Shown here: piece by piece, positions 1 to 64,000 of the stretch | How the letters are laid out: the number at the start of each line of letters is the position of its first letter | Numbering within the stretch: the stretch's first letter is position 1 | Assembly (NCBI RefSeq): GCF_001531445.1 | Contig: NZ_LQYA01000047.1 | Location: 139,497-203,496 of the forward strand | Reading direction: 5' to 3' | DNA: 64,000 nucleotides | Source: Sporosarcina koreensis | GTDB lineage: Bacteria > Bacillota > Bacilli > Bacillales_A > Planococcaceae | Position numbers and translations under genes: made by a program | The notes under the pieces: model-generated | The model's input: only the letters and a program-made list of their open reading frames with translations | Databases searched by the model: none | Told to the model about the DNA's origin: nothing

Positions 1-126
1 GGTGTCGCGTGTCCAAAGTGAGGTGTCGTGCGTTCAAAGCAAGGAGTCGCGCGCCCAAAGCAAGGAGTCGCGCGCCCAAAGCAAGGTGTTGCGCGTCCAA
101 AGCGAGGTGTCGCGCATCCAAAAAGC
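1..126. repeat. 21-bp tandem repeat array, about six copies
   Basis: Six consecutive 21-bp units begin at 1, 22, 43, 64, 85 and 106. Each carries GGNGTCGCGCGNCCAAAGCAA or a close variant, and units 3 and 4 are identical. The array reaches the window edge and may continue left. A reading frame passes through it, but its residues are only a repeated basic pattern with no ribosome-binding site, so I regard it as non-coding. It lies upstream of the DUF6054 gene. Confidence 0.85.
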
Positions 127-232
127 AGCGGTCAACGTCTAAAAAACCCCCTCATCTATCGAAACTTCCACGAATTGAAACTTCCATTCAGTTCCATACG
201 TATTTAGACATATATAGAGAGGGGATGTTGAT

Positions 233-577
233 ATGTCAATCAAGAATTTCAATGTGTCAATTTCACCTGGGGAAGCAGTGTCCATCATTCAAACGGAAAT
301 TCTCCGGGGCAGCATTAGCGGAACGCTGGTCGACCATTACGAGCGAACGGCCGGTTCGTCAGAAGTCCATGTGCTGATCATGGAGAAATATTATATGCGG
401 TCGAATAACAGAGCATCGGTAACTGCAACGATTGATAATTTCGAAGGTGCTACACGAGTCCATGTCGTAGCGGCAGGCAGTTCGGAAGGCGTATTCTTCC
501 GGTTCGATTGGGGAGCGGGCAGCAGCTTTGCGACGAGTGTGGAGCGTGCGCTGGAACAATATATCATTGGGGGATGA
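233..577 (+). CDS. DUF6054-family small protein
   Basis: A 114-residue soluble protein with no signal peptide or membrane segment. Its middle reads GTLVDHYER then MEKYYMRSNNRASVTATID, and the C-terminal half contains FFRFDWGAGSSFA. From memory this pattern fits the Firmicutes family DUF6054, whose function is unknown. The ATG at 233 follows a GAGAGGGG ribosome-binding site. Its stop codon overlaps the start of the next gene by four bases (ATGA at 574-577), so the two are probably translationally coupled. The family call rests on recalled similarity; nothing in the sequence indicates a reaction. Confidence 0.7.
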   Translation: MSIKNFNVSISPGEAVSIIQTEILRGSISGTLVDHYERTAGSSEVHVLIMEKYYMRSNNRASVTATIDNFEGATRVHVVAAGSSEGVFFRFDWGAGSSFATSVERALEQYIIGG

Positions 578-1527
578 AAGAATTGATTCAAGAGGTCATG
601 CAATACTATTTTACAGAACCAGTTACACGCCATGAGATTCTACGTGACGAAAATAGGCTTGTCGCGGAAGTGGAAGTGGACGGGGCAATATATTTTCTGA
701 AAGGCGAGAAGGCACCAGCTTCATTTATCGAAAGTATCATCGAATTTACTAAGATTATGAACAATGCTGGCTTGCCTTTTATCGTGCCGGAAAAAACCAT
801 AGAGGGAAATCGGTATGTTGAGCATGAGGGTTTGCATTTCATTCTCGAACAGAAAGGGAATGGGAAGGAATTGAAACGACTACGACTGTCACATATTAGA
901 GAGAGTGGAAAAATGCTCGGCATGCAGCATGCCATCTCTTCAACGACTGACTTCCGTTTCAATACAGGAACTAGCTGGGGTATGTTCGGTGGCAATGAAA
1001 CCGATGCGTTCGGTGATTATGATGAAAATGAATTAAGTTATTTGGATTTGATTCGGAGCATCAATGAAGATGAAACGTTTAAGGCAGAGCTGACAACGGT
1101 AAAAGAACTCTATAAAAGTAGAAGATTACAACTGAAAAAACTATGGAATACGCTTCCGTCAGGACCGATACAAGGAGATCTATGCCCTTATAATCTTTTA
1201 TTCCAAGGAGATCATATATCCGGTGTCTTTGATTACAACATTGCGGGGGATGAAGTCCTGATTAATGAATGCATAGGGGTTGCTGTATTCCTGGCATGGC
1301 ATTATGACTTCGACGGAACTGAAACGCCGGAGGAGCGATATCATGCATACATAGACGCCTATACATCCGAAAGGCCTTTGTCGAATCGCGAAATGGAGAT
1401 GGTTCCCCATCTATTCGCAATCATCCGCGCATTTCGATATGATCGGATAGAAGAAGGAATTGAGAAGATTAAACAAGGTCATGGGAAAGTGTTCTTAGAT
1501 AAGACAATCCAACTGTTGCAAGGCTGA
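574..1527 (+). CDS. Aminoglycoside phosphotransferase (APH)-like kinase
   Basis: Encodes 317 residues from the ATG at 574, which overlaps the upstream stop codon; an in-frame start further upstream would lie inside DUF6054. The fold is suggested by the catalytic-loop block QGDLCPYNLLF followed by GVFDYNIAGDE, equivalent to the HGDxxxxN and D(F/Y)D motifs of APH/choline-kinase-like enzymes. The usual loop His is Gln, but the catalytic Asp, the Asn and the metal-binding Asp remain. In Bacillales these often phosphorylate small metabolites rather than antibiotics (homoserine-kinase-like or YtmP-like). The substrate is unknown, and resistance should not be assumed. Coupling to DUF6054 suggests a shared role. 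Confidence 0.7.
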   Translation: MKELIQEVMQYYFTEPVTRHEILRDENRLVAEVEVDGAIYFLKGEKAPASFIESIIEFTKIMNNAGLPFIVPEKTIEGNRYVEHEGLHFILEQKGNGKELKRLRLSHIRESGKMLGMQHAISSTTDFRFNTGTSWGMFGGNETDAFGDYDENELSYLDLIRSINEDETFKAELTTVKELYKSRRLQLKKLWNTLPSGPIQGDLCPYNLLFQGDHISGVFDYNIAGDEVLINECIGVAVFLAWHYDFDGTETPEERYHAYIDAYTSERPLSNREMEMVPHLFAIIRAFRYDRIEEGIEKIKQGHGKVFLDKTIQLLQG

Positions 1528-1540
1528 AGGGAGTGTGCCG

Positions 1541-2194
1541 ATGTTTCGAATACCTGAATCGATTGCTGAACTTGGAAGAGAGAGGATCAAAGGGTTTCCA
1601 GTGGAAGGATTTGTCTATGGAGAAGGTCCGCAAAAGCCGGAGCTCATGCTGATTGGTGAAGCGCCTGGAGAATTCGAGGCCGTGGATGGCATTCCTTTCA
1701 TTGGCAGGGCTGGCAAGGAATTGATGAAGTCGCTTGATTCGATTGGATTGACGCGTGAAGATGTGTATATAACGAGCACGGTTCGCAGTCGGCCGTATAA
1801 GTGGGGCGAGAAACGGGAACGGGACGGCACGATGACGAAGCGGAAGTACAATCGGCCGCCGACGAAGAAAGAGATTTTGGCGCATGCTCCGGTGCTCGAT
1901 TATGAAATCGCAAATATCGAGCCGAAGCTGATCGTGGCGCTCGGAAATGTCGGGTTGCAAAGGCTGCTCGGCAAAGATGAGAAGGTGACGGAGCTGCACG
2001 GGCAGTTACTGGAGAGACCGGTACGGTTTCTTCCCGATCTCGATAGCACTACGTTTGAGTGGACGGATCGCGTGTATCGGATCGTTCCTACATTTCATCC
2101 TGCAGCCGTCTTTTATCGACCATCGCACCGTCCTGATTTGGACGCGGATTGGTTGAAGATTGGACAGTTTTTGGAGGGTTTGCGGAATGAATGA
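1541..2194 (+). CDS. Uracil-DNA glycosylase family protein without Fe-S cysteines
   Basis: A 217-residue protein carrying the UDG-superfamily active-site block GEAPGEFEAVDG then IPFIGRAG (residues about 40-57) and the C-terminal TFHPAAVFY (about 184-192). Family 4 and 5 enzymes use these motifs to bind and excise uracil. Those families normally carry four cysteines for a 4Fe-4S cluster; this protein contains no cysteine, and the usual KCRPP-like position reads RSRPY. The ATG at 1541 is chosen over GTG 1535 because AAGGGAG lies seven bases before it. The end overlaps the next gene. Activity on uracil is inferred, not shown. Confidence 0.72.
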   Translation: MFRIPESIAELGRERIKGFPVEGFVYGEGPQKPELMLIGEAPGEFEAVDGIPFIGRAGKELMKSLDSIGLTREDVYITSTVRSRPYKWGEKRERDGTMTKRKYNRPPTKKEILAHAPVLDYEIANIEPKLIVALGNVGLQRLLGKDEKVTELHGQLLERPVRFLPDLDSTTFEWTDRVYRIVPTFHPAAVFYRPSHRPDLDADWLKIGQFLEGLRNE

Positions 2195-2705
2195 AAGGTC
2201 ATATAAAAGGATTCTGATTATCGGGTGCAGCGGTGCGGGGAAATCGACGTTATCGATTGAGCTTGCGGAGCGTCTGCAACTGCCTGTCCTTCATCTGGAC
2301 GCCCTATTTTGGAATGAAGGATGGGTGCCGACGCCGAAGCCGGAATTTCGGGAAAAACTTCAAAATGAATTGGAAAAGCCCGCATGGATCATCGATGGAA
2401 ATTTCAACTCCACGATTGAGATGCGGGCTCGATATGCTGATTTGATTATCTTCCTCGACTTCCCGAACTGGCTCTGTCTGACACGGATTTTCAAGAGGCG
2501 GTGGATGTATCGGGGGAGAACGCGTCCTGACATGGCGGAAGGGTGCGAGGAGAAGGTCGATTGGGAATTTGTGAAGTTCATCTGGACGTATCCGAAGAAG
2601 AAGCGGCCGGGCGTTTATGAAATGCTTGAGCGCAGTAGTGCGGAAGTGCTTATTTTGACATCGCCGAGGGAAGTGGAAGAATGGCTATCTACGGTACACG
2701 CTTAG
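2187..2705 (+). CDS. P-loop nucleotide kinase, FlaR/topology-modulation-protein-like
   Basis: A 172-residue adenylate-kinase-like P-loop protein. Walker A is GCSGAGKST near residues 13-21. It is followed by LHLDALFWNEGW and WIIDGNF, typical of the group annotated as DNA topology modulation protein (FlaR). The group resembles small-molecule kinases, and a role in topology has not been firmly established. The ATG at 2187 has GGAGGG eight bases upstream and overlaps the preceding UDG-like gene by eight bases, so the genes from 233 to 2705 look like one transcription unit. The substrate is unknown. Confidence 0.7.
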   Translation: MNERSYKRILIIGCSGAGKSTLSIELAERLQLPVLHLDALFWNEGWVPTPKPEFREKLQNELEKPAWIIDGNFNSTIEMRARYADLIIFLDFPNWLCLTRIFKRRWMYRGRTRPDMAEGCEEKVDWEFVKFIWTYPKKKRPGVYEMLERSSAEVLILTSPREVEEWLSTVHA

Positions 2706-2770
2706 ATATTGGTGTAAATACGAAATCCGTCTATAATAAAACTCTGGCAGTGGCTTTACTTTTAAACGTT

Positions 2771-2920
2771 TATGCGCTTTTGAAAGGATTTATGCGTGAG
2801 TTCTTCCTTTTATGAGTTTTTGACATCGATTATGCGTCACTTTATCGGTTTATGAGCTTTTGGACGCATTTATGCGTGAACTTTTCTGTATATGAGTGAT
2901 GTTGAGGATTTAAGCGTATC
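2771..2920. repeat. 20-bp periodic repeat array (TTTATGCG/TTTATGAG type)
   Basis: The core TATGCG or TATGAG recurs at 2771, 2791, 2811, 2831, 2851, 2871 and 2891, with a degenerate TAAGCG at 2911: eight units at exactly 20-bp spacing. Only the ATG(C/A)G core and the phase are conserved; the spacers diverge. The array fills most of the gap between the P-loop kinase and the ABC exporter. The same pattern recurs at 23.7 and 48.5 kb. Confidence 0.85.
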
Positions 2921-2943
2921 TGAAGAGAGAAGAGGGTGAGAAT

Positions 2944-4677
2944 ATGGAAAGTGAGTTGAAAACGAAAGGATCGATGAAGGAATTCATTGTTTTACTGCGG
3001 CAGCTGAAGTGGCCGAAGGGGAAGACGGCGCTTGCACTTGTGCTTGCGCTATGTTCGACCGCGGCGAGTTTAGCGGTTCCGTTAGTGACGCGGCAGCTTG
3101 TGGATTCGTTGACGGCGGCAGCGTTCAATTGGCAAACTGCTGTGTTCCTGTTTATCGTTTTCATTGTGCAGGCTGTATTGGGCGGGGTATCGTATTATTT
3201 ACTTGCGTTCATCGGTGAAACAATCGTTGCGGATTTACGAAATAAATTATGGTACAAAGTGCTGCGGCTTCCAGTTTCCTATTACGATGAGAATGAAACC
3301 GGTGAAACGATGAGCCGCATCACGCAGGATACGACGATGCTAAAACAGTTGGTATCGGATCATCTTGTGTCATTCATTACGGGCATCATTTCGATCATCG
3401 GGGCCGTTGCGATTCTATTGTATTTGGATTGGAAGATGACGTTGATCATGTTGATTAGCATTCCGGTCAGTATGGCAATCATCTTCCCGCTTGGCCGGAT
3501 CATGCATAAAATAGCGAAGTCGACGCAAGGGGAGATGGCGAAATTTTCGGGTCATCTTGGCCGGGTGCTTGGCGATATCCGTCTGGTGAAGGCATATCGG
3601 GCAGAGCCGAATGAAGGGGAGAAGGGTGGAAAGGCAATCAGCTCCCTGTTTTCATTCGGATTGAAAGAGGCGAGGATTCAGGCAATCATTTCGCCGGTCA
3701 TGACGCTTGTGATGATGAGCATTTTAGTCGTGATCCTTGGCTATGGCGGTGCGCAAGTGTCCAAAGGGATATTATCCGCAGGAACACTCGTCGCCATCAT
3801 TTTTCTCATGTTCCAGATCATAATGCCGTTCGCACAAATGGCGCAGGTGTTTACGATTTTCCAGAAAGCAGTCGGTGCAACGGAGCGGATCCAGCAGATT
3901 TTAGGAATGGACAGCGAGCGGGCGGAGGGTGTCAAAGCTGTTCCAGATGGCAGCATCCAGTTTGAAGCGGTCGATTTTTCATATGAAAACGGAAAGGATG
4001 TTCTTCAAGGGGTTTCATTCCAAGCAAAACCCGGAACGGTTACTGCGTTTGTAGGGCCAAGTGGCGGTGGGAAAACAACAATCTTCTCGCTCATTGAACG
4101 ATTTTATTTGCCGACGGCGGGTGAGATATCGATCGGCGGCACACCGATAGCGAATATAGCCTTATCCGATTGGCGGAAGCGGATTGGCTATGTGTCGCAG
4201 GAAAGCCCGTTGTTGAGCGGGACAATTTTGGATAATATCGCGTACGGTTTGGAAATCCGTCCTTCATTGGAGGAGGTGCGGAGAGCTGCTGAGGCGGCTA
4301 ACGCACTCCGGTTCATCGAAGAGATGGCGGATGGCTTTGAAACTCTCGTCGGGGAGAGGGGAATGAAGCTCTCGGGGGGACAACGGCAGCGAATTGCAAT
4401 TGCGAGAGCTTTGCTGCATGATCCTGAGATTCTGCTGCTGGATGAAGCGACGTCGAATTTGGACAGCGGATCCGAAGCGCATGTCCAAGAGGCGCTTCAG
4501 CGGCTGATGGAAGGGCGTACGACACTCATCATCGCGCATCGTTTGTCGACTGTGATCGATGCGGACCAGCTTGTTTTCCTCGAAGCAGGGCAGATTACAG
4601 GGATTGGGACGCATAATGAATTGATTGACTCGCATCCGCTTTATCGAGAATTTGCTGAAGGGCAAGGATTGTCGTGA
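2944..4677 (+). CDS. ABC half-transporter, BmrA-like multidrug exporter
   Basis: A 577-residue half-transporter: N-terminal membrane domain (about residues 25-310, six helices expected) fused to an ATPase domain. Walker A GPSGGGKTT lies near 371-379, the signature LSGGQRQRIAIARALL near 476, and Walker B ILLLDEATSNLDS near 497, followed by the IAHRLST switch. Length, GATERI linker and YVSQESPL segment closely match Bacillus subtilis BmrA (YvcC), a homodimeric drug exporter. Start ATG follows AGAGGGTGAGAAT. It appears monocistronic. Exported substrates cannot be read from sequence. Confidence 0.85.
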   Translation: MESELKTKGSMKEFIVLLRQLKWPKGKTALALVLALCSTAASLAVPLVTRQLVDSLTAAAFNWQTAVFLFIVFIVQAVLGGVSYYLLAFIGETIVADLRNKLWYKVLRLPVSYYDENETGETMSRITQDTTMLKQLVSDHLVSFITGIISIIGAVAILLYLDWKMTLIMLISIPVSMAIIFPLGRIMHKIAKSTQGEMAKFSGHLGRVLGDIRLVKAYRAEPNEGEKGGKAISSLFSFGLKEARIQAIISPVMTLVMMSILVVILGYGGAQVSKGILSAGTLVAIIFLMFQIIMPFAQMAQVFTIFQKAVGATERIQQILGMDSERAEGVKAVPDGSIQFEAVDFSYENGKDVLQGVSFQAKPGTVTAFVGPSGGGKTTIFSLIERFYLPTAGEISIGGTPIANIALSDWRKRIGYVSQESPLLSGTILDNIAYGLEIRPSLEEVRRAAEAANALRFIEEMADGFETLVGERGMKLSGGQRQRIAIARALLHDPEILLLDEATSNLDSGSEAHVQEALQRLMEGRTTLIIAHRLSTVIDADQLVFLEAGQITGIGTHNELIDSHPLYREFAEGQGLS

Positions 4678-4725
4678 CCCAATAGATAAAAAGAATGGGA
4701 AGTTAATTATCGGAGGAAACATGTA

Positions 4726-4938
4726 ATGGCAACTAAGAAATCACTGGCGGATTATCAAAGAGAGTATGAGGAAATCATACATGCGGACCAACCGAAAAGA
4801 GATATGCTCCTGGTTGGTTTAATGACTGAGATGGAGAAGCAATTCAAGATTCCGATGCCAAGAAATAAAGAGTGGGAAAGGGAGAGCCCGGAAATTGCAG
4901 CGATGTACAGGAAGTTAATGATCACGAGATCACTGTAA
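4726..4938 (+). CDS. Hypothetical 70-residue soluble protein
   Basis: A 70-residue charged, probably helical protein preceded by a good CGGAGGAAACATGTA site. It has no signal peptide, cysteine pair or membrane segment. It contains an NKEWERESPEI stretch and ends in YRKLMITRSL. I do not recognise the family. It lies between the BmrA-like exporter and the 3-methyladenine glycosylase on the same strand with short gaps, so it may be co-transcribed with either. The clear ribosome-binding site supports it being real. Confidence 0.65.
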   Translation: MATKKSLADYQREYEEIIHADQPKRDMLLVGLMTEMEKQFKIPMPRNKEWERESPEIAAMYRKLMITRSL

Positions 4939-4975
4939 AATAAACGAAGCGACTTAGGACGGGAGGAGGATTCGG

Positions 4976-5569
4976 ATGTACGAGCCGATTGATAAATCAT
5001 TTTTTGAGCCACATGTGCTTGAGCTTGCCCGAAATCTTGTCGGTCAATATATTGTGCATGAGCGGCCGGACGGAGTGATTGCCGCGCGGATTGTCGAGAC
5101 GGAAGCGTATCACGGGCCTGAAGATCGTGCTGCCCATAGCTTCGGGAACCGGCGGACGAAACGGACGGAAATCATGTTCGGTACTGCGGGACTTGTGTAC
5201 ACGTACCAAATGCACACTCACACATTGATGAATGTCGTCAGTGGACCGATTGGGACGCCGCACGCTGTCCTTATCCGTGCCGCAGAGCCGGTCGACGGGC
5301 TAGAGCTGATGAAGGAAACCCGGGGCTCGCATCTGAAGATGAAGGACTGGACGAATGGGCCAGGCAAGCTGTCAAAGGCGCTCGGCGTGACGATGAAGTA
5401 TTATGGACATCATTGGGCGGACGAGCCGCTGTTCATAGCCGCTGGGCCGGGCGCAAGTGAAATCGAAACGGGTCCCCGTGTAGGAATCGGGAACTCTGGA
5501 GAAGCCGTCCTCTATCCTTGGCGTTTTTTTGAAAAAGATAATCCTTATGTCTCAAAGTACCGCCCGTAA
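4976..5569 (+). CDS. DNA-3-methyladenine glycosylase (AAG/MPG family)
   Basis: A 197-residue monofunctional glycosylase of the AAG family, which removes alkylated purines to start base-excision repair in the cytoplasm. Diagnostic blocks are IVETEAYHGPEDRAAHS (active-site Glu in VETEAY), RTKRTEIMFGTAGLVYTYQ, and NGPGKLSKALG. Length fits bacterial AAG proteins (B. subtilis YxlJ is similar). Start ATG follows GGGAGGAGGATTCGG. With the UDG-like protein at 1541, this part of the window holds two base-excision enzymes, though they are in separate units. Confidence 0.9.
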   Translation: MYEPIDKSFFEPHVLELARNLVGQYIVHERPDGVIAARIVETEAYHGPEDRAAHSFGNRRTKRTEIMFGTAGLVYTYQMHTHTLMNVVSGPIGTPHAVLIRAAEPVDGLELMKETRGSHLKMKDWTNGPGKLSKALGVTMKYYGHHWADEPLFIAAGPGASEIETGPRVGIGNSGEAVLYPWRFFEKDNPYVSKYRP

Positions 5570-5594
5570 GTTTAGCTGCACGGGAGTGTGGAAT
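5570..5594 (+). promoter_or_regulatory. Possible sigma-B-type promoter before the YfkM-like gene
   Basis: GTTTAG at 5570-5575 and TGGAAT at 5589-5594 are 13 bases apart, close to the sigma-B pattern GTTTAA-N13-GGGWAW with one mismatch in each box. B. subtilis yfkM is a general-stress gene, which fits. The match is imperfect and could be chance. Confidence 0.35.
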
Positions 5595-5630
5595 AGTAGT
5601 AAGGGAAGAAAAACGAAAGGATGATAGATA

Positions 5631-6146
5631 ATGGCTAAAATCGCTACAGTGATCACGAATCTATTCGAAGACTCGGAGTATACGGAGCCGGCAAAGGCTT
5701 TTGAGGAAGCGGGACATGAAGTCGTCACTATCGAGAAAGAAGCTGGCAAGGAAGTGAAAGGCAAGCAAGGTGAGTCGACGGTCAAAATTGACGTTGGAAT
5801 CGACGATGCTTCGCCTGAAGACTTCGATGCTCTGTTTATTCCAGGCGGCTTTTCACCGGATCAGCTGCGGGCGGATGACCGATTCGTCCAATTCGCGAAA
5901 GCGTTTATGGACGCTAAGAAACCGGTATTCGCCATTTGCCATGGACCTCAATTGCTGCTTACGGCAAAGACGTTGGAAGGCAGAGATGCAACAGGCTATA
6001 AGTCCATCAAAGTAGATATGGAGTATGCAGGTGCAAAATATGCGGATAAAGAAGTCGTCGTATGCCAAAATCAATTGGTGACGAGCCGGACGCCCGACGA
6101 TTTACCGGCGTTCATCCGCGAGTCAACAAAATTACTTGAGAAATGA
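5631..6146 (+). CDS. DJ-1/PfpI family protein, YfkM-like general stress protein
   Basis: A 171-residue class-I glutamine-amidotransferase-like protein of the DJ-1/PfpI family. The nucleophile elbow FAICHGPQLL holds the conserved Cys-His, and LFIPGGFSPDQLR carries the preceding glycine-rich turn. Family members act as stress proteins, with deglycase, chaperone or peptidase activity proposed. Sequence and length resemble B. subtilis YfkM (general stress protein 18). Start ATG follows GAAAGGATGATAGATA. A terminator follows directly, so the gene is probably monocistronic. The exact activity is unknown. Confidence 0.85.
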   Translation: MAKIATVITNLFEDSEYTEPAKAFEEAGHEVVTIEKEAGKEVKGKQGESTVKIDVGIDDASPEDFDALFIPGGFSPDQLRADDRFVQFAKAFMDAKKPVFAICHGPQLLLTAKTLEGRDATGYKSIKVDMEYAGAKYADKEVVVCQNQLVTSRTPDDLPAFIRESTKLLEK

Positions 6147-6160
6147 TAAAGCGAAGCAGG

Positions 6161-6190
6161 ACCGTCCCTCAACTGGGGCGGTTCTTTTTT
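6161..6190 (+). terminator. Rho-independent terminator after the YfkM-like gene
   Basis: Stem ACCGTCCC (6161-6168) pairs with GGGGCGGT (6175-6182) through one G-T wobble, followed by a run of T. Confidence 0.85.
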
Positions 6191-6346
6191 GTTAAATAAC
6201 GGAATATAAAAATAAAGAAAAATACTTTGTTGAATTGAGGTGAATACCGTGTTAAATTAAAACGGTACAAGTTTATTCGTGTTGAAAATTCGGATTATTT
6301 GGCATATAGGAGTTTTTTTACGGGGATGCCGAGGGGGGAAAATAGT

Positions 6347-7402
6347 ATGAAAAAGATACTGAAAATGGGTAGTGCTTTCATTGGAATCATCGTCGGTGCC
6401 GGCTTTGCTTCCGGGCAGGAAATACTATTGTACTTTACTAGTTTTGGATTCATGGGAATTGTTGCTGCGGTTTTATCTACAATTCTATTTGCTTATTTGG
6501 GAATGGTGTTGACGCGGATTGGGAGCAGAATGCGAACGACTTCTCATAAGGATGTCATTTACAAAATCAGTGGACGCTATATCGGGGTCATCATTGACTT
6601 TGTCATCATTTTTACACTATTCGGCACAGGCGTCGTCATGTTGGCGGGGGCTGGTTCCAATCTGCATCAACAATTTGGTTTACATCCCATCGTTGGAACG
6701 ATCGTAATGGTGATTCTTGTCTATTTAACCATTTTACTGAATGTCGATAAAGTCGTTGGCGTCATTGGCAGTATTACGCCGTTTCTAATCATGGCAGTTG
6801 TCATTATCTCGGTTTATTCAATAGCGACGATGGATCAATCGTTCAGCTCTTTGAATACGACCGCAACCGCTTTGGACACGACGTTGCCGAACTGGTTTTT
6901 TTCTGCAATTAACTACGTGTCATTCAATATTACGGTAGGCGCCTCGATGGCATTGGTAATGGGCGGTGCGGAGAAGGATGAGAAAGCAGCGACGATCGGC
7001 GGGTTCGTAGGAGGATTGGGACTCGGTATCCTAATCATCCTCAGCAACTTGGCGATATTTTCCAAGGTGGATGTCGTAGGAGATGCCGATTTGCCGATGC
7101 TTGCGATTATTAATGACATTTCGCCGATCCTTGGGATTTTCATGGCATTTATTCTTTATGGAATGATCTTTAATACGGCTGTCAGTATGTTTTATGCTTT
7201 CGGTGCAAGGTTTGTAAAGATCAATACGAATAAATTCAAGACCTTCGTCATGATTACGCTCATCGCAGGATTTGCGCTAAGCTTCCGCGGCTTCAAAGAG
7301 CTGGTCGGGCAGTTCTATCCGTTCGTCGGGTATGCCGGATTATTCCTTGTCGGGGCGCTTATTGTTGCGTCATTCAGGCTTCCGGCGAAAGTCCGTAAAT
7401 AG
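6347..7402 (+). CDS. YkvI-like multi-pass membrane protein
   Basis: A 351-residue hydrophobic protein with about ten predicted helices. It begins MGSAFIGIIVGAGFASGQEI, typical of the COG3949/YkvI group, whose glycine-rich first helix resembles APC/NSS-type secondary transporters. The start at 6347 is chosen because GAGGGGGGAA precedes it; an in-frame start at 6299 lacks a site. No partner gene is adjacent: the downstream neighbour hmp is convergent. Transport of amino acids or compatible solutes is plausible from the fold but not shown. A shared bidirectional terminator lies downstream. Confidence 0.72.
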   Translation: MKKILKMGSAFIGIIVGAGFASGQEILLYFTSFGFMGIVAAVLSTILFAYLGMVLTRIGSRMRTTSHKDVIYKISGRYIGVIIDFVIIFTLFGTGVVMLAGAGSNLHQQFGLHPIVGTIVMVILVYLTILLNVDKVVGVIGSITPFLIMAVVIISVYSIATMDQSFSSLNTTATALDTTLPNWFFSAINYVSFNITVGASMALVMGGAEKDEKAATIGGFVGGLGLGILIILSNLAIFSKVDVVGDADLPMLAIINDISPILGIFMAFILYGMIFNTAVSMFYAFGARFVKINTNKFKTFVMITLIAGFALSFRGFKELVGQFYPFVGYAGLFLVGALIVASFRLPAKVRK

Positions 7403-7407
7403 TCGTA

Positions 7408-7449
7408 AAAAAGCGCGTCTCTCTCATAATGAGGAAGTCGCGCTTTTTG
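7408..7449. terminator. Bidirectional terminator between ykvI-like gene and hmp
   Basis: AAAAAGCGCG and CGCGCTTTTT form a stem with an internal CTCTCTC/GAG segment. T runs are present on both strands, serving the convergent genes. Confidence 0.75.
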
Positions 7450-7463
7450 TGTACAACCATTTA

Positions 7464-8651
7464 TTAAGCGTGCTGCAATTCCAATTGTTCTTTCGGTCCG
7501 AAGAATTCGAAGTGGATTTTATCCTCGGACACTCCGTTTCCATGCAATGCGGAAATGACGGCTTGCATGAATGGAGTTGGTCCGCAGACATAAATGTCGC
7601 TGCCTTCCGCTACATGCTTCGCCAAAAATTCACTGTTGATGAAACCATCGCCTTCTTCTGAGTAAAGCACTTCGTATTTAGCATTTGGAAGCGAATCAGT
7701 CATGTTGCGCAATGCTTCATCGAACGCTTGGTGCTTGCGTGTACGTGCGGAATGAAGGAATGCCACTGGACGGTCCGGTGTAACATTTGCAATCGTTTCG
7801 AACATCGCCATCATCGGCGTGATGCCGACGCCTCCGCTAATCAACGTAACAGGTGAAGTGCTCTCCGTATCCAAATAGAAATCTCCAGCTGGTGCACTCA
7901 CTTCAATCGTATCGCCAATGTTCGTGTTCCGATGAAGGTGGACGGAGCCTTTTCCATTAGGGACGCATTCATCTTCCCGTTTCACCGAAATCCGGAATGT
8001 ATCTTTACCAGGCGCTTGCGACAAGCTGTACTGACGGTTCAACGTGTATTTATCTCCAGGAGTTTGGAAACGGACTGTAATGTACTGCCCCGGCTTGTAC
8101 GCAGGCAGTTGTTTACCGTCTGCCGGCTTCAAATAGAATGATGTGATGACATCACTTTCCGGAACTTTGTCGACGATGACGAAATCCTTGAATGTTCTCC
8201 AGCCGCCTTCAGCTTCTTCAGTCGCGTCATACATGTCCTTCTCGATGCCGATGAACGCGTCTGCGATGACTTGGTATGCTTCTCCCCAAGCTCCGATGAT
8301 TTCTGGTGTTGCCGCATCGCCAAGCACTTCCTTGATAGCTTCTAGAAGATGATAGCCGACAATTGGATAATGTTCTTTTTGAATACCTAAAGAACGGTGC
8401 TTATGGGCGATTTGAATGACTGCAGGGATGATTGCACCGAGATTGTCGATATTCGCTGCAGCTGCGTAAACGGTATTGGCAAGTGCAGTTTGTTGACGGC
8501 CCTTCGATTGGTTTGCATGGTTGAAAATATTCAATAGCTCAGGATGGGCAGCGAACATATTTTTATAAAAGACTGTTGTAATTGTTTTACCATGTTGCTC
8601 AAGAACTGGAACTGTAGATTTTACGATATCAATTGTTTTTTGGGATAACAT
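7464..8651 (-). CDS. hmp: Flavohaemoprotein (nitric oxide dioxygenase)
   Basis: A 395-residue flavohaemoglobin: N-terminal globin domain (to about 140), then FAD- and NAD-binding ferredoxin-reductase domains. Visible blocks are AHKHRSLGI (proximal haem region), RQYSLSQAP (FAD), SGGVGITPM (NAD) and CGPTPFM near the C terminus. The enzyme oxidises NO to nitrate with NAD(P)H and O2 in the cytosol. The ATG at 8651 is preferred over GTG 8660 because AAAGG lies eleven bases upstream and the family starts MLSQ. It is divergent from nsrR, with a perfect NsrR-type dyad between them, so NO-responsive repression is expected. Confidence 0.96.
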
Positions 8652-8707
8652 AAGGTGCACAACCTTTCTTGTTTTGTTACTTTCACTATAAACGATTACT
8701 TTTCTTA

Positions 8708-8730
8708 AAGATATATTTAAAATGCATCTT
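8708..8730. promoter_or_regulatory. NsrR-type operator dyad between hmp and nsrR
   Basis: Half sites AAGATATAT (8708-8716) and ATGCATCTT (8722-8730) are inverted around TTAAA, giving a 23-bp dyad matching only at the R/Y positions where symmetry relaxes. This agrees with the AT-rich NsrR box known upstream of Bacillus hmp. It lies just upstream of the hmp start on the minus strand. Confidence 0.8.
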
Positions 8731-8761
8731 TATATTGATGTAAAATTTTAGACACATTTCT

Positions 8762-8790
8762 TTCACGATACCGACATAATCGCTTATAAT
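8762..8790 (+). promoter_or_regulatory. Sigma-A-type promoter of nsrR
   Basis: TTCACG (8762-8767), a 17-base spacer and a perfect TATAAT (8785-8790) precede the nsrR start by 24 bases. Confidence 0.6.
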
Positions 8791-8814
8791 AGGTTGTTGA
8801 ATGGCGGTGAAATT

Positions 8815-9258
8815 ATGCGGTTGACATTATATACAGATTTTTCATTGCGAGTCTTACTGTATTTGGCTACAAAGGAAGCCGAAGAGTTATCGACGATCCA
8901 GGAAATTTCGGATCGATACCAAATCTCTAAAAACCATCTGACAAAAGTTGTCCATGAGTTAGGAAAGATGGGTCTTATTGAAACGGTGCGCGGGAGAGGC
9001 GGAGGAATCAGGCTGAACGTGAAGCCCGAGGATATAAATGTAGGCGAACTCGTCCGGAAGACGGAAGATGATTTCTATCTTGTCGAATGCTTCCGTCCGG
9101 ATGGCAATCATTGTATCCTGTCGTCTGCATGCCGATTGAAAGGCGCATTGCATGAAGCGCTTTCCGCTTATTTGGCCGTTTTGGACAAGTACACGATTGC
9201 CGATTTCCTCGTAAATAAAGAGGAGCTGGCAGCGATTTTGTTCAGCAAACCTTTATGA
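8815..9258 (+). CDS. nsrR: Rrf2-family NO-sensing repressor
   Basis: A 147-residue Rrf2-family regulator with an N-terminal winged helix (MRLTLYTDFSLRVLLYLA, then IQEISDRYQISKNHLTKVV). Three cysteines in ECFRPDGNHCILSSACRL match the NsrR 4Fe-4S ligand pattern. NsrR binds DNA with an intact cluster and releases hmp on nitrosylation. The ATG at 8815 follows GGCGGTG; an upstream in-frame start at 8794 has no site. Divergence from hmp and the dyad between them support the assignment. Confidence 0.92.
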   Translation: MRLTLYTDFSLRVLLYLATKEAEELSTIQEISDRYQISKNHLTKVVHELGKMGLIETVRGRGGGIRLNVKPEDINVGELVRKTEDDFYLVECFRPDGNHCILSSACRLKGALHEALSAYLAVLDKYTIADFLVNKEELAAILFSKPL

Positions 9259-9294
9259 TAGAATAAAAAGGAATATACCAGTAGGAGGATTATA

Positions 9295-10221
9295 ATGGGG
9301 AAAGTATTCGTATTTGGACATAAAAACCCTGACACCGATTCCATTACGTCGGCGATCAGCTATGCTTATTTGAAACAACAGCTTGGGATGGATGCAGAAG
9401 CGGTGCGTCTTGGTTCTATTTCAGGTGAAACAGCTTACGCGCTCGGTCAATTCGGCTTTGAAGCTCCACGATTAATCGAAAAAGCAGCGCCGGAAGCAAA
9501 GCAAGTCATCCTTGTCGATCATAATGAAAAACAGCAAAGTGTTGATGATCTGGATGATGTACAAGTCATCGAAGTCGTCGATCATCACCGGATCGCCAAT
9601 TTCCAAACGGCAGATCCGCTTTATTACCGTGCTGAACCAGTCGGCTGCACAGCAACAATCTTAAAAAAGCTGTATAAGGAAAATAACGTCGAGATTCCAA
9701 AGGACATTGCGGGACTCATGCTTTCCGCAATCATTTCCGATTCATTGCTATTCAAATCACCGACATTCACGGAAGAGGATCGCTCGGCCGCTGAAGAATT
9801 GGCAACGATTGCGGAAGTGGATGCGCAAGTGTACGGTCTTGAAATGCTGAAGGCTGGCGCGGATCTGAGCGGAAAATCACTAGAGGAACTCGTATCGCTT
9901 GATGCGAAGGAGTTCACGATCGGTGATGCGAAAATTGAAATCGCGCAAGTGAACGCGATTGAAGTCGATGATGTCATGAATCGCCAAGCCGAGGTGGAAG
10001 TTCTATTGAACAGCATCATCGAAGAAAAAGGATTAGACCTGTTCCTGTTCGTCGTAACGGACATCTTGAACAATGATTCGACTGTCATTGCACTCGGAAA
10101 CGCTGCAGAACGCGCTTGTGCTGCATTCAACGTTGCATTGACGAACAATACGACTTTGTTCAAAGGTGTCGTTTCAAGGAAAAAACAAATCGTGCCTGTT
10201 TTGACAGAAGCATTGAAATAA
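9295..10221 (+). CDS. ppaC: Manganese-dependent inorganic pyrophosphatase (family II)
   Basis: A 308-residue DHH-family enzyme hydrolysing pyrophosphate to phosphate in the cytosol. Metal-binding motifs are GHKNPDTDS at residues 8-16, VDHNE, and VVDHHRI (DHH). The C-terminal DHHA2 domain ends in SRKKQIVP, the substrate-binding segment. Length equals that of B. subtilis PpaC. Start ATG follows AGGAGGATTATA. The gene stands 36 bases after nsrR but has its own strong terminator. Confidence 0.95.
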
Positions 10222-10228
10222 AATAATA

Positions 10229-10266
10229 AAAAGGTTGTGCTCTTCTTTAGGGGCACAACCTTTTTT
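10229..10266 (+). terminator. Terminator after ppaC
   Basis: AAGGTTGTGC (10231-10240) pairs perfectly with GCACAACCTT (10253-10262), followed by a T run. Confidence 0.9.
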
Positions 10267-10366
10267 AGATATCAATACTGATCCATCATTTCCCGACGGA
10301 TATCAATCATTTCCCAAGATATATGGTCATTTCGGGACCTTCGACGCACGCGATTGATGGAGATTG

Positions 10367-11743
10367 TCATTCCAAATCCAGCGGTTTCGTTGCAGGTCCT
10401 TCGAGGACGGAGCCATCCTTCCGGAAACGGGATCCGTGGCAAGGACAATCCCATGTTTGGTCGGCTTCATTCCACCGCGTCCTGCACCCCATATGTGTGC
10501 AGATCGGAGAGTCGGTCCTTGAAATATGCCCCCCGGTGAATTCTCTCAGCACAAGCCCCGTATTCTTTAATGCTTGAACGAGGAATGAGCCGAAGCCGGT
10601 GCGATCGGGTGCATAGAGCGAAGCGGCCTTGTTCTGCCGACCGACGATCTGGTCGCTGATAATCCGCGCACTGACAAGTGAATTGGACAGCCCCCATTTC
10701 CGGAAACCCGTATTCAAATGAACATAAGGCATGCTCGTCGAAATGCAGCCGGCATACGGAATGAGGTCTGGAGTCTGCGGATCCTGTGCAGACCAGCCGT
10801 ATTTCATCGCGTCCAGCTGATAGACATTCCTCAATTCGGAGGACAACGTTTCATAATGCACTTGCGTCTCTTTTTCCATCCCTGCCTGATGCCCTTCGCC
10901 GGATAAGAGGAAATGTGTTTTTCCGTCGATATAAGCTGTTCTTACCGAACGTTTCGGATTGTCGACCGAAATATATTGTCCCATCAACGGCATATTCGCC
11001 GGTGCTGAAACGAGATAGGAGCGGCTGACGGTCAATTTCAAGATTTGCAAACCTCTTAACGCCTCGATTGGGTAATGGGTACATAGCACAAGTTCATTAA
11101 ATTGGATTTCGTTTTTTGAATTTGTATAGAGCAGGCGTTTTTTCAAGTCCATGAGACGCACATCCGATTTCTCGTAAATACGGGCTCCTGCTTTAACGGC
11201 GAGTTTCGCCAAATGCTGGCCGAAGCGCACAGGATGGATCTGTGTTTCGTCTTTCAACGTCAACGTCAAATCGGTTTTCAAAGGAAGTTCGCTATTCCTG
11301 CCAAGTTCCCCAACAATGCCGATGTCGTCATACGCCTTCTTTTCATCTTGAAGCAGTTCGGTCCCATACTTGGATTGCGCAAATAGGATGGAATCCGCAT
11401 TCCGCAGTTCATCCCCTTCAGCGATAGAGCGTCCAAACAGCACGGCTTGCTTGTTCACTTCATAATAAATCCGTGCATTCTCCCGCCCGAACTGCTTGAT
11501 CAGATCGGCATAGACGACGTCATGCTGCGCGGTCAATTTGCCAGTCGAATTGCCTGTAGCCCCGCATAGGATTTCATCTTTCTCAAGTAGGATAACGTCT
11601 TTTCCTTCTTTCGCTAAAAAATAGGCGTTTGCAATTCCGCTTAATCCTCCGCCAATAATGCAAACATCGCAGGATACGTCTTTATCCAGAGCGGGATAGG
11701 AATCCCGAGGGTACGCGGTCTGGAGCCATAGTGATTTGTACAT
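10367..11743 (-). CDS. FAD-dependent oxidoreductase with C-terminal Rieske domain (YhfW-like)
   Basis: A 458-residue fusion: an N-terminal DAO-type FAD domain with dinucleotide motif CIIGGGLSGIANAYFLA near residues 28-44, and a C-terminal Rieske 2Fe-2S domain with ligands CTHMGC and CPCHGSRF. The architecture matches B. subtilis YhfW and related Rieske oxidoreductases of unknown substrate. It probably moves electrons between FAD and the cluster in the cytosol. The minus-strand start lies in a gap to the divergent FrnE-like gene. The domain call is secure; the physiological reaction is not. Confidence 0.88.
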   Translation of the reverse strand: MYKSLWLQTAYPRDSYPALDKDVSCDVCIIGGGLSGIANAYFLAKEGKDVILLEKDEILCGATGNSTGKLTAQHDVVYADLIKQFGRENARIYYEVNKQAVLFGRSIAEGDELRNADSILFAQSKYGTELLQDEKKAYDDIGIVGELGRNSELPLKTDLTLTLKDETQIHPVRFGQHLAKLAVKAGARIYEKSDVRLMDLKKRLLYTNSKNEIQFNELVLCTHYPIEALRGLQILKLTVSRSYLVSAPANMPLMGQYISVDNPKRSVRTAYIDGKTHFLLSGEGHQAGMEKETQVHYETLSSELRNVYQLDAMKYGWSAQDPQTPDLIPYAGCISTSMPYVHLNTGFRKWGLSNSLVSARIISDQIVGRQNKAASLYAPDRTGFGSFLVQALKNTGLVLREFTGGHISRTDSPICTHMGCRTRWNEADQTWDCPCHGSRFRKDGSVLEGPATKPLDLE

Positions 11744-11845
11744 AATAAGTCCTCCAATTGATCTTCGATAAGAAAGCAGCAGGCATATTCATTGTTGCCA
11801 TTTTGAATGAAATCTAAAATGGAAGAGGAAAGGTGGTCGTAAATC

Positions 11846-12553
11846 GTGAAAATTGAAATCTGGTCAGACTATGTTTGCCCGTTTTGTTACATCGGGAAAC
11901 GGAGATTGGAAGAAGCGTTACAGGAAACAAACTTGGGAGATAAGGTGGAAGTGACGTTCAAAGCGTTCCAGTTGGACCCGAACACACCTGTAGGCGCTGG
12001 AGGCGCCGTTCCGGAAGACTTGGCAAAGAAGTACGGCATCAGCTTGGATGAAGCGAAGAAGATGCTAGAGAATGTTGCCTCGCAGGCGAAGACAGTCGGA
12101 CTGGATTTCGACGTCGAAGGCATGGTCGGTGCGAATACCTTCAACGCACACCGACTTGCTAAGCTTGCCGAAACGGAAGGCAAGGGCGGTGCCGTATCGG
12201 AACGTCTCCTGCAAGGCCACTTCGTAAAAGGAGAGGCAGTCGACAATGAAGATACTTTACTCTCCATTGCGGAAGGGGCAGGGATTTCGAAAGAACGTAC
12301 AGAACAGATGCTTCAGTCAGATGAATTCTCTGATGACGTGAAAAGGGATATCGCAGAAGCCGGACAACTTGGCGTCCAAGGCGTCCCATTCTTCGTCATC
12401 AATCGCAAATACGCTATTTCAGGAGCGCAGCCGGTTGAAGCATTTACAGAAGCGCTGAAAAAAGTGGCGGCAGAAGAAGGCATCCAACCTCAGTTGAAAG
12501 TGTTAGGCACCGAAGGCCAAGGCGTATGCACGGATGATAACTGCGATATTTGA
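11846..12553 (+). CDS. DsbA-family oxidoreductase, FrnE/YwbO-like
   Basis: A 235-residue thioredoxin-fold protein with N-terminal CPFC (C11-C14) in WSDYVCPFCYIGK, the usual FrnE-type redox site. The cis-Pro segment reads GVQGVPFFVINR, and the protein ends with an extra Cys pair in CTDDNC. No signal peptide is present, so it should be cytosolic. The family includes thiol-disulphide oxidoreductases and 2-hydroxychromene-2-carboxylate isomerase-like enzymes. The start is GTG after AAAGGTGG. The neighbour is a divergent Rieske oxidoreductase, hinting at redox stress. Confidence 0.86.
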   Translation: MKIEIWSDYVCPFCYIGKRRLEEALQETNLGDKVEVTFKAFQLDPNTPVGAGGAVPEDLAKKYGISLDEAKKMLENVASQAKTVGLDFDVEGMVGANTFNAHRLAKLAETEGKGGAVSERLLQGHFVKGEAVDNEDTLLSIAEGAGISKERTEQMLQSDEFSDDVKRDIAEAGQLGVQGVPFFVINRKYAISGAQPVEAFTEALKKVAAEEGIQPQLKVLGTEGQGVCTDDNCDI

Positions 12554-12557
12554 TCGA

Positions 12558-12600
12558 AAAAATGACGGTCTAGCTTTTTTCGCTAGAACCGTCATTTTTG
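12558..12600. terminator. Bidirectional terminator between FrnE-like gene and mrpG
   Basis: AATGACGGT-CTAGC pairs with GCTAG-A-ACCGTCATT, with A and T tracts on both sides, serving the convergent frnE-like gene and mrp operon. Confidence 0.85.
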
Positions 12601-12956
12601 CTTTCATCCTTATATAAAACCTCATATAACTCATCTTCCGTCGAAATATCCGCAAGCTTCACCTTTGAGCGGTACGCTGCCCGGACAATCAAATGCCCCG
12701 CGACCGGTGCAGTAAGAAAAACAAAAACGATACCGAGAAGCACCCGCACACTCACAAACTGTTCACGGAACAAGAAATACAAGAAAGTACCTGAAAGTGT
12801 CAGCAATACGGCAAGGGTTGAGCTTTTCGTCGCGGCGTGCGACCGCGTATAGATATCTGGCAATCGGATAAGCCCGAAAGCACTAATGACACTCGCAATC
12901 CCGCCCGTCAATATCAACAAAGCGCCTATGAATTCACCGATCTCGTTTACGCTCAA
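12570..12956 (-). CDS. mrpG: Na+/H+ antiporter subunit G
   Basis: The last gene of the mrp operon: 128 residues with three hydrophobic segments. It carries the MrpG block GLIRLPDIYTRSHAATKSSTLAV and an acidic cytoplasmic tail. MrpG is a small membrane subunit needed for assembly of the hetero-oligomeric Mrp antiporter. The start is TTG at 12956 with GAGGGGTG upstream, overlapping the end of mrpF by 23 bases, which indicates coupled translation. The 3' end lies within the bidirectional terminator. Confidence 0.93.
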   Translation of the reverse strand: MSVNEIGEFIGALLILTGGIASVISAFGLIRLPDIYTRSHAATKSSTLAVLLTLSGTFLYFLFREQFVSVRVLLGIVFVFLTAPVAGHLIVRAAYRSKVKLADISTEDELYEVLYKDESKNDGSSEKS

Positions 12957-13218
12957 CGATTACACCCCTCTCAATAGCTTTCGAAAAGGCGATCGTTCCG
13001 ATGAAGGACAAAATCCCTAAAATCAAAATGACCTCCAAAAAAGCTTTCGTCTTCAACATGATCGAGACAACAGCAATCATCGCAATCAGGTTGACACCAA
13101 TCATATCCAGGGCAATGACACGATCCGGCATGGATGGGCCAAGGATGATACGGAGCACGGCGATGGAGATGGTAATGGAAAACAGGACGAGCGATATCGT
13201 CATCATTGTTTCAATCAT
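12934..13218 (-). CDS. mrpF: Na+/H+ antiporter subunit F
   Basis: A 94-residue protein with three membrane segments and the family block GPSMPDRVIALDMIGVNL. MrpF is a minor subunit of the Mrp complex in the cytoplasmic membrane. Its ATG overlaps the mrpE stop by four bases (ATGA), and its own end overlaps mrpG, so E, F and G are translationally chained. Length is normal for the family. Confidence 0.94.
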   Translation of the reverse strand: MIETMMTISLVLFSITISIAVLRIILGPSMPDRVIALDMIGVNLIAMIAVVSIMLKTKAFLEVILILGILSFIGTIAFSKAIERGVIVERKRDR

Positions 13219-13697
13219 CGTGTCACCTCCATAATCGCTTTTTCAAAGTTCTTCAGTTGTTTGATCAAACCGGCTCGGGACTGCTCTACGTCCATCGCGT
13301 GGATATAAAGCGTGTTGCCTTCGGGAGATACTTCCATGACGACAGACCCCGGCGTCAAGGTGAGAAGAAGCGACAGCATTGTCACTTCCACATCACTTTT
13401 CAAAACAGTTTCATATTTAAAGATGCCTGGTTTAATTTTCAATGTCGGGCTTAAAATCTGCCGTAGTACGACGATGCTTGACTGTGTCAATTCCGAGATG
13501 AATATCAAAAGCAATTTAAATGAATAAAATAACCGGCGTAAATAAAATTGGGTGCCGAAAAAACGGTGCATGAAAAAGATGATTCCAATTCCGACAAGGA
13601 AACCGGCAAAGAACGTCGTGAATCTCAATTCATCTTCATCCATTAACGTCATCCATAAAAAAGCGATGAACAGATTCAGTAATAACTGGGCTGGCAC
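13215..13697 (-). CDS. mrpE: Na+/H+ antiporter subunit E
   Basis: A 160-residue membrane subunit. It begins with hydrophobic LLLNLFIAFLW and contains the typical C-terminal LTLTPGSVVMEVSPEGNTLYIHAMD block of MrpE. The start is GTG at 13697 after GAGGTGAAGATAA. It follows mrpD by about 23 bases and overlaps mrpF by four. MrpE contributes to stable assembly of the antiporter. Length agrees with B. subtilis MrpE. Confidence 0.94.
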   Translation of the reverse strand: MPAQLLLNLFIAFLWMTLMDEDELRFTTFFAGFLVGIGIIFFMHRFFGTQFYLRRLFYSFKLLLIFISELTQSSIVVLRQILSPTLKIKPGIFKYETVLKSDVEVTMLSLLLTLTPGSVVMEVSPEGNTLYIHAMDVEQSRAGLIKQLKNFEKAIMEVTR

Positions 13698-13720
13698 TTA
13701 TCTTCACCTCAACTTTCCGC

Positions 13721-15205
13721 TTAACGATTTCCTTGTAAAACAGCATCGATATAAATTTCCGGATTCATAAGCGTCCGTGCTGCATCAGTAACATAAGGAG
13801 CAAGGCCTTCAACGCCGATCCCGATTGCAATCGTCATGATCGCAAATAGGATACATGGGACGAGCATCCCTTTTTTCAATGGAACGTCGTCATCCTCATT
13901 GATGATCGTCTCTCCCCAAAAACAATTCATGAAGATGCGCAATAGTGAGTACAGGACGAAAATGCCGGATAGAAAGGCTGCTATCAAAAGGATAAAGGAG
14001 CCTGATTCGATTGCCCCTTGCCCGATGAACACCTTGCCGATGAACCCGCTTAACGGCGGAATTCCCGCCAATGACAGCATCGTGATGAAAAAGAGCCATC
14101 CAAGTGTCGGATAGTTCCGGATCAAACCGCTCATCTCTTCGATTTTTGCTTTCCCCGTCAAATAGATCATCGTTCCGACAAGTAGGAACAGTAAAGCCTT
14201 AACAATCATGTCGTGAATCAAATAATAGATGGCGCCTTGGAAAGCGACTTCTGTTGAAATGGCCAACCCCGCCAATATGAATCCAACCGCAATTACCACG
14301 TTATACGAAACGATTTTTCGAATGTCGTTATAGGCAAGCGCACCGACACTTCCGCCAATCATCGTAAGAATTGCCATCACACCGATTGCGGTATGCGTAA
14401 TGACCGGTTCATGATAAAAAATAAGGGTGAAGACGCGGAACATTGCGTATATACCCACCTTTGTAAGCAAGGCGCCGAAAAGGGCAGCTATGACGGTCGG
14501 AGGCGCGCTGTATGATCCAGGCAGCCAGAAATAAAGGAGCAGCCCCGCCTTTAAACTGAAGACGATTAAAAAGATAAGACTGATCACCGTCAGTAAAGGC
14601 CCTTGTCCGACTTCAGCGATCCTGACTGATAAATGGGCCATGTTCAATGTGCCGACCGTTCCGTATAAATACGCGATCCCCATTAAAAAGAACCATGAGG
14701 AAAGGACGTTGATTGTGACATATTTGATTGATTCGATCAGTTGGATCTTCCTGCCTCCCATTGTAATGAGTACATAAGAAGATAGGAGCATCACTTCGAA
14801 ACAGACGAATAAGTTGAACAAGTCACCTGTCAGGAATGAACCATTAACGCCTGCGACGAGGAAGAAGACGAACGGATAAAAAAACATATGCTCATACTGC
14901 TTACCTATAGATGAAAAAGCGTAAATAAGAAGAATTCCTGTCACAATCGATGTTGTCACAACGAGCAGCATGGAAAATGAATCTGCAACGAATAAAATGC
15001 CGTAGGGGGGAAGCCAGCCTCCGAAATCGAGCCTTAAAATCCCTTCTTGCTGGATCTGGTGTAAAATGAGTACACTGACGACTACTGTTGCAATGCTCGA
15101 CAGAATGCCGAGAACACGCTGCGTCTTTATGTAGTGACGTAAAAAAACGAGGATGATCCCTGTTAGTAATGGGATGATCATCGGCATGACTAGTATGTTA
15201 TTCAT
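13721..15205 (-). CDS. mrpD: Na+/H+ antiporter subunit D
   Basis: A 494-residue polytopic subunit homologous to respiratory complex I NuoM/NuoN. The proton-pathway region reads FVCFEVMLLSSYVLITMGGRK, and KAGLLLYFWLPGSYSAPPTVIAALFGALLTKVGIY carries the conserved Lys positions. The ATG at 15205 is chosen because AAGGGGG is seven bases upstream; TTG 15211 would be too close. It overlaps the end of mrpC by eight bases. Together with MrpA it forms the ion-translocating core. Confidence 0.95.
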   Translation of the reverse strand: MNNILVMPMIIPLLTGIILVFLRHYIKTQRVLGILSSIATVVVSVLILHQIQQEGILRLDFGGWLPPYGILFVADSFSMLLVVTTSIVTGILLIYAFSSIGKQYEHMFFYPFVFFLVAGVNGSFLTGDLFNLFVCFEVMLLSSYVLITMGGRKIQLIESIKYVTINVLSSWFFLMGIAYLYGTVGTLNMAHLSVRIAEVGQGPLLTVISLIFLIVFSLKAGLLLYFWLPGSYSAPPTVIAALFGALLTKVGIYAMFRVFTLIFYHEPVITHTAIGVMAILTMIGGSVGALAYNDIRKIVSYNVVIAVGFILAGLAISTEVAFQGAIYYLIHDMIVKALLFLLVGTMIYLTGKAKIEEMSGLIRNYPTLGWLFFITMLSLAGIPPLSGFIGKVFIGQGAIESGSFILLIAAFLSGIFVLYSLLRIFMNCFWGETIINEDDDVPLKKGMLVPCILFAIMTIAIGIGVEGLAPYVTDAARTLMNPEIYIDAVLQGNR

Positions 15206-15536
15206 CTTCAAACCCCCTTAACTGTTGGAGGTTATCCGTACCGGTCTTTTTGTATGTACGATACGCAAGTACAAGTAGAAATGCGGTAACGGCAAAGCTG
15301 ATCACAATCGCTGTCAGAATCAGCGCCTGTGGCAAAGCATCCGTATAGCTTTCCGCATCCTCACCGAGCAACGGTGCACTGCCTTTCTTCAGTCCTCCCA
15401 TAGTCATCAATAATAGATGCGCTGCGTGCGACAGGACGGCAGTCCCCAAAATCACACGAATCAAATTGCGGGACAGCAGCAAATAGACAGCGATCATTAC
15501 AAGAAAGCCGACAAGTATTGTAATTAAAGTTTCCAT
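15198..15536 (-). CDS. mrpC: Na+/H+ antiporter subunit C
   Basis: A 112-residue protein of three helices, homologous to NuoK of complex I. It contains GTAVLSHAAHLLLMTMGGLKKGSAP and ends in LPQALILTAIVISFAVTAF, both typical of MrpC. The ATG starts three bases after the mrpB stop codon, and the 3' end overlaps mrpD. It forms part of the Mrp membrane complex that exchanges Na+ for H+. Confidence 0.94.
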   Translation of the reverse strand: METLITILVGFLVMIAVYLLLSRNLIRVILGTAVLSHAAHLLLMTMGGLKKGSAPLLGEDAESYTDALPQALILTAIVISFAVTAFLLVLAYRTYKKTGTDNLQQLRGFEDE

Positions 15537-15539
15537 CTG

Positions 15540-15962
15540 CTACACATCCTCACTAATGGTTGAAATAATCGTCACGACTACACCGACAACCGTCAATGCC
15601 ACTCCCGCCTCGAATACGATAACTGTCGACAGTTCGGTATCACCGAAAACGGGCAAATTGAAATGGCCGGCTGCTTGTGTAAGGAAATGCTTGCCGAACA
15701 GAACCGAACCAATGCCGGTACCGACGGCAAGAAATGCCCCCAGAGCCGCTATTTTCTTGAAATCGAACGGAATGCCTTTATGCACCGTTTCAATATCATG
15801 AACTAAATAAAGTAGAACGAATGCGGAAGAGAGGACAAGACCGCCGATAAAACCGCCGCCGGGATTGTTATGCCCCGACAGAAACAGCTCCACACCGAAC
15901 GTCAAAATGATGAATACGACGATTTTCGTCACGGTTTGCAAGATGACATCATTGATCTTCAA
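15540..15962 (-). CDS. mrpB: Na+/H+ antiporter subunit B
   Basis: A 140-residue subunit with four membrane segments and the family block SGHNNPGGGFIGGLVLSSAFVL. The start is TTG at 15962 with GGAGG upstream, overlapping the mrpA stop by 14 bases. MrpB is required for antiport and is conserved as a separate small gene in group 1 Mrp operons, where subunits A and B are not fused; the A-B-C-D-E-F-G order here is that type. Confidence 0.94.
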   Translation of the reverse strand: MKINDVILQTVTKIVVFIILTFGVELFLSGHNNPGGGFIGGLVLSSAFVLLYLVHDIETVHKGIPFDFKKIAALGAFLAVGTGIGSVLFGKHFLTQAAGHFNLPVFGDTELSTVIVFEAGVALTVVGVVVTIISTISEDV

Positions 15963-18360
15963 CGTCTCGTTCCTCCTTTCGCACCTTCAATTTAATAAGT
16001 GTGAACACACCGATTCCAGCGATGAAAAGCACAACCACTTCAAGCATTGTATCAAACGCACGGAAATCTCCTAAAATTGTATTGACAATATTTGTACCAC
16101 CTGCAAGGCGGTATGCATCTTCAAAGTAAACCGATATGGATTCGAACATTTTATTCCCCTGCACCGCTAGGGCGAGAACTGTCACAATCGACCCGACAGA
16201 AAAGGCGATTAACCCGTTTACCACTTTTGTACGGACCGGCGAACGCTCCTTCTTCCATTCCGGCAGAAAATAAAAGCAAAGAAGAAATAGGGCAGTCGTT
16301 ACCGTTTCAACAATAGCTTGCGTCAAGGCCAAATCCGGCGCACGAAAGACGACGAAGAAGAATGCGATGGAATACCCAAGCACGCCGTTTAAAATGGTCG
16401 CTGTCATCCGGGATTTTGCGAATAGGATTGAAATCCCGGCAACTGCCATCGCAAGCACGATAAGATATTCATTCATCGTAATAGGCGCATCGTTTGAAAA
16501 ATCGAAGGAATAGGAACCTGTCAAAAAGATAGCTCCTCCAACCACTACGATAAAGAATGTGAAGATATAAACGAGATAATCCTTTAAATATCCTTTCATA
16601 TAAAGACGGGTAAAATAAGACGAACCTTTTTCCAATAAGACCAAATTGGCATTGAAGATTGAATCCAAATTCCATTTCAAGGGGGCTAACGTATAGATGC
16701 CTCTCCAATGACGGAAGGACCAATATAGGATAATTCCGAGCACAACGACTCCGACGGTCATCCACAATGCAGGATTAGTAAAGCCGTGCCATGGAACAAT
16801 ACGCGGCATGAGACTTCCGACGCCCGCGAGTGTTGGGTAGATTGCGGTCATTGCAGGACGCAGTAAATAGTCTCCGATAATATTCGGGAAAAAGAAGATT
16901 CCGACTACAAATATTGCCAAAATGGAAGGTGCAATCAGCATTCCGAAAGAGGCTTCCCTTGATGGTTTCTCGATACGATCCGGTTGAAATTTCCCAAGAA
17001 ACGTTTGGAAAACGATAATCATGCTGTAAACAAATGTGAGGACACTTGCAAGCCAGGCGACAACAAGGAAAAGTGTCCCTAAAGTGCCGACATCAAAAAG
17101 TTCAAGATTGCGCGCATTCACCAATGACTCGAAAAACATTTCTTTGCTGAGAAAGCCATTGAATGGGGGCAGTCCTGCCATTGAAAAGCTGCCAATCAAT
17201 GCGATGGTGAACGTAACCGGCATGAAAGACATCAGCCCGCCTAATCTACGGATATCCCGCGTCCCGAGTTCATGGTCGACAATGCCGACAACCATGAAAA
17301 GCGCACCTTTAAACGTGGAATGGTTAATGAGATGGAACAGGGCCGCAAATGTTGCTTGTGCATAGAAGACTGAATTGGCGCTATGCCCTTCATTGAGCGC
17401 AGCAGAACCAAGACCGAACAGGCTCATGACCAAGCCGAGCTGGCTGATTGTCGAATAGGCGAGCAACGCCTTTAGATCGGTCTGCTTAACGGCATTGAAC
17501 GAGCCCCAGAATAAAGTGAAAACCCCAACACTGCTCACGAGATAAAACCAAGTCATTTCGCCGCCGAAAATGGGAGTGAACCGTGCGACTAAATAGATGC
17601 CCGCTTTCACCATCGTAGCGGAGTGCAAATAGGCACTGACCGGAGTAGGGGCTTCCATCGCGTCCGGCAGCCAAATATGAAACGGAAATTGGGCAGACTT
17701 CGTAAATGCACCTACTAAGACTAGCAACATGGAAATTAAAAAGAGAGGCTCGTCCGTGTATAGACCAATCGAGGCCACTATCTCACGTATACTGTACGAT
17801 CCTGTCATAGTATGAAGCATAATGAAGCCGGCAAGCATCGCAAAGCCGCCCGATACAGTAATAAGCATGGATTTTTGAGCACCGTATCTCGATTTTTTCC
17901 GATGATACCAGAAAGCGATCAATAGGAAAGACGAAATGCTGGTCAACTCCCAAAAGACGTACAGCACCATGAGATTATCGGAAAACACGACGCCAAGCAT
18001 CGCACCCATGAACAGTAACAGATAAACATAAAAGCGCCCCAATGATTCCCGCTCTGATAAATAATAGATGGAGTACAGAATTACCAAAGTGCCCACGCCG
18101 GTAATAAGCAGGGAGAATATTAAACTGAGACCATCAAGATAAGTTGTGAAATGGATGCCGGCAGAATCAATCCACCGAAGCGTATGTGTATATGTTTCAC
18201 CTTTTGCTATTGAGGGGATAAAGCTTGCTAGTATTGCAAATAGCGTCAATGGAACAAGCAAGACGAACCAGCCGATTTTCCGGCTTTGTAACCTTTTATA
18301 TAATAAGGGAACGAAGATGGCTGCTATAAAAGGGATGAAGATGGATAATGTAATCGTCAA
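15949..18360 (-). CDS. mrpA: Na+/H+ antiporter subunit A
   Basis: The first and largest mrp gene, 803 residues, with about 20 helices. The N-terminal two thirds are NuoL-like (FWELTSISSFLLIAFWYHRK, FPFHIWLPDAMEAPTPVSAYLHSATMVKAGIYL, LLAYSTISQLG), and the C-terminal part resembles NuoJ and MbhD/E segments. The complex uses proton influx to expel Na+ and supports alkaline-pH and salt tolerance. The start is TTG with AGGAGG eight bases upstream. A complete seven-gene operon follows. The divergent neighbour is a KdpD-like universal stress protein. Confidence 0.96.
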   Translation of the reverse strand: MTITLSIFIPFIAAIFVPLLYKRLQSRKIGWFVLLVPLTLFAILASFIPSIAKGETYTHTLRWIDSAGIHFTTYLDGLSLIFSLLITGVGTLVILYSIYYLSERESLGRFYVYLLLFMGAMLGVVFSDNLMVLYVFWELTSISSFLLIAFWYHRKKSRYGAQKSMLITVSGGFAMLAGFIMLHTMTGSYSIREIVASIGLYTDEPLFLISMLLVLVGAFTKSAQFPFHIWLPDAMEAPTPVSAYLHSATMVKAGIYLVARFTPIFGGEMTWFYLVSSVGVFTLFWGSFNAVKQTDLKALLAYSTISQLGLVMSLFGLGSAALNEGHSANSVFYAQATFAALFHLINHSTFKGALFMVVGIVDHELGTRDIRRLGGLMSFMPVTFTIALIGSFSMAGLPPFNGFLSKEMFFESLVNARNLELFDVGTLGTLFLVVAWLASVLTFVYSMIIVFQTFLGKFQPDRIEKPSREASFGMLIAPSILAIFVVGIFFFPNIIGDYLLRPAMTAIYPTLAGVGSLMPRIVPWHGFTNPALWMTVGVVVLGIILYWSFRHWRGIYTLAPLKWNLDSIFNANLVLLEKGSSYFTRLYMKGYLKDYLVYIFTFFIVVVGGAIFLTGSYSFDFSNDAPITMNEYLIVLAMAVAGISILFAKSRMTATILNGVLGYSIAFFFVVFRAPDLALTQAIVETVTTALFLLCFYFLPEWKKERSPVRTKVVNGLIAFSVGSIVTVLALAVQGNKMFESISVYFEDAYRLAGGTNIVNTILGDFRAFDTMLEVVVLFIAGIGVFTLIKLKVRKEERDVEDQ

Positions 18361-18645
18361 ACAGCTAACCTCCTAAAAAAGGGATTTCAATTTCTTATGT
18401 AAATTTTTTCTTGATTATCGGGGGATGGGCTTGACTCGTGCAGGAACTGGAGACATAATAGGTAGCTACAGATACCATTAGAAAAAGGTCATAACTGAAT
18501 TATACACTAAACAGATTTTCATAGCACTTGGGGCATTTACATCTTGTCAACTCAACATCTTTTATGTATAATGTTATGGTTTTCAATTGTAAATACAAGT
18601 TACGTGACAGTCGAACGAAAATAATTGTAAGAGGTGACTACGGTC

Positions 18646-19320
18646 ATGGGCAAAGTAAAAGGTCGTATGGACGAAAGCATACTTGTTTGTGTCTACTACG
18701 GTCCAAATGGCGAACGTCTCATTAGACGTGGACATAAAATGGCATCCATCATCGATTGTCCACTATATATATTAACGATTGATCCATTGCCATTCGATGA
18801 ATTTGACGCGGAAAAATCCGAGTATATCGAAAGATGGCAAGAGCTTGCCGAAGAGCTCGATGTTGAAGATTTCATCATTATGGATAATGAAAAACGACCT
18901 GTTGCAAAGGTGATCAAAGAAGTAGCTCACAAACATAATATTACACAGATTATTATCGGTCAGACTGCCCAAAGTAGATGGGAAGAGATTACAAAAGGTT
19001 CATTCATGAACGTGTTATTACGAGAAATAACATTTGTCGATTTCCACGTCGTATCCGTCGACCGTGCCATCAAGGACGAAATAGAAGGCATGTTTGAAAA
19101 AGGTGTGCGGGCATATTTGGTCGAAGAAGGGGACGGCTTTCGAGTTAGCTTCACCCTTTCAAAAGAGGCGCGCTTCGAAGGCATTTTCTTCAAGGAGATC
19201 GGAACAGATTTCAATAATGGGATTTTCAAATTCATGAATAATAATAAAATGTGTCAAGTGCAGATTACGGATGACAGGGTCACCGAAGCAACGCAATTCG
19301 TCTGCAAAACGGAGCAGTGA
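18646..19320 (+). CDS. Universal stress protein of the KdpD-USP type
   Basis: A 224-residue cytosolic protein. The N-terminal 130 residues resemble the USP domain of sensor kinase KdpD: ILVCVYYGPNGERLIRRG, a helix-rich middle, then IIIGQTAQSRWEEITKGS. No kinase domain follows; instead there is an unfamiliar C-terminal domain of about 90 residues containing EGIFFKEIGTDFNNGIFKF. The ATG at 18646 is preferred over GTG 18634, which overlaps the ribosome-binding site. It stands divergent to the mrp operon across 285 bases. A role in ion or osmotic sensing is inference from domain and position. Confidence 0.75.
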   Translation: MGKVKGRMDESILVCVYYGPNGERLIRRGHKMASIIDCPLYILTIDPLPFDEFDAEKSEYIERWQELAEELDVEDFIIMDNEKRPVAKVIKEVAHKHNITQIIIGQTAQSRWEEITKGSFMNVLLREITFVDFHVVSVDRAIKDEIEGMFEKGVRAYLVEEGDGFRVSFTLSKEARFEGIFFKEIGTDFNNGIFKFMNNNKMCQVQITDDRVTEATQFVCKTEQ

Positions 19321-19340
19321 AAAGACTAAACTTAAATAGA

Positions 19341-19378
19341 AGCGGATGGCCGGTTACTGGTCATCCGCTTTTTCTTTT
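19341..19378. terminator. Terminator between USP gene and murB
   Basis: AGCGGATG and CATCCGCT pair around a GGTTAC-containing loop and are followed by T-rich sequence. It lies between convergent genes. Confidence 0.8.
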
Positions 19379-19393
19379 CAACGCCACTTTTGT

Positions 19394-20311
19394 TTATTCT
19401 TCCCCTACGATTTTCACTTCCAGCTCCAAGTCGACATCAAACTTCTTCTTCACTTCCGTCTTCACCATGTTGATCGTTTCGATATAATCGGATGCGGTTG
19501 CCTTGTTTTTATTAATAATGAAACCTGCATGCTTCATCGACACTTCCGCACCGCCATGTCCTTTCCCTTGCAGACCGCAATCTTGGATCAATTTCCCCGC
19601 AAAATAGCCCGGTGGCCGTTTGAATACGCTGCCTGCGGAAGGATACTCGAGCGGCTGCTTCGATTCACGCTGGAATGTCAAGTCCGCCACTTTTGCATCG
19701 ATCGCTTTCTTGTCGCCCTCTGCTAACTCGAAATCGGCGGATAAAACATAATACCCTTCGGAAGCAATAATGCTTTTCCGGTAACCAAGCTCTAATTCAT
19801 CTTTCGATAGAACGAGGCGTTTGCCCGATTTCGTCAAGACGGTACACTGCACGATGATATCTTTGATTTCACCGCCATAGGCACCCGCGTTCATGGCCAT
19901 CGCGCCGCCGATGGAACCGGGAATCCCGCACGCGAATTCAAGCCCCGTCAGCGATGCTGCAGCTGCCCGCCTTGAAACGTCAATGATAAGTGCTCCTGCT
20001 TCTGCGTGCACTTTCGTACCATCCACCTGGATTGCATTCAGTTTCGACAGATGGAGGACAATCCCACGTACCCCGCCATCTCTGACGACCATATTCGATC
20101 CATTTCCTAATAATAAAAGAGGAATGTCATTTTCAAATGCATACCGCACCGTCGATTCCGTTTCCTCGATCGTTCCTGGGATGACGAGTAGATCTGCGGC
20201 TCCGCCAAGTTTGGTCATCGTATATTTGTGTAATGGTTCATCTAACCGTAGTATGCCTTCAGTAATCATTCCGCGTAAATCTTCTAACCACTGATGCTTA
20301 GACATCAACAT
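19394..20311 (-). CDS. murB: UDP-N-acetylenolpyruvoylglucosamine reductase
   Basis: A 305-residue FAD enzyme that reduces UDP-GlcNAc-enolpyruvate to UDP-MurNAc in the cytosol. Motifs are LGNGSNMVVRDGG and CGIPGSIGGAMAMNAGAYG (FAD), and PSAGSVFKRPPGYFAGKLI with the catalytic Ser, ending in the Glu-containing VKKKFDVDLELEVKIVG. The order and length fit type II MurB of Firmicutes. The start may be ATG 20311 or ATG 20305; AAGGGA lies 4 or 10 bases upstream respectively. It stands alone, away from other mur genes. Confidence 0.95.
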   Translation of the reverse strand: MLMSKHQWLEDLRGMITEGILRLDEPLHKYTMTKLGGAADLLVIPGTIEETESTVRYAFENDIPLLLLGNGSNMVVRDGGVRGIVLHLSKLNAIQVDGTKVHAEAGALIIDVSRRAAAASLTGLEFACGIPGSIGGAMAMNAGAYGGEIKDIIVQCTVLTKSGKRLVLSKDELELGYRKSIIASEGYYVLSADFELAEGDKKAIDAKVADLTFQRESKQPLEYPSAGSVFKRPPGYFAGKLIQDCGLQGKGHGGAEVSMKHAGFIINKNKATASDYIETINMVKTEVKKKFDVDLELEVKIVGEE

Positions 20312-20510
20312 CCAGTCCCTTCAATTCTGATGCGCTGAAAACCTTCACTTTTTGCTAAATCAAAAAGAAGGCTTCACTTTTATAAGTATGCTGGCTATCA
20401 AGCGATTTGACAAGAAAATATAACCGAGTTTCTTGTTGTTGAAAAATTCCATTCGGAAATAAAGGGGATGAATGGCCATTCATAGAATTGTAAAGCAGGG
20501 GGGATGCACT

Positions 20511-22883
20511 TTGAGAAAAAGGAAAATGAGAAAATGGACAAAAGTATTGTTATCCATCTTTGGCGGATTGCTTGCAATACTCGTTGCCGGGTTGATTGTC
20601 ATCAATGTGTACATAGGTAAATCGAAGCCGCTTATCGAAGGGGAGATGAGCGTGGACTTCTTGGACGAAGACGTGGACATTACGCGGGATGCGGACGGGG
20701 TGCCCCATATTAACGCTAGTTCCGACGCTGATTTGTACCGGGCGCAAGGTTTTGTGCAGGCCCAAGATCGTTTATTTCAAATGGATTTGGCAAGGCGTCA
20801 GGCAAGCGGCCGCCTGGCTGAAGTAGTCGGTGCCGCTGCTGTTGATACAGATAAGACCTTCCGGACATTCAGTTTGCGCAATGCGGCGGAAGCCTCCTAT
20901 GACGGATATGGGGATGACGCCAAGAAGGTTCTTGACTGGTTCGCGGAAGGTGTCAATGCTTACATGCAACAGGCGAAGGAAGACGGGAAATTGCCTTATG
21001 AATTCAAGCTCCTTGGCTATGAGCCGGAAGAGTGGACGCCTATCGACTCACTTACAATCGGGAAGTATATGGCCTACGATTTGGGGGGCAACTGGGATAG
21101 CCTCGCTGTCAGGCATTGGGCGCTGAACAATTTCCCGGAGGAGCAGGCACGTGAATTATTCGTCAGCTATCCTGACCATGCGCCTTCAATTATCGAGGCC
21201 AATTTGAAGACGCCTGTTGAAGTGGCGGGCCGCTTCAATCCGGATTTGGTGCCGCATGAGTTTAATGGCAGTAATAACTGGGTCGTTTCCGGAGATAAGA
21301 CAGCGTCAGGAAAGCCGCTTCTCGCGGATGATCCTCACCTAGGATTGAATACGCCGTCAATTTGGTATCAAATGCATTTGCAATCGCCTGAGCAGAACGT
21401 CGGGGGAGTTATTTTTGCAGGCGTTCCGGGCATCATCCTAGGCCATAACGAGAATATCGCATGGGGTGTCACGAACGTCGGGCCGGATGTGCAGGATTTA
21501 TATATCGAAATCCCGAATCCGGAGGACCCTACCCAATTCCGCTACGACGGGAAGTGGGAGCAGGCCGAAGTGCGAGATGAGACGATTTCCGTAAAAGGCG
21601 GGGAAGCTATCCCGTTCGAAGTGATTGTCACAAGGCACGGGCCGATCATGTCGGACATTTTGTATAAATCCGAGGATCCAGGGGCTTTGTTCTCCATGCA
21701 ATGGACGGCACTCGAGCCGACGAAAGAGCTTGAAGCAATCATAAGAATGAATAAAGCGGGGGATTGGGAGACGTTCGAATCCGCATTGGAAGATTTCCAT
21801 GCGCCGGCGCAGAACTTCGTATTTGCTGCGGTGGACGGGACAATCGCCTATAAAGCGAACGGAAGAATTCCGATCCGCAAACAAGGGGACGCCCAGCTGC
21901 CAGTGCCGGGGGATTCATCCGAATACGGCTGGAGCGGGTATGTGCCATATGACGAACTGCCGAAAGTTATTAATCCGTCGGAAGGCTTCATCGCAACTGC
22001 GAATAATGAAGTTGTCGATGATTCGTATCCGTATCATATAACTAAACTCTGGGCGCAGCCGTATCGGTATATGCGAATTGCCGAAGTATTGCAGGACGGT
22101 GACAATTTCACTGCGGAAGACATGATGGACTTGCAGATGGATCAGGAGAATTTATATGCCCGGGAGTTTTTACAAGACCTGATCGGTTCATTGAAGGCCG
22201 CTGATCTGGAAGGGAAACATGCCGAGCTTGTCAAAATGCTTGAGGGATGGGATCAAGTTGATTCCGCGGAAGCGGGTGCGCCGCTCCTTTTCCACAAAGT
22301 AATGAAGCAATTGCCAAAGACGATGTTCAGCAATGAAATGCCTGAAGATGTTTACAAACTCATGCCGGGTAAAGGGCAGATTGTCGACCGAATGTTGAGG
22401 GATGCATACAGCGGAAAGCCGGGCGTGTGGGTGTACAACTACGGGGGCGTCGACAAATGGGTCTATGATGCATTCGAGGTTGCCATTGCGGAAATTGAAG
22501 AACAGTTCGGGAATGATTCAGCAAAATGGAAGTGGGGAGACTTCCACCAATTGGCCTTCCCGCATTCATTAGCGGCAGCATCACCGATTTTCGCCTATTT
22601 CCTCAATCCTGAAAAACAGGCAATCGGCGGCTCGAATGTAACGGTGCAGGCGGCTGCATTTAAAGACGATGGAACCGTGAATCACGGCGCATCATGGCGT
22701 TTTGTCGCGGATCTGTCCGACTTGTCAGCGGCGCATCATATCGTTGGACCCGGTCAAAGCGGGCATATGAAATCAAAATGGTTCCACGATCAATCCGAAG
22801 ATTGGGCGAATGGCATCTACCACGAAACTGTTCTCGACGGCGAAGTGAAAGATGGCTATACATTGAAATTAAAAGCGAAATGA
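20511..22883 (+). CDS. Penicillin acylase (penicillin amidase) family protein, membrane-anchored
   Basis: A 790-residue N-terminal-nucleophile hydrolase precursor. A basic start and one hydrophobic segment (about residues 11-35) give a signal anchor. The spacer is followed by EFNGSNNWVVSG with the predicted catalytic Ser near residue 254, which would become the new N terminus after autocleavage. LLADDPHLGL and GHNENIAWGVTNVGPDVQDLY are further family motifs. It hydrolyses amide bonds; natural substrates may be acyl-homoserine lactones or acylated peptides. The TTG start at 20511 is chosen for the GGGGGG seven bases upstream. Confidence 0.88.
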   Translation: MRKRKMRKWTKVLLSIFGGLLAILVAGLIVINVYIGKSKPLIEGEMSVDFLDEDVDITRDADGVPHINASSDADLYRAQGFVQAQDRLFQMDLARRQASGRLAEVVGAAAVDTDKTFRTFSLRNAAEASYDGYGDDAKKVLDWFAEGVNAYMQQAKEDGKLPYEFKLLGYEPEEWTPIDSLTIGKYMAYDLGGNWDSLAVRHWALNNFPEEQARELFVSYPDHAPSIIEANLKTPVEVAGRFNPDLVPHEFNGSNNWVVSGDKTASGKPLLADDPHLGLNTPSIWYQMHLQSPEQNVGGVIFAGVPGIILGHNENIAWGVTNVGPDVQDLYIEIPNPEDPTQFRYDGKWEQAEVRDETISVKGGEAIPFEVIVTRHGPIMSDILYKSEDPGALFSMQWTALEPTKELEAIIRMNKAGDWETFESALEDFHAPAQNFVFAAVDGTIAYKANGRIPIRKQGDAQLPVPGDSSEYGWSGYVPYDELPKVINPSEGFIATANNEVVDDSYPYHITKLWAQPYRYMRIAEVLQDGDNFTAEDMMDLQMDQENLYAREFLQDLIGSLKAADLEGKHAELVKMLEGWDQVDSAEAGAPLLFHKVMKQLPKTMFSNEMPEDVYKLMPGKGQIVDRMLRDAYSGKPGVWVYNYGGVDKWVYDAFEVAIAEIEEQFGNDSAKWKWGDFHQLAFPHSLAAASPIFAYFLNPEKQAIGGSNVTVQAAAFKDDGTVNHGASWRFVADLSDLSAAHHIVGPGQSGHMKSKWFHDQSEDWANGIYHETVLDGEVKDGYTLKLKAK

Positions 22884-22952
22884 TAGGGGATGCTCCCGTT
22901 ACTAACGCGTTTTAATTGGGGAAAGGAGCAATAAATTTTATTCTCGGATTTT

Positions 22953-22970
22953 TATCTTGACTTCGAGACA
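22953..22970. promoter_or_regulatory. MhqR-box-like inverted repeat 1 upstream of yceI-type gene
   Basis: TATCTTGACTTCGAGACA is a near palindrome close to the TATCTCGAATTCGAGATA pattern known for quinone-responsive MhqR. A second, weaker copy lies 40 bp downstream. The match is from memory and imperfect. Confidence 0.35.
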
Positions 22971-22992
22971 TATTCGGCATATCATATGAATA

Positions 22993-23010
22993 TATCTCGG
23001 AATGAAGATG
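22993..23010. promoter_or_regulatory. MhqR-box-like inverted repeat 2 upstream of yceI-type gene
   Basis: TATCTCGGAATGAAGATG keeps TATCT and AGAT(G) arms at the same spacing as the first site, exactly 40 bp downstream of it. Confidence 0.3.
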
Positions 23011-23102
23011 TTTTTGCGATAGTGGAATATTTCTCTGGTTCTAGGTATATGGAATAGGGTAGTGAACATGAATAACGAAAAATGAAAAGGGTGGATGGTA
23101 AA

Positions 23103-23630
23103 ATGACGACTTGGAATGTGGACGCATCACACACGAGTGTAGGTTTTACAGTAAAACATATGATGGTTTCAAAGGTTAAAGGAAGTTTCGGAAAAGTGGA
23201 AGGGACGATCGAGGGGAATCCTGAAGATTTGACAGATGCCAAAATCAATTTCACTATCGATGCAAGTTCTATCAATACGAATAGTGAAGATCGCGACAAT
23301 CACCTTCGTTCAGGCGATTTCTTCGATACGGAAAAATTCCCTCAGCTGACATTCGTCTCTACAGACATCGTGAAAAAAGGCGATGATGAGTACGAGGTGA
23401 CAGGTGATATGACAATCAAGGACGTTACGAAGAAAGTTACATTCGAAGCAGAATTCGAAGGCACGGGAACAAACCCATGGGGCGTTCAAGTCGCTGCTTT
23501 CGAAGTCGAAGGGAAAATTTCCCGTAAAGAATTCGGACTTACATGGAACCAAGCACTAGAAGCGGGCGGCGTGCTCGTAGGCGACGACATCAAGATTTCA
23601 ATCGACCTGCAAGCAAACCCTGCTCAATAA
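23103..23630 (+). CDS. YceI-family polyisoprenoid-binding-like protein
   Basis: A 175-residue protein of the YceI lipocalin-like fold, which binds isoprenoid lipids in an elongated barrel. Typical blocks are WNVDASHTSVGFTVKHMMVSKVKGSF at the start, RDNHLRSGDFFDTEKFPQLTFVST, and a conserved ending REFGLTWNQALEAGGVLVGDDIKI. No signal peptide is present, as in other Firmicutes members. The ATG at 23103 follows GGGTGG; ATG 23082 lacks a site. Two possible MhqR-like boxes lie upstream, and a perfect terminator follows. Confidence 0.9.
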   Translation: MTTWNVDASHTSVGFTVKHMMVSKVKGSFGKVEGTIEGNPEDLTDAKINFTIDASSINTNSEDRDNHLRSGDFFDTEKFPQLTFVSTDIVKKGDDEYEVTGDMTIKDVTKKVTFEAEFEGTGTNPWGVQVAAFEVEGKISRKEFGLTWNQALEAGGVLVGDDIKISIDLQANPAQ

Positions 23631-23639
23631 TAGTATATG

Positions 23640-23680
23640 AAACGGCACGCATGAGTTGTAAATTCATGCGTGCCGTTTTT
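23640..23680 (+). terminator. Terminator after the yceI-type gene
   Basis: AAACGGCACGCATGA (23640-23654) and TCATGCGTGCCGTTT (23664-23678) form a perfect 15-bp stem followed by T residues. Confidence 0.92.
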
Positions 23681-23704
23681 AGATTGTAGTGAACACATGC
23701 CTCG

Positions 23705-23775
23705 GCGCTCATAACTCCCGTATCGCGCTCATAACCGCGGCTCCTGCGCTCATAAATCCCATTTCGCGCTCATAA
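23705..23775. repeat. 20-bp periodic repeat array (GCGCTCATAA, inverted orientation)
   Basis: GCGCTCATAA recurs at 23705, 23725, 23746 and 23766, spaced 20, 21 and 20 bp. Read on the other strand it is TTATGAGCGC, the same core as the 2.8-kb array. The last unit supplies the TGA stop codon of the P1-peptidase gene ending at 23770. Confidence 0.85.
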
Positions 23776-24822
23776 ATCATTATTCTCAACAAACGGCCAT
23801 CGTTCCACCGTCCGCCCATGTCTTCCGGTTGTCGTTTTTGCATGGAGCAAAGATTGATAAACCGCCTCCTCCGTCGCCTCGATGACCGCCTGGAAAAGTG
23901 CATTCATCACCTTGGCGTCATCGCGCAGCAAAGTGTAGCTCACGGTTGAATCACCTTCACTCGAATGCGGAATCGTGAAAGCATTCGAAAAGGCGATGAT
24001 GATGTCACCGCTTCCGTTATGGATATGGGAGCCGGTCCTGCCAAGACCGATGGAAGCGCGTCTTGCAAATCGCTTCAATTGCCGGCTATCCACTGGTGCA
24101 TCCGTCGCGACGATAATCATGACAGAGCCGTCCGGTTTTTCGCTTTTCATTTCGCTGAATGGCTTCAAGTCGTCCTCCGCCGTCCTCATCTGCATTTCAT
24201 TCCGCGCGAGCCATCCATCAATCAGGCATTCTTCCGCTTTGCCGAAATTCGTCAATGTCAGGACACCCACTGTGAATGAATCGTCTCCATGGGGGACAAT
24301 CCTTGAAGAAGAGCCTATCCCGCCTTTCCGGCCGAAGCAGATCATCCCTTTTCCCGCGCCGACATCGCCTTGCTTCAACTCGCCTCCGCGCGCTTCGCGG
24401 ATTGCTTCAACAGCATGGTTAGGCCTTACTTTCAACGACCGCATTGCATTCAAATAGCTGTCGTTGCATTCGCCGACGACGATGTTCAATGAACTGGTGG
24501 AATCTCCTATTGCGGTATTCTCCTCAAGCATATGGTGCAGCGTCCCTTCAAGCACTGCGCCGACGCTGAATGTATTTGTCAGCATAATCGGAGACTCGAT
24601 GACACCAAGCTCCTCAACTTGAATAAGCCCCGCAGATTTGCCGAAGCCGTTCAATACGAAACTCGCTGCGGGCACCTTTTGTTCAAAGTAATTTCCCTCA
24701 TGGGGCAATATCGCTGTGACACCCGTGCAGGCACTATCAGGTCCGGACTCCTCCTGTAAAGTCACATGGCCGACTGCTACACCGGGCACATCAGTAATAG
24801 CGTTCCATTTTCCTTTTTGCAT
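23770..24822 (-). CDS. P1-family peptidase (DmpA-like aminopeptidase/esterase)
   Basis: A 350-residue member of the DmpA/P1 N-terminal-nucleophile family. ITDVPGVAVGHVTL opens the fold, ASFVLNGFGKSAGLIQVEELG and TNTFSVGAV follow, and GGIGSSSRIV holds the Gly-Ser at which family members self-cleave to expose the catalytic Ser. Known members release N-terminal D- or L-amino acids, or act on beta-peptides. The last codons run into a repeat unit whose TTATGAGCGC core gives the stop. No signal peptide is seen, so it is probably cytosolic. Confidence 0.88.
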   Translation of the reverse strand: MQKGKWNAITDVPGVAVGHVTLQEESGPDSACTGVTAILPHEGNYFEQKVPAASFVLNGFGKSAGLIQVEELGVIESPIMLTNTFSVGAVLEGTLHHMLEENTAIGDSTSSLNIVVGECNDSYLNAMRSLKVRPNHAVEAIREARGGELKQGDVGAGKGMICFGRKGGIGSSSRIVPHGDDSFTVGVLTLTNFGKAEECLIDGWLARNEMQMRTAEDDLKPFSEMKSEKPDGSVMIIVATDAPVDSRQLKRFARRASIGLGRTGSHIHNGSGDIIIAFSNAFTIPHSSEGDSTVSYTLLRDDAKVMNALFQAVIEATEEAVYQSLLHAKTTTGRHGRTVERWPFVENNDL

Positions 24823-24913
24823 GATTCAACACTCCATTTTTAATTGATGTTCGACATGTCTAACTTCCATACGAGGGTCGATAATCCTTTATTTCGGGGA
24901 ATAAAAATTTCAT

Positions 24914-24929
24914 TCAAATAAACGTTTGA
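24914..24929. promoter_or_regulatory. cad operator 1
   Basis: TCAAA-TAAACG-TTTGA is an inverted repeat matching the core of the known CadC operator of Staphylococcus plasmid pI258 (TCAAATAAATATTTGA). It lies seven bases before the -35 box. Confidence 0.7.
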
Positions 24930-24935
24930 TTTTAC

Positions 24936-24964
24936 TTGCAATTGGAAAAAAGTAAACATATACT
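24936..24964 (+). promoter_or_regulatory. Sigma-A-type promoter of cadCA
   Basis: TTGCAA (24936-24941), a 17-base spacer, and TATACT (24959-24964). It lies exactly between the two operators. Confidence 0.7.
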
Positions 24965-24972
24965 ATCATTAA

Positions 24973-24988
24973 TCAAACGAACATTTGA
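24973..24988. promoter_or_regulatory. cad operator 2
   Basis: TCAAA-CGAACA-TTTGA followed by ATGAGG closely matches the pI258 cad operator. It covers the expected transcription start, so binding here should block initiation. Confidence 0.8.
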
Positions 24989-25001
24989 ATGAGGTGCTGA
25001 G

Positions 25002-25373
25002 ATGACATCGAAAGATACATGTGAAGTGACAGTTGTCCATGAAGAAGTAGTCGGGAAAGTGCAAAAGGGATTGCCGGATGTCGGTGGCATGGTGCAGATA
25101 TTCAAAGCGTTAGCAGACGAAACGAGGTTGAAGATTGCCTATTCGCTTACTTTGGAAGAGCAGCTATGTGTCTGTGATGTGGCGGCAGTCATTGGCTCCT
25201 CGAATGCGACGGCTTCCCACCATCTGCGCTATTTACGTGAGCAAGCCCTCGCAAAATCGGAACGAAAAGGGAAAATGGTCTATTACTCCCTTGCGGATGA
25301 CCATGTTTCTGACTTAGTGAAGATTGCCTACGATCACGCCTCGGAAAGGGAGGATGAGCCAAGTGACCACTAA
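25002..25373 (+). CDS. cadC: ArsR/SmtB-family metal sensor repressor
   Basis: A 123-residue winged-helix repressor. The metal-binding motif in the alpha-3 region reads EEQLCVCDVA, and an extra N-terminal Cys in KDTCEV completes the alpha-3N site typical of CadC for Cd(II), Pb(II) and Zn(II). SSNATASHHLRYLREQALAKSERKGK is the recognition helix and wing. Two TCAAA-N6-TTTGA operators flank its promoter, so autorepression relieved by metal is expected. Its end overlaps the start of cadA by about eleven bases, indicating an operon. Confidence 0.92.
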   Translation: MTSKDTCEVTVVHEEVVGKVQKGLPDVGGMVQIFKALADETRLKIAYSLTLEEQLCVCDVAAVIGSSNATASHHLRYLREQALAKSERKGKMVYYSLADDHVSDLVKIAYDHASEREDEPSDH

Positions 25374-27462
25374 AACGGAATACAGACTTGAAAACCTATC
25401 CTGCGCAAATTGCGCGATGAAATTCGAAAATAACGTGAAGAGCCTCCCTTCCGTAACGGAAGCGACTGTCAATTTTGGTGCATCGAAGCTCTCTTTCACG
25501 GGTGACGCGACGATGGAAGAACTTCAGGCGGCAGGTGCATTCGATGGCATTCAAGTCGTGCCGTTGAGCAAAAGAGACCCTAGCCCGAAAACTCCCTTTT
25601 TCCAGAGGAAGGAAAACATCGTAACAATTCTGTCGCTCGTTTTCGTTATCGCAGGAATGTTCTTCACTTATCGGGACGTGCCAAATCCAGCCGTAGCGAC
25701 AGGACTTTTTGCAGCAGCCATCCTGATTGGCGGGACGGGCATGTTCATCACTGGAATCAAGAACCTTGTAAGACTTGATTTCGACATGAAGACGTTGATG
25801 ACGATTGCTATTATCGGAGCTGCAATCATCGGCGAATGGCAGGAAGCGGCGGTCGTTGTCTTTTTATTCGCCGTGAGTGAAGCACTGGAAGCCTACTCCA
25901 TGAATAAAGCAAGGCAATCGATCCGCCAGCTTATGGATATCGCCCCTGCATCCGCGCACGTGAAACGGAATGGCGAAATTATGGAGTTGAAGACGGAAGA
26001 TATACTAGTCGGCGATATCCTCCTTGTGAAACCGGGGCAGAAAATTGCGATGGACGGCGTCGTTCTGAGTGGGCGATCGACCGTCAATCAGGCGGCAATC
26101 ACTGGAGAATCGATACCTGTGTTGAAACAGGTGGATGACGAAGTGTTTGCAGGCACGTTGAATGAAGAAGGTGCGCTCGAAGTGACCGTGACGAAACTTG
26201 TCGGGGATACAACTATCGCTAAAATTATCCACCTTGTCGAGGATGCGCAAGCGGAAAAAGCACCTTCCCAAAAGTTCGTCGATCGATTTGCTAAATATTA
26301 CACGCCAATCATTATCGGTATCGCAGTTCTTGTCGCAATTGTTCCTCCTCTATTCGGTGCTGACTGGCATACATGGGTTTACCAAGGGCTCGCTGTTCTT
26401 GTCGTCGGCTGCCCTTGCGCGCTCGTTGTCTCTACTCCTGTCGCCATCGTGACGGCGATCGGGAATGCGGCACGCCAAGGAGTTCTTATTAAAGGTGGCG
26501 TCTATCTTGAAGAGATGGGCCGTATTCATGCTATTGCATTCGATAAGACGGGAACATTGACAAAAGGATATCCCGAAGTAACGGACTTTATTGCGCGAGA
26601 CGAGGAGAAGCGAACGATACTGCAAGCGGTCGCTGCTGTTGAATCGATGTCCCAGCATCCATTGGCACGGGCGATTGTCGACTATGCGAAAGGGCAGGGC
26701 ATCGGTGAAGCGGAGCTGCGCAACTTCCAGTCGGTTACCGGGAAAGGGGCTGTCGGAGAAGTAGATGGCGTGACAGTGCATGTCGGAAGCATGAAGTGGG
26801 CGTCCGAGCTTGCAGAACTCCCTGCGGAAATGCAACAGCGTGCCGAAGAGCTGCAACTGGCAGGTAAATCGGTCATGGCGGTTGTTATGAATCAAATGTT
26901 CCGGGCATTGATTGCGGTTACGGATCCGTTACGGGAAGAGAGTATGGATGTCCTGCGTCAATTAAAAGATGTTGGCATCAGGCATACGGTCATGCTGACG
27001 GGTGATGATGTGCGGACAGCAGAAGCGATTGCAAAACTTGCCGGTGTGACGGATGTCCGTGCGGGACTCATGCCAGAAGACAAATTGGAAGCCATGAAAG
27101 GATTGATGGGTCAATACGGTCGGGTCGCCATGGTTGGTGACGGTATCAACGACGCACCGGCACTTGCCGCTTCTTCAATTGGAATTGCCATGGGCGGGGC
27201 TGGGACGGACGCAGCTCTTGAAACGGCAGATATCGCTTTGATGGCGGATGATCTTCGACAATTGCCGTATACGATGAAATTAAGCCGAAAAACGTTGCAG
27301 ATTATTAAAGAAAATATTATGTTTGCAGTAGGCTTAAAAATTGTAGCGCTGCTTTTGATCATCCCAGGATGGTTGACTTTATGGATTGCAATCTTTGCGG
27401 ATATGGGTGCGACGTTGCTTGTCGTGTTGAATTCATTGAGGTTGATGAGGATCCATAAGTGA
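25363..27462 (+). CDS. cadA: Cd2+/Zn2+/Pb2+-exporting P1B-type ATPase
   Basis: About 699 residues. One N-terminal heavy-metal domain has SCANC (C14, C17); eight helices are expected, with the ion-site CPC at C350 and C352. The phosphorylation site DKTGTLT starts at D394, and GDGINDAPALAA is the hinge. CPC plus a single CxxC domain, and CadC upstream, indicate export of divalent soft metals rather than copper. GTG 25363 has GGAGG nine bases before it; ATG 25354 sits directly on that site and is the alternative. It is co-transcribed with cadC. Confidence 0.93.
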   Translation: MTTKTEYRLENLSCANCAMKFENNVKSLPSVTEATVNFGASKLSFTGDATMEELQAAGAFDGIQVVPLSKRDPSPKTPFFQRKENIVTILSLVFVIAGMFFTYRDVPNPAVATGLFAAAILIGGTGMFITGIKNLVRLDFDMKTLMTIAIIGAAIIGEWQEAAVVVFLFAVSEALEAYSMNKARQSIRQLMDIAPASAHVKRNGEIMELKTEDILVGDILLVKPGQKIAMDGVVLSGRSTVNQAAITGESIPVLKQVDDEVFAGTLNEEGALEVTVTKLVGDTTIAKIIHLVEDAQAEKAPSQKFVDRFAKYYTPIIIGIAVLVAIVPPLFGADWHTWVYQGLAVLVVGCPCALVVSTPVAIVTAIGNAARQGVLIKGGVYLEEMGRIHAIAFDKTGTLTKGYPEVTDFIARDEEKRTILQAVAAVESMSQHPLARAIVDYAKGQGIGEAELRNFQSVTGKGAVGEVDGVTVHVGSMKWASELAELPAEMQQRAEELQLAGKSVMAVVMNQMFRALIAVTDPLREESMDVLRQLKDVGIRHTVMLTGDDVRTAEAIAKLAGVTDVRAGLMPEDKLEAMKGLMGQYGRVAMVGDGINDAPALAASSIGIAMGGAGTDAALETADIALMADDLRQLPYTMKLSRKTLQIIKENIMFAVGLKIVALLLIIPGWLTLWIAIFADMGATLLVVLNSLRLMRIHK

Positions 27463-27490
27463 GATACGCAGCCCGAACGGGGGAATTGGA

Positions 27491-28597
27491 ATGAAATTGC
27501 GGGAATGGACGATGGAAGAACAGGAACAGCTCATCCATTTTTTGACGACGAATACATGGCCGTTTCATGGAAATGCACATCCGGAACGTGAATTGATCGA
27601 AAAGACGATTGAAGAGGGCGGCTATGAATCGGATGAAGTGAAAACGTTCTGGGTGCAAAATGAGCAGGACGATATAGTCGGCATCGTGAAGATCCATGAT
27701 TTGCAAGATGAGATTCCGCTTTTCGATTTGCGGATTGCGGATCGTTATAGAGGATTCGGATACGGACCGAAAGCGCTCCGCCTCATTACGGAATTCGTTT
27801 TCGGCATGCCGGAAGAGAAGATCCGATTGGAAGGTCATACGCGTCAAGATAACTTGGCGATGCGGAAGACATTCGAGCGCGCAGGATTTGTGAAAGAGGC
27901 CCATTTGCGGAAAGCGTGGTTTTCGCCGAAAGAGAATTCCTATTATGACGCTGTTACGTACGGGATGACTCGTGAAGACTTTTTAGCAGGAACGACGACG
28001 CCTGTCATGTGGGAAGATGCGGGCTTCGGAGAGAAACAGAAAAAACGCATTCCGAATGTCCCGGCTGAATTCGAGTCGGAGCGGCTTATCATTCGCATGC
28101 CCGAAGTGGAAGACGCCCTCGACGTATGGAATGCAATGCGGAACTCACAATCTGCTTTAAAGGAATGGCTGCCATTTGCACAAAAGGCGCCGGAACTTCA
28201 TACGACCGAGGAAAATTTACGGCAATCGATTGCCGATTTCATTACTCGGAAAGACTTGCGGCTGCATATGTTTTCGAAAGAGACGGGCGAGTTTGTCGGA
28301 TCTACGGGGCTTCACCGCATCAACTGGGCAGTTCCGAAGTTTGAAATCGGTTATTGGCTCGATACGAAATTCGAAGGGCGAGGGTTTATGACCGAGGCAG
28401 TTGAACGATTGACGCGCTTTGCATTTGACGAGCTGAACGCTCGCAGAGTGGAAATCAGATGTGATGAAGAAAATGTGAAAAGTCGTTCTGTCGCTGAACG
28501 GGCAGGGTTTGAACTTGAAGGGACGTTGAAATGCGATTCGCTGTCAGCGGATGGCAAGCAATTGAGGAATACATGTATTTATGCCCAAGTAAAATAA
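27491..28597 (+). CDS. Fused double GNAT N-acetyltransferase
   Basis: A 368-residue protein made of two GNAT domains. The first (about 1-165) has DLRIADRYRGFGYGPKALRLIT, an RxxGxG-type acetyl-CoA loop, and NLAMRKTFERAGF. The second (about 190-368) is RimJ/RimL-like: FESERLIIRMPEVEDA, EIGYWLDTKFEGRGFMTEAVERL and NVKSRSVAERAGFELEG. Such tandem proteins exist but the substrates are unknown; one domain may act on an amino-acid or antibiotic amine and the other on a protein N terminus. It follows cadA by 28 bases with a ribosome-binding site GGGGGAATTGGA, so read-through is possible. Confidence 0.85.
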   Translation: MKLREWTMEEQEQLIHFLTTNTWPFHGNAHPERELIEKTIEEGGYESDEVKTFWVQNEQDDIVGIVKIHDLQDEIPLFDLRIADRYRGFGYGPKALRLITEFVFGMPEEKIRLEGHTRQDNLAMRKTFERAGFVKEAHLRKAWFSPKENSYYDAVTYGMTREDFLAGTTTPVMWEDAGFGEKQKKRIPNVPAEFESERLIIRMPEVEDALDVWNAMRNSQSALKEWLPFAQKAPELHTTEENLRQSIADFITRKDLRLHMFSKETGEFVGSTGLHRINWAVPKFEIGYWLDTKFEGRGFMTEAVERLTRFAFDELNARRVEIRCDEENVKSRSVAERAGFELEGTLKCDSLSADGKQLRNTCIYAQVK

Positions 28598-28598
28598 G

Positions 28599-28626
28599 AA
28601 AGGGTGCCACCAATTGGCACCCTTTC
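28599..28626 (+). terminator. Terminator-like hairpin after the double GNAT gene
   Basis: AAAGGGTGCCA and TGGCACCCTTT form a perfect 11-bp stem around CCAAT. The T tract is short, so termination may be weak. Confidence 0.65.
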
Positions 28627-28688
28627 TCCGGCGTTAACCGGCTTCAACTTCGTGTGAATCGACGGTTTGTAGTCTCACTTAATTTACA

Positions 28689-28844
28689 CTACACTGATCG
28701 TCTTCCAGTCAACAACTGGATGACGAAAATGATTCCTGCGATGACTAATAATAAGTGGATAAGTCCGCCGCCGACCTTCATGACAAATCCGAGCAGCCAG
28801 AAGGCGATTAGTGCTACGATAATGATCCATAGTATTTTACCCAT
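28689..28844 (-). CDS. Lmo0937-family small membrane protein (DUF5670-like)
   Basis: A 51-residue protein with two hydrophobic segments, WIIIVALIAFWLLGFVMKVG and LIHLLLVIAGIIFVIQLL, separated by a short glycine turn. It fits the small lmo0937 family of Firmicutes, which has no known function. The ATG at 28844 is preferred over the longer frame because GAAGGAGTG lies upstream on the minus strand. It is divergent from mntR. A role in envelope stress is suspected for the family but not shown here. Confidence 0.8.
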   Translation of the reverse strand: MGKILWIIIVALIAFWLLGFVMKVGGGLIHLLLVIAGIIFVIQLLTGRRSV

Positions 28845-28964
28845 TTTTTTCACTCCTTCGAAGTGGTATAGTGAATTTACCCGTAAGTTAGAAATTGTAA
28901 ACTGCCTTGCATGCATGATTCATCATTGAATGGGCAGGGAATGTACATACTGGAGGTGGAACGG

Positions 28965-29375
28965 TTGGCAACACCAAGTATGGAGGATTATATTGAACAG
29001 ATTTATTTGCAGCTGGAGGCTAGGGGAGAGGCCCGCGTCTCTGATGTAGCAGAAGCGCTATCGGTATTGCCTTCTTCGGTCACGAAAATGGCCCAGCGGC
29101 TCGACCGTGAAGGGTATGTCGTCTATGAGCGTTATAGAGGGCTGGAACTGACAGAAAAAGGATTGACATTTGGAAAGAAACTTGTCAGGAGACATGATCT
29201 TCTTGAACAGTTTCTTCGAATCATCGGTGTCGAAGAGAAGAACATCTATGGAGATGTTGAAGGAATCGAACACCATTTGAGCTGGAATGCGATGGACCGG
29301 ATTACGGACCTCGTGGAAGCGATGAAAGAGGACGAAGAATTCGTACAAAGATTGAAGGAACGGCAAAGCTTCTAA
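28965..29375 (+). CDS. mntR: Manganese transport regulator (DtxR family)
   Basis: A 136-residue DtxR-family repressor. The N-terminal winged helix starts [21 protein letters not shown] and continues [22 protein letters not shown]; the metal-binding dimerisation domain has [15 protein letters not shown] with the His-His and Glu ligands. It senses Mn(II) and represses Mn uptake genes. The TTG at 28965 is the start because GGAGGTGG lies seven bases upstream and the family starts M(T/A)TPSME. No Mn transporter is adjacent in this window. Confidence 0.94.
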
Positions 29376-29395
29376 ATGGAAGAGGTAGATATTAA

Positions 29396-30259
29396 ATGAT
29401 GGAACACAAGCCAGGGTTTATTGCCCAGCTGACCGTAATTGGACAGGAAGGATCCAGATGGATTTTGGACGGCGGTGAACAGGAACAAGGAATACTGATC
29501 AACGCATCGGAATTCGATTCACCGATCGAAGAGGGAGATGATGTAGAAGTCTTCCTATACATGAACAGACGTGGCGAATTGACAGCAACAGCCCATATTC
29601 CGACGATGACATGTGAATCGTTCGGCTGGGGACGGGTCATCCGGATCGACGAGAAGGAAGGCGCTTATGTGGACATCGGTTCCTCCTTCGAAGTGCTTGT
29701 GAATAAAGCGGACTTGCCGAGAGTGAAAGCGTTGTGGCCGAAGACGGACGACGAGCTCTTTATGACATTGCGCACCGATCTAGGCGGCAATATTTTCGGA
29801 CGTCTTGCGACGGAGGAAAGAGTGCTGGAATTGATTGCAGATGCGCCTGAAACTGCTTTCAATAAAAATCTGAAAGCGCGGGCCTATCGCCTGCTGCCGG
29901 TAGGATCATTCTTTTTGAGCATTCCGGAAAACTACCGGATTTTCGTCCACCATACAGAGCGGGAGCATGAGCCGCGCCTAGGGGAGGAAGTGGATATCCG
30001 TATTATCGATGTACGCGATGACGGGACGTTGAACGGCTCCTTGCTGCCGAGGAAAGAGGAACGCCTCGGTGACGATGCGGAAACTGTGTACCGGTACCTT
30101 ACGGATGTCGGCGGCAAAATGCCTTTCTCCGATAAATCGACCCCTGATGAGATTAGTGAAATGTTCGGCATGAGCAAAGGCGCTTTCAAGCGGGCACTCG
30201 GCAAACTGATGAAGGAAGGGAAAGTTTCGCAAAGTGAAGGCTGGACGACCTTGAAATAG
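29396..30259 (+). CDS. cvfB: S1-domain RNA-binding protein CvfB (YitL)
   Basis: A 287-residue protein with three S1/OB-like domains and a C-terminal winged helix. Visible blocks are SFGWGRVIRIDEKEGAYVDIGSSFEVLVNKADLP, a second strand-rich region VHHTEREHEPRLGEEVDIRII, and DEISEMFGMSKGAFKRALGKLMKEGK. CvfB binds RNA and affects virulence gene expression in staphylococci; in Bacillus it is YitL. It starts 20 bases after mntR, so the pair may be co-transcribed. Two adjacent ATG codons (29396, 29399) are possible starts. Confidence 0.9.
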   Translation: MMEHKPGFIAQLTVIGQEGSRWILDGGEQEQGILINASEFDSPIEEGDDVEVFLYMNRRGELTATAHIPTMTCESFGWGRVIRIDEKEGAYVDIGSSFEVLVNKADLPRVKALWPKTDDELFMTLRTDLGGNIFGRLATEERVLELIADAPETAFNKNLKARAYRLLPVGSFFLSIPENYRIFVHHTEREHEPRLGEEVDIRIIDVRDDGTLNGSLLPRKEERLGDDAETVYRYLTDVGGKMPFSDKSTPDEISEMFGMSKGAFKRALGKLMKEGKVSQSEGWTTLK

Positions 30260-30318
30260 GAACTGGAACTTTTTCCACTGCACGTCGTACTACTTCATAG
30301 TACAGGAGGGGAAAGCTT

Positions 30319-31206
30319 ATGAAGAGACTATTGATGGCGGCATGCGCATTATTGCTAGTTGTTGGGGGCTTGCTGCCGACAAGTGCGAAAGCCGATACGG
30401 CCATTGATGAGAAATTAGGTGTGCCCATCGTCGTGTTAGGGGCCAACTTGACAGACGCGGAAAAGGAAAGCGTTAAGAAGAGCTTGAATGTCGAAGAGAT
30501 TGCGGAAGTCGACGAGATAACCGTCGACGGAAATGATCTTGTGAAATATATAAAAGATGGCAACAGCCAAGCGAGGATGTATTCATCTGCCAAAATTACG
30601 AGGCAGGATGAAGGGAAAGGACTCGTCATCAAAATCGTCACACCAGACAATATTACGCAAGTGACGAACGAGATGTATGCGACAGCGATGCTCACTGCTG
30701 GAATCGAGGACGCGATCGTCGAAGTGGCAGCGCCAAAGCCGGTGACGGGACATTCTGCATTGGTAGGAATTTATAAGGCGTATGAAGTATCCGGGGAAAC
30801 GCTCGATACTGAGCGGACGGACGTCGCGAATGACGAGTTGAATTTGGCGACGAAGTTTGCGAAGGATTCCGGCATCGATCAGGACAAAGTGGCAGAGCTT
30901 CTGACGGAAATCAAGAAGGCGATTGCTGATAACAAGCCTGCGACTAAGGAAGAAGTCGAGAAAATTGTAAATGACCAATTGAGGAAACTGAATATCGAGC
31001 TGAGCGAGGCCGATCGGCAATTGCTGATCGAACTGATGGATCGCATTCGGAACTTAAACATCGATTTTGGCAAGCTTTCCGAGCAATTATCGGACATGGC
31101 GACGACAATCAAAGAGAAGTTCGGCGAAATCGATCCCGGTTTTTGGGATAAAGTGAAACAGTTCTTTGCGGATCTTTTTGAATCGATCAAGTCATGGTTC
31201 AACTGA
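30319..31206 (+). CDS. DUF1002 secreted protein (YpuA-like)
   Basis: A 295-residue protein with a signal peptide: basic MKR, a hydrophobic core of about 15 residues, and a probable cleavage after TSAKA. The mature part starts DTAIDEKLGVPIVVLGANLTDAEK and contains the DUF1002 block VTPDNITQVTNEMYATAMLTAGI. The C-terminal 100 residues are charged and helical, ending in FWDKVKQFFADLFESIKSWFN, an amphipathic helix. Family members such as B. subtilis YpuA are cell-envelope associated and of unknown role. A good GGAGGGGAAAGC site precedes ATG. Confidence 0.85.
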   Translation: MKRLLMAACALLLVVGGLLPTSAKADTAIDEKLGVPIVVLGANLTDAEKESVKKSLNVEEIAEVDEITVDGNDLVKYIKDGNSQARMYSSAKITRQDEGKGLVIKIVTPDNITQVTNEMYATAMLTAGIEDAIVEVAAPKPVTGHSALVGIYKAYEVSGETLDTERTDVANDELNLATKFAKDSGIDQDKVAELLTEIKKAIADNKPATKEEVEKIVNDQLRKLNIELSEADRQLLIELMDRIRNLNIDFGKLSEQLSDMATTIKEKFGEIDPGFWDKVKQFFADLFESIKSWFN

Positions 31207-31252
31207 TGTAAGCATGTAATATGATAGAATATTGGTAAAGGAGTGAGACACA

Positions 31253-31534
31253 ATGGAATTTGAGTTTGTCGAGCTTGGCGGCGACGCATTCGCGTTCCGG
31301 TACGAAAAGGACGGAAAGATGCTAGCAGAAATCACATGGACGCTACTCGCTGATGTCATGGTCATGGATCACACATATGTGTCTGAAGAATTGCGCGGTG
31401 GAGGCGTAGCGAAGCAACTACTCGACCGCTCCGCGGAATATGCACGCGAAAAAGGCTATAAGATGGAAGCGGTCTGCTCGTATGTAGTCACTGCATTTAA
31501 CCGATATAAAGAATATGACGACGTTAAGGCGTAA
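31253..31534 (+). CDS. Small GNAT-type acetyltransferase (YjdJ-like)
   Basis: A 93-residue protein of the short GNAT_like/YjdJ family. MVMDHTYVSEELRGGGVAKQLLDRSAEYAREKGYKM has the acetyl-CoA loop (R-G-G-G-V-A), and CSYVVTAF is the typical ending strand, with a trailing YKEYDDV. Members are single-domain proteins of unknown acceptor. Start ATG follows AAAGGAGTGAGACACA. It lies 46 bases after the DUF1002 gene on the same strand. Confidence 0.85.
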   Translation: MEFEFVELGGDAFAFRYEKDGKMLAEITWTLLADVMVMDHTYVSEELRGGGVAKQLLDRSAEYAREKGYKMEAVCSYVVTAFNRYKEYDDVKA

Positions 31535-31538
31535 ACAA

Positions 31539-31770
31539 AAGTGGAGGGTGGCGGGACCGGTGCTCCTAACGCTTCGCTTTTACTCGCAAAAGCCGTACTT
31601 CGTGACGGCTTTCACTGCGACAGGCAGATCTGCGAAACGGCGCTCTTTGCCGTGCAGCAGAGCTGACTTATGACCCGAGCAAATCGAACAGCGAAGGGTT
31701 CGGTTTGCCTTAATTTCTGCGTTTTTCACAGAAATTAAGGCAGCCTTCTTGCCACCCGAAGTCTAGACGG
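31539..31770 (-). repeat. Composite structured repeat (family A with nested B and C modules)
   Basis: On the minus strand the element opens GTCTAGACTTCGGGTGGC and closes GCCACCCTCC, so the ends pair (plus coordinates 31751-31757 with 31546-31552). Between them lie a roughly 64-bp double-hairpin insert (31679-31742), the common TCGGGTCATAAG core, an ACGGC/GCCGT hairpin, and a module with AAAGCCGT-CACGAAGT-ACGGCTTT. It occupies the space between two genes and has no coding potential I can support. Confidence 0.75.
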
Positions 31771-31782
31771 GAAAGGACACAG

Positions 31783-31824
31783 AAAAGGCAATCCCTGGAT
31801 GAAAATCAGAGGATTGCCTTTTAT
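31783..31824. terminator. Bidirectional terminator
   Basis: AAAAGGCAATCC (31783-31794) and GGATTGCCTTTT (31811-31822) form a perfect 12-bp stem with A and T tracts on each side. It would end the 35-residue minus-strand gene and transcripts from the left. Confidence 0.85.
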
Positions 31825-31840
31825 CTATCCACCAAATGAA

Positions 31841-31948
31841 TTAAAGTCCCCATGCCAGTGTGACGAAATAAACGATGCTTGTTAATACAGATGCGCCTGC
31901 GACGGTATAAAGCATGTCCGTCGAGGTAAACATTACCTTTTTCCCCAT
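31841..31948 (-). CDS. Putative 35-residue single-span membrane protein
   Basis: A minus-strand frame of 36 codons, opening MGKKVMFTSTDMLYTVAGAS and ending FVTLAWGL. It has a basic N terminus and one hydrophobic segment of about 20 residues, consistent with a small membrane protein. AAGGAGAGC lies ten bases before the ATG, and a strong terminator begins 17 bases after the stop. I do not recognise the family. Start signal, terminator and composition together support it being translated. Confidence 0.6.
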   Translation of the reverse strand: MGKKVMFTSTDMLYTVAGASVLTSIVYFVTLAWGL

Positions 31949-32124
31949 ATTTCATGCTCTCCTTTCGCTTTCCTGTTGTAAGTCTTTCATAGGAATATAG
32001 TACCCGCGATTGATAGTTCCAAAACTTCCCTGCAGAAAAAGGATGGAAGAGAAATGAAACTTATTGTTTTATCTCTCGTATACTTGTTATGATAGAAAAA
32101 ATGCAGAAGGAAAGGGTGCTTCAC

Positions 32125-32601
32125 TTGAATCGCACAGCGGAAAAGGTATTATCTATCATTGCGGTTATTTTAACTGCAATCGGAGTTATTTTTGGTTTTA
32201 TTGGAATGGCTTTTATTAACCTTGTGAAAAATGATCCGACTATCCAGCGAGATTTTGAAAATGAAATGTTGATGACGGATCCTGCTATGACCCAGGCTGA
32301 CTTAGACACGGTTTACACAGTCTTTAATTTCATGGGTGGGTTTATCTGGCTGATTATTATCGGTATGATCATCAGCGTTGTGTTGAACATTATCGGGATC
32401 GTCAACATCTGGAAAAACAAGAATGCCAAGCTTGCAGGAATCATGTTCATTATTGCCGGATTGTTAGGCGGAATCATCTCATTGCCTTCGATTTTGCTAT
32501 ATGTAGCTGCCATTCTTTGCTTTACGAAAAAGCCGACACTACAGGATGATCTTCAATACACGGATCAATCATATGATGGCGATGGAATGAGACCATTGTA
32601 A
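32125..32601 (+). CDS. DUF4064-family membrane protein
   Basis: A 158-residue protein starting TTG-AAT-CGC: NRTAEKVLSIIAVILTAIG is the typical DUF4064 opening. Four hydrophobic segments are visible: two before residue 30-35 and 85-110, and two near 115-150, with an extracytoplasmic loop of about 45 residues between the first and second. The TTG has AAAGGGTG eight bases upstream, while ATG 32089 has none. The C-terminal tail is acidic. Function is unknown. Confidence 0.78.
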   Translation: MNRTAEKVLSIIAVILTAIGVIFGFIGMAFINLVKNDPTIQRDFENEMLMTDPAMTQADLDTVYTVFNFMGGFIWLIIIGMIISVVLNIIGIVNIWKNKNAKLAGIMFIIAGLLGGIISLPSILLYVAAILCFTKKPTLQDDLQYTDQSYDGDGMRPL

Positions 32602-32606
32602 AAGAA

Positions 32607-32642
32607 AAAAGACGCTCTCCCTTTAATGGGAAAGCGTCTTTT
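32607..32642. terminator. Bidirectional terminator
   Basis: AAAAGACGCT (32607-32616) pairs with AGCGTCTTTT (32633-32642), with an inner TCCC/GGGA stem. It lies between convergent genes. Confidence 0.88.
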
Positions 32643-32649
32643 GAATTTT

Positions 32650-33147
32650 TTAGGCAAGTACCGGCTGATGAATATAGTAGACGTACTGAGCAGTTTCAAC
32701 AGGATAGCCCTCAAAATATTCATTGAAGACTTCCAGCAATTCAAATCCTTGTTTTTCATAAAAAGTACGTCCGGACGTATTCCGGCTATCAACATAAACA
32801 AAAAGTTTTTTTGCGTTTCCGAGCATGCTGACTGTATAGTCGAAAAGTTTTTTGCCGTAACCTGAATGCTGATAGGACGGCAGAATATACATGGCGGTCA
32901 ATTCGGAGTCGCCATCTTCATCTTCCCTCGTAAAATTGAGGAAGCCGATTGGGGTTCCTTGTTCACATTCAGCGACAAGCATATGAGTTTTTTCCATCCG
33001 TTTCATCATCATTGCATCGGAATAGGAGCGATTGATAAATGATGTCTGAATGTTTTCAGGAATGATCCCTGCGTATGTATCATTCCACGTTATGTGGGCA
33101 ATGTGTTGAATATAGCCAATATCAGCGGCAGTCATCGGTCTAATCAT
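32650..33147 (-). CDS. GNAT-family N-acetyltransferase
   Basis: A 165-residue single-domain acetyltransferase. It opens MIRPMTAADIGYIQHIAHITW and has LTAMYILPSYQHSGYGKKLFDY with the acetyl-CoA-binding QxxGxG/A loop, then RNTSGRTFYEKQGFE, the usual alpha4-beta6 segment. The ATG at 33147 is chosen because GGAGG lies 10 bases upstream on the minus strand. The acceptor is unknown. A family-A structured repeat begins about 30 bases upstream of the gene. Confidence 0.87.
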   Translation of the reverse strand: MIRPMTAADIGYIQHIAHITWNDTYAGIIPENIQTSFINRSYSDAMMMKRMEKTHMLVAECEQGTPIGFLNFTREDEDGDSELTAMYILPSYQHSGYGKKLFDYTVSMLGNAKKLFVYVDSRNTSGRTFYEKQGFELLEVFNEYFEGYPVETAQYVYYIHQPVLA

Positions 33148-33178
33148 GTCGCATTCACCTCCGCAATCCTTTTTGATC

Positions 33179-33300
33179 ATCTAGCTCCGGGCGCCAGAAG
33201 CTCGGGGTCGTAAGTCAAAGCTGCTATGTGGCAAAAAGCGCCACTTCGCATCTTCGCCTTACGCCCGTCGCCTCTAGGCAGGCGCCCTTCGCTTTTGTTT
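33179..33300 (+). repeat. Family-A structured interspersed repeat, copy 1
   Basis: About 120 bp opening CTAGCTCCGGGCGCC and closing GGCGCCCTTCGCTTTTG. Outer stem GGGCGCC (33189-33195) pairs with GGCGCCC (33281-33287); CGTAAG (33209-33214) pairs with CTTACG (33258-33263); GTGGC pairs with GCCAC at the tip. The copies at 48.87 and 48.99 kb have the same layout with changed but still paired bases. Confidence 0.8.
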
Positions 33301-33488
33301 TATCATAACAAAAAACAGGTCAAGAAACTATGATTGTCATCATAATGAAATATAAAAAATTAAATTATCTAAAAAGTAGGTAGAATCAGTATAAGTCAAC
33401 TGAATTATTTGAAATGACCTGAACGATATGAGATGCTACTATCTAGAAAGACGACCCGAATGTTGATTTCGATTCCGGATGAATGGAA

Positions 33489-33513
33489 GTTTTTAAAATC
33501 GAGATAAGGGTAT
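33489..33513 (+). promoter_or_regulatory. Sigma-B-type promoter
   Basis: GTTTTT (33489-33494), a 13-base spacer, and GGGTAT (33508-33513) match the sigma-B consensus GTTTAA-N12-14-GGGWAW. The gene it would drive starts 47 bases downstream. The rest of 33301-33488 is AT-rich and shows no gene. Confidence 0.6.
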
Positions 33514-33559
33514 ACTACGAGTATAATACGATTTTTAACGTAATGGAGGAATGATAGGT

Positions 33560-33904
33560 ATGGCACGTAAACGCGGAAATGGATTGCTTCTTGCTACGTT
33601 GGCTGCAGGTGCATACGCATATTTCAGCAAAAAAGAAAACCGTGACAAAGCGATGGTTGCGGTGAATAATATGAAAACGAAAGTCGATTCTTTTATACAA
33701 ACGCAAAAATTGAACCGTTCCGATGATACGAAAGCCGGTCATTCGGATCCATATGACTTGCAGGACAATAAAATGGTAAGTGAAGGCGCGCAAACAAGTG
33801 TTCATTATTACAACCAAGAAGTGGAAGACAAGTCCAAGGAATCGGAAGTGGACGGTCTCTACCATAAGAAAGAAGACCCGAGCCAAGCCCCGCAAAATCA
33901 ATGA
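33560..33904 (+). CDS. Putative sigma-B-dependent stress protein, YtxH-like N terminus
   Basis: A 114-residue protein with a short glycine/alanine-rich hydrophobic segment (GNGLLLATLAAGAYAYF) followed by a charged helical region KKENRDKAMVAVNNMKTKVDSF and a polar, poorly ordered tail. This resembles YtxH/YhaH-type general stress proteins, but the match is loose. The ATG at 33560 has GGAGG ten bases upstream; the ATG at 33551 is too close. The sigma-B-type promoter upstream agrees with a stress role. Function is unknown. Confidence 0.7.
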   Translation: MARKRGNGLLLATLAAGAYAYFSKKENRDKAMVAVNNMKTKVDSFIQTQKLNRSDDTKAGHSDPYDLQDNKMVSEGAQTSVHYYNQEVEDKSKESEVDGLYHKKEDPSQAPQNQ

Positions 33905-33962
33905 TAAAGAGATATTTCACTCAGTGGGGAATCTTCCACTGAGTGTTAGTTGAACCAATCGG

Positions 33963-34019
33963 GCATTAACTGGCGGTTTGCACTCCCACTTAGGTCGGCG
34001 TCTTACTGCCAGTAAATGC
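33963..34019 (+). other. Conserved-looking long hairpin upstream of yidC
   Basis: GCATTAACTGGCGG (33963-33976) pairs with CTGCCAGTAAATGC (34006-34019), a 14-bp stem with one mismatch and one wobble, around a 29-base loop. A smaller hairpin, CACTCAGTGG with CCACTGAGTG, lies just before it (33918-33945). It is followed by a terminator-like hairpin. It may be an RNA end-processing or leader structure. Confidence 0.45.
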
Positions 34020-34028
34020 GGGACAACT

Positions 34029-34054
34029 CGCTTCCATCACGGAGGCGTTTTTTT
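34029..34054 (+). terminator. Terminator upstream of yidC
   Basis: CGCTTCC (34029-34035) pairs with GGAGGCG (34041-34047), followed by seven T. It could end the upstream stress-gene transcript. Confidence 0.75.
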
Positions 34055-34096
34055 ATGGCCAATTTTCGATAAAAACTCGTAAATAACGAACATTAA

Positions 34097-34126
34097 TTGT
34101 AATTACACTGTGAATTGATGTATACT
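34097..34126 (+). promoter_or_regulatory. Sigma-A-type promoter of yidC
   Basis: TTGTAA (34097-34102), an 18-base spacer, and TATACT (34121-34126), with TG one base before the -10 box. The start codon is 34 bases downstream. Confidence 0.6.
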
Positions 34127-34159
34127 TTTCAGTAGTTTGAAATAGTGAAGGTGAATGTA

Positions 34160-34960
34160 TTGAAAAAGAAAATTGGTTTATTATCAATATTGGTAACCAC
34201 TGCCGTTTTCCTAAGTGGTTGTTCCGGAGTGCAGAACAAAGAAGGAACGTTCTATAATATTTTCGTCAAGCCAATGGAATGGCTGCTTCATTATCTTGGA
34301 GAAACATTCAACGGAAGCTACGGACTTGCAATCATCATCATCACCGTTGCCATCCGGTTGGTGCTTATGCCGCTTATGTTGAAAAACTATAAGTCGCAGC
34401 AAGAGATGAAAATCAAAATGGATGCTCTCCGTCCGGAAATGGAAGATATCCAAAAACGCTTAAAAGAAGCGAAAGAAAAGGAAAACAAAGAAGAGCAGAT
34501 GAAGCTTCAGCAGGAAATGATGGGCTTGTATTCCAAGCACGGCGTCAATCCGTTGAACATGGGCTGCCTTCCTTTGATCATCCAGATGCCGATTATCATG
34601 GGCCTCTATTTCGCAATCCTTTACGCTCCGCCGGAAGTGAAGGAGCATCAATTCCTTTGGTTCAATTTGGGCGAACCGGATAAGATCATGATGCTTGTCG
34701 CGGGTGCAGTTTACTTCGTCCAAGCGCGTGTATCATTGTGGACGATGCCTGAACAGCAAAAGCAGCAGATGAAGCTGTTCATCTATATGTCACCGATCAT
34801 GATCATGTTCATTTCATTCACGGTGATGGCGGCGCTTCCACTTTACTGGGCGGTCGGTGGGCTATTGCTCATTTTCCAAACATATTTGGGCCGGAAGTTC
34901 TACTACAAGGAAGTGCAGCAACCACTTCCAGAAACAAAGCCGGAAACAAAGAAAGATTGA
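34160..34960 (+). CDS. yidC: YidC/Oxa1 membrane protein insertase (lipoprotein type)
   Basis: A 266-residue insertase that helps fold membrane proteins. A lipoprotein signal peptide ends in FLSGC, so the mature protein begins at Cys. The five-helix core has IIITVAIRLVLMPLMLKN with the conserved hydrophilic-groove Arg, then a charged coiled loop, and PLIIQMPIIMGLYFAI. The TTG at 34160 follows GAAGGTG by six bases; the GTG at 34145 would lie before this site. No mifM-like ORF is seen upstream. Bacilli normally have two YidC paralogues; this one could be either. Confidence 0.93.
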   Translation: MKKKIGLLSILVTTAVFLSGCSGVQNKEGTFYNIFVKPMEWLLHYLGETFNGSYGLAIIIITVAIRLVLMPLMLKNYKSQQEMKIKMDALRPEMEDIQKRLKEAKEKENKEEQMKLQQEMMGLYSKHGVNPLNMGCLPLIIQMPIIMGLYFAILYAPPEVKEHQFLWFNLGEPDKIMMLVAGAVYFVQARVSLWTMPEQQKQQMKLFIYMSPIMIMFISFTVMAALPLYWAVGGLLLIFQTYLGRKFYYKEVQQPLPETKPETKKD

Positions 34961-34976
34961 ACAATGGCATATGGGA

Positions 34977-35004
34977 GGCTGGAGAGCAATCTCCGGCCTT
35001 TTTT
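34977..35004 (+). terminator. Terminator after yidC
   Basis: GGCTGGAGA (34977-34985) pairs with TCTCCGGCC (34990-34998) through one wobble, followed by six T. Confidence 0.88.
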
Positions 35005-35017
35005 GGAGGGAATTAAC

Positions 35018-35263
35018 ATGACTCAGAAGAAAGCAGGCGTCATCGGAATTGTTTTGTTGGCGATTGTGACGTTGTTTTTCGTCGTCAGAGGGAAGCTGGA
35101 CTATGCGATCTTGACGATGATGGCGCTTTTCACGTTGACAAACGCTTCCAGGGCGAAATCGTTCAAGGAGCAAGGGTTTGACAAGGAATCCCGGTGGATG
35201 CGCTATTTATCGATTCTATTTGCGCTTTCATTTGTCGTTGTCCTATTGCTTATCATTTTATAA
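35018..35263 (+). CDS. Hypothetical small membrane protein (81 residues)
   Basis: An 81-residue protein with three hydrophobic segments (GIVLLAIVTLFFVV, YAILTMMALFTL, and LFALSFVVVLLLIIL) and a basic loop between the second and third. The ATG at 35018 follows TGGAGGGAATTAAC, and the gene starts immediately after the yidC terminator, so it is read separately or by read-through. I do not recognise the family. Its position next to yidC is its only functional hint. Confidence 0.7.
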   Translation: MTQKKAGVIGIVLLAIVTLFFVVRGKLDYAILTMMALFTLTNASRAKSFKEQGFDKESRWMRYLSILFALSFVVVLLLIIL

Positions 35264-35294
35264 TAAAAAAATGTTCCCCGAATACGGAGAACAT
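35264..35294 (-). terminator. Terminator of the minus-strand MFS gene
   Basis: ATGTTC-C-CCG pairs with CGG-A-GAACAT, one mismatch, and on the minus strand is followed by a long T tract (plus-strand A tract at 35264-35270). Confidence 0.7.
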
Positions 35295-35302
35295 GGTACC
35301 TA

Positions 35303-36457
35303 TTAATAAGCCAACTTTTTACGCGTTGCAAGTATGATGAAAATGGCAGGGATCGAGCAAACGGTCATACCTAAAAATGCGGTACCCGGTGAGATTTCAT
35401 AGAGGAAACCGGCCGGAAATGTCAGGATGGCAGTGCTTAAACTCATGGCGAATGCGGCATAGAACCCTTGAGCTGCGGCGATCTGCGAATTTGGAAGCTT
35501 TTTCGAGATGTATTGGATAAATGCATAATGGGCAATTCCGAATGATGCCGCATGTAAAAGCTGTGTCGCGATGAAAACGGCAGCTGTCGGAAAAAGGAAG
35601 ACGAGCACCCATCGTATCGTCGACCCGATTGCTGCTATGAGGAACATTGTTGAAATCCGAACGTCTGATAATAAGCGATCCGCTTTAGCGAAAAAGAGGA
35701 TTTCGAAAAGAACCGCGATATTCAAAATGATGCCGATATAAAACCCGTTAACATTCAAATCATCGAGGAACAGGAAGCCGTAGTTGTAGTATGATGCATG
35801 GGCGCCTTGCAGCAGCACCGCAAGCACCATGATGATCGGGAATCCTTTTGTTGCAAACAACGTCTTCAATCCGGTTTTCCGGTTGCGTGGATCCTTCCTG
35901 TCTGGAATGCTTTGCAAAACGGCCGGCGCGGGCCGGGAATAAAAAATGACAGCTATCGCAAGCCCGGCAATCATCATATAGAGGATGGCCTGTTCATTCC
36001 AAACAGCAGTAGCAGCGCCGACGAGTAAGAGTGCAATCGTATACCCGATCGAACCGAACGATCGACTTTTGCCGTAATGGACATGCTCCTTCTGCATAAG
36101 GACGGATGCACCGCTTTCGACAGCCGGTAAGATGATTGGATAAACAGCGCTGAAAAGAACCGTTATGATGAACAATGCAATGAATGGCGACTCTGGAATG
36201 TAGAGGACGGCAAGGAGCAGCGACAGGACCGTCATCCATTTCATGACACGTACATATGACGTTCTTTCTGTCAAATATGGAAAGACGAGAAACGTGGAAA
36301 ACGACCGGGCAACCATCCCGGCGCCCATGACAATGCTGGCATCTTTCACGGACAACCCTTTTTCGATCGTCAACCAACCTGTCCAATAGGGGAGAAAAAT
36401 ACCCCATGTAAAAAAGAATGTAAAAAAACTAACAGAAAGCCAACGTTGGTTATTCAT
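35303..36457 (-). CDS. MFS transporter (HcaT/YwbF-like, MFS_1_like)
   Basis: A 384-residue carrier with 12 expected helices. It opens WLSVSFFTFFFTWGIFLPYWTGWL and carries GKSRSFGSIGYTIALLLVGA, typical of the NarK-unrelated HcaT/YwbF group whose members take up sugars or aromatic acids. GFPIIMVLAVLLQGAHASYYNYGF starts the second half. The ATG at 36457 is preferred over TTG 36472 because GAGG is seven bases upstream. It stands alone between terminators. The substrate is unknown. Confidence 0.82.
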   Translation of the reverse strand: MNNQRWLSVSFFTFFFTWGIFLPYWTGWLTIEKGLSVKDASIVMGAGMVARSFSTFLVFPYLTERTSYVRVMKWMTVLSLLLAVLYIPESPFIALFIITVLFSAVYPIILPAVESGASVLMQKEHVHYGKSRSFGSIGYTIALLLVGAATAVWNEQAILYMMIAGLAIAVIFYSRPAPAVLQSIPDRKDPRNRKTGLKTLFATKGFPIIMVLAVLLQGAHASYYNYGFLFLDDLNVNGFYIGIILNIAVLFEILFFAKADRLLSDVRISTMFLIAAIGSTIRWVLVFLFPTAAVFIATQLLHAASFGIAHYAFIQYISKKLPNSQIAAAQGFYAAFAMSLSTAILTFPAGFLYEISPGTAFLGMTVCSIPAIFIILATRKKLAY

Positions 36458-36597
36458 AAGTAATCCTCGCAATCATTCATTTACATATGTGAAAATAAAT
36501 GATAGCATACACGGACTTGAAAGAACATCGTCATACGGCGATTTTATGCATACTGAAAAAAGAGAGATACCTAGAGTAGAAGGAAGGCCAACAGAAG

Positions 36598-37563
36598 ATG
36601 AACCGGAAACGAAAATATAAAAGCGGGAAGAAATCGAATAAAGCATTGACGATCACATTGTTGCTGACGAGCTTGATCATGACAGCGATCGTCGTTTGGA
36701 TCGGCATGAATGACTGGGATCTAAATAAAACATTGAGACAAGCGGGCATTGGTGAAACAGAAGCACCTCCAGTGGAAGAGCAGGAAGTGGACGATGCGGA
36801 CGAGCCAGGAACAGTAGAAGAAGAACCTGAAGCGACGGAAGAAGAGACACCGTCTGTTGAAGAAGGAGCGGTTGAAGAACAGCCTCCTGCTGAAGAGGAA
36901 AAGACCGAAACGAAAGAGCCGGAGAAAAACGTCACGCCTACAAAACCGGCACAGAAAAATGATGAGAAGCCGAAAGTGACGACTAAACCGCCGGCAACTC
37001 CGAATAAAAGCGGCTATATCGAAGGCCAAGAACTACCGGATAAGCCGACCATTATTAACGGAATCCTTATCGCGAATAAAATATACCCGCTGCCAAGCAC
37101 ATACGCTCCGGGCGAAAGCAAAGAAGCAAGGGCGTCATTCGATGAGATGGCCGCCGAGGCGAAGCTTTCCGGATTCAATCTGACCGCATTTAGCACATAT
37201 CGCTCGTATGAATACCAAGTGTCATTGTACGACAGGTACGTTAAAAAGGACGGCGTGGAAGCTGCAGACCGCTATAGCGCGCGCCCGGGTTATTCCGAGC
37301 ACCAAACAGGGCTCGCGTTCGATATCGGGGAAGTGAACTACGAAAAGTATTGGGCCTCCTCCAAATTCGGGGAAACGGAAGCTGGTAAATGGGTAGCCGC
37401 CAATGCGTCCCGCTATGGCTTTATCCTCCGTTACCCGAAAGGTAAGGAAAGCATCACCGGCTACATGCATGAATCGTGGCATTTCCGCTATGTCGGAAAA
37501 GAAATTGCTGAAGAAATTTTTAAGCGCAATATTACGCTGGAAGAATATCTTGGTTTGAAATGA
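36598..37563 (+). CDS. M15-family D-alanyl-D-alanine carboxypeptidase, VanY/YodJ-like
   Basis: A 321-residue membrane-anchored metallopeptidase. After a basic start comes one hydrophobic helix (about 15-38), then an acidic Glu/Pro-rich linker of about 70 residues, then a VanY domain. Zinc ligands are in SARPGYSEHQTGLAFDIGEV (SxHxxGxAxD) and the catalytic Glu and last His in ESWHFRYVG. It trims the terminal D-Ala from peptidoglycan stem peptides outside the membrane. The long acidic linker could span the wall. A very strong terminator follows. Confidence 0.92.
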   Translation: MNRKRKYKSGKKSNKALTITLLLTSLIMTAIVVWIGMNDWDLNKTLRQAGIGETEAPPVEEQEVDDADEPGTVEEEPEATEEETPSVEEGAVEEQPPAEEEKTETKEPEKNVTPTKPAQKNDEKPKVTTKPPATPNKSGYIEGQELPDKPTIINGILIANKIYPLPSTYAPGESKEARASFDEMAAEAKLSGFNLTAFSTYRSYEYQVSLYDRYVKKDGVEAADRYSARPGYSEHQTGLAFDIGEVNYEKYWASSKFGETEAGKWVAANASRYGFILRYPKGKESITGYMHESWHFRYVGKEIAEEIFKRNITLEEYLGLK

Positions 37564-37607
37564 CAAAAAACTCCTGCATCCGGTAATTGGGATGCAGGAG
37601 TTTTTTT
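37564..37607. terminator. Bidirectional terminator
   Basis: AAAAAACTCCTGCATCC (37565-37581) pairs perfectly with GGATGCAGGAGTTTTTT (37589-37605), between convergent vanY-like and cls genes. Confidence 0.93.
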
Positions 37608-37614
37608 GATTTGC

Positions 37615-39066
37615 CTAAAGGATTGGTGAAAGCAACCTTGAAACCGATTCTTTTATTTTGATCCACCGTGTCCGTTCCATATACATTTCATACGTCAACT
37701 CCGTCGACAATTGCATATCCTGCTCGAACAGTTCGGCGAGTTCGTGGGACTTCTCGCGGTCATAAATAAATGCATTGATTTCAAAATTGAGCTTGAAGCT
37801 CCGCACGTCGATATTTGCAGTTCCGACGGTGGACAATTCATCATCTACGACAATCTGTTTTGAATGAATGAATCCATTTTCATAAATATACACTTTAGCG
37901 CCTGCCCTCAAGAGCTTTCCGACATTGGAATACGTCGCCCAATAGACAAACATATGGTCCGGCTTATTCGGGATCATGATGCGGACGTCCACCCCTGATA
38001 AGCATGCGATGCGCAAAGCATCAAGGAAGCTGACATCCGGGATGAAGTACGGCGTTTGGATATAAATATATTCCTTTGCCAGGAAAATCATCTTCAAATA
38101 GCCGTCTTTGATTTGCTCCCACTCAGCATCCGGACCGCTTGATACGATTTGCAGCCCGACGGACCCTTTCCGTGGAATTGCGGGAAAGTAACGCTCCGCG
38201 TATTCGATATCTTCCATTTCGGTCGCTTGATTCCAGTCAAGGATGAACCTTGTCTGAAGCGGATGAAGAGCACTTCCTTCAATACGGAGGTGCGTGTCGC
38301 GCCAATAGCCGAATCTTTTATCCAGCCCTAAGTATTCATCACCGACATTGAAGCCTCCGACATAGCCGATGCGACCGTCAATCACAACGATCTTCCGGTG
38401 GTTCCGATAATTGAGTCGGGGATTGATAAGCGGCAGGATGGCTGGGAAGAATGCTGCCACTTCACCCCCACACGCAATCAATTCCTTTAAATGCTTGATG
38501 CGAAGACCCCTCGAGCCGATATCGTCGAACAGCACCCGGACTTTCACGCCTTGCTTCGCCTTTTTGATAAGGACGTCGAGAATGCGGGTACCTAAAGAAT
38601 CCAGACGTAAAATATAGTATTGAAAATGGATATGGTCTTTAGCGTTTTCAAGATCTTTCAGCAAGGCATCGAATTTTGCCGCGCCGTCATTAAAAACTTG
38701 AACATCATTATCCTGTGTCAAAACAGCGTGGTTATTGCGAAGATGAAGGTAGATCATGTCTTTGTAATGCGCTGTGTCATCCAGTCTGAAATCGAATGTT
38801 CCTTTCTCGATTGATTCAATTTGGTAATCAATCAACGTCTCAATACCAATCCGATTTTTCCCTGCCCATCTGAACAAATGCTTTCGCCGTAGTTTTCTTC
38901 CGAACAATAGGTAGATGATAAAGCCAAATAAAGGGACGAAGAACAGAACGAGAAGCCATGCCCATGTTGCGGTAGGGTCTCTTCTTTCGAGGAAAATCAG
39001 CGCAATCGCAAGGAAAATGTTCAATATGAAAATGGATGTTATCGTAATCGTTATCAAACTGGCCAT
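37615..39066 (-). CDS. cls: Cardiolipin synthase
   Basis: A 483-residue phospholipase-D-family enzyme joining two phosphatidylglycerols to cardiolipin in the membrane. Two N-terminal helices (about 3-50) with WAWLLVLFFVPLFGFIIYLLFGR are followed by two HKD motifs: NHRKIVVIDGRIGYVGGFNVGDEYLG and HSKQIVVDDELSTVGTANIDVRS. Full length for Bacillales ClsA. The ATG at 39066 has AAGGAGGG eight bases upstream; longer frames do not. It is convergent with the VanY-like gene. Confidence 0.95.
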   Translation of the reverse strand: MASLITITITSIFILNIFLAIALIFLERRDPTATWAWLLVLFFVPLFGFIIYLLFGRKLRRKHLFRWAGKNRIGIETLIDYQIESIEKGTFDFRLDDTAHYKDMIYLHLRNNHAVLTQDNDVQVFNDGAAKFDALLKDLENAKDHIHFQYYILRLDSLGTRILDVLIKKAKQGVKVRVLFDDIGSRGLRIKHLKELIACGGEVAAFFPAILPLINPRLNYRNHRKIVVIDGRIGYVGGFNVGDEYLGLDKRFGYWRDTHLRIEGSALHPLQTRFILDWNQATEMEDIEYAERYFPAIPRKGSVGLQIVSSGPDAEWEQIKDGYLKMIFLAKEYIYIQTPYFIPDVSFLDALRIACLSGVDVRIMIPNKPDHMFVYWATYSNVGKLLRAGAKVYIYENGFIHSKQIVVDDELSTVGTANIDVRSFKLNFEINAFIYDREKSHELAELFEQDMQLSTELTYEMYMERTRWIKIKESVSRLLSPIL

Positions 39067-39278
39067 AGAAGCCCTCCTTAACTGATTGCTCACTATTAGT
39101 ATACCGAAAACCAACTGAAAAAGAAGGGAATATCATCCACAAGTGAGGATTACTGCGGCTGAGGAAACACTTTCATATAAAAGCATATGCTATTATACGT
39201 TAATCCTACTTGACTGATATGATTTAAGGGTATATAGTCTTTTTATAGTTTTTATTTATTCCTGAAGGGGGAAAAGAA

Positions 39279-40673
39279 GTGGATACAGTTTTACTGCTTG
39301 TAAATATAGTAGCTTTGTTGCTTTTAATAGGACTTCTATATACTATGCACCGGAAAAAGGTTTCGTTTTCCAAAAGGGTTTTTTCGGGTCTAGGACTTGG
39401 AATCCTGTTCGGTTTCATCCTCAATATCGCTTACGGAGCCGACTCGGAAGTGCTGGCGGAATCGGTCAGCTGGTTTAATATCGTAGGTACCGGCTATGTC
39501 AAGCTTCTTCAAATGATCGTCGTTCCGCTCGTTTTCATATCGATTTTAGGAGCGTTCACGAAAGTGACGATCGGTAAGAACTTCGGTAAGATGGCTGGGA
39601 TGATTTTAGGGATTCTTGTTGGTACAACTGCCATCGCTGCAGCCGTCGGAATTTCGGCATCATTGTTGTTCGGCCTGGACGCTTCTGAAATTGTCCAAGG
39701 CGAGGCGGAGACCGCACGTGGCGTTTCTTTAGAAGAGCGTTCCGCTGACATGGCCGGCAAGGCATTGCCGGATCAAATTCTCGACTTATTGCCTGCGAAT
39801 CCTTTTCTCGACTTCACGGGAGCGCGTCCGACATCGACAATCGGTGTTGTCATCTTCGCGGCGTTCCTTGGCTTTGCCTATTTGGCACTAACAAGACGTG
39901 ATGAAGAGAACGCGAATTTGGTGAAGAAGGGGATTGACGCCCTTTATTCATTGATCATGGGCGTTGTACGGATCGTGTTGCGCTTGACGCCTTATGGGAT
40001 TTTGGCGATCATCGCAAGGACTGTGGCAACATCCGATTTTGCGGCGATTTATAGCTTAGGAAAATTCGTCCTTGCTTCGTATGCCGCGTTGCTCGTCATG
40101 TTCCTGATTCACTTGATCATCATTACGGTTTCCGGATTGAACCCGATCACGTATGTGAAGAAGACAGCGGAAGCTTTGCTGTTCGCTTTCTCTTCAAGAT
40201 CAAGTGCGGGTACTTTACCACTTAACATCAAAACACAAACCGATCGTCTCGGAGTTCCGGACGGCGTTGCAAATTTTGCAGGTTCTTTTGGATTGTCGAT
40301 CGGGCAGAACGGCTGTGCAGGCGTATATCCAGCGATGCTCGCTGTCATGATTGCACCGACTGTCGGTCAAAATCCATTGGAGCCGACATTCCTGCTCACG
40401 TTGATTGCGATTGTTGCGATCAGTTCATTCGGAGTTGCAGGAGTCGGCGGCGGAGCTACATTCGCAGCGATTCTCGTCCTGTCTGCCTTGAATCTCCCAG
40501 TCGCACTGGCTGGTTTGTTAATCTCGGTTGAACCGCTGATCGATATGGGCCGGACGGCGTTGAACGTGAGTGGTTCCATGACTGCAGGTGTGGCGACTGC
40601 GCGGGTTAGCGGCGAGTTGGATAAGGATGTCTATAATGGTTCAATGGAGCATCAGTCGATTGAAGCTTCATGA
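39279..40673 (+). CDS. tcyP: L-cystine symporter, TcyP type
   Basis: A 464-residue dicarboxylate/amino-acid:cation symporter (DAACS family). It closely resembles B. subtilis TcyP: ILFGFILNIAYG, GYVKLLQMIVVPLVFISILGAFTK, FSSRSSAGTLPLNIKTQ (the serine-rich hairpin) and GQNGCAGVYPAML. It takes up L-cystine driven by Na+ or H+. The start is GTG after GAAGGGGGAAAAGAA. The gap 39067-39278 holds no gene; I saw no S-box. A bidirectional terminator follows. Confidence 0.93.
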   Translation: MDTVLLLVNIVALLLLIGLLYTMHRKKVSFSKRVFSGLGLGILFGFILNIAYGADSEVLAESVSWFNIVGTGYVKLLQMIVVPLVFISILGAFTKVTIGKNFGKMAGMILGILVGTTAIAAAVGISASLLFGLDASEIVQGEAETARGVSLEERSADMAGKALPDQILDLLPANPFLDFTGARPTSTIGVVIFAAFLGFAYLALTRRDEENANLVKKGIDALYSLIMGVVRIVLRLTPYGILAIIARTVATSDFAAIYSLGKFVLASYAALLVMFLIHLIIITVSGLNPITYVKKTAEALLFAFSSRSSAGTLPLNIKTQTDRLGVPDGVANFAGSFGLSIGQNGCAGVYPAMLAVMIAPTVGQNPLEPTFLLTLIAIVAISSFGVAGVGGGATFAAILVLSALNLPVALAGLLISVEPLIDMGRTALNVSGSMTAGVATARVSGELDKDVYNGSMEHQSIEAS

Positions 40674-40676
40674 TAG

Positions 40677-40719
40677 AAAAAATGCCGAGGAAGCATGTAC
40701 GCTTCTTCGGCATTTTTAT
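40677..40719. terminator. Bidirectional terminator after tcyP
   Basis: AAAAATGCCGA-GGAAGC pairs with GCTTC-TTCGGCATTTTT. It overlaps the last codons of the convergent HTH-TPR gene. Confidence 0.88.
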
Positions 40720-41951
40720 TTACTTCGAATCAATTCATAAGTCTTCATGATGAAATCTTTATAAGGCGTGCGTGGCATAACAGAAACATTTTTCACTGCC
40801 AAGTCGATCGAACGGATTGCTTCGGTTTCATTACCTAAAGCTAAGTGGCAAAGCGCAGCATACGCATCCTTCTCGTAGAAGATGGATAAATCGAAGGGGT
40901 GGTGGATGTAATCTGCAATCGTCACTTGTCCGAAACAAGATAGCGCGTTTTTGTATTTCCCTAAACCATACAGCACCTTGCCTTTCTCCATGAGGATATA
41001 TGGCGTGTTCGAATTGTTGGCACTGTCGTCGGATAGATATTCATCGAGAAGATCCGATGCTTCCATGTATGCATGTTGACGGGATGTTAAATAATGGATT
41101 TTCGTATACTTAGTGAAAAAAATAACTTCTTCATCATCCGCAAATTCTCCGTAAAGCAGGAGTTTTCGCTCATAATATTCCATCGCTTCTATATCCTCAT
41201 TCATCATCGCATGGATGGTAGCCAATCGGTACAGATGATCAATCCGGTAGAAAACTTGCTTTTCCTTGGAAAATTCAATTCCTTCATTCATGACGCGTAT
41301 CGCATCATCCGCATTTCCGACTGCATAGTGTAGGACTGCTTCATAGTAATCGAAATCGAGGCGGGTGAGCGGATCGATAAATCCATTTCGAGCTTCTATT
41401 TCAGACCGCTCTTTCAATAAAATTGAAAGGGCGCTTTCGTAATCATGCTCAGTGAACTTCACCATTGACCTGAAAATTCCTAATGAAGCAAGACGGGGAA
41501 TAATGTTCATTTGGTCGTAAAGTTGGGCTGCCTTATTAGAAATCTCTTGCCAACCGTCCCTCTTTTCCAGATAAAGACTGCGGCTATAGATATCCAAAAG
41601 CCGCGCAGCTTCGTAGCCTTGCGTCAATTTTTCAACATAGGGACTAATTAAAGCGATAATTTGCTCATACTCATCTGTTATCGAATCGAAATCCACATCG
41701 GCTGTATTGACTAGTTTTTCCGCATTCTCTAAAACTTCCTGCAGTTCCTGAGTACTTACTTCCTCCATAAGCTCAGACATTTCAACGCCAAGCTGCTCCG
41801 CGATATACGATAAGCTCTCCATCGAGGGATTCGCTTTATTGTTCTCGATTAAACTGAGCATTCCTTTTGTCAGCTGGTCTCCCGCCAATGCTTCCAATGT
41901 TAATTTTCGTTGTTTACGCAGCTTCCTGATTCGTTCACCTAATGTTTGCAG
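40716..41951 (-). CDS. HTH-TPR transcriptional regulator (XRE N terminus)
   Basis: About 411 residues. The N-terminal 60 are an XRE helix-turn-helix (LGERIRKLRKQRKLTLEALAG, then LTKGMLSLIENNKANPSMESLSYIAEQLG). The rest is an array of TPR-like helical repeats such as YYEAVLHYAVGNADDAIRVM and KVLYGLGKYKNALSCFGQV. This layout is shared with peptide-responsive regulators (PlcR/Rgg/RNPP-like), but no signal peptide gene is adjacent. The likely start is CTG 41951, eight bases after a perfect GGAGGTGATC site; the only upstream canonical codon (GTG 41960) lies inside that site. Divergent from an MFS gene with two palindromes. Confidence 0.78.
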   Translation of the reverse strand: MQTLGERIRKLRKQRKLTLEALAGDQLTKGMLSLIENNKANPSMESLSYIAEQLGVEMSELMEEVSTQELQEVLENAEKLVNTADVDFDSITDEYEQIIALISPYVEKLTQGYEAARLLDIYSRSLYLEKRDGWQEISNKAAQLYDQMNIIPRLASLGIFRSMVKFTEHDYESALSILLKERSEIEARNGFIDPLTRLDFDYYEAVLHYAVGNADDAIRVMNEGIEFSKEKQVFYRIDHLYRLATIHAMMNEDIEAMEYYERKLLLYGEFADDEEVIFFTKYTKIHYLTSRQHAYMEASDLLDEYLSDDSANNSNTPYILMEKGKVLYGLGKYKNALSCFGQVTIADYIHHPFDLSIFYEKDAYAALCHLALGNETEAIRSIDLAVKNVSVMPRTPYKDFIMKTYELIRSK

Positions 41952-42074
41952 GGGGATCACCTCCGATTATGTTGTGTAAGTATGTGGAAAACGCAAAGTC
42001 ATAACTTGTCGATGTTCGAGAATTGCCCCCGTTCCAATTCGGAAACAGCCGTCATACAATAAATCATTGACTTT

Positions 42075-42091
42075 GTTTAATTATATTAAAC
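42075..42091. promoter_or_regulatory. Perfect palindromic operator 1
   Basis: GTTTAAT-TAT-ATTAAAC, 17 bp, perfect inverted arms. It lies seven bases before the -35 box of the MFS gene promoter. Confidence 0.75.
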
Positions 42092-42097
42092 TTTTGC

Positions 42098-42126
42098 TTG
42101 TAATGGAAGAGGGAACGTGGTATTCT
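42098..42126 (+). promoter_or_regulatory. Sigma-A-type promoter of the MFS exporter
   Basis: TTGTAA (42098-42103), a 17-base spacer, and TATTCT (42121-42126), located between the two palindromes. Confidence 0.6.
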
Positions 42127-42128
42127 TT

Positions 42129-42145
42129 GTTTAATTAAATTAAAC
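42129..42145. promoter_or_regulatory. Perfect palindromic operator 2
   Basis: GTTTAAT-TAA-ATTAAAC, 17 bp, identical arms to operator 1 and 54 bp downstream of it. It covers the expected transcription start. Confidence 0.75.
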
Positions 42146-42166
42146 TTATTGAATGGAGTGATTATT

Positions 42167-43468
42167 TTGAGTGAAGCAATGAAATTGAAAAGAGCGACAT
42201 ACCATCTTTGGACGTTTACGATCAGTAAGCTTATCGCATCGTTCGGCGCACAAGTATATGCGTTTGCAATCAGTTTCTATATTTTGCAGATGACGGGATC
42301 CGCTACGAATTTCGCGACGAATCTTATTTGTAGCATTTTGCCGCGCGCAATTATGGCGCCATTTGCAGGGTATGTTGCAGATCGATATTCAAGAAAGACG
42401 ATCGTCATTAGCGCGCAGATTGCAACAACGCTTGCAATTGGCGGATTGCTGACAGTAAGCATCGTTTCGGGCTTGTCGCTTCCCGCGATTTATACGACGA
42501 CGGTCATTTTATCGATTACGTCGACATTTTCCGGAGTGGCATTCACGTCTTCAATCACGGGACTTGTGGATGAGAAACGCATACAAAAAGCGATGTCGAT
42601 GAATCAAATGTCGATTTCGTTTGCAGCAATTGCAAGCCCTGCAGTAGGCGGATTGCTGTACGGCACGGTGTCCATGCCGGTATTCCTAATGATTTACATG
42701 GCGGCATCTACTACCGCAGTCATATTGGAATCAACGATGAACTTCAAATTGTTTGCGAAACGAAAAGAAGTTGTAGAAGGCGAGCCGAAGGAAACGATGC
42801 TCCAAAGCATGAAAGCTGGTTTCTCCTATTTGAAGCTGCAATCGGTCTTAATGACAATCATCTGGATTTCATTAGTCATTAACTTTTTGTTCGGCGCATT
42901 CCAAGTCGGCTATTCTTTCATCCTCATCGAAAAGATGAAAATGGCGTCTACACATTTTGGATTTACGGAAGGTGCCCACGCTGTAGGAATGGTGGTCATG
43001 TCCATTTATTTATCAGTACGTAAAGAGTTGAAGTATCCATTATTAGTTGGCAAGTGGGGGATTGTATCGATGGGGATTGTCATGGGGGCTGTAGCGTTGC
43101 CATTGCTCCTGCAGATGCCATACAACGGGCTATTCGCTTTCTACACAGTGCTTATGTTCAGTTTTGGCGTCCTTGTCATTTTTGTCAACACGCCGATCCA
43201 AGTAATGATGCAAAAGATGATCGACGACGATTATAAAGGCCGTGTCTTTTCCATTTTGGAAACGATGGCAATCGCACTCATGCCGCTTGGGATGGTATTG
43301 TTCGGATTCCTCTATGACGTCTTGCCGGCACAGTGGATTCTGCTCACATCAAGTGCATTCCTCATCCTCATCGTCTTGATCATGGCGCGTCCATCCGTCG
43401 TACGGAAAGCGCATCCGGAGCTCGATAAAACGAAAATCGTAAAAACGGAAGTAGTGCAAGAACAATAG
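42167..43468 (+). CDS. MFS exporter, EntS/MFS_3-like
   Basis: A 433-residue 12-helix carrier. ILPRAIMAPFAGYVADRYSRKTIVI is MFS motif A in the EntS/MFS_3 form, and FVNTPIQVMMQKMIDDDYKGRVFSILETM is typical of the same group, which exports siderophores, macrolides or peptides. The TTG at 42167 is chosen because GGAGTG lies six bases upstream; TTG 42149 has none. The promoter is enclosed by two perfect palindromes, so a dedicated repressor is likely. The substrate is unknown. Confidence 0.83.
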   Translation: MSEAMKLKRATYHLWTFTISKLIASFGAQVYAFAISFYILQMTGSATNFATNLICSILPRAIMAPFAGYVADRYSRKTIVISAQIATTLAIGGLLTVSIVSGLSLPAIYTTTVILSITSTFSGVAFTSSITGLVDEKRIQKAMSMNQMSISFAAIASPAVGGLLYGTVSMPVFLMIYMAASTTAVILESTMNFKLFAKRKEVVEGEPKETMLQSMKAGFSYLKLQSVLMTIIWISLVINFLFGAFQVGYSFILIEKMKMASTHFGFTEGAHAVGMVVMSIYLSVRKELKYPLLVGKWGIVSMGIVMGAVALPLLLQMPYNGLFAFYTVLMFSFGVLVIFVNTPIQVMMQKMIDDDYKGRVFSILETMAIALMPLGMVLFGFLYDVLPAQWILLTSSAFLILIVLIMARPSVVRKAHPELDKTKIVKTEVVQEQ

Positions 43469-43574
43469 AATGGTATGCATTTGGAAACAAAAACATGGAG
43501 AATGAAACTATTTTCCTAGCGGCTCGTATACTTATATGTATCGTTGACAGAAAAGTAGGAACAGGGGGAAGATT

Positions 43575-44966
43575 ATGCTGAACAAAGCGCTTATTGAAGA
43601 TGTATTGCAAGCTGCACTTGAAACGGGCGGCGATTTTTCGGAAGTGTTCGTTGAGGATCGGTACACGAATCATATGGTCCTTCAAAATTCCAGATTGGAG
43701 AAAAATTTATCCGGACGCGATTTTGGAGTAGGAATTAGGGTGTTCCACGGATTGCAGAGTGTCTACGCTTACACGAACGATTTCTCGAGGGAGGGCCTTT
43801 TAAAAGCTGCACGTACAGCTGCAAAAGCGATTCAAGGGAAAATGGATGGAGAAACGACAGTTATTCCTCTTATAAAAGAATCGATCTCGACACTTCATCC
43901 GATACAAATCATGCCTCATGAAGCAGCCAAATCCCGAAAACTCGCAGTCATGCGAAATGCGAATGACATCATTCGAAATTATGATCCGGAAATCGTGCAA
44001 GCAATCATTAACTTGATTGATGAAGAGCAAAATGTCCTCATTGCCAATTCGGAAGGGAAATTCGTGGAGGACCAGCGGGTAAGAAGCAGGATGTCTATGG
44101 TATCCATTGCTTCAAATGGGGCGGATATGCAGACAGGTTTTTATGGTCCTGGCGCCTACCAAGGTTTTGAGTTTATCGAAAACCTCGACCTCGATCATTA
44201 TGCAAAGGAATCTGCGCGGATTGCCAAAACGATGCTCCATGCTGATCCGGCTCCGAGCGGGAAATTCCCTGTCGTTATCGACAATGAGTTCGGAGGTGTC
44301 ATTTTCCATGAAGCTTGCGGCCATAGCCTTGAAGCATCATCAGTTGCAAAAAACGCTTCTGTTTTTGCAAATAAATTGGGCGAGAAAGTAGCGTCAGACC
44401 TTGTTACATACATTGACGATGGGACGCTTGAAAACGAATGGGGCTCGATCAATATCGATGACGAAGGTGAAAAATCCCGTAAAAACGTGCTTATTGAAGA
44501 TGGCATTCTGAAAGGATATATGATCGATAAATTGAACGGTAGACGGATGGAAATGGAGTCCACTGGCTCAAGCCGCAGGCAATCTTACAGATTCGCTCCG
44601 ACATCCCGGATGACGAATACGTACATCGCTCCTGGAAAATCCACGCCTGAAGAGATCATAGCCGACACGGAATACGGCATTTACGCGAAGTACATGGGCG
44701 GCGGTTCGGTCAATCCTGGAACGGGTGATTTCAACTTTGCTGTCAATGAGGCGTATGTAGTCAAAAACGGGAAAATCGATAGACCAATCCGTGGTGCGAC
44801 ATTGATTGGGAACGGGGCGAAAACGATTCTGGATATCGATCGCGTCGGCAATAATTTAGGCCACGGAGCTGGAATGTGCGGCGCGTCCAGCGGCAGTTTG
44901 CCAGTGAATGTCGGGCAACCGATGGTGCGTGTTAGTGAAATCACGGTCGGCGGAAAGGAGGCATAA
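43575..44966 (+). CDS. tldD: TldD metalloprotease subunit
   Basis: A 463-residue TldD-type peptidase. The zinc motif HEACGH (H245, E246, H250) sits in GGVIFHEACGHSLEAS. Together with TldE it forms a hetero-dimeric protease that trims unfolded peptides; in E. coli it matures microcin B17 and degrades CcdA. LINGARM-like NGRRMEMESTGSSRRQSYRFAPTSRMTNTYI and GMCGASSGSLPVNVGQP are family blocks. It starts ATG after GGGGGAAGATT and is separated from tldE by three bases. No peptide precursor gene is adjacent. Confidence 0.93.
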   Translation: MLNKALIEDVLQAALETGGDFSEVFVEDRYTNHMVLQNSRLEKNLSGRDFGVGIRVFHGLQSVYAYTNDFSREGLLKAARTAAKAIQGKMDGETTVIPLIKESISTLHPIQIMPHEAAKSRKLAVMRNANDIIRNYDPEIVQAIINLIDEEQNVLIANSEGKFVEDQRVRSRMSMVSIASNGADMQTGFYGPGAYQGFEFIENLDLDHYAKESARIAKTMLHADPAPSGKFPVVIDNEFGGVIFHEACGHSLEASSVAKNASVFANKLGEKVASDLVTYIDDGTLENEWGSINIDDEGEKSRKNVLIEDGILKGYMIDKLNGRRMEMESTGSSRRQSYRFAPTSRMTNTYIAPGKSTPEEIIADTEYGIYAKYMGGGSVNPGTGDFNFAVNEAYVVKNGKIDRPIRGATLIGNGAKTILDIDRVGNNLGHGAGMCGASSGSLPVNVGQPMVRVSEITVGGKEA

Positions 44967-44969
44967 CCA

Positions 44970-46322
44970 ATGAGCATTGAACAATTAAAAGAGAGGCTGT
45001 TTGCTGAAGGTGAAAATACAGGTTTTACTGATCTTGAACTCTACTACGAGAAAAAAGAGAGTCTAACGATCGGGTTATACGAAGGGGAAGTGGATAAATA
45101 CGATTTTTCTGATGTTCAAGGAGCTTCTGTGAGAGGGCTGTATAACGGGAAAACGGGATACGCCTATACAGAAAAATTCGATGAGGATTCAGTTTCATTC
45201 CTGCTGAAAAACGCAGTGGAAAACGCGGAATTGATTGAAAATGAACCGGAAGAATTATTCACAGGAAAAGCGGAGTATGAAGAAATCGAGTTTTATAGTC
45301 CGGAATTGGATGCTGTCAAGCCGGAAGAGATGATTCAATTCTTGCAGGAAGTGGAGAAGAAAATCCTGGCGTATGATCCACGGGTAAAGAAGGTCACAAC
45401 ATCCCAAATGCAGAATCAGAAATCGGAAAAAGGCCTTTTTCATGACAAAGGGTTGGAGCTCAAGGAAGCAAATAACTTTTTACTATTTTACGTATCGATT
45501 CTCGTCCAGGAGAACGACGAATTGAAATCTGGATTTGTTTTTAGAATCACTAAAGATTTTAATGAGCTTGATGCAGACACGATCGTAAAAGAGGTTGTAG
45601 AACAAGGTGTAAGCATGTTGGGAGAAAGAAATTATCCGAATAAAAAATACCCTGTCGTATTGAAAAATGAAGCAGCTGCTTCTCTATTGTCAACATTCAC
45701 ATCCTCTTTCTCGGCTCAGGCTGTACAAGATAGCCGGTCTCGCCTTCAAGGGAAGTTGGGTGAGAAGATTGCGGCGGAACATGTGAATCTGATCGATAAC
45801 CCGTTTCTTCCAACTGGGATTCAAAGTGCAACATTCGATTCGGAAGGGGTTCCGACGCGAAAGCTTAACATCGTCGAGGAAGGGCATTTACAAACCTATT
45901 TCCACAACTTGAAAACGGCGAAAAAAGATGGCGTGGAGACGACAGGCCATGCACACCGCGGGTCTTATCGGGGTTCTGTCGAAGTGAGTCCGTCCAATTT
46001 CTATATTGAGCCTGCCAATCAAACGGTGGAACAGCTATACGCTGAAATTGAGGAAGGCATCATCATTACTGATTTAGCAGGTTTGCACTCGGGAGCGGAT
46101 CCGATTTCAGGCGACTTTTCATTGGCGGCTGACGGATATTATGTAAAGGACGGCAAGGTTGTCGGTCCGACAAAGCAGATGACCGTAGCCGGAAACTTCT
46201 TTGAAATGCTCCAGGACATTGAAGAAATCGGTAGTGACCTGATATTTTCACCGATGAGTTTCAATGGGTATATCGGTTCTCCGTCGCTTAAAATAAAGGG
46301 CTTGGCCATCACGATCGATTAA
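44970..46322 (+). CDS. tldE: TldE/PmbA partner subunit
   Basis: A 450-residue PmbA/TldE protein with the TldD-like fold but no HExxxH, as expected for the inactive partner. Blocks include GASVRGLYNGKTGYAYTEKF near the N terminus, FDSEGVPTRKLNIVEEGHLQTYFHNLKTA, and GLHSGADPISGDFSLAADGYYV. It starts three bases after tldD with AAAGGAGGC upstream, so both are translated from one message in the stoichiometry needed for a dimer. A terminator follows. Confidence 0.93.
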   Translation: MSIEQLKERLFAEGENTGFTDLELYYEKKESLTIGLYEGEVDKYDFSDVQGASVRGLYNGKTGYAYTEKFDEDSVSFLLKNAVENAELIENEPEELFTGKAEYEEIEFYSPELDAVKPEEMIQFLQEVEKKILAYDPRVKKVTTSQMQNQKSEKGLFHDKGLELKEANNFLLFYVSILVQENDELKSGFVFRITKDFNELDADTIVKEVVEQGVSMLGERNYPNKKYPVVLKNEAAASLLSTFTSSFSAQAVQDSRSRLQGKLGEKIAAEHVNLIDNPFLPTGIQSATFDSEGVPTRKLNIVEEGHLQTYFHNLKTAKKDGVETTGHAHRGSYRGSVEVSPSNFYIEPANQTVEQLYAEIEEGIIITDLAGLHSGADPISGDFSLAADGYYVKDGKVVGPTKQMTVAGNFFEMLQDIEEIGSDLIFSPMSFNGYIGSPSLKIKGLAITID

Positions 46323-46347
46323 CAGCTGGCTAATTTTGAATAAGAAA

Positions 46348-46390
46348 GGGCATAACATATTTGCACGAATATGTTGTGTCTCTTTTTTTA
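46348..46390 (+). terminator. Terminator after tldDE
   Basis: CATAACATATT (46351-46361) pairs with AATATGTTGTG (46368-46378) through one wobble, followed by a T tract. Confidence 0.85.
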
Positions 46391-46511
46391 TGCTACCGAG
46401 TTTTATACGCCTCAAGACTTAGCTAAAATTATATCTCAGGTCCATTACCATGAATTCGCCTGTACTATACGATGGATTCAGTAATTATGCGAATTGTTAG
46501 GATGTGAGAAT

Positions 46512-46769
46512 GTGAAGAAAAGATGGCTGTTTTGGTGGATTGCTAATGCTTTTTGGATTGTCGTTTTAGCAGTAGGTTCAGCTTTCATTTGGCTAAGGGA
46601 AGTCGATGGTGCGGGTGTTATTCAAACGCCTGAAGCAAAATTAGTAGCATTTATAGTTTTATTAATCGCATTTATAATCCCGGCAATACTTCAAGTTGTA
46701 TGGCTAATTGTTAATCTTGTAATTACTAGTAATAAAAAAATGGAATATCGTAATGAATTATCAAGTTAA
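46512..46769 (+). CDS. Hypothetical two-helix membrane protein, AT-rich
   Basis: An 85-residue protein with two hydrophobic segments (LFWWIANAFWIVVLAVGSAFIWL and LVAFIVLLIAFIIPAILQVVWLIVNLVI) joined by a short polar loop, and a charged C-terminal tail. The base composition is clearly more AT-rich than its neighbours. The start is taken as GTG 46512; the site GGATGTGAGA is only moderate. I do not recognise the family. It may be a recent arrival. Confidence 0.55.
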   Translation: MKKRWLFWWIANAFWIVVLAVGSAFIWLREVDGAGVIQTPEAKLVAFIVLLIAFIIPAILQVVWLIVNLVITSNKKMEYRNELSS

Positions 46770-46836
46770 AGTATCATACGTATTCTGAGAGTAAGAATCG
46801 ACTTTCGCAAGTGGGGACGCGAAAAAGTGAATAATC

Positions 46837-46888
46837 AAGGGCATACCATATGGTTTGTAACCAACAAGGTATGCCCTTAACTTTTTTT
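46837..46888. terminator. Bidirectional terminator
   Basis: AAGGGCATACC (46837-46847) pairs perfectly with GGTATGCCCTT (46868-46878), followed by TT-rich sequence. It lies between convergent genes. Confidence 0.85.
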
Positions 46889-46894
46889 GCCTAC

Positions 46895-48055
46895 TTACGC
46901 CGAACGCAATGTCTTCGATGACTTGCGATACATGAAGATGAAGACGATCGAAATGACAGCAAGTGCTGCAGAAATATAGTAGATTTCGCCTGTCATCCTT
47001 GTGAATAACCATGTGAATAAAAGCGGCCCGATGATGCGTCCCATATTGTCCATCGAGTACGTCATGCCGGCTGCTGTGCCGTACTTCCCGCCGGATTCCT
47101 TCGACGTCAATGAAACGAGAACCGTCCGTGCAAGCGCGTTTCCTGCGGTGAAGACGCTGAGCGCCACGCCCGCCCAGAAAAGGCTGCCTGTGAATGGGAT
47201 TAAAATCAGACCGAAGGCGGTGATGACCTGCCCGCCCAGAATCCATTTCGTCTCTGAACCGTTTTTCACACGACGCACGACACCGCCTTGAATAGCGGCA
47301 TCAACAAATCCACTTGCCATGAACAAATAGCCGACTTGCTTAGGTGTAATTTCGATTGCGGAAATTTGGAACAGCTGGAATGTCGATTCAATTCCCGCCA
47401 AAATGAGCGTCACCATGAAGGAGAGCAAAAACAGATTCCGAATCCGGTATTGCCAAAGCATGATGCCGCCTTTCGGGAGCAGCGCACGTTTATTTGCCTC
47501 GCCGAGACGTTCCGGCTCTTTTAGAATCGCGCCAGCATAGATGACCAATAGCAATGTCAATACACCTGAAGCGATGAATGGCAATTGCAAGTTGGAATGA
47601 CCGAGCACACCGCCGATTGCCGGTCCGAAAATGAATCCGAGTCCGATCGACATGCCGAGCAAGCCCATATATTTATTCCGATTTTCCTCCGTCGTCATAT
47701 CCCCGACAAATCCGGTAACTGCCGTGTATAATGCACCGGAGAAAATTCCGCCGACAACACGTGAAAGGTACAGCATTGTAAGGTTATCAATGAAGAATGC
47801 GAACAGGAAGAAGCTCAAGCTGAAGCCGATGAGGCCGACGATGATCAACTTCTTGCGGCCTGTCCGATCGGATAATGCACCCCATAGCGGAGCGGTGAAA
47901 AATGATGCAAGAGAATAAACAGTCAGCAATCCACCGACGTGGATTTCGGAAAGATCCTGCTGCACAATCACTTCTGGCAAAATCGGAATGATAATGCCGA
48001 AACCGAGATAGACAAAAAATTGAACGGACATTAAGAGAAGAATTGATTTTTTCAT
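46895..48055 (-). CDS. MFS drug exporter (DHA1 type, YttB/TetA-like)
   Basis: A 386-residue 12-helix carrier. Motif A reads LWGALSDRTGRKKLIIVG and motif C region SIGLGFIFGPAIGGVLG, both typical of drug:H+ antiporters with 12 helices. The N terminus MSVQFFVYLGFGIIIPILPEV fits the TetA/YttB/NorA cluster. Efflux of small toxic compounds is the family role; the substrate is unknown. It is preceded by a spaced inverted repeat at 48082-48141 that may be its operator. Confidence 0.85.
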   Translation of the reverse strand: MKKSILLLMSVQFFVYLGFGIIIPILPEVIVQQDLSEIHVGGLLTVYSLASFFTAPLWGALSDRTGRKKLIIVGLIGFSLSFFLFAFFIDNLTMLYLSRVVGGIFSGALYTAVTGFVGDMTTEENRNKYMGLLGMSIGLGFIFGPAIGGVLGHSNLQLPFIASGVLTLLLVIYAGAILKEPERLGEANKRALLPKGGIMLWQYRIRNLFLLSFMVTLILAGIESTFQLFQISAIEITPKQVGYLFMASGFVDAAIQGGVVRRVKNGSETKWILGGQVITAFGLILIPFTGSLFWAGVALSVFTAGNALARTVLVSLTSKESGGKYGTAAGMTYSMDNMGRIIGPLLFTWLFTRMTGEIYYISAALAVISIVFIFMYRKSSKTLRSA

Positions 48056-48081
48056 GTATGTACCTGCTTTCAGTAGACATC

Positions 48082-48141
48082 ATTACGACCATTTTACTCT
48101 GCGTGTCGCATAGTGACAAAGGAAAAGGTGTTGGTCGTAAT
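48082..48141. promoter_or_regulatory. Spaced inverted repeat upstream of the MFS gene
   Basis: ATTACGACCA (48082-48091) and TGGTCGTAAT (48132-48141) are perfect inverted copies 40 bases apart. A smaller near-palindrome, TGTCGCATAGTGACA, sits between them. It could be a looped or dimer-of-dimers operator. The rest of 48056-48329 shows no gene. Confidence 0.45.
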
Positions 48142-48329
48142 CTTTTATTTGTCTTTATGTATAAAGCATTTACAAAAGGCGAACAATTTGTAACATAATT
48201 GAAAGATTTAAAAGTGGACAGGAGTGGTATGATGTGTATAGATGAAAATTGGTATGATTTTCATTTCAATGATGAAACTTTCCAATGTAAGATACGTCAA
48301 CAACATATAGAAAGGTCGAGGTGGAAAAG

Positions 48330-48470
48330 ATGGCGAAAGAAAAGGTTGATTTGAAAAAAATCATCTCCAACTTGGCGAAGTTGGGTGTTTCGGCAACAGC
48401 AACGAAATCCCGTATGGAAATGCTGAAAGCCCTCGCGCCACCTGCAAATGACCCGCAAATACAGTCATAA
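48330..48470 (+). CDS. Putative 46-residue protein
   Basis: A 46-residue frame with GAGGTGGAAAAG upstream and a strong terminator three bases after its stop. It opens MAKEKVDLKKIISNLAKLG and ends ALAPPANDPQIQS: a basic amphipathic helix, then a proline-containing tail. There is no membrane segment. I do not recognise a named family. The combination of start signal, coding-like third positions and terminator supports translation. Confidence 0.65.
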   Translation: MAKEKVDLKKIISNLAKLGVSATATKSRMEMLKALAPPANDPQIQS

Positions 48471-48476
48471 CGAAAA

Positions 48477-48514
48477 ACCTCCCGCAATCGTGCATGCATG
48501 CGGGAGGTTTTTTT
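48477..48514 (+). terminator. Terminator after the 46-residue gene
   Basis: ACCTCCCGCA (48477-48486) pairs perfectly with TGCGGGAGGT (48499-48508), followed by seven T. Confidence 0.9.
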
Positions 48515-48600
48515 ATGCGCTTTTGCAGCGTGTTATGCGCGAATAAAACGGTTTATGCGCATTTCTAGCCATTTATGCGTGAATAAATCAATTTTTGGGT
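48514..48600. repeat. 20-bp periodic repeat array (TTTATGCGC type)
   Basis: TATGCG recurs at 48514, 48534, 48554 and 48574 with exactly 20-bp spacing, and a degenerate unit at 48594. The first unit overlaps the T tract of the terminator. Confidence 0.85.
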
Positions 48601-48615
48601 TTTGCGCCTAATCTA

Positions 48616-48836
48616 GGTGATTGAAGTGGAAGCCGGCGACTCCTGCGAACACCGTCACGAAGAACGGTGTTTGTGAGCAAAGGCAAAGTGTTGCGAACAG
48701 GAATGCCAAAACGGATGCCTTAATTTCTGCAAAAAGCGCAGAAATACGGCAAATCGAACTCTTCGTTGTTCGATTGGCTGAAGCCATGCCCGCGGAAAGC
48801 GTCCGGCTGGAACGTAAATCACCAGTTTTCGTTATT
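48616..48836 (+). repeat. Composite structured repeat with nested modules B and C
   Basis: Opens AAGCCGGCGACTCCTGCG and closes GCCCGCGGAAAGCGTCCGGCT, the ends pairing through AGCCGG/CCGGCT. The pattern resembles a GC-rich element I recall between Bacillus genes. Inside are AACACCGT-CACGAAGA-ACGGTGTT (module C, also in the 31.5-kb element with changed paired bases) and the double-hairpin module B at 48716-48778. No coding potential is supported. Confidence 0.65.
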
Positions 48837-48869
48837 GTCTAGCTTCGGGCGCCCTCCGCTTTTCGTTAT
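48836..48869 (+). repeat. Family-A element reduced to its ends
   Basis: TCTAGCTTCGGGCGCC is joined directly to CTCCGCTTTTCG, so only the two outer ends of a family-A element remain, as if the centre had been deleted. Confidence 0.55.
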
Positions 48870-48992
48870 TGTCCAGCTCCAACGACCAGGTCCTCGGGTC
48901 ATAAGCCGTATCGGCTGTGCGGCAAAAAGCGCTGCTTCGCCGATTCGTCTTATGTCTGTCGGACCTAACCGGTCGTTTCCGCTTTTCTATAT
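48870..48992 (+). repeat. Family-A structured interspersed repeat, copy 2
   Basis: Same layout as copies 1 and 3, but the outer stem is AACGACC (48881-48887) with GGTCGTT (48971-48977), and the next stem AGGTCC (48888-48893) with GGACCT (48961-48966). CATAAG pairs with CTTATG, ATCGGC with GCCGAT, and GCGGC with GCTGC at the tip. It is adjacent to copy 3. Confidence 0.8.
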
Positions 48993-49112
48993 TGTCTAGC
49001 TCCGGGCGCCAGATGCTCGGGTCATAAGTCAAACCTGCTGTGTGGCAAAGAGCGCCACTTCGCATTTTCGCCTTATGCCTGTCGCATCTAGACAGGCGCC
49101 CTCCGCTTTTCT
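48993..49112 (+). repeat. Family-A structured interspersed repeat, copy 3
   Basis: Outer stem GGGCGCC (49004-49010) pairs with GGCGCCC (49095-49101); AGATGC (49011-49016) pairs with GCATCT (49084-49089); CATAAG with CTTATG; GTGGC with GCCAC at the tip. Its right end runs into the stop codon of the RodA-type gene ending at 49111. Confidence 0.8.
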
Positions 49113-50307
49113 ATTCATCATCATCCGAACTAAACATATACGTCCGATGATGGAACTTCATGCTGAAGACGAGGCCGATGGCGAGCATGTTGCCCATTAA
49201 TGAACTGCCCCCGTAACTAATGAATGGAAGCGGGATGCCTGTAATTGGCAACAATTGAATTGTCATGCCGATGTTTTCGAACACATGGAATGTAATCATT
49301 GCGATGATGCCTGCGCAAATGTATGTGCTGAATGGATCCTTCAGTTCAAGCGTGATTTTTGTCATATGATAGATCAGGAAGAAGTATAGACAAATGACGA
49401 GGCTTGCGCCGATGAATCCCCAATCCTCGCCGATGGTGCTGAAAATGAAATCGGTATGGCTTTCTGCGACATACACTTCACGCCCTTGAAACCCTTTTCC
49501 GAAAATTTCCCCTGAACCGATGGCGTTCAAGGATGTAATGAGATGGCGCCCTTCATTCGACGCATACGAATAAGGATCGAGCCATGAGTAAATTCGTTCT
49601 AGTTGATACGGCTTGACACCGAGTTTCGCCAAAAATTCTTGAGCGTACAGTGCCATCCAAAGAATTGTTCCCCCCAGGGCAGCAGTACCGATAAAAATCG
49701 GAAGGATGATCCGCCATGTGATGCCTGCCACGATGATCAATGCAACAGTGATGGCGATGAAGACGAGCCCTGTTCCTAAATCGGGCTGAAGCATGATGAA
49801 CACGAACGGAAGGAGGAAGACTGCAGCGATTTTGCCAAGCAATAGGAAATCCGTCTGCAGCGTCTTTTCCAAATAGCGTTCATGATGCTTCGTAATTGTG
49901 CGGGCCATTCCGATGATGAAAAATGTCTTCATGAATTCAGCTGGCTGGATGCTCCCGATGCCGGGCAGGTGGAACCAGCTTTTTGCCCCGTTTCTGCGGG
50001 AGACCAATTCCAAGCTTTCAGGCAAAATGAAAAGTGCTACCAGGAGAAATACGCCGCCGCCATAGATGATCCAGGCGGCTTTCTTATATTGCTCCGGCTC
50101 CAAGTACATCGTGATGGCGATGATAATCGAGCCGATAGCATACCATTGAATTTGAGACGGAATGAAATTTATTGGTTCACCGTTTATCTTATATTGCCCT
50201 GTCGTCTGAGCGGATGCGATGGCGACGATGCTGACCGTGAAGAATAAGAGCATGATGAACGCAAGCGGCCAATCGAATCGGTCTACAGGTTTTTTATCTA
50301 TATTCAT
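49111..50307 (-). CDS. RodA/FtsW/SpoVE-family protein, downstream paralogue
   Basis: A 398-residue SEDS-family protein with ten expected helices. These proteins polymerise glycan strands with a class B PBP partner; RodA serves cell elongation. Typical blocks are SIQPAEFMKTFFIIGMAR, MLQPDLGTGLVFIAITVAL, the large outer loop with LNAIGSGEIFGKGFQGREVYVAESHTDFIFSTIGEDWGF, and LPFISYGGSSLMGNMLAIGL. It is preceded by a closely similar gene on the same strand, 101 bases away. Either may be the main RodA. A family-A repeat abuts its stop. Confidence 0.9.
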   Translation of the reverse strand: MNIDKKPVDRFDWPLAFIMLLFFTVSIVAIASAQTTGQYKINGEPINFIPSQIQWYAIGSIIIAITMYLEPEQYKKAAWIIYGGGVFLLVALFILPESLELVSRRNGAKSWFHLPGIGSIQPAEFMKTFFIIGMARTITKHHERYLEKTLQTDFLLLGKIAAVFLLPFVFIMLQPDLGTGLVFIAITVALIIVAGITWRIILPIFIGTAALGGTILWMALYAQEFLAKLGVKPYQLERIYSWLDPYSYASNEGRHLITSLNAIGSGEIFGKGFQGREVYVAESHTDFIFSTIGEDWGFIGASLVICLYFFLIYHMTKITLELKDPFSTYICAGIIAMITFHVFENIGMTIQLLPITGIPLPFISYGGSSLMGNMLAIGLVFSMKFHHRTYMFSSDDDE

Positions 50308-50408
50308 TCATTTCACCTTATCAGTTAGTTGGATTGGCGTAGAAACCATATATTATTATAACGGAAAACGGCGGACTTGTACGGACATTTTTATAAGTCA
50401 ATTATTAA

Positions 50409-51605
50409 CTATTCATCATCCGATTCGAACATGTACGTCCGATGATGGAATTTCATACTGAAAATCAATCCGATGGCGAGCATATTGCTGAAGAGCGAGC
50501 TGCCCCCGTAGCTGATGAATGGCAGTGGGATTCCGGTAATCGGCAGTAATTGGATATTCATGCCGATGTTCTCGAAAACGTGAAAGGCGATCATTGCAAT
50601 AACGCCTGTGCATACATATACACTAAACGGATCTTTCAGTTCCAATGCAACTTTTGTTAAATGAAAGATCAGGATGAAATAAAGGAAGATGACGATGCTT
50701 GTGCCGATGAAACCATACTCCTCGCCGATGACGCTGAAAATGAAATCGGTATGGTTTTCAGGTATATACACTTCCCGGCCGTGGAACCCTTTGCCGGACA
50801 TTTCGCCCGAGCCGATTGCCGTCATCGCCTGGATCAGGTTATAGCCTTCATCGGACGGGTACGAGTAGGGGTCGAGCCATGAATAGACACGACGAAATTG
50901 ATAGCGATCGAAACCAAGCACATTCTCCATAAAATCCTGTGCATAGAGCGCCATCCAAAGCAGACTTGCGCCGAGTGCCGCGCCGCTCGCAAAAAGAGGA
51001 GCGATGATCTTCCAGGAAATGCCCGACACAAGAATGACAGCAACCGTAATGGCGATGAATACTAAGGACGTGCCGAGGTCAGGCTGCTTGATGATGAAGA
51101 ACAGCGGGATGATCAATGTGACGCCGATTTTTCCTAACAGAATGAGATCAGTCTTCATCGTTTTCTCCAAATGGACCTCTTGGTGTTTGCTGACGAGCCG
51201 CGCCATCCCTAAAATGAAAAATGTCTTAATGAATTCGGAAGGTTGGATCCTCCCAATCACCGGTAGGGTCAGCCATCTCTTGGCACCCATTCGGATTTCC
51301 GCAATCTGCCCTTGGCCACCTGGAGCAATCATCAGGAAAAACAAGAGGAGGATGCCGAATCCATAAAGGGGCCAGGCGAGTTTTCGATATTGCTCCGGCT
51401 CTAAGTAAATGGTGGCGGCAATGATGATTGAGCCGACGACAAACCACCGGACCTGAAGGAGAGCGAAGTTGACAGGACCGTATTGTTCCGCGGTCTGGGC
51501 AGAGAGAATAGCAAATATCCCAACGATTGCGAGCAAAGCTAATATGAAGGCAAGTGTCCAATCAAACCGATCGGACGGCTTCGTTTGGAGGTTCAACACA
51601 TTCAC
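50409..51605 (-). CDS. RodA/FtsW/SpoVE-family protein, upstream paralogue
   Basis: Also 398 residues, with RIQPSEFIKTFFILGMARL, IKQPDLGTSLVFIAITVAVI, MTAIGSGEMSGKGFHGREVYIPENHTDFIFSVIGEEYGFIG and LPFISYGGSSLFSNMLAIGL. It ends in FHHRTYMFESDDE, almost the same as its neighbour (HHRTYMFSSDDDE), which points to a tandem duplication. The catalytic-type Asp in the outer loop is present in both. Start ATG is on the minus strand after AAAAGGTGA. It is divergent from ddl. Confidence 0.9.
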   Translation of the reverse strand: MNVLNLQTKPSDRFDWTLAFILALLAIVGIFAILSAQTAEQYGPVNFALLQVRWFVVGSIIIAATIYLEPEQYRKLAWPLYGFGILLLFFLMIAPGGQGQIAEIRMGAKRWLTLPVIGRIQPSEFIKTFFILGMARLVSKHQEVHLEKTMKTDLILLGKIGVTLIIPLFFIIKQPDLGTSLVFIAITVAVILVSGISWKIIAPLFASGAALGASLLWMALYAQDFMENVLGFDRYQFRRVYSWLDPYSYPSDEGYNLIQAMTAIGSGEMSGKGFHGREVYIPENHTDFIFSVIGEEYGFIGTSIVIFLYFILIFHLTKVALELKDPFSVYVCTGVIAMIAFHVFENIGMNIQLLPITGIPLPFISYGGSSLFSNMLAIGLIFSMKFHHRTYMFESDDE

Positions 51606-51804
51606 CTTTTCTACTGAACTTTTACATGGTACCTAGAGTATAACGTAATAAGCGCGGGTTATCATGTCCTTCAAATGACGTTCCGCTATGAGGGAAGTTG
51701 CCCAAAAGCAAAAAGGTCCTTCCGGATCATGAGAAATTACGAACGGGCAGGTCGTTTCGTGGTAAACTAAAGGAACGAAATCTAACGGTTAGTGAGGGAG
51801 ATTG

Positions 51805-52869
51805 ATGAAAAAGAAATTGGGTTTAGTGTATGGCGGAAAATCCGCGGAGCACGAAGTATCCCTATCAACTGCCACGGCGGTAACAAATGCGATTGACTTC
51901 GGGAAATATGAAGTGATCCCTATCTATATAACGTATGAAGGCGAATGGAGGAAAGGGGAGCCGCTCGTTGCTCCCGTCGAATCGATCGAACAATTGAGGC
52001 TTGCGCAAGATGGGGGAAAGCCGGACAGCATCCATGATTTTCTGAACGGAAACGGAATGCCTGACATCATCCTGCCGCTGTTGCACGGGACGAACGGTGA
52101 AGACGGAACGGTCCAAGGCTTGTTCGAAGTGATGAACATCCCATATGCAGGAAATGGTGTGTTATCCTCTTCGGCAGGGATGGATAAAGTGATCATGAAG
52201 CAGCTCTTCTCCCATGTTGGGCTCAAGCAAGTCCCTTATGTCCATTTCATCCGCACGCAGTGGAAAAAGGATCAACAGCACTGGGTTGAGAAAATGGAAA
52301 AGGAATTGGTGTTCCCCGTGTTCGTCAAACCAGCGAATTTAGGATCAAGCGTCGGCATCAGCAAGGCGACGGATCATGACAGTCTCATCAGAGCAGTCGA
52401 ATTCGCGCTGAAATTCGATCGGAAAATCATCGTCGAGCAAGGAGTCTCCGCACGGGAAGTTGAAGTCGGTGTCCTTGGCAATGACGATCCTGTTTGCTCT
52501 GTCCTCGGGGAAATAAAACCCGTGGCTGCATTTTATGATTACGAGGCGAAATACCAGGACGGCAATACGGAATTGCTCATCCCTGCGCCAGTGTCTGAGG
52601 AAGTGGAAACGACATTGAAGGAAATGGCGCTCCGTGCATTCAAAGTGCTCGACTGCGCCGGACTGGTCCGGGCGGACTTCTTTGTAACGGATCAGGATGA
52701 AGTGCTTATCAATGAAATCAATACGATGCCTGGCTTCACGCCTACAAGCATGTACCCTTTGTTATGGCAAAACACAGGCTTATCTTACCCGGAATTGATC
52801 GACAAGCTAATTGAACTTGCTTTTGAACGGCATGAGGAAAAGAAACAGATACAATACAAAATGGATTGA
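51805..52869 (+). CDS. ddl: D-alanine--D-alanine ligase
   Basis: A 354-residue ATP-grasp ligase joining two D-Ala for the peptidoglycan stem peptide. It opens KKKLGLVYGGKSAEHEVSLSTA, with HGTNGEDGTVQGLFEVMNIPYAGNGVLSSSAGMDK, FVKPANLGSSVGISKA (ATP) and EINTMPGFTPTSMYPLLW (metal and substrate). The ATG at 51805 is preceded by GAGGGAG. The next gene is murF, 12 bases downstream, which uses the D-Ala-D-Ala product. Alanine racemase lies 10 kb downstream. Confidence 0.96.
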   Translation: MKKKLGLVYGGKSAEHEVSLSTATAVTNAIDFGKYEVIPIYITYEGEWRKGEPLVAPVESIEQLRLAQDGGKPDSIHDFLNGNGMPDIILPLLHGTNGEDGTVQGLFEVMNIPYAGNGVLSSSAGMDKVIMKQLFSHVGLKQVPYVHFIRTQWKKDQQHWVEKMEKELVFPVFVKPANLGSSVGISKATDHDSLIRAVEFALKFDRKIIVEQGVSAREVEVGVLGNDDPVCSVLGEIKPVAAFYDYEAKYQDGNTELLIPAPVSEEVETTLKEMALRAFKVLDCAGLVRADFFVTDQDEVLINEINTMPGFTPTSMYPLLWQNTGLSYPELIDKLIELAFERHEEKKQIQYKMD

Positions 52870-52881
52870 GCGTGATAGATT

Positions 52882-54255
52882 GTGAAACGTTTATTGACTG
52901 AACTGGCAGGATGGCTTCAGGCAGAAGGGCGACTAATGGATGATGTAGTTGTAACTGGGGTTTCGTTCGATACGCGCACGTTGAAAGAAGGCGATCTGTT
53001 CATCCCGTTCCGCGGCGAACTGGTGAACGGCCACCAATTCGTCCGGCAGGCGATGGAGAAAGGGGCGGCGGCATCCCTTTGGATGAAGGATGAACCGGAC
53101 GCGCCCGAGGATATTCCCCTCATTTTCATCGATGACCCGGAACTCGCGATGCAGCAGCTAGCCCGCGCATATCGGAAACAGCTCGATTGCACATTCATTG
53201 GCATTACCGGCTCAAACGGCAAAACGTCAACGAAGGATTTGGTTGCAAGCGTCTTATCGCCGTATTTCAATGTGCGAAAGACGGAAGGGAATTTCAATAA
53301 TGAATTGGGGTTGCCATGGACGATTCTTTCATTGGAAGAAAATACGGAAGTCGCCGTCCTGGAAATGGGAATGAGCGGTTTCGGTGAAATCTCTTTCTTA
53401 TCGGATTTGGCGATGCCGCATTACGCCGTTATTACAAATATTGGCGAAGCACATATGCAGGATCTCGGCTCGCGTGAAGGGATTGCAAAGGCGAAATTCG
53501 AAATCATCGATGGGTTAAAGGAAAATGGTGCTCTCTTTTATGATGGCGACGAGCCCTTATTGCATACGCTTGTATCGGCTCGCCCTGAGCTGCGGGCGAT
53601 CTCTTTTGGCTACGGAGAAAAAACGGGTCTCTCTCTCTCCTCTACGGAATCGGGCGATGATGGCAGCCGTTTTTCCGTCAAAGGAGTCATCGATGGGAGT
53701 TTTACAATCCCTGTTTTCGGCTCCCATCAAGTGAAAAATTCCCTAGCAGCGATTTTGATTGCGCACGAACTGGGTCTTAGCAATGATCAAATCGACGCGG
53801 CACTTCGTCAGTCAAAGCTTACAGACATGAGAATGCAGCCGGTCGTCGCTGACAATGGCGCTCTTTTCATAAATGACGCGTACAATGCAGCACCAACATC
53901 GATGCAGGCGGCGCTCTCTTTCCTGGGGGAAACGAAACTCCGGTCAGAAAAATGGGCCGTTTTGGGCGATATGCTGGAACTTGGTGAAAATGAACGGCAT
54001 TACCATGAATCGATTGCCCGGCAGCTTGGCACTATAAGCGTAAAGGGAATCCTTTTATTTGGACCGCGAATGAAATGGCTTTACGAAGAGCTACAGAAAA
54101 CTGGGAATGAAACAGAAGTCATCTGGTCGGAAGACGATTATGATACGCTGATTGCGTCGCTCCTTTCATCCATCGACGGGAATTCCATCATCTTGTTGAA
54201 AGGATCGAGAGGAATGGAGCTGGAAAGGATCATGGATGGTGTATTGCAAGCATGA
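52882..54255 (+). CDS. murF: UDP-N-acetylmuramoyl-tripeptide--D-alanyl-D-alanine ligase
   Basis: A 457-residue Mur ligase that adds D-Ala-D-Ala to the UDP-MurNAc tripeptide. The ATP loop is GITGSNGKTSTKDL near residue 113; TEGNFNNELGLPWTIL, VLEMGMSGFGEI and ITNIGEAHMQDLGSREGIAKAK follow, then FINDAYNAAPTSMQAAL in the C-terminal domain. The start is GTG 52882 with a weak site. It overlaps the next gene by four bases (ATGA). Confidence 0.95.
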   Translation: MKRLLTELAGWLQAEGRLMDDVVVTGVSFDTRTLKEGDLFIPFRGELVNGHQFVRQAMEKGAAASLWMKDEPDAPEDIPLIFIDDPELAMQQLARAYRKQLDCTFIGITGSNGKTSTKDLVASVLSPYFNVRKTEGNFNNELGLPWTILSLEENTEVAVLEMGMSGFGEISFLSDLAMPHYAVITNIGEAHMQDLGSREGIAKAKFEIIDGLKENGALFYDGDEPLLHTLVSARPELRAISFGYGEKTGLSLSSTESGDDGSRFSVKGVIDGSFTIPVFGSHQVKNSLAAILIAHELGLSNDQIDAALRQSKLTDMRMQPVVADNGALFINDAYNAAPTSMQAALSFLGETKLRSEKWAVLGDMLELGENERHYHESIARQLGTISVKGILLFGPRMKWLYEELQKTGNETEVIWSEDDYDTLIASLLSSIDGNSIILLKGSRGMELERIMDGVLQA

Positions 54256-54956
54256 AAACAGGTGTCTTGTTCCTCCATGGATTTACCGGAGGGATGTTTG
54301 AAGTCCGTCCTTTTATTCAATATGTGGAAGAAAAGACGGACTGGATCACTTCCGTGCCGATATTACCGGGGCATGACTTTCCGATCGATTTGAGTAAGGT
54401 TACTGCGGAAAATTGGATGATGGAGGCGGAGCTTGCCCTTAACCGATTGCGGAAAGAGTGCGACCGCATCCTGATCGTCGGTTTTTCCATGGGAGGCATC
54501 ATTGCGCTTTATTTAGCTTTGCGCTACAAGATCGAAAAGCTTGTCCTGCTCAGTGCGGCGGCGAAGTATATTAGCCCGCGCATACTTCTTGCGGATGCGG
54601 CCGTTTTAGTGGCTGAATCTGTGACGAAGAGCTTTCCTCCGAATACGTTCTATCATTTGTACGATTATAAGTTGCGAAATACGCCGCTGCATGCCGCGAA
54701 GGAATTTTTGCGGGTCGTCAAAATGGTGAAACCCTATTATGGAAAGATCACGACACCCGTCTGCATCGTGCAAGGGAAAAAGGACGGCATCGTTCCGTTT
54801 TCGACCGCCGGGCATCTATTGCGTTCGCTCGGCTCCCAGCAGAAGCAGCTGATCGTATCGGAAAACGGAAAGCACCATATTTGCTACAGTGACGACCACC
54901 AAGTATGGTTTCCGAAAGTGTATGAATTCATGAAGAAAGACTTGAATGAATTCTGA
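54252..54956 (+). CDS. Alpha/beta hydrolase, carboxylesterase (Est30-like)
   Basis: A 234-residue hydrolase. The oxyanion region is FLHGFTGGMFEVRPF, the nucleophile elbow GFSMGG, the acid GKKDGIVPF, and the His within GKHHICYSDDH. The order and length match the thermophilic Est30 carboxylesterase of Geobacillus, which cleaves short-chain esters. It has a four-base ATGA overlap with murF, so it is co-translated with cell-wall genes. No signal peptide is seen. The natural substrate is unknown. Confidence 0.88.
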   Translation: MKTGVLFLHGFTGGMFEVRPFIQYVEEKTDWITSVPILPGHDFPIDLSKVTAENWMMEAELALNRLRKECDRILIVGFSMGGIIALYLALRYKIEKLVLLSAAAKYISPRILLADAAVLVAESVTKSFPPNTFYHLYDYKLRNTPLHAAKEFLRVVKMVKPYYGKITTPVCIVQGKKDGIVPFSTAGHLLRSLGSQQKQLIVSENGKHHICYSDDHQVWFPKVYEFMKKDLNEF

Positions 54957-54979
54957 TTATTACTTTTAAAGCGGATTGA

Positions 54980-55008
54980 TTGCGGATGACTGTCAAGCGT
55001 GATAAACT
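54980..55008 (+). promoter_or_regulatory. Candidate promoter upstream of cshA
   Basis: TTGCGG (54980-54985), a 17-base spacer, and TAAACT (55003-55008). A transcript from here would carry a roughly 290-base leader with a terminator at 55038. Sequence match is moderate. Confidence 0.35.
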
Positions 55009-55037
55009 ACTATGAGTATTGGATACATTTACACGAG

Positions 55038-55068
55038 ACTCTTCCGGTGGCGAAGAGTACTTTTTTTT
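55038..55068 (+). terminator. Terminator in the cshA leader region
   Basis: ACTCTTC (55038-55044) and GAAGAGT (55052-55058) flank CGGTGGC and are followed by eight T. It ends the ddl-murF-esterase operon or acts as an attenuator. The remaining 55069-55311 shows no gene I can support. Confidence 0.8.
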
Positions 55069-55311
55069 GAATAAAAAGGTTTAACGTCTCCCGGAACACC
55101 ATCCCGGAGCGAAACCCGATCGGCAAAGACCAGCTTTCCTTTTCACTATTGCCTCTGAAATCCATGAAGTTCAACTCTGAACTTTTGCCCACTCCAGAGA
55201 ATACAAAATATCGGAAACGTTCCCATAGAAGTACAAGGCTCGAATTTGCCGTGCTTTCATTTGCAAATGTAACCAATTGCTAAATGAAGAAATCAAAGGA
55301 GATTGAGAAGT

Positions 55312-56796
55312 TTGACGAAATTTTCAGAACTTAATATTAGCGAATCCACACAAAACGCTCTATTGCGTATGGGATTTGAAGAAGCGACACCGATCCAAGA
55401 AGGCACAATCACATTCGGTATGGAAGGCCGCGATGTAATTGGTCAGGCACAGACAGGTACGGGTAAGACTGCAGCATTCGGGATTCCGATCATTGAAAAA
55501 GTCGATGTGAACAATCCAGCGGTACAAGCTTTGGTCATTGCACCGACGCGTGAATTGGCGATCCAAGTGTCCGAAGAGATCTATAAAATCGGTTACGGGA
55601 AACGCGCACGTGTGTTGACTGTGTATGGCGGCCAAGAAATCGGTCGGCAAATTCGAGCATTGCGCAACAATCCACAAATTGTTGTTGGAACTCCGGGACG
55701 TATCCTTGACCATATCAACCGTAAGACATTGAAATTGAATAACGTGAATACGCTTGTTCTTGACGAAGCGGATGAAATGCTTAACATGGGCTTCATCGAA
55801 GATATCAACACGATTTTGGCAAGTGTTCCAGATACTCGCCAAACACTTCTTTTCTCGGCGACAATGCCTCCTGCAATCCGTAAAATTGCTGAGACATTCA
55901 TGAAAGAGCCGGAAGTTGTTAAAATCAAGTCGAAAGAAATGACTGTCGAAAACATCGACCAATACTTCGTTAAAGCGCAGGAAAGAGAAAAGTTCGACGT
56001 TCTTTCACGTCTGTTGAACGTACACCAACCTGAACTTGCGATCGTCTTCGGTCGTACGAAGCGCCGTGTTGATGAGCTTGCACACGCATTGAGCATCCGT
56101 GGCTACTTGGCGGAAGGGATTCACGGCGACTTGACGCAAGCGAAACGGATGTCAGTCCTTCGCCAGTTCAAGGATAATAAAATCGACGTCCTTGTCGCTA
56201 CAGATGTAGCAGCTCGTGGATTGGATATTTCAGGTGTAACGCATGTTTACAACTTCGATATTCCTCAAGATCCGGAAAGCTATGTACACCGTATCGGCCG
56301 TACAGGTCGTGCAGGTAAAAGTGGTATGGCGGTTACATTCGTCACGCCGCGCGAGATGGGTTACCTCCGTGTCGTTGAAGAAACGACGAAGAAGCGGATG
56401 ACTCCACTTCAGCCGCCGACAGAAGACGAGGCTTTGATCGGCCAACAACGTCTGGCGATGGAGCAGCTAACCGAGATCATCGAGAAAAACGAATTGAACG
56501 ATTATCAGCCGTTAGCGGCAGAGCTTCTTGAGAAATTCGAAGCGAAGGATATCGTTGCAGCTGCAATCAGATCGTTGACGAAAGAGCCAGACGATACACC
56601 AGTAAAAATTACGGAAGAGCGCCCATTGCCATCGCGCAAATCGCACTCCCGTGATCGTGGCGGCTACAAAGGCAGCCGTGGCGGCGGTCGTTCATACGGC
56701 GGCGGACGCGGTTATGGCGGAGGCGGCGGTTCACGTCGCGGAAACCGTGACGGCGGCGGACGCAGAGACCGTTCAAGAGGCAGATCGGAAAGATAA
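55312..56796 (+). CDS. cshA: DEAD-box ATP-dependent RNA helicase
   Basis: A 494-residue helicase. The Q motif [28 protein letters not shown], motif [13 protein letters not shown] ([13 protein letters not shown]), SAT and [10 protein letters not shown] are all present. The C terminus is a long Arg/Gly-rich tail ([16 protein letters not shown] and onwards) for RNA binding. CshA takes part in RNA decay and cold adaptation with the degradosome. The TTG at 55312 is chosen because AAAGGAG is ten bases upstream and it matches the family N terminus. Confidence 0.95.
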
Positions 56797-56801
56797 TACA
56801 C

Positions 56802-56838
56802 ACCCCGGAGAGATGAACCATTATCCTCCGGGGTTTTT
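56802..56838 (+). terminator. Terminator after cshA
   Basis: ACCCCGGAG (56802-56810) pairs with CTCCGGGGT (56826-56834), followed by T residues. Confidence 0.88.
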
Positions 56839-56908
56839 ATTTTTGAAATGAAACATTTTTACTGTCGCTACGTATACAATGGAAGAATAGAAAGAGGTGT
56901 TTTTGGAA

Positions 56909-57388
56909 ATGAGGGCTCAACCAGCAAATAGGATTTCAAAGAAAGGCTTGAAAGTATGGCGATTGTACGGATGGATCCAAACGATTATTCTTGCATTGGT
57001 AGCGATCGGCGGGGGTGTGCTCGTATACATATTCGATTGGCCAAGGTGGATCTATCCGCTTGAAGCTGTTGTACTCCTCCTGTTCGCCTACTTTATCATC
57101 ATTTTATTTCCGAAAGTGAGATGGATGAGGTGGCGTTATGAAGTGAGGGAATCCGAAATCGAGTTGCAGCATGGACTTTTCATCGTGAAACGGACATTGA
57201 TCCCGATGGTACGCGTCCAACACGTCGATACATCCCAAGGACCGATCTTGCGGAAATATGGATTGGCGGAAATCTCGATTTCAACAGCTGCCACGGTCCA
57301 TACGATTCCCGCATTGATCATGGGGGAAGCGGATGAATTGCGCGGCAGGATATCCGTGCTTGCAAGGGTGGCGGAAGATGATGTCTGA
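56909..57388 (+). CDS. ydbS: Membrane PH-domain protein YdbS
   Basis: A 159-residue protein with two N-terminal helices (IQTIILALVAIGGGVLVYIF and LEAVVLLLFAYFIIILF) followed by a bacterial PH domain (DUF304) with VKRTLIPMVRVQHVDTSQGPILRKYGLAEISISTAA. In B. subtilis ydbS and ydbT lie after ydbR (cshA), exactly as here; they protect against sublancin-like bacteriocins. The ATG at 56909 has GAGGTG nine bases upstream. It overlaps ydbT by eleven bases. Confidence 0.9.
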   Translation: MRAQPANRISKKGLKVWRLYGWIQTIILALVAIGGGVLVYIFDWPRWIYPLEAVVLLLFAYFIIILFPKVRWMRWRYEVRESEIELQHGLFIVKRTLIPMVRVQHVDTSQGPILRKYGLAEISISTAATVHTIPALIMGEADELRGRISVLARVAEDDV

Positions 57389-58889
57389 ACAGCAGCAACG
57401 ATATAAACTGCATTGGATCACTGCGATTATTGAAATGCTCAAAACCTTGAAGGAGGCAATCCTTCCGCTTGTCGTCCTGATTTTTGCGAATGGATGGAAA
57501 GGTGGAGGGACAGGGCTCTGGTATGTAGATTATTTGTCCTTTATCATTTTTGGTGTATTGATCATCAGCTTATTCGTCAGCGGAATTATTAAATGGAAAC
57601 GGTTCGAATATTGGTTCGAGGATGATGAGCTTCGGATTGAATCCGGTTTATTCGTGAAGAAGAAACGCTATATCCCATTCGACCGGATACAAAGCTTGGA
57701 TTATACGGAAGGAATCTTCCACCGGCCATTCGGGCTTGTGAAAGTGAAAGTGGAAACAGCGGGCAGTTCCTCAGCGAAGCAAGCTGAAGGGGAGTTGACA
57801 GCTGTTACGAAGGAAGCCGCTAAGCGTGTTGAAATCGAGATGGCTGAAGCGAAGAAAAGGCAGAAGGAAATGCCTGTCGTCGCAGAGGGAGAAGCGACGA
57901 ATCTTATTGCGGAAATCCCGGTTGAAGAGGAATCAGCACACCGAAAGATCTTTACGATGACGACAAAAGACCTGTTGGTACTCGCCACAACTTCGGGAGG
58001 CGTAGGAGTCATCCTGTCAGGTGCAGCAATCTTCCTTTCACAGTTCGGGGAACTACTTCCGTTCGAGTGGATGTTTGAGGAAATTTCAGCTTTCATCAGG
58101 TTCGGTGTGCTGATTGTGGCGATTGCTGTTTTCCTTGGTTTGCTCGGCGTATGGATACTTTCTGTAGGAATGACACTCCTGTCCCATTATAATTTCACAA
58201 TTGAATTGGATAAGGAAGACATTGTCATCACGAGAGGTTTGCTCGAGAAGAAGAAAGTGACCGTTCCTTTGAAAAGGATCCAAAGTGTCGTAGTCGTCGA
58301 GAATCCGTTCAGAAAATTGTTCGGCTATGCCACAATTGCCATACATAGTGCGGGCGGAAGTGTTGGTCAAAGCTCCAAGATCAATTTATTCCCGATCGTG
58401 AAAAGGGGCAAGGTGGAGGCGTATTTGGAGGAAATCTTCCCTGATTTGCATGTGGAGGAGCCGACGAAAAAACTTACAGTAAAAGGCAGGCCGTTTTATT
58501 ATCGTATCGACTTCGTGTGGATGCTACCGGTCATCGGCGCGCTCACGTACTTCTTTTTCCCGTACGGTCTGTTTTCACTCGCTATCATTCCTGTCATCAT
58601 CGCGTATGGCATGTGGCAGCACCGCTCCGCTGCGTATGATATTGCGGGTAATCAACTGACGATGCGGTTCAGGACATTCAGCCTGCAGACGGCATATATG
58701 ATGAAAAAGCGAATCCAATCTATGGAAATGAAGCAAAGCTATTTCCATAGACGAAAAGGGGTTGCGTCCGTCATTGCCAATATTAAATCCGGAATGGGTG
58801 TCTATCACGCAACTGTGCAGCATATGGATGTTGAAGAGGCGGAAAAGATTCTGCTGTGGTATGAGAAAAGCAAATCTGTTCGTGAATGA
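57378..58889 (+). CDS. ydbT: Membrane PH-domain protein YdbT
   Basis: A 503-residue protein with several membrane segments and repeated DUF304/bPH domains: KRYIPFDRIQSLDYTEGIFHRPFGLVKVKVETAGS, KKVTVPLKRIQSVVVVENPFRKLFGYATIAIHSAG, and MMKKRIQSMEMKQSYFHRRKGVASV. It is the partner of YdbS. The start overlaps the ydbS stop; ATG 57378 or 57381 are both possible. In Bacillus the pair gives resistance to certain antimicrobial peptides. A good terminator follows. Confidence 0.9.
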   Translation: MMSEQQQRYKLHWITAIIEMLKTLKEAILPLVVLIFANGWKGGGTGLWYVDYLSFIIFGVLIISLFVSGIIKWKRFEYWFEDDELRIESGLFVKKKRYIPFDRIQSLDYTEGIFHRPFGLVKVKVETAGSSSAKQAEGELTAVTKEAAKRVEIEMAEAKKRQKEMPVVAEGEATNLIAEIPVEEESAHRKIFTMTTKDLLVLATTSGGVGVILSGAAIFLSQFGELLPFEWMFEEISAFIRFGVLIVAIAVFLGLLGVWILSVGMTLLSHYNFTIELDKEDIVITRGLLEKKKVTVPLKRIQSVVVVENPFRKLFGYATIAIHSAGGSVGQSSKINLFPIVKRGKVEAYLEEIFPDLHVEEPTKKLTVKGRPFYYRIDFVWMLPVIGALTYFFFPYGLFSLAIIPVIIAYGMWQHRSAAYDIAGNQLTMRFRTFSLQTAYMMKKRIQSMEMKQSYFHRRKGVASVIANIKSGMGVYHATVQHMDVEEAEKILLWYEKSKSVRE

Positions 58890-58890
58890 A

Positions 58891-58919
58891 AAAAGCCTGC
58901 GAGCGATTCGCAGGCTTTT
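58891..58919. terminator. Terminator after ydbT
   Basis: AAAAGCCTGCGA (58891-58902) pairs with TTCGCAGGCTTTT (58907-58919), with A and T tracts on each side. Confidence 0.9.
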
Positions 58920-58930
58920 CACTTTGTTTG

Positions 58931-59062
58931 TCGTCTAGACTCCGGGTGGCAAGAAGGCTGCCTTAATTTCTGTGAAAAACGCAGAAATACGGCAAACCGA
59001 ACCCTTGCTGTTCGATTTGCTCGGGTCATAAGTCAGCTCTGCTCGCAACGCTACGCTTTTGC
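58931..59062 (+). repeat. Truncated family-A element with nested B module
   Basis: Opens GTCTAGACTCCGGGTGGC as in the 31.5-kb element, contains module B at 58959-59020, then TCGGGTCATAAGTCAGCTCTGCT, after which the right half is missing. It fills the gap between convergent ydbT and the rhomboid gene. Confidence 0.7.
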
Positions 59063-59068
59063 TTTTGT

Positions 59069-59671
59069 TTATCGCCAACTAATAATCCGTTTCGGATGGA
59101 AATAGCTCAACCCGATAATGAAGCCGACAATCAGCCCTGCGATATGGCCAATGGCATTGACGCCGGGTTGAAGGAACGTCATAATCACGCTAATGATGAT
59201 GATCGGCAACATGATTTGGCGCAATTGTGGGAATGCATTTTTCGTATAATAGACGAGGGCGCCGAACGCGCCGAAAATACCGAAAATCGCTCCGCTCGCT
59301 CCGACATGTGCGAAATCTGGTCCGCCGAGGAAGAAGGAAGCGACGTTTGCGAATAGCCCTGCCAAAAGATAAATTGTCAGGAATCTTGCTTTGCCCGCCA
59401 CACGTTCAAGTTCTGGACCGAAAATGAACAATGAAAACATATTGAATAGAAGGTGCATCAATCCGGCGTGCAGGAACATCGGTGTGATGAGACGCCACCA
59501 TTCTCCAGCAGAAATGAAGTAATTATCGCCGATTCCTAAGTAATAGAGTTCCCGGCTTGCCCGGATCGGCAATCCCGTTACAATGAAAACGAGGATGTTA
59601 ATTGCAAGCAGCGCGGTTACGAACGGATACAGACGGATGTATTGGGAAAAGCTCTCTCTTCGAATAAACAA
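59069..59671 (-). CDS. Rhomboid-family intramembrane serine protease
   Basis: A 200-residue rhomboid. The catalytic Ser is in HVGASGAIFGIFGA, the His in AIGHIAGLIVGFIIG, and the WR motif appears as EWWRLITPMFLHAGLMHLLFNM. Rhomboids cut transmembrane segments within the bilayer. The TTG at 59671 is favoured because AGGTG lies six bases upstream and it matches the start of B. subtilis YdcA (MFIR); the longer frame to 59704 is less likely. It is divergent from acpS, as in Bacillus. Confidence 0.92.
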   Translation of the reverse strand: MFIRRESFSQYIRLYPFVTALLAINILVFIVTGLPIRASRELYYLGIGDNYFISAGEWWRLITPMFLHAGLMHLLFNMFSLFIFGPELERVAGKARFLTIYLLAGLFANVASFFLGGPDFAHVGASGAIFGIFGAFGALVYYTKNAFPQLRQIMLPIIIISVIMTFLQPGVNAIGHIAGLIVGFIIGLSYFHPKRIISWR

Positions 59672-59766
59672 TTTTTTCACCTGACCTTTGGTTTTATTAT
59701 ACATAGTTTATGAACGGATAAGAAGCGCGAACTACCATAAAAACATGCATGAAAGGGATGGAATTC

Positions 59767-60117
59767 ATGATAACAGGCATCGGATTGGATATCGTCGAAT
59801 TGGATCGTGTAGCAAGGTTGGACGAAAGATCGGATAAGTTCAGATTACGTATTCTGACAAAAAAAGAGTTGGGGCTGTATGAATTGCTGCCTTCACATCG
59901 CAAAATTGAATTCCTCGCCGGACGGTTTGCGGCGAAGGAGGCATTCGCAAAAGCGAAGGGCACTGGAATCGGAAGAGACTGCCGGTTCAACCAGATTGAA
60001 ATTCTCAGGGAACCATCAGGGAAGCCGGTATTGTATTTTGACGGCAAGGAAGTAACAGGCTTCGTGTCCATCACACATACCCGCACGGTTGCAGCTGCGC
60101 AGATCATTTTAACTTAA
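59767..60117 (+). CDS. acpS: Holo-[acyl-carrier-protein] synthase
   Basis: A 116-residue phosphopantetheinyl transferase that converts apo-ACP to holo-ACP for fatty-acid synthesis. It opens GIGLDIVELDRVARL with the Mg-binding Asp, and has RFAAKEAFAKAKGTGIGR, the second conserved block, then VSITHTRTVAAAQII. The ATG at 59767 follows GAAAGGGATGG; ATG 59749 lacks spacing. It belongs to the acpS-ydcC-alr-ndo block conserved in Bacillus, here with a large structured insert after it. Confidence 0.93.
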   Translation: MITGIGLDIVELDRVARLDERSDKFRLRILTKKELGLYELLPSHRKIEFLAGRFAAKEAFAKAKGTGIGRDCRFNQIEILREPSGKPVLYFDGKEVTGFVSITHTRTVAAAQIILT

Positions 60118-60420
60118 TCCAGCAAACACCATCTGGATATGGGAACTCAGGCTAAAGTCGCCGCGTCTCGAAAGTGCCTTAATTTCTGCAAAGAACGCAG
60201 AAATACGGCAAATCGAACCCTTCGCTGTTCGATTGGCAACGCCTGAGTGACCAACATCACGTTGGCCCAAAGCCTCCGGCGGATGTCACGGATTTTTCAG
60301 GTGATTATAGGAAGGCAGTCTAAAACCGCGACGTCCTGTCGCGACGACTGCATGACCTACTTCCTGTAGGCCTCAAGCTCGATAGAAATCCGGACGCAAT
60401 TCGTCAAGACGTAATTGATT
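60116..60420 (+). other. Structured intergenic element with nested B module between acpS and ydcC
   Basis: About 300 bp with dense inverted repeats: ATCCAG/CTGGAT, AACTCAGGC/GCCTGAGT, CCAAC/GTTGG, a nested GCAGTC[CGCGAC-GTCCT-GTCGCG]GACTGC, and CCTAC/GTAGG. A module-B copy (60175-60237) sits in the loop of the AACTCAGGC stem. No coding frame is supported. It may be a structured RNA or a mobile non-coding element; the region 60421-60515 shows only a ribosome-binding site for the next gene. Confidence 0.6.
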
Positions 60421-60515
60421 TAGAAATAATCGATTCAAAGTAAACAAGCTAGCATAAATGACTGTCCACTCTCATAAGATGACCTACCCGATTGAAATGA
60501 GAAAGGATGAACTGT

Positions 60516-61517
60516 ATGCGCAGCCGAATTTTTGTTTTATTGCTAGTTGCGATCATGACACTGCTAGCAGCTTGTGGATCACCGTCAAAAGAGGATGTCA
60601 TGAAGAAGCTCAGTGGGAAGTGGAACGAGACGAAAGGGTACGAATTGCAAGCGACAATGGAAATCAAGACAGGTTCTGAACCGAGAGTGTACGACGTGAC
60701 TGTGTGGCATACAAAACCTGATTTCTACAAAGTGAATGTTTCGCAAGCGGGCAGCCAAGATTCTCAGATGATCGTCAGAAATGATGAAGGCGTTTTTGTC
60801 ATCACACCGTCACTCGGAAAAACGTATAAGTTCCAAAGTGATTGGCCGACGCAAAACAGCATGCCGTACTTGATCGGTACATTATCGGACGACATCAAGG
60901 CGGATAAGAATTCCACGATGCAAGAAAAGGATAAGACGTATATATTCGAAACGGCATCCCGGAATAACCATAAGAAAGTCCTTCCGACACAACAAATCCA
61001 TATCGATAAGAAAACATTGCTGCCGAAGTACGTATCTGTCATGGATGAAAACAAGGAAGAGAAGATTCGTGTAACATTCAATAAAATCACACTGGGTGTT
61101 GAACATAAGGCATCCGATTATGCAGTGGATATGGAAAAGCAGCCGGAGAAAAAACCGCAATCTACTGAAGATGGCGAGACCGGCATGATGAAATTCTATC
61201 CGAACCTGGATTGGGATGGCACGCTTCTTGAAGAAGGATCGGTCATGACGGAAAACGGATTACGGTCATTCATGACTTTTGGCGATGGAGACAAGGAATT
61301 TGTAATCATTCAGGAACCTGCTGAAGTTCCTGATAATCAATTGGCGGTGTCCATTGAAGGGGATCCTGTCGACCTCGGTTTCGCTGTGGCGGCATTGACG
61401 GAGAATTCAATCCGTTGGGAGCAGGATGGCGTGTCTTTCTTCGTTGCATCTTCCACAATGACGCCTGATGAACTGATTGAAGTCGCTTCTTCCATGCATC
61501 CGGAAGATAGCAAATAA
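60516..61517 (+). CDS. ydcC: Lipoprotein of the outer-membrane-lipoprotein-carrier-like family, YdcC
   Basis: A 333-residue lipoprotein. The signal peptide ends LLAACG, so Cys is lipidated. The mature part is a LolA-like half-barrel: YELQATMEIKTGSEPRVYDVTVWHTKPDFYKVNVS and VRNDEGVFVITPSLGKTYKFQSDWP. In B. subtilis ydcC (between acpS and alr) is a sporulation-associated lipoprotein. The ATG at 60516 has AAAGG nine bases upstream. Function in Gram-positives is unclear. Confidence 0.88.
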   Translation: MRSRIFVLLLVAIMTLLAACGSPSKEDVMKKLSGKWNETKGYELQATMEIKTGSEPRVYDVTVWHTKPDFYKVNVSQAGSQDSQMIVRNDEGVFVITPSLGKTYKFQSDWPTQNSMPYLIGTLSDDIKADKNSTMQEKDKTYIFETASRNNHKKVLPTQQIHIDKKTLLPKYVSVMDENKEEKIRVTFNKITLGVEHKASDYAVDMEKQPEKKPQSTEDGETGMMKFYPNLDWDGTLLEEGSVMTENGLRSFMTFGDGDKEFVIIQEPAEVPDNQLAVSIEGDPVDLGFAVAALTENSIRWEQDGVSFFVASSTMTPDELIEVASSMHPEDSK

Positions 61518-61590
61518 GATAGAATTGTTTGACGTGAAAAGCTTGTAGGATTGATAATAGAGACATCCAGAGAAAAACGAGGGGGTTCAT

Positions 61591-62697
61591 ATGGAAAATT
61601 ATCGTCCTACAAAGGCACGCATCGATTTACATGCGATACAAGAGAATGTAAGAAATTTAAAGCAATATTTGCCTCGCCATACATCTATCATAGCCGTCGT
61701 GAAAGCGGATGGCTATGGGCATGGGGAGGTCGAAGTGGCACAGGCCGCAATCGTTGCGGGGGCTCGGATGGTGTCGGTTGCGACACCTGAAGAGGCTTTG
61801 CATTTACGCGATGGGGGCATTGCCGCCGACATCCTCGTAATGGGCCCGTCTCCGGTGAAATTTGCCGAAAAGGCTGCGGAACTTGGAATCCGCGTCACTG
61901 TCTCGGATGCCGAATGGCTTCGTCAGGCGGACGGGATTGTGAAAGAATCCAATCATCCGTTGAATGTCCATGTGAAAATCGACAGTGGCATGGGGCGCAT
62001 CGGGCTTCGGGATGAAGACGCGCTTCAGGAAATCGTTGACGTAATTGAAGGGACGCCCAACATCCGTCTCGAAGGGGCATTCACTCATTTCGCCTGCGCG
62101 GATGAAGAGGATCCCAGTAAAACGGAGGAGCAGTTCAATCGGTTCATAGATTTGGTGGATAAATTCCCGCAAAAGCCGCCGCTCGTTCATGCTTCGAATA
62201 GTGCGGCGACTTTGCTTTATCCGGAATATGCACTCGACGCCGTCCGATTTGGCATTAGTCTTTACGGTATCGCCCCTTCTCCATTTGTTGCGACGAATTT
62301 ACCGTTTGGACTGAAGACAGCTTTCACGCTTGAAACAGAATTGGCGTATGTGAAAAAGCTCGAAAAGGGCAATGCGATCAGCTATGGGGGAACATACGAA
62401 ACTGAGCAGGATGAATGGATCGGCACGTTGCCGGTCGGTTATGCAGACGGCTTGAAACGAGGGCTTCGCGGCCAGGAAGTGTTGATAGGCGGTGAACGGA
62501 TGCCAATCGTCGGTACAATTTGCATGGACCAATGCATGGTGAAACTGCCGCGTGACATTGCTGTAGGGGAAAAAGTGATATTGATTGGCAGGCAAGGGGA
62601 CGAAGAAATCACGATGGAAGAATGGGCGGACCGGCTCGGGACAATCCCGTACGAAATTGCGGTTACAATTGGAAAACGTGTTCCGAGAATATATTGA
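61591..62697 (+). CDS. alr: Alanine racemase
   Basis: A 368-residue PLP enzyme converting L- to D-alanine for cell-wall synthesis. The PLP Lys (K38) is in VVKADGYGHG; the second catalytic Tyr lies in GNAISYGGTYETEQ, and GTICMDQCMVKLP is the dimer-face block. Start ATG follows GAGGGGGTTCAT. It feeds ddl (51.8 kb). The gene order ydcC-alr-ndoAI-ndoA matches Bacillus. Confidence 0.96.
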   Translation: MENYRPTKARIDLHAIQENVRNLKQYLPRHTSIIAVVKADGYGHGEVEVAQAAIVAGARMVSVATPEEALHLRDGGIAADILVMGPSPVKFAEKAAELGIRVTVSDAEWLRQADGIVKESNHPLNVHVKIDSGMGRIGLRDEDALQEIVDVIEGTPNIRLEGAFTHFACADEEDPSKTEEQFNRFIDLVDKFPQKPPLVHASNSAATLLYPEYALDAVRFGISLYGIAPSPFVATNLPFGLKTAFTLETELAYVKKLEKGNAISYGGTYETEQDEWIGTLPVGYADGLKRGLRGQEVLIGGERMPIVGTICMDQCMVKLPRDIAVGEKVILIGRQGDEEITMEEWADRLGTIPYEIAVTIGKRVPRIY

Positions 62698-62868
62698 ACC
62701 TCACATGGATAAGATGTATGCAGTTCCAACTTTCGACAAATGACCACTTTATTTGAAGATTCTTGTCAATAAAAATCCTTCTTTGTCTTCTCATTGTCGA
62801 AGTTCAATGGTAAGATAGACGTTGAATAGAATCGATCGAGGGAACGGGGTCTGTCGGAGGTGCTAGAA

Positions 62869-63135
62869 TTGCGAGAGAAAAACATAAAAATCGTAAAAGT
62901 ATCCAAAGGGAATGAAATTGAACATACGGCCGTCCATCAGGAGCCGGAGCGCGGAGAATTCGTTTATGTTTCAACGAAGCGGTACATGACAGATCATGAA
63001 GCGGATACGATCCGTGAAGCGATGATGATCGGCTACGTTGAAATGTCGCAAATCAACTTACGAATCGCAAAGGAATGCTTGCATGCGGAACTCGAAGCCC
63101 AGCATACGGTGGAACGTCTCGTAAGCGGAGGATGA
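62869..63135 (+). CDS. ndoAI: Antitoxin EndoAI (MazE-type)
   Basis: An 88-residue ribbon-helix-helix antitoxin. The C-terminal half ([40 protein letters not shown]) matches B. subtilis NdoAI strongly, including the toxin-binding tail. The N-terminal DNA-binding part is divergent (ERGEFVYVS in place of the usual NRSEFI). TTG 62869 has GGAGG eight bases upstream; GTG 62860 overlaps the site. It precedes ndoA by four bases, so both are made together. Confidence 0.9.
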
Positions 63136-63139
63136 AAAG

Positions 63140-63490
63140 TTGGCAATAAAACGTGGGGACGTCTTTTTTGCAGACCTGTCACCCGTCGTTGGTTCCGAAC
63201 AGGGAGGAACGAGACCGGTGCTGGTCATCCAGAATGACATAGGCAACCGGTTCAGCCCGACAGTGATCGTTGCAGCAATCACTGCACAAATCCAGAAGGC
63301 TAAATTGCCGACACATGTCGAAATTGATGCGGAACGGTATGGGTTCGAGCGGGACTCCGTGATCCTGCTCGAACAAGTCCGCACGATCGACAAGTCGAGG
63401 CTGACGGATAAGATCACCCATTTGGATGAACCATTGATGGAAAAGGTGGACGAAGCACTTGAAATCAGCTTCGGGTTAGTTAAATTTTGA
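63140..63490 (+). CDS. ndoA: mRNA interferase EndoA (MazF-type toxin)
   Basis: A 116-residue MazF/EndoA ribonuclease, which cuts single-stranded mRNA at UACAU in Bacillus. It opens [47 protein letters not shown], nearly identical to the B. subtilis enzyme, with the catalytic Arg in GGTRPV and Thr in AAIT. The TTG at 63140 follows GGAGGATGAAAAG. The antitoxin is directly upstream. In Bacillus the next genes are rsbR-rsbS, as here. Confidence 0.96.
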
Positions 63491-63502
63491 ATACATATGT
63501 AA

Positions 63503-63538
63503 AAGCACTGCGGACCTCGACTTCCGGAGTGTTTTTTT
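63503..63538 (+). terminator. Terminator after ndoA
   Basis: GCACTGCGGA and TCCGGAGTGT pair with one mismatch around CCTCGACT, followed by seven T. It separates ndoA from rsbR. Confidence 0.75.
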
Positions 63539-63648
63539 GTTTTGCAGGGGATATTATATGGAGCAGCTGTAAATAGATGTCCAAGACAACTTTTTTCTGT
63601 ACAATGGAACTATGGGATTTTCAATTTGGCGAGGAGGCATTTGAACGA

Positions 63649-64000
63649 ATGAATAAAATTATGGTAGAAGGCATCAATAAGAACATGGACGAAATCATCG
63701 AGCGTTGGATAACAAGGATGAAGGAAGAAAAGGGAGAACGTTTTTTCCACTTCATGCCTGACCATCTTGTCGAGAAAACGAGCAGGGAATTCGCAGTGCT
63801 CATGACTTCTAACATTAACGAATCATCTGCTGCAAATACCGAACGAATCAGCGACTTCACAGAAAAAGTTGTCCGCTTCGGCTGGGCGATTAAATTCGTG
63901 AATAAGGCGATCGACAATTTTTCGGATGTCGTCTACGAATTTCTTGAGGAGAAAGAGATCATCAATGAAAGCAATTTACGGACTTTCAATCTTATCTTCA
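63649..64000 (+). CDS. rsbR: RsbR-type stressosome protein, N-terminal part (cut by window end)
   Basis: A frame open to the window edge, 117 codons. It opens MNKIMVEGINKNMDEIIERW and continues with FFHFMPDHLVEKTSREF and GWAIKFVNKAIDNF, a helical globin-like region as in the N-terminal sensor domain of RsbR; the STAS domain would lie beyond the edge. RsbR builds the stressosome that controls sigma-B through RsbT. GAGGAGG lies 11 bases before the ATG. Location after ndoA matches the Bacillus order, and agrees with sigma-B-type promoters seen in the window. Confidence 0.85.
   Translation, partial: MNKIMVEGINKNMDEIIERWITRMKEEKGERFFHFMPDHLVEKTSREFAVLMTSNINESSAANTERISDFTEKVVRFGWAIKFVNKAIDNFSDVVYEFLEEKEIINESNLRTFNLIF

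Follow-up and report, generated by a model that had tools for sequence, protein, structure and literature searches.

The whole 64,000-nt stretch analysed here (the window) carries several copies of a repeat built from nested stems, which a sequence-only reading had taken to be under selection for its structure, in RNA or in single-stranded DNA. This raises the question of what the repeat is, whether it moves, and why the two arms of its stems change together.

A family of short hairpin elements

The copies belong to a family of non-coding hairpin elements of ~118–120 nt in Sporosarcina genomes. Those in the window, and the modules associated with them, are:

31537..31769, minus strand: composite of one element and two nested hairpin modules, outer stem GGGTGGC/GCCACCC (core model match; ends by reading)
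31561..31613, plus strand: module Z nested in the composite (75% complementary to 48647-48699)
31682..31742, minus strand: module X nested in the composite (blastn match to X at G000:C3:171174-171238; inverted-repeat listing)
33179..33296, plus strand: full element copy (model match, 128.8 bits)
48620..48830, plus strand: repeat family C with modules Z and X (X match at 48716-48784), left of the tandem pair (direct reading; relatives at other sites)
48838..48864, plus strand: remnant of a third copy, reduced to its foot and outer stem (TCTAGCTTCGGGCGCCCTCCGCTTTTC), interior deleted (direct reading; repeat family D3)
48871..48986, plus strand: full element copy, first of the tandem pair, outer stem AACGACC/GGTCGTT (model match, 114.6 bits)
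48994..49110, plus strand: full element copy, second of the tandem pair, outer stem GGGCGCC/GGCGCCC (model match, 132.5 bits)
60136..60265, plus strand: Bacillaceae-1 unit with module X (60175-60237) in its loop (RF01690, 43.2 bits; X match at G000:C3:199671-199733)
60304..60370, plus strand: Bacillaceae-1 unit, module Y (RF01690, 71.8 bits)

The three full copies and the composite were said to share one layout of nested stems, and a covariance model recovers all four, the composite through its core (31596-31699, minus strand, 41.3 bits). The stem sequences quoted for them are present, with the exception of the second stem of the copy at 33179, which is AGAAGC/GCCTCT, contains one mismatch and matches neither of the forms given. 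This copy, inserted in the lineage of the window, sits within an AT-rich palindrome/T-run a short distance upstream of a gene on the minus strand that we take, by inspection alone, to be GNAT-like. The CGCTTTT end of the copy at 48994..49110 directly adjoins the stop codon of ORF 49111-50307 on the minus strand (from the ORF list and gene context), presumably rodA, a putative name likewise given by inspection alone.

The covariance model search of the window's own genome, in which 150 of 1232 candidates were scored, gave approximately 67 element places, a few of them weak; this is our own count, reached by removing 14 reverse-strand echoes of palindromic copies from 81 rows at E ≤ 0.01. With a single copy as query, blastn recovered 47 matches in that genome, the query among them. 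The model also finds the element in 35 of 37 Sporosarcina genomes and in 59 of 398 sampled Bacilli genomes spread over 32 of 145 genera, with 0 to at least 60 copies per genome across congeneric species. The ends are fixed, (G/A)TCYAGC on one side and GCTTTT plus one base on the other, and the stems between them vary in sequence with pairing kept. The bases just outside covary: among 124 distinct flank pairs with recognised ends, the second base left of TCYAG and the base right of GCTTTT correspond in 118, as T..C (60), C..G (44) or A..T (14). No covariation was found further outside in these 124 pairs, which sets the ends of the element. The full flank types fit 37 of 39 isolated copies.

Rfam covariance models gave no match to the base element, either across the window at gathering scores or in 31000-50000 at E ≤ 1. 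No paper on the family was found by words or by family sequence strings in a literature search that lay mostly outside subscription journals, and by these tests the description of the repeats as sequences of Bacillus relatives with no named family stands. Neither the plasmid nor the phage collection matched a one-copy query, and spread by either was rejected, although records near the window's own genome may have been left out of these collections.

The element carries nested hairpin modules, one of which is the Rfam "Bacillaceae-1 RNA". This module (Y) sits inside element copies at four other loci in the window's genome (L017, L019, L023 and L027), and both window units listed above reach the RF01690 gathering score. 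RF01690 has 31 matches in this genome and 113 in G009. The counterpart of the 60136..60265 unit in G446 is present without module X.

Lineage-specific insertion and placement

Nesting, mobility and placement relative to terminators and stop codons are additions to the sequence-only reading. Comparison of orthologous sites shows that the element is mobile, with insertions specific to particular lineages and direct repeats at some sites. The copy at 33179 is absent from the orthologous site, with near-identical flanks, in five relatives (G032, G033, G036, G433 and G446), and shares only ATCAT across its own ends. The site of the composite holds a plain element in G036 and is empty in G032, G033, G433, G446 and G431. 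In G433 two copies lie between GTTTATT repeats at a site that is empty in the window, G032, G033 and G036, and in G023 two copies lie between CGTTATT repeats. A copy in G033 is bounded by TGAAATAAT repeats, and the corresponding site of G032, with near-identical flanks, is empty; the G032 site reads TGAAATGAAATAAT, and part of the G033 repeat may therefore have been present before the insertion. The direct repeats are about 7 (G433), 7 (G023) and 9 (G033) nt long; even the good sites leave a margin of a few bases in these lengths. A universal direct repeat was rejected, since 40 isolated copies gave no general signal (mean longest shared string 3.8 versus 3.59 ± 0.14).

At least 8 copies of the window's genome are common to relatives at orthologous places, with 81–89% identity, so that jumps are not frequent. 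Units are gained and lost: between G027 and G438, 11 of 25 indels of at least 15 nt are element units by our own reading of stretches chosen for holding copies, and no element insertion at a virgin site was seen in these copy-bearing stretches. Recent transposition was considered for four identical copies in G241 and rejected in favour of concerted evolution, as they adjoin sequences that we take, by recognition, to be 23S rRNA 3' ends.

Copies adjoin terminators and stop codons. Of 94 non-tandem left ends, 26 have a terminator-like hairpin (dG ≤ -6) with a T-run immediately to their left; for right ends the count is 8 of 113 (p = 1e-4). The gene-context count covers 56 of 112 model rows, with echoes and further array units left out; in it the right end lies within -10 to 15 nt of a minus-strand ORF stop in 13 of 28 cases, compared to 3 of 33 for plus-strand ORFs on the left (p = 0.001). 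At the right end, 10 of 88 copies have TTATT no more than 10 nt away, compared to 0 of 88 further out, TTTAT is seen in 5 of 88 versus 1, and the majority right flank reads (C/G)TTTATT; on the left neither motif is in excess (3 and 2 of 50 versus 1 and 1). Orientation along the chromosome, judged by eye in G438 and G023 only, shows a suggestive bias in one and none in the other.

This placement would also suit an RNA element useful to the host at the 3' ends of genes, selected for a role in mRNA stability, processing or termination, with mobility only incidental. Such a role would accord with a fold maintained by selection (see below), with the better folding of the minus strand, whose sequence is that of the mRNA at the adjacent stop codons, and with the retention of at least 8 copies at orthologous sites. 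However, copy numbers of congeneric species span 0 to at least 60, the flanking ORFs differ in length and orientation, insertions are lineage-specific, and copies also occur in long arrays, in nested composites and beside putative 23S rRNA 3' ends (an identification we make by recognition). We consider a host RNA unlikely, but worth serious attention.

Covariation and the folding strand

Conservation of the element is led by its structure. The three full window copies fold with dinucleotide-shuffle z scores of -3.8, -6.1 and -4.4 on the plus strand and -6.2, -4.8 and -4.8 on the minus strand, and when 22 full copies are aligned by sequence, 16 of the 31 predicted pairs show changes on both sides that preserve pairing. 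For covariation, removal of overlapping echoes left 203 of 262 matches, and these were narrowed to 172 unique full copies; the null was a simpler tree-based one in place of R-scape with a host-genome tree, using 163 copies that differ at the 80 paired columns and a tree built on those same columns. Nine of 40 pairs exceed all 8400 null values and 13 exceed the 99.9% point of the null, while 25 lie above the 99th percentile set by unpaired column pairs; the remaining pairs fall below these marks, many being nearly invariant. The same 163 copies yield 290 inferred double Watson-Crick replacements, more than any class of single-sided change. The compensatory changes on both arms, claimed at the outset from four sequences, are thus significant over many copies, and the view that structure rather than sequence is held by selection is supported.

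Paired changes could also arise without selection on the fold if one arm were corrected from the other by template switching in a quasi-palindrome, a process that would fit both the excess of double over single-sided changes and the rarity of wobble intermediates on the plus strand. Correction of this kind would, however, erase the facing mismatches of the foot internal loop, which are kept in most copies (the facing bases are Watson-Crick in only 6, 36 and 9 of 114), and the 4–5 nt one-sided bulge, which is retained in 22 aligned copies; mismatch types are, moreover, strand-asymmetric. Simple arm-to-arm repair, which we judge very improbable, is hard to reconcile with the conserved internal mismatches, and these also contradict simple inverted duplication as an explanation of the stems. 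The tip loop could pair with the 3' end (AAAAGCG and CGCTTTT), but the loop varies.

The choice between RNA and single-stranded DNA made in the sequence-only reading can be narrowed to a strand. G.U pairs arise ~2.5 times as often on the minus as on the plus strand (~100 versus 40 inferred events), in a count that omits 6 of 40 pairs (0, 1, 16, 17, 18 and 27) as fixed or doubtful; with all 40 pairs the events number 122 versus 72. The comparison assumes that the inferred events are independent of one another, and rates at unpaired sites are themselves uneven. The minus strand is also lower in folding energy in 129 of 166 copies. Wobble tolerance and folding energy both make the minus strand (AAAAGCG...CTAGAC) the likelier one to fold.

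Proposed mechanism of spread

We propose, with a probability of roughly 60%, that the repeat, at ~118–120 nt, is a short mobile element, non-coding and non-autonomous, whose folded minus strand is read by a factor acting in trans and which inserts past terminators or at stop codons. The minus strand (5'-AAAAGCG...GCTAGAC-3') would form a long hairpin whose internal loops are conserved, and a factor that reads this fold, most likely a trans-acting protein, would move or copy the element to T-rich, (C/G)TTTATT-like sites beyond terminators or at stop codons, with short direct repeats of about 7–9 nt left on either side. The end of the element is itself terminator-like (a GC-rich hairpin followed by TTTT) and may be a target of the same kind, which, with duplication of units, would explain tandem arrays with a fixed 5–8 nt spacer. 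Other hairpin modules may insert into the loops of the element and then travel along with it. We infer recognition of the folded minus strand, a protein as the agent, and movement of composites as units.

Other known kinds of mobile DNA were weighed as the source. A MITE of an ordinary DDE transposon would be non-coding, present in dozens of copies and bounded at some sites by direct repeats of about 7–9 nt, yet the element lacks a terminal inverted repeat of fixed sequence (the ends, TCYAGC and AAAAGC read inward, are alike only in AGC/GCT), its outer stem varies in sequence and the length of its duplication appears not to be constant, so that this origin has only a slim chance of being correct.

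Like the palindromic extragenic repeats of the REP/REPIN type, moved by a RAYT (Y1) transposase, the element reads as a hairpin and adjoins terminators, and a Y1 domain occurs in 46 of 61 genomes of the genus, often in an ORF of ~200 aa that we take to be RAYT-like. However, REP sequences are palindromes of 20–40 nt with a GTAG or CGTC tag, whereas the element, three to six times as long, ends in TCYAGC and GCTTTT and by reading has neither tag. No Y1 match was obtained in the genome of the window, a 99.4% complete draft, despite the 33179 insertion that is absent from five relatives. With this element's model alone tried, 19 of 20 fetched RAYT-like Y1 loci had no match within ~3 kb, the one copy lying ~4 kb away, and four IS200-type loci had none. 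A Y1 transposase as a required partner was therefore rejected, and we give a REP/REPIN-type origin very little credence.

Group IIC introns prefer sites past terminators. A SINE-like retroelement moved by such an intron or another reverse transcriptase would share this preference and would account for the irregular duplication length and a minus-strand fold as in a transcript, but it is scarcely plausible, as the element by reading lacks poly-A or intron-like ends and five copy-rich genomes (G023, listed as 83% complete, G028, G029, G031 and G436) have no RVT_1 match at E ≤ 1e-10; a reverse transcriptase as a required partner was thus rejected, although one may have acted in the past. The Y1 and RVT_1 domain searches of the genus genomes identified no candidate enzyme.

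We return to the non-autonomous element read by its fold. If it is right, roughly one in seven of the sampled Bacilli genomes carry a mobile element that is recognised by its shape and matches no Rfam family, and its many compensated variants form a natural library for finding whatever recognises the fold. It would also serve as a warning that mobile DNA can yield covariation, the usual mark of functional RNA. The G033/G032 insertion and the G027/G438 unit changes make the process testable in culture. A broader and distinctly more speculative version is that the signal for mobility is the fold of one strand and not its sequence, with only the short foot, loops and bulge fixed and the stems free in sequence wherever they pair, and that a putative protein inserts the folded strand past terminators or stop codons, the same machinery spreading the Bacillaceae-1 "RNA" and other modules. 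If this were true, a supposed class of non-coding RNA of Bacilli would be mobile DNA.

Comparison with known repeats

The closest known system, compared by description alone, is the bcr1 repeats of Bacillus cereus. As with bcr1, relatives differ in their copies (the window versus five, G433 versus four, and G033 versus G032). The bcr repeats (bcr1-bcr18) are stated to be confined to the B. cereus group, whereas this family occurs in 32 of the 145 sampled genera. Its duplicated sites centre on TTATT, unlike those of bcr repeats as described, and the end feature of the bcr1 group is repetition of TTTAT, which here shows the slight right-hand enrichment given above and no excess on the left.

Repeated stem-loops have been described from other Bacillus relatives, such as the 74 bp Bhal-1 of B. 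halodurans (Cozzuto et al. 2008, PMC2267715); we compared these families by their partial description alone. Yeast mitochondrial GC clusters and the repetitive hairpin elements of sponges are likewise short, mobile intergenic palindromes, according to the parts of those reports consulted (PMC4478555, PMC2800124); these are other organisms, and no common descent is suggested. Bacillaceae-1 RNA (RF01690), listed as a candidate RNA in the published table as far as available (PMC2864571), and the element are both dispersed structured repeats of the same genomes; the former is an Rfam family, whereas the latter matches RF01690 only through its nested module Y. In Sporosarcina, Bacillaceae-1 behaves as a high-copy module sitting inside such elements.

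Conservation of the fold

All three element copies that the sequence-only reading had placed in the window were recovered there, by covariance model and by direct reading, as was the element core of the composite on the minus strand:

33179-33296, plus strand, element copy
48871-48986, plus strand, element copy
48994-49110, plus strand, element copy

Folding energies of the window copies lie well under shuffled-sequence values on both strands, and Rfam gave zero matches to them, either at gathering scores over the full window or at E <= 1 across 31000-50000. The same reading had proposed that paired changes in the nested stems reflect selection on structure, and a larger set of copies bears this out. 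In a sequence-based alignment of 22 full copies, free of the bias towards structure that affects pooled model-fitted alignments, 16 of 31 predicted pairs show two-sided change with pairing kept. The pooled set holds 172 unique full copies. Of its 6830 paired cells, 6002 are Watson-Crick, 248 G.U, 244 A.C and 336 of other kinds; at 27 of the 40 pairs, three or four of the Watson-Crick types occur. A tree built from 163 copies, those distinct at paired columns, implies 290 replacements of one Watson-Crick pair by another, alongside single-sided changes to G.U (72), to A.C (122) and to other mismatches (118). Nine of the 40 pairs exceed all 8400 values of the tree-based null and 13 exceed its 99.9% point; measured against unpaired column pairs as observed, 25 lie above the 99th percentile and the remainder do not.

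Simple inverted duplication is contradicted by the foot internal loop, whose three facing positions are Watson-Crick in just 6, 36 and 9 of 114 copies, and by a one-sided bulge of 4–5 nt between the outer and second stems that is kept in aligned copies. The same two features argue against palindrome repair as the full cause of the paired changes.

With six fixed or doubtful pairs omitted, A.C on the plus strand (G.U on the minus strand) arises 99–101 times, compared to 40 for plus-strand G.U (p < 1e-6, assuming independent events), and the minus strand has the lower energy in 129 of 166 copies. Raw counts at unpaired sites display no matching bias (G>A 128, C>T 136, T>C 116, A>G 109); once base content is corrected for, the rates there are uneven, G>A exceeding C>T as at paired sites and T>C falling below A>G, opposite to paired sites. 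With these sites considered, the wobble asymmetry and the energies lend moderate support to the view that the element would fold as its minus strand, in RNA or single-stranded DNA form.

At the element ends, the base two positions to the left of TCYAG covaries with the one immediately right of GCTTTT. The types T..C (60), C..G (44) and A..T (14) together account for 118 of the 124 distinct flank pairs, and positions farther out do not covary. Directly left of TCYAG, the T..C class mostly has G, and the C..G class mostly A or G; full end types fit 37 of 39 copies isolated on both sides. The foot thereby gains about one pair, and the element length is set at about 118–120 nt.

Distribution and placement

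A covariance model built from 22 full copies of the Sporosarcina koreensis genome returned at least 81 rows there (E <= 0.01), which we count as 67 places after subtracting 14 reverse-strand echoes. Matches occur in 35 of 37 Sporosarcina genomes, this one included, from 0 (G011, G026) to at least 60 copies per genome. Just one of 24 genomes from other families in the genus survey had a match, single and weak, and the loci picked out of named genomes with a strict pattern, 15 stretches, are every one Sporosarcina. In a sample of Bacilli, strictly filtered and with nine candidates scored per genome, at least 59 of 398 genomes and at least 32 of 145 genera had a match (E <= 1e-4).

Of 94 non-tandem left ends, 26 have a terminator-like hairpin (dG <= -6) with a T-run directly to their left; for right ends the count is 8 of 113. 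Among 56 copies, with genes called by a simple ORF rule, a minus-strand ORF has its stop within -10 to 15 nt of the right end in 13 of 28 cases; the corresponding figure for plus-strand ORFs to the left is 3 of 33. In genome G241, copies adjoin what we take to be 23S rRNA 3' ends (L127-L133) and are almost identical across loci; L072, L084, L089 and L091 are placed likewise.

Filled and empty sites

Sequence orthologous to the window was compared in seven relatives (60 kb each of G033, G032, G036, G433 and G023, 47 kb of G446 and 40 kb of G431). The copy at 33179 is missing from G032, G033, G036, G433 and G446, where the site is one short AT palindrome and the window is longer by about 126 nt. 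A tandem pair in G433 is flanked by GTTTATT repeats at a site empty in the window, G032, G033 and G036. G033 has a copy flanked by two TGAAATAAT repeats where the empty site of G032 is TGAAATGAAATAAT; part of the G033 repeat could predate the copy. Two copies in G023, flanked by CGTTATT repeats, follow a gene that we take to be rodA. Since the direct repeat spans the stop codon at the rodA and G033 sites, the gene end is preserved. The composite site is empty in five relatives and holds a plain element in G036.

Insertion of the element is therefore real, yet infrequent, and target duplication irregular, because at least eight copies of the S. koreensis genome are common to relatives, isolated copies taken together have no general direct repeat, and ATCAT is the sole string common to both flanks at 33179.

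Tandem arrays reach seven units, with spacers of 5–8 nt that are constant or almost so inside many arrays and vary from locus to locus; some arrays contain a mixture of units and of spacers. G027 and G438 are almost identical genomes; of the 25 indels of at least 15 nt between them, 11 are, by our reading, gain or loss of whole units or composites, with no new-site insertion among the changes in these stretches, which were picked for holding copies. In G436 (L157), arrays lie on both sides of the presumed rodA, with seven model matches per side.

Candidate enzymes and known repeats

A Y1 transposase domain is present in 46 of 61 genomes, the S. koreensis genome being without one, and a reverse transcriptase domain in 39 of 61 (E <= 1e-10), with none in five copy-rich genomes at that threshold. 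G031 has 43 copies and neither domain. Neither enzyme is required in the same genome today; either may have had a past role. A Y1 type of about 200 aa has an element in one of 20 fetched loci, about 4 kb off, and four IS200-type loci have none. Plasmid and phage records gave no match to a query of one copy. The Y1 gene of about 200 aa, presumably RAYT-like, occurs in many Sporosarcina genomes with no element nearby (L181-L200). RVT_1 matches are unusually numerous in G035 (15) and G444 (10), and are likely group II introns.

Of described repeats, bcr1 and the other bcr families come closest: they are MITE-like, mobile and associated with a TTTAT motif, with a distribution stated as restricted to the B. 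cereus group. The element works in a similar way, a comparison that covers behaviour. It does not fit a MITE, having no fixed inverted ends, nor a REP/RAYT system, having no linked gene and no tag. We therefore class it with the small, non-autonomous repeats that move in bacterial genomes. What sets it apart is structure-led conservation across many genera, together with nesting of modules, one of which belongs to a catalogued RNA family.

Nested modules and neighbouring repeats

That family is Bacillaceae-1 RNA: hairpin module Y, between the stems of L017, L019, L023 and L027, matches Rfam RF01690, which also has two matches in the window:

60136-60265, RF01690 match, module X in its loop
60304-60370, RF01690 match

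The loop holding module X is uninterrupted in G446. Module X has 41 matches in the S. koreensis genome, 12 of them, by our reading of coordinates, in or beside an element copy. RF01690 is present in 24 of 31 Sporosarcina genomes searched (31 matches in the S. koreensis genome, 113 in G009, 86 in G002). Bacillaceae-1 RNA is a high-copy dispersed repeat in Sporosarcina, which calls into question its status as an ordinary RNA gene. On the strand opposite the Rfam model, both hairpin loops at 60304-60370 have an AGGA core; CsrA sites have GGA loops, which these resemble.

A further repeat family (GTTGATTGAAGCGGAAGGCGGCGACTCC...) at window 48620-48830 carries modules X and Z; at matching sites (12554 and 35265 in relatives) some species have it and others lack it. 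Short TTTATGCG-type repeats, at about 48500-48610 and in L148-L152 and L155, adjoin the presumed rodA and differ in number between species; in L156 (G450) a long CCGCGCTCAAGAAT-type array stands in their place.
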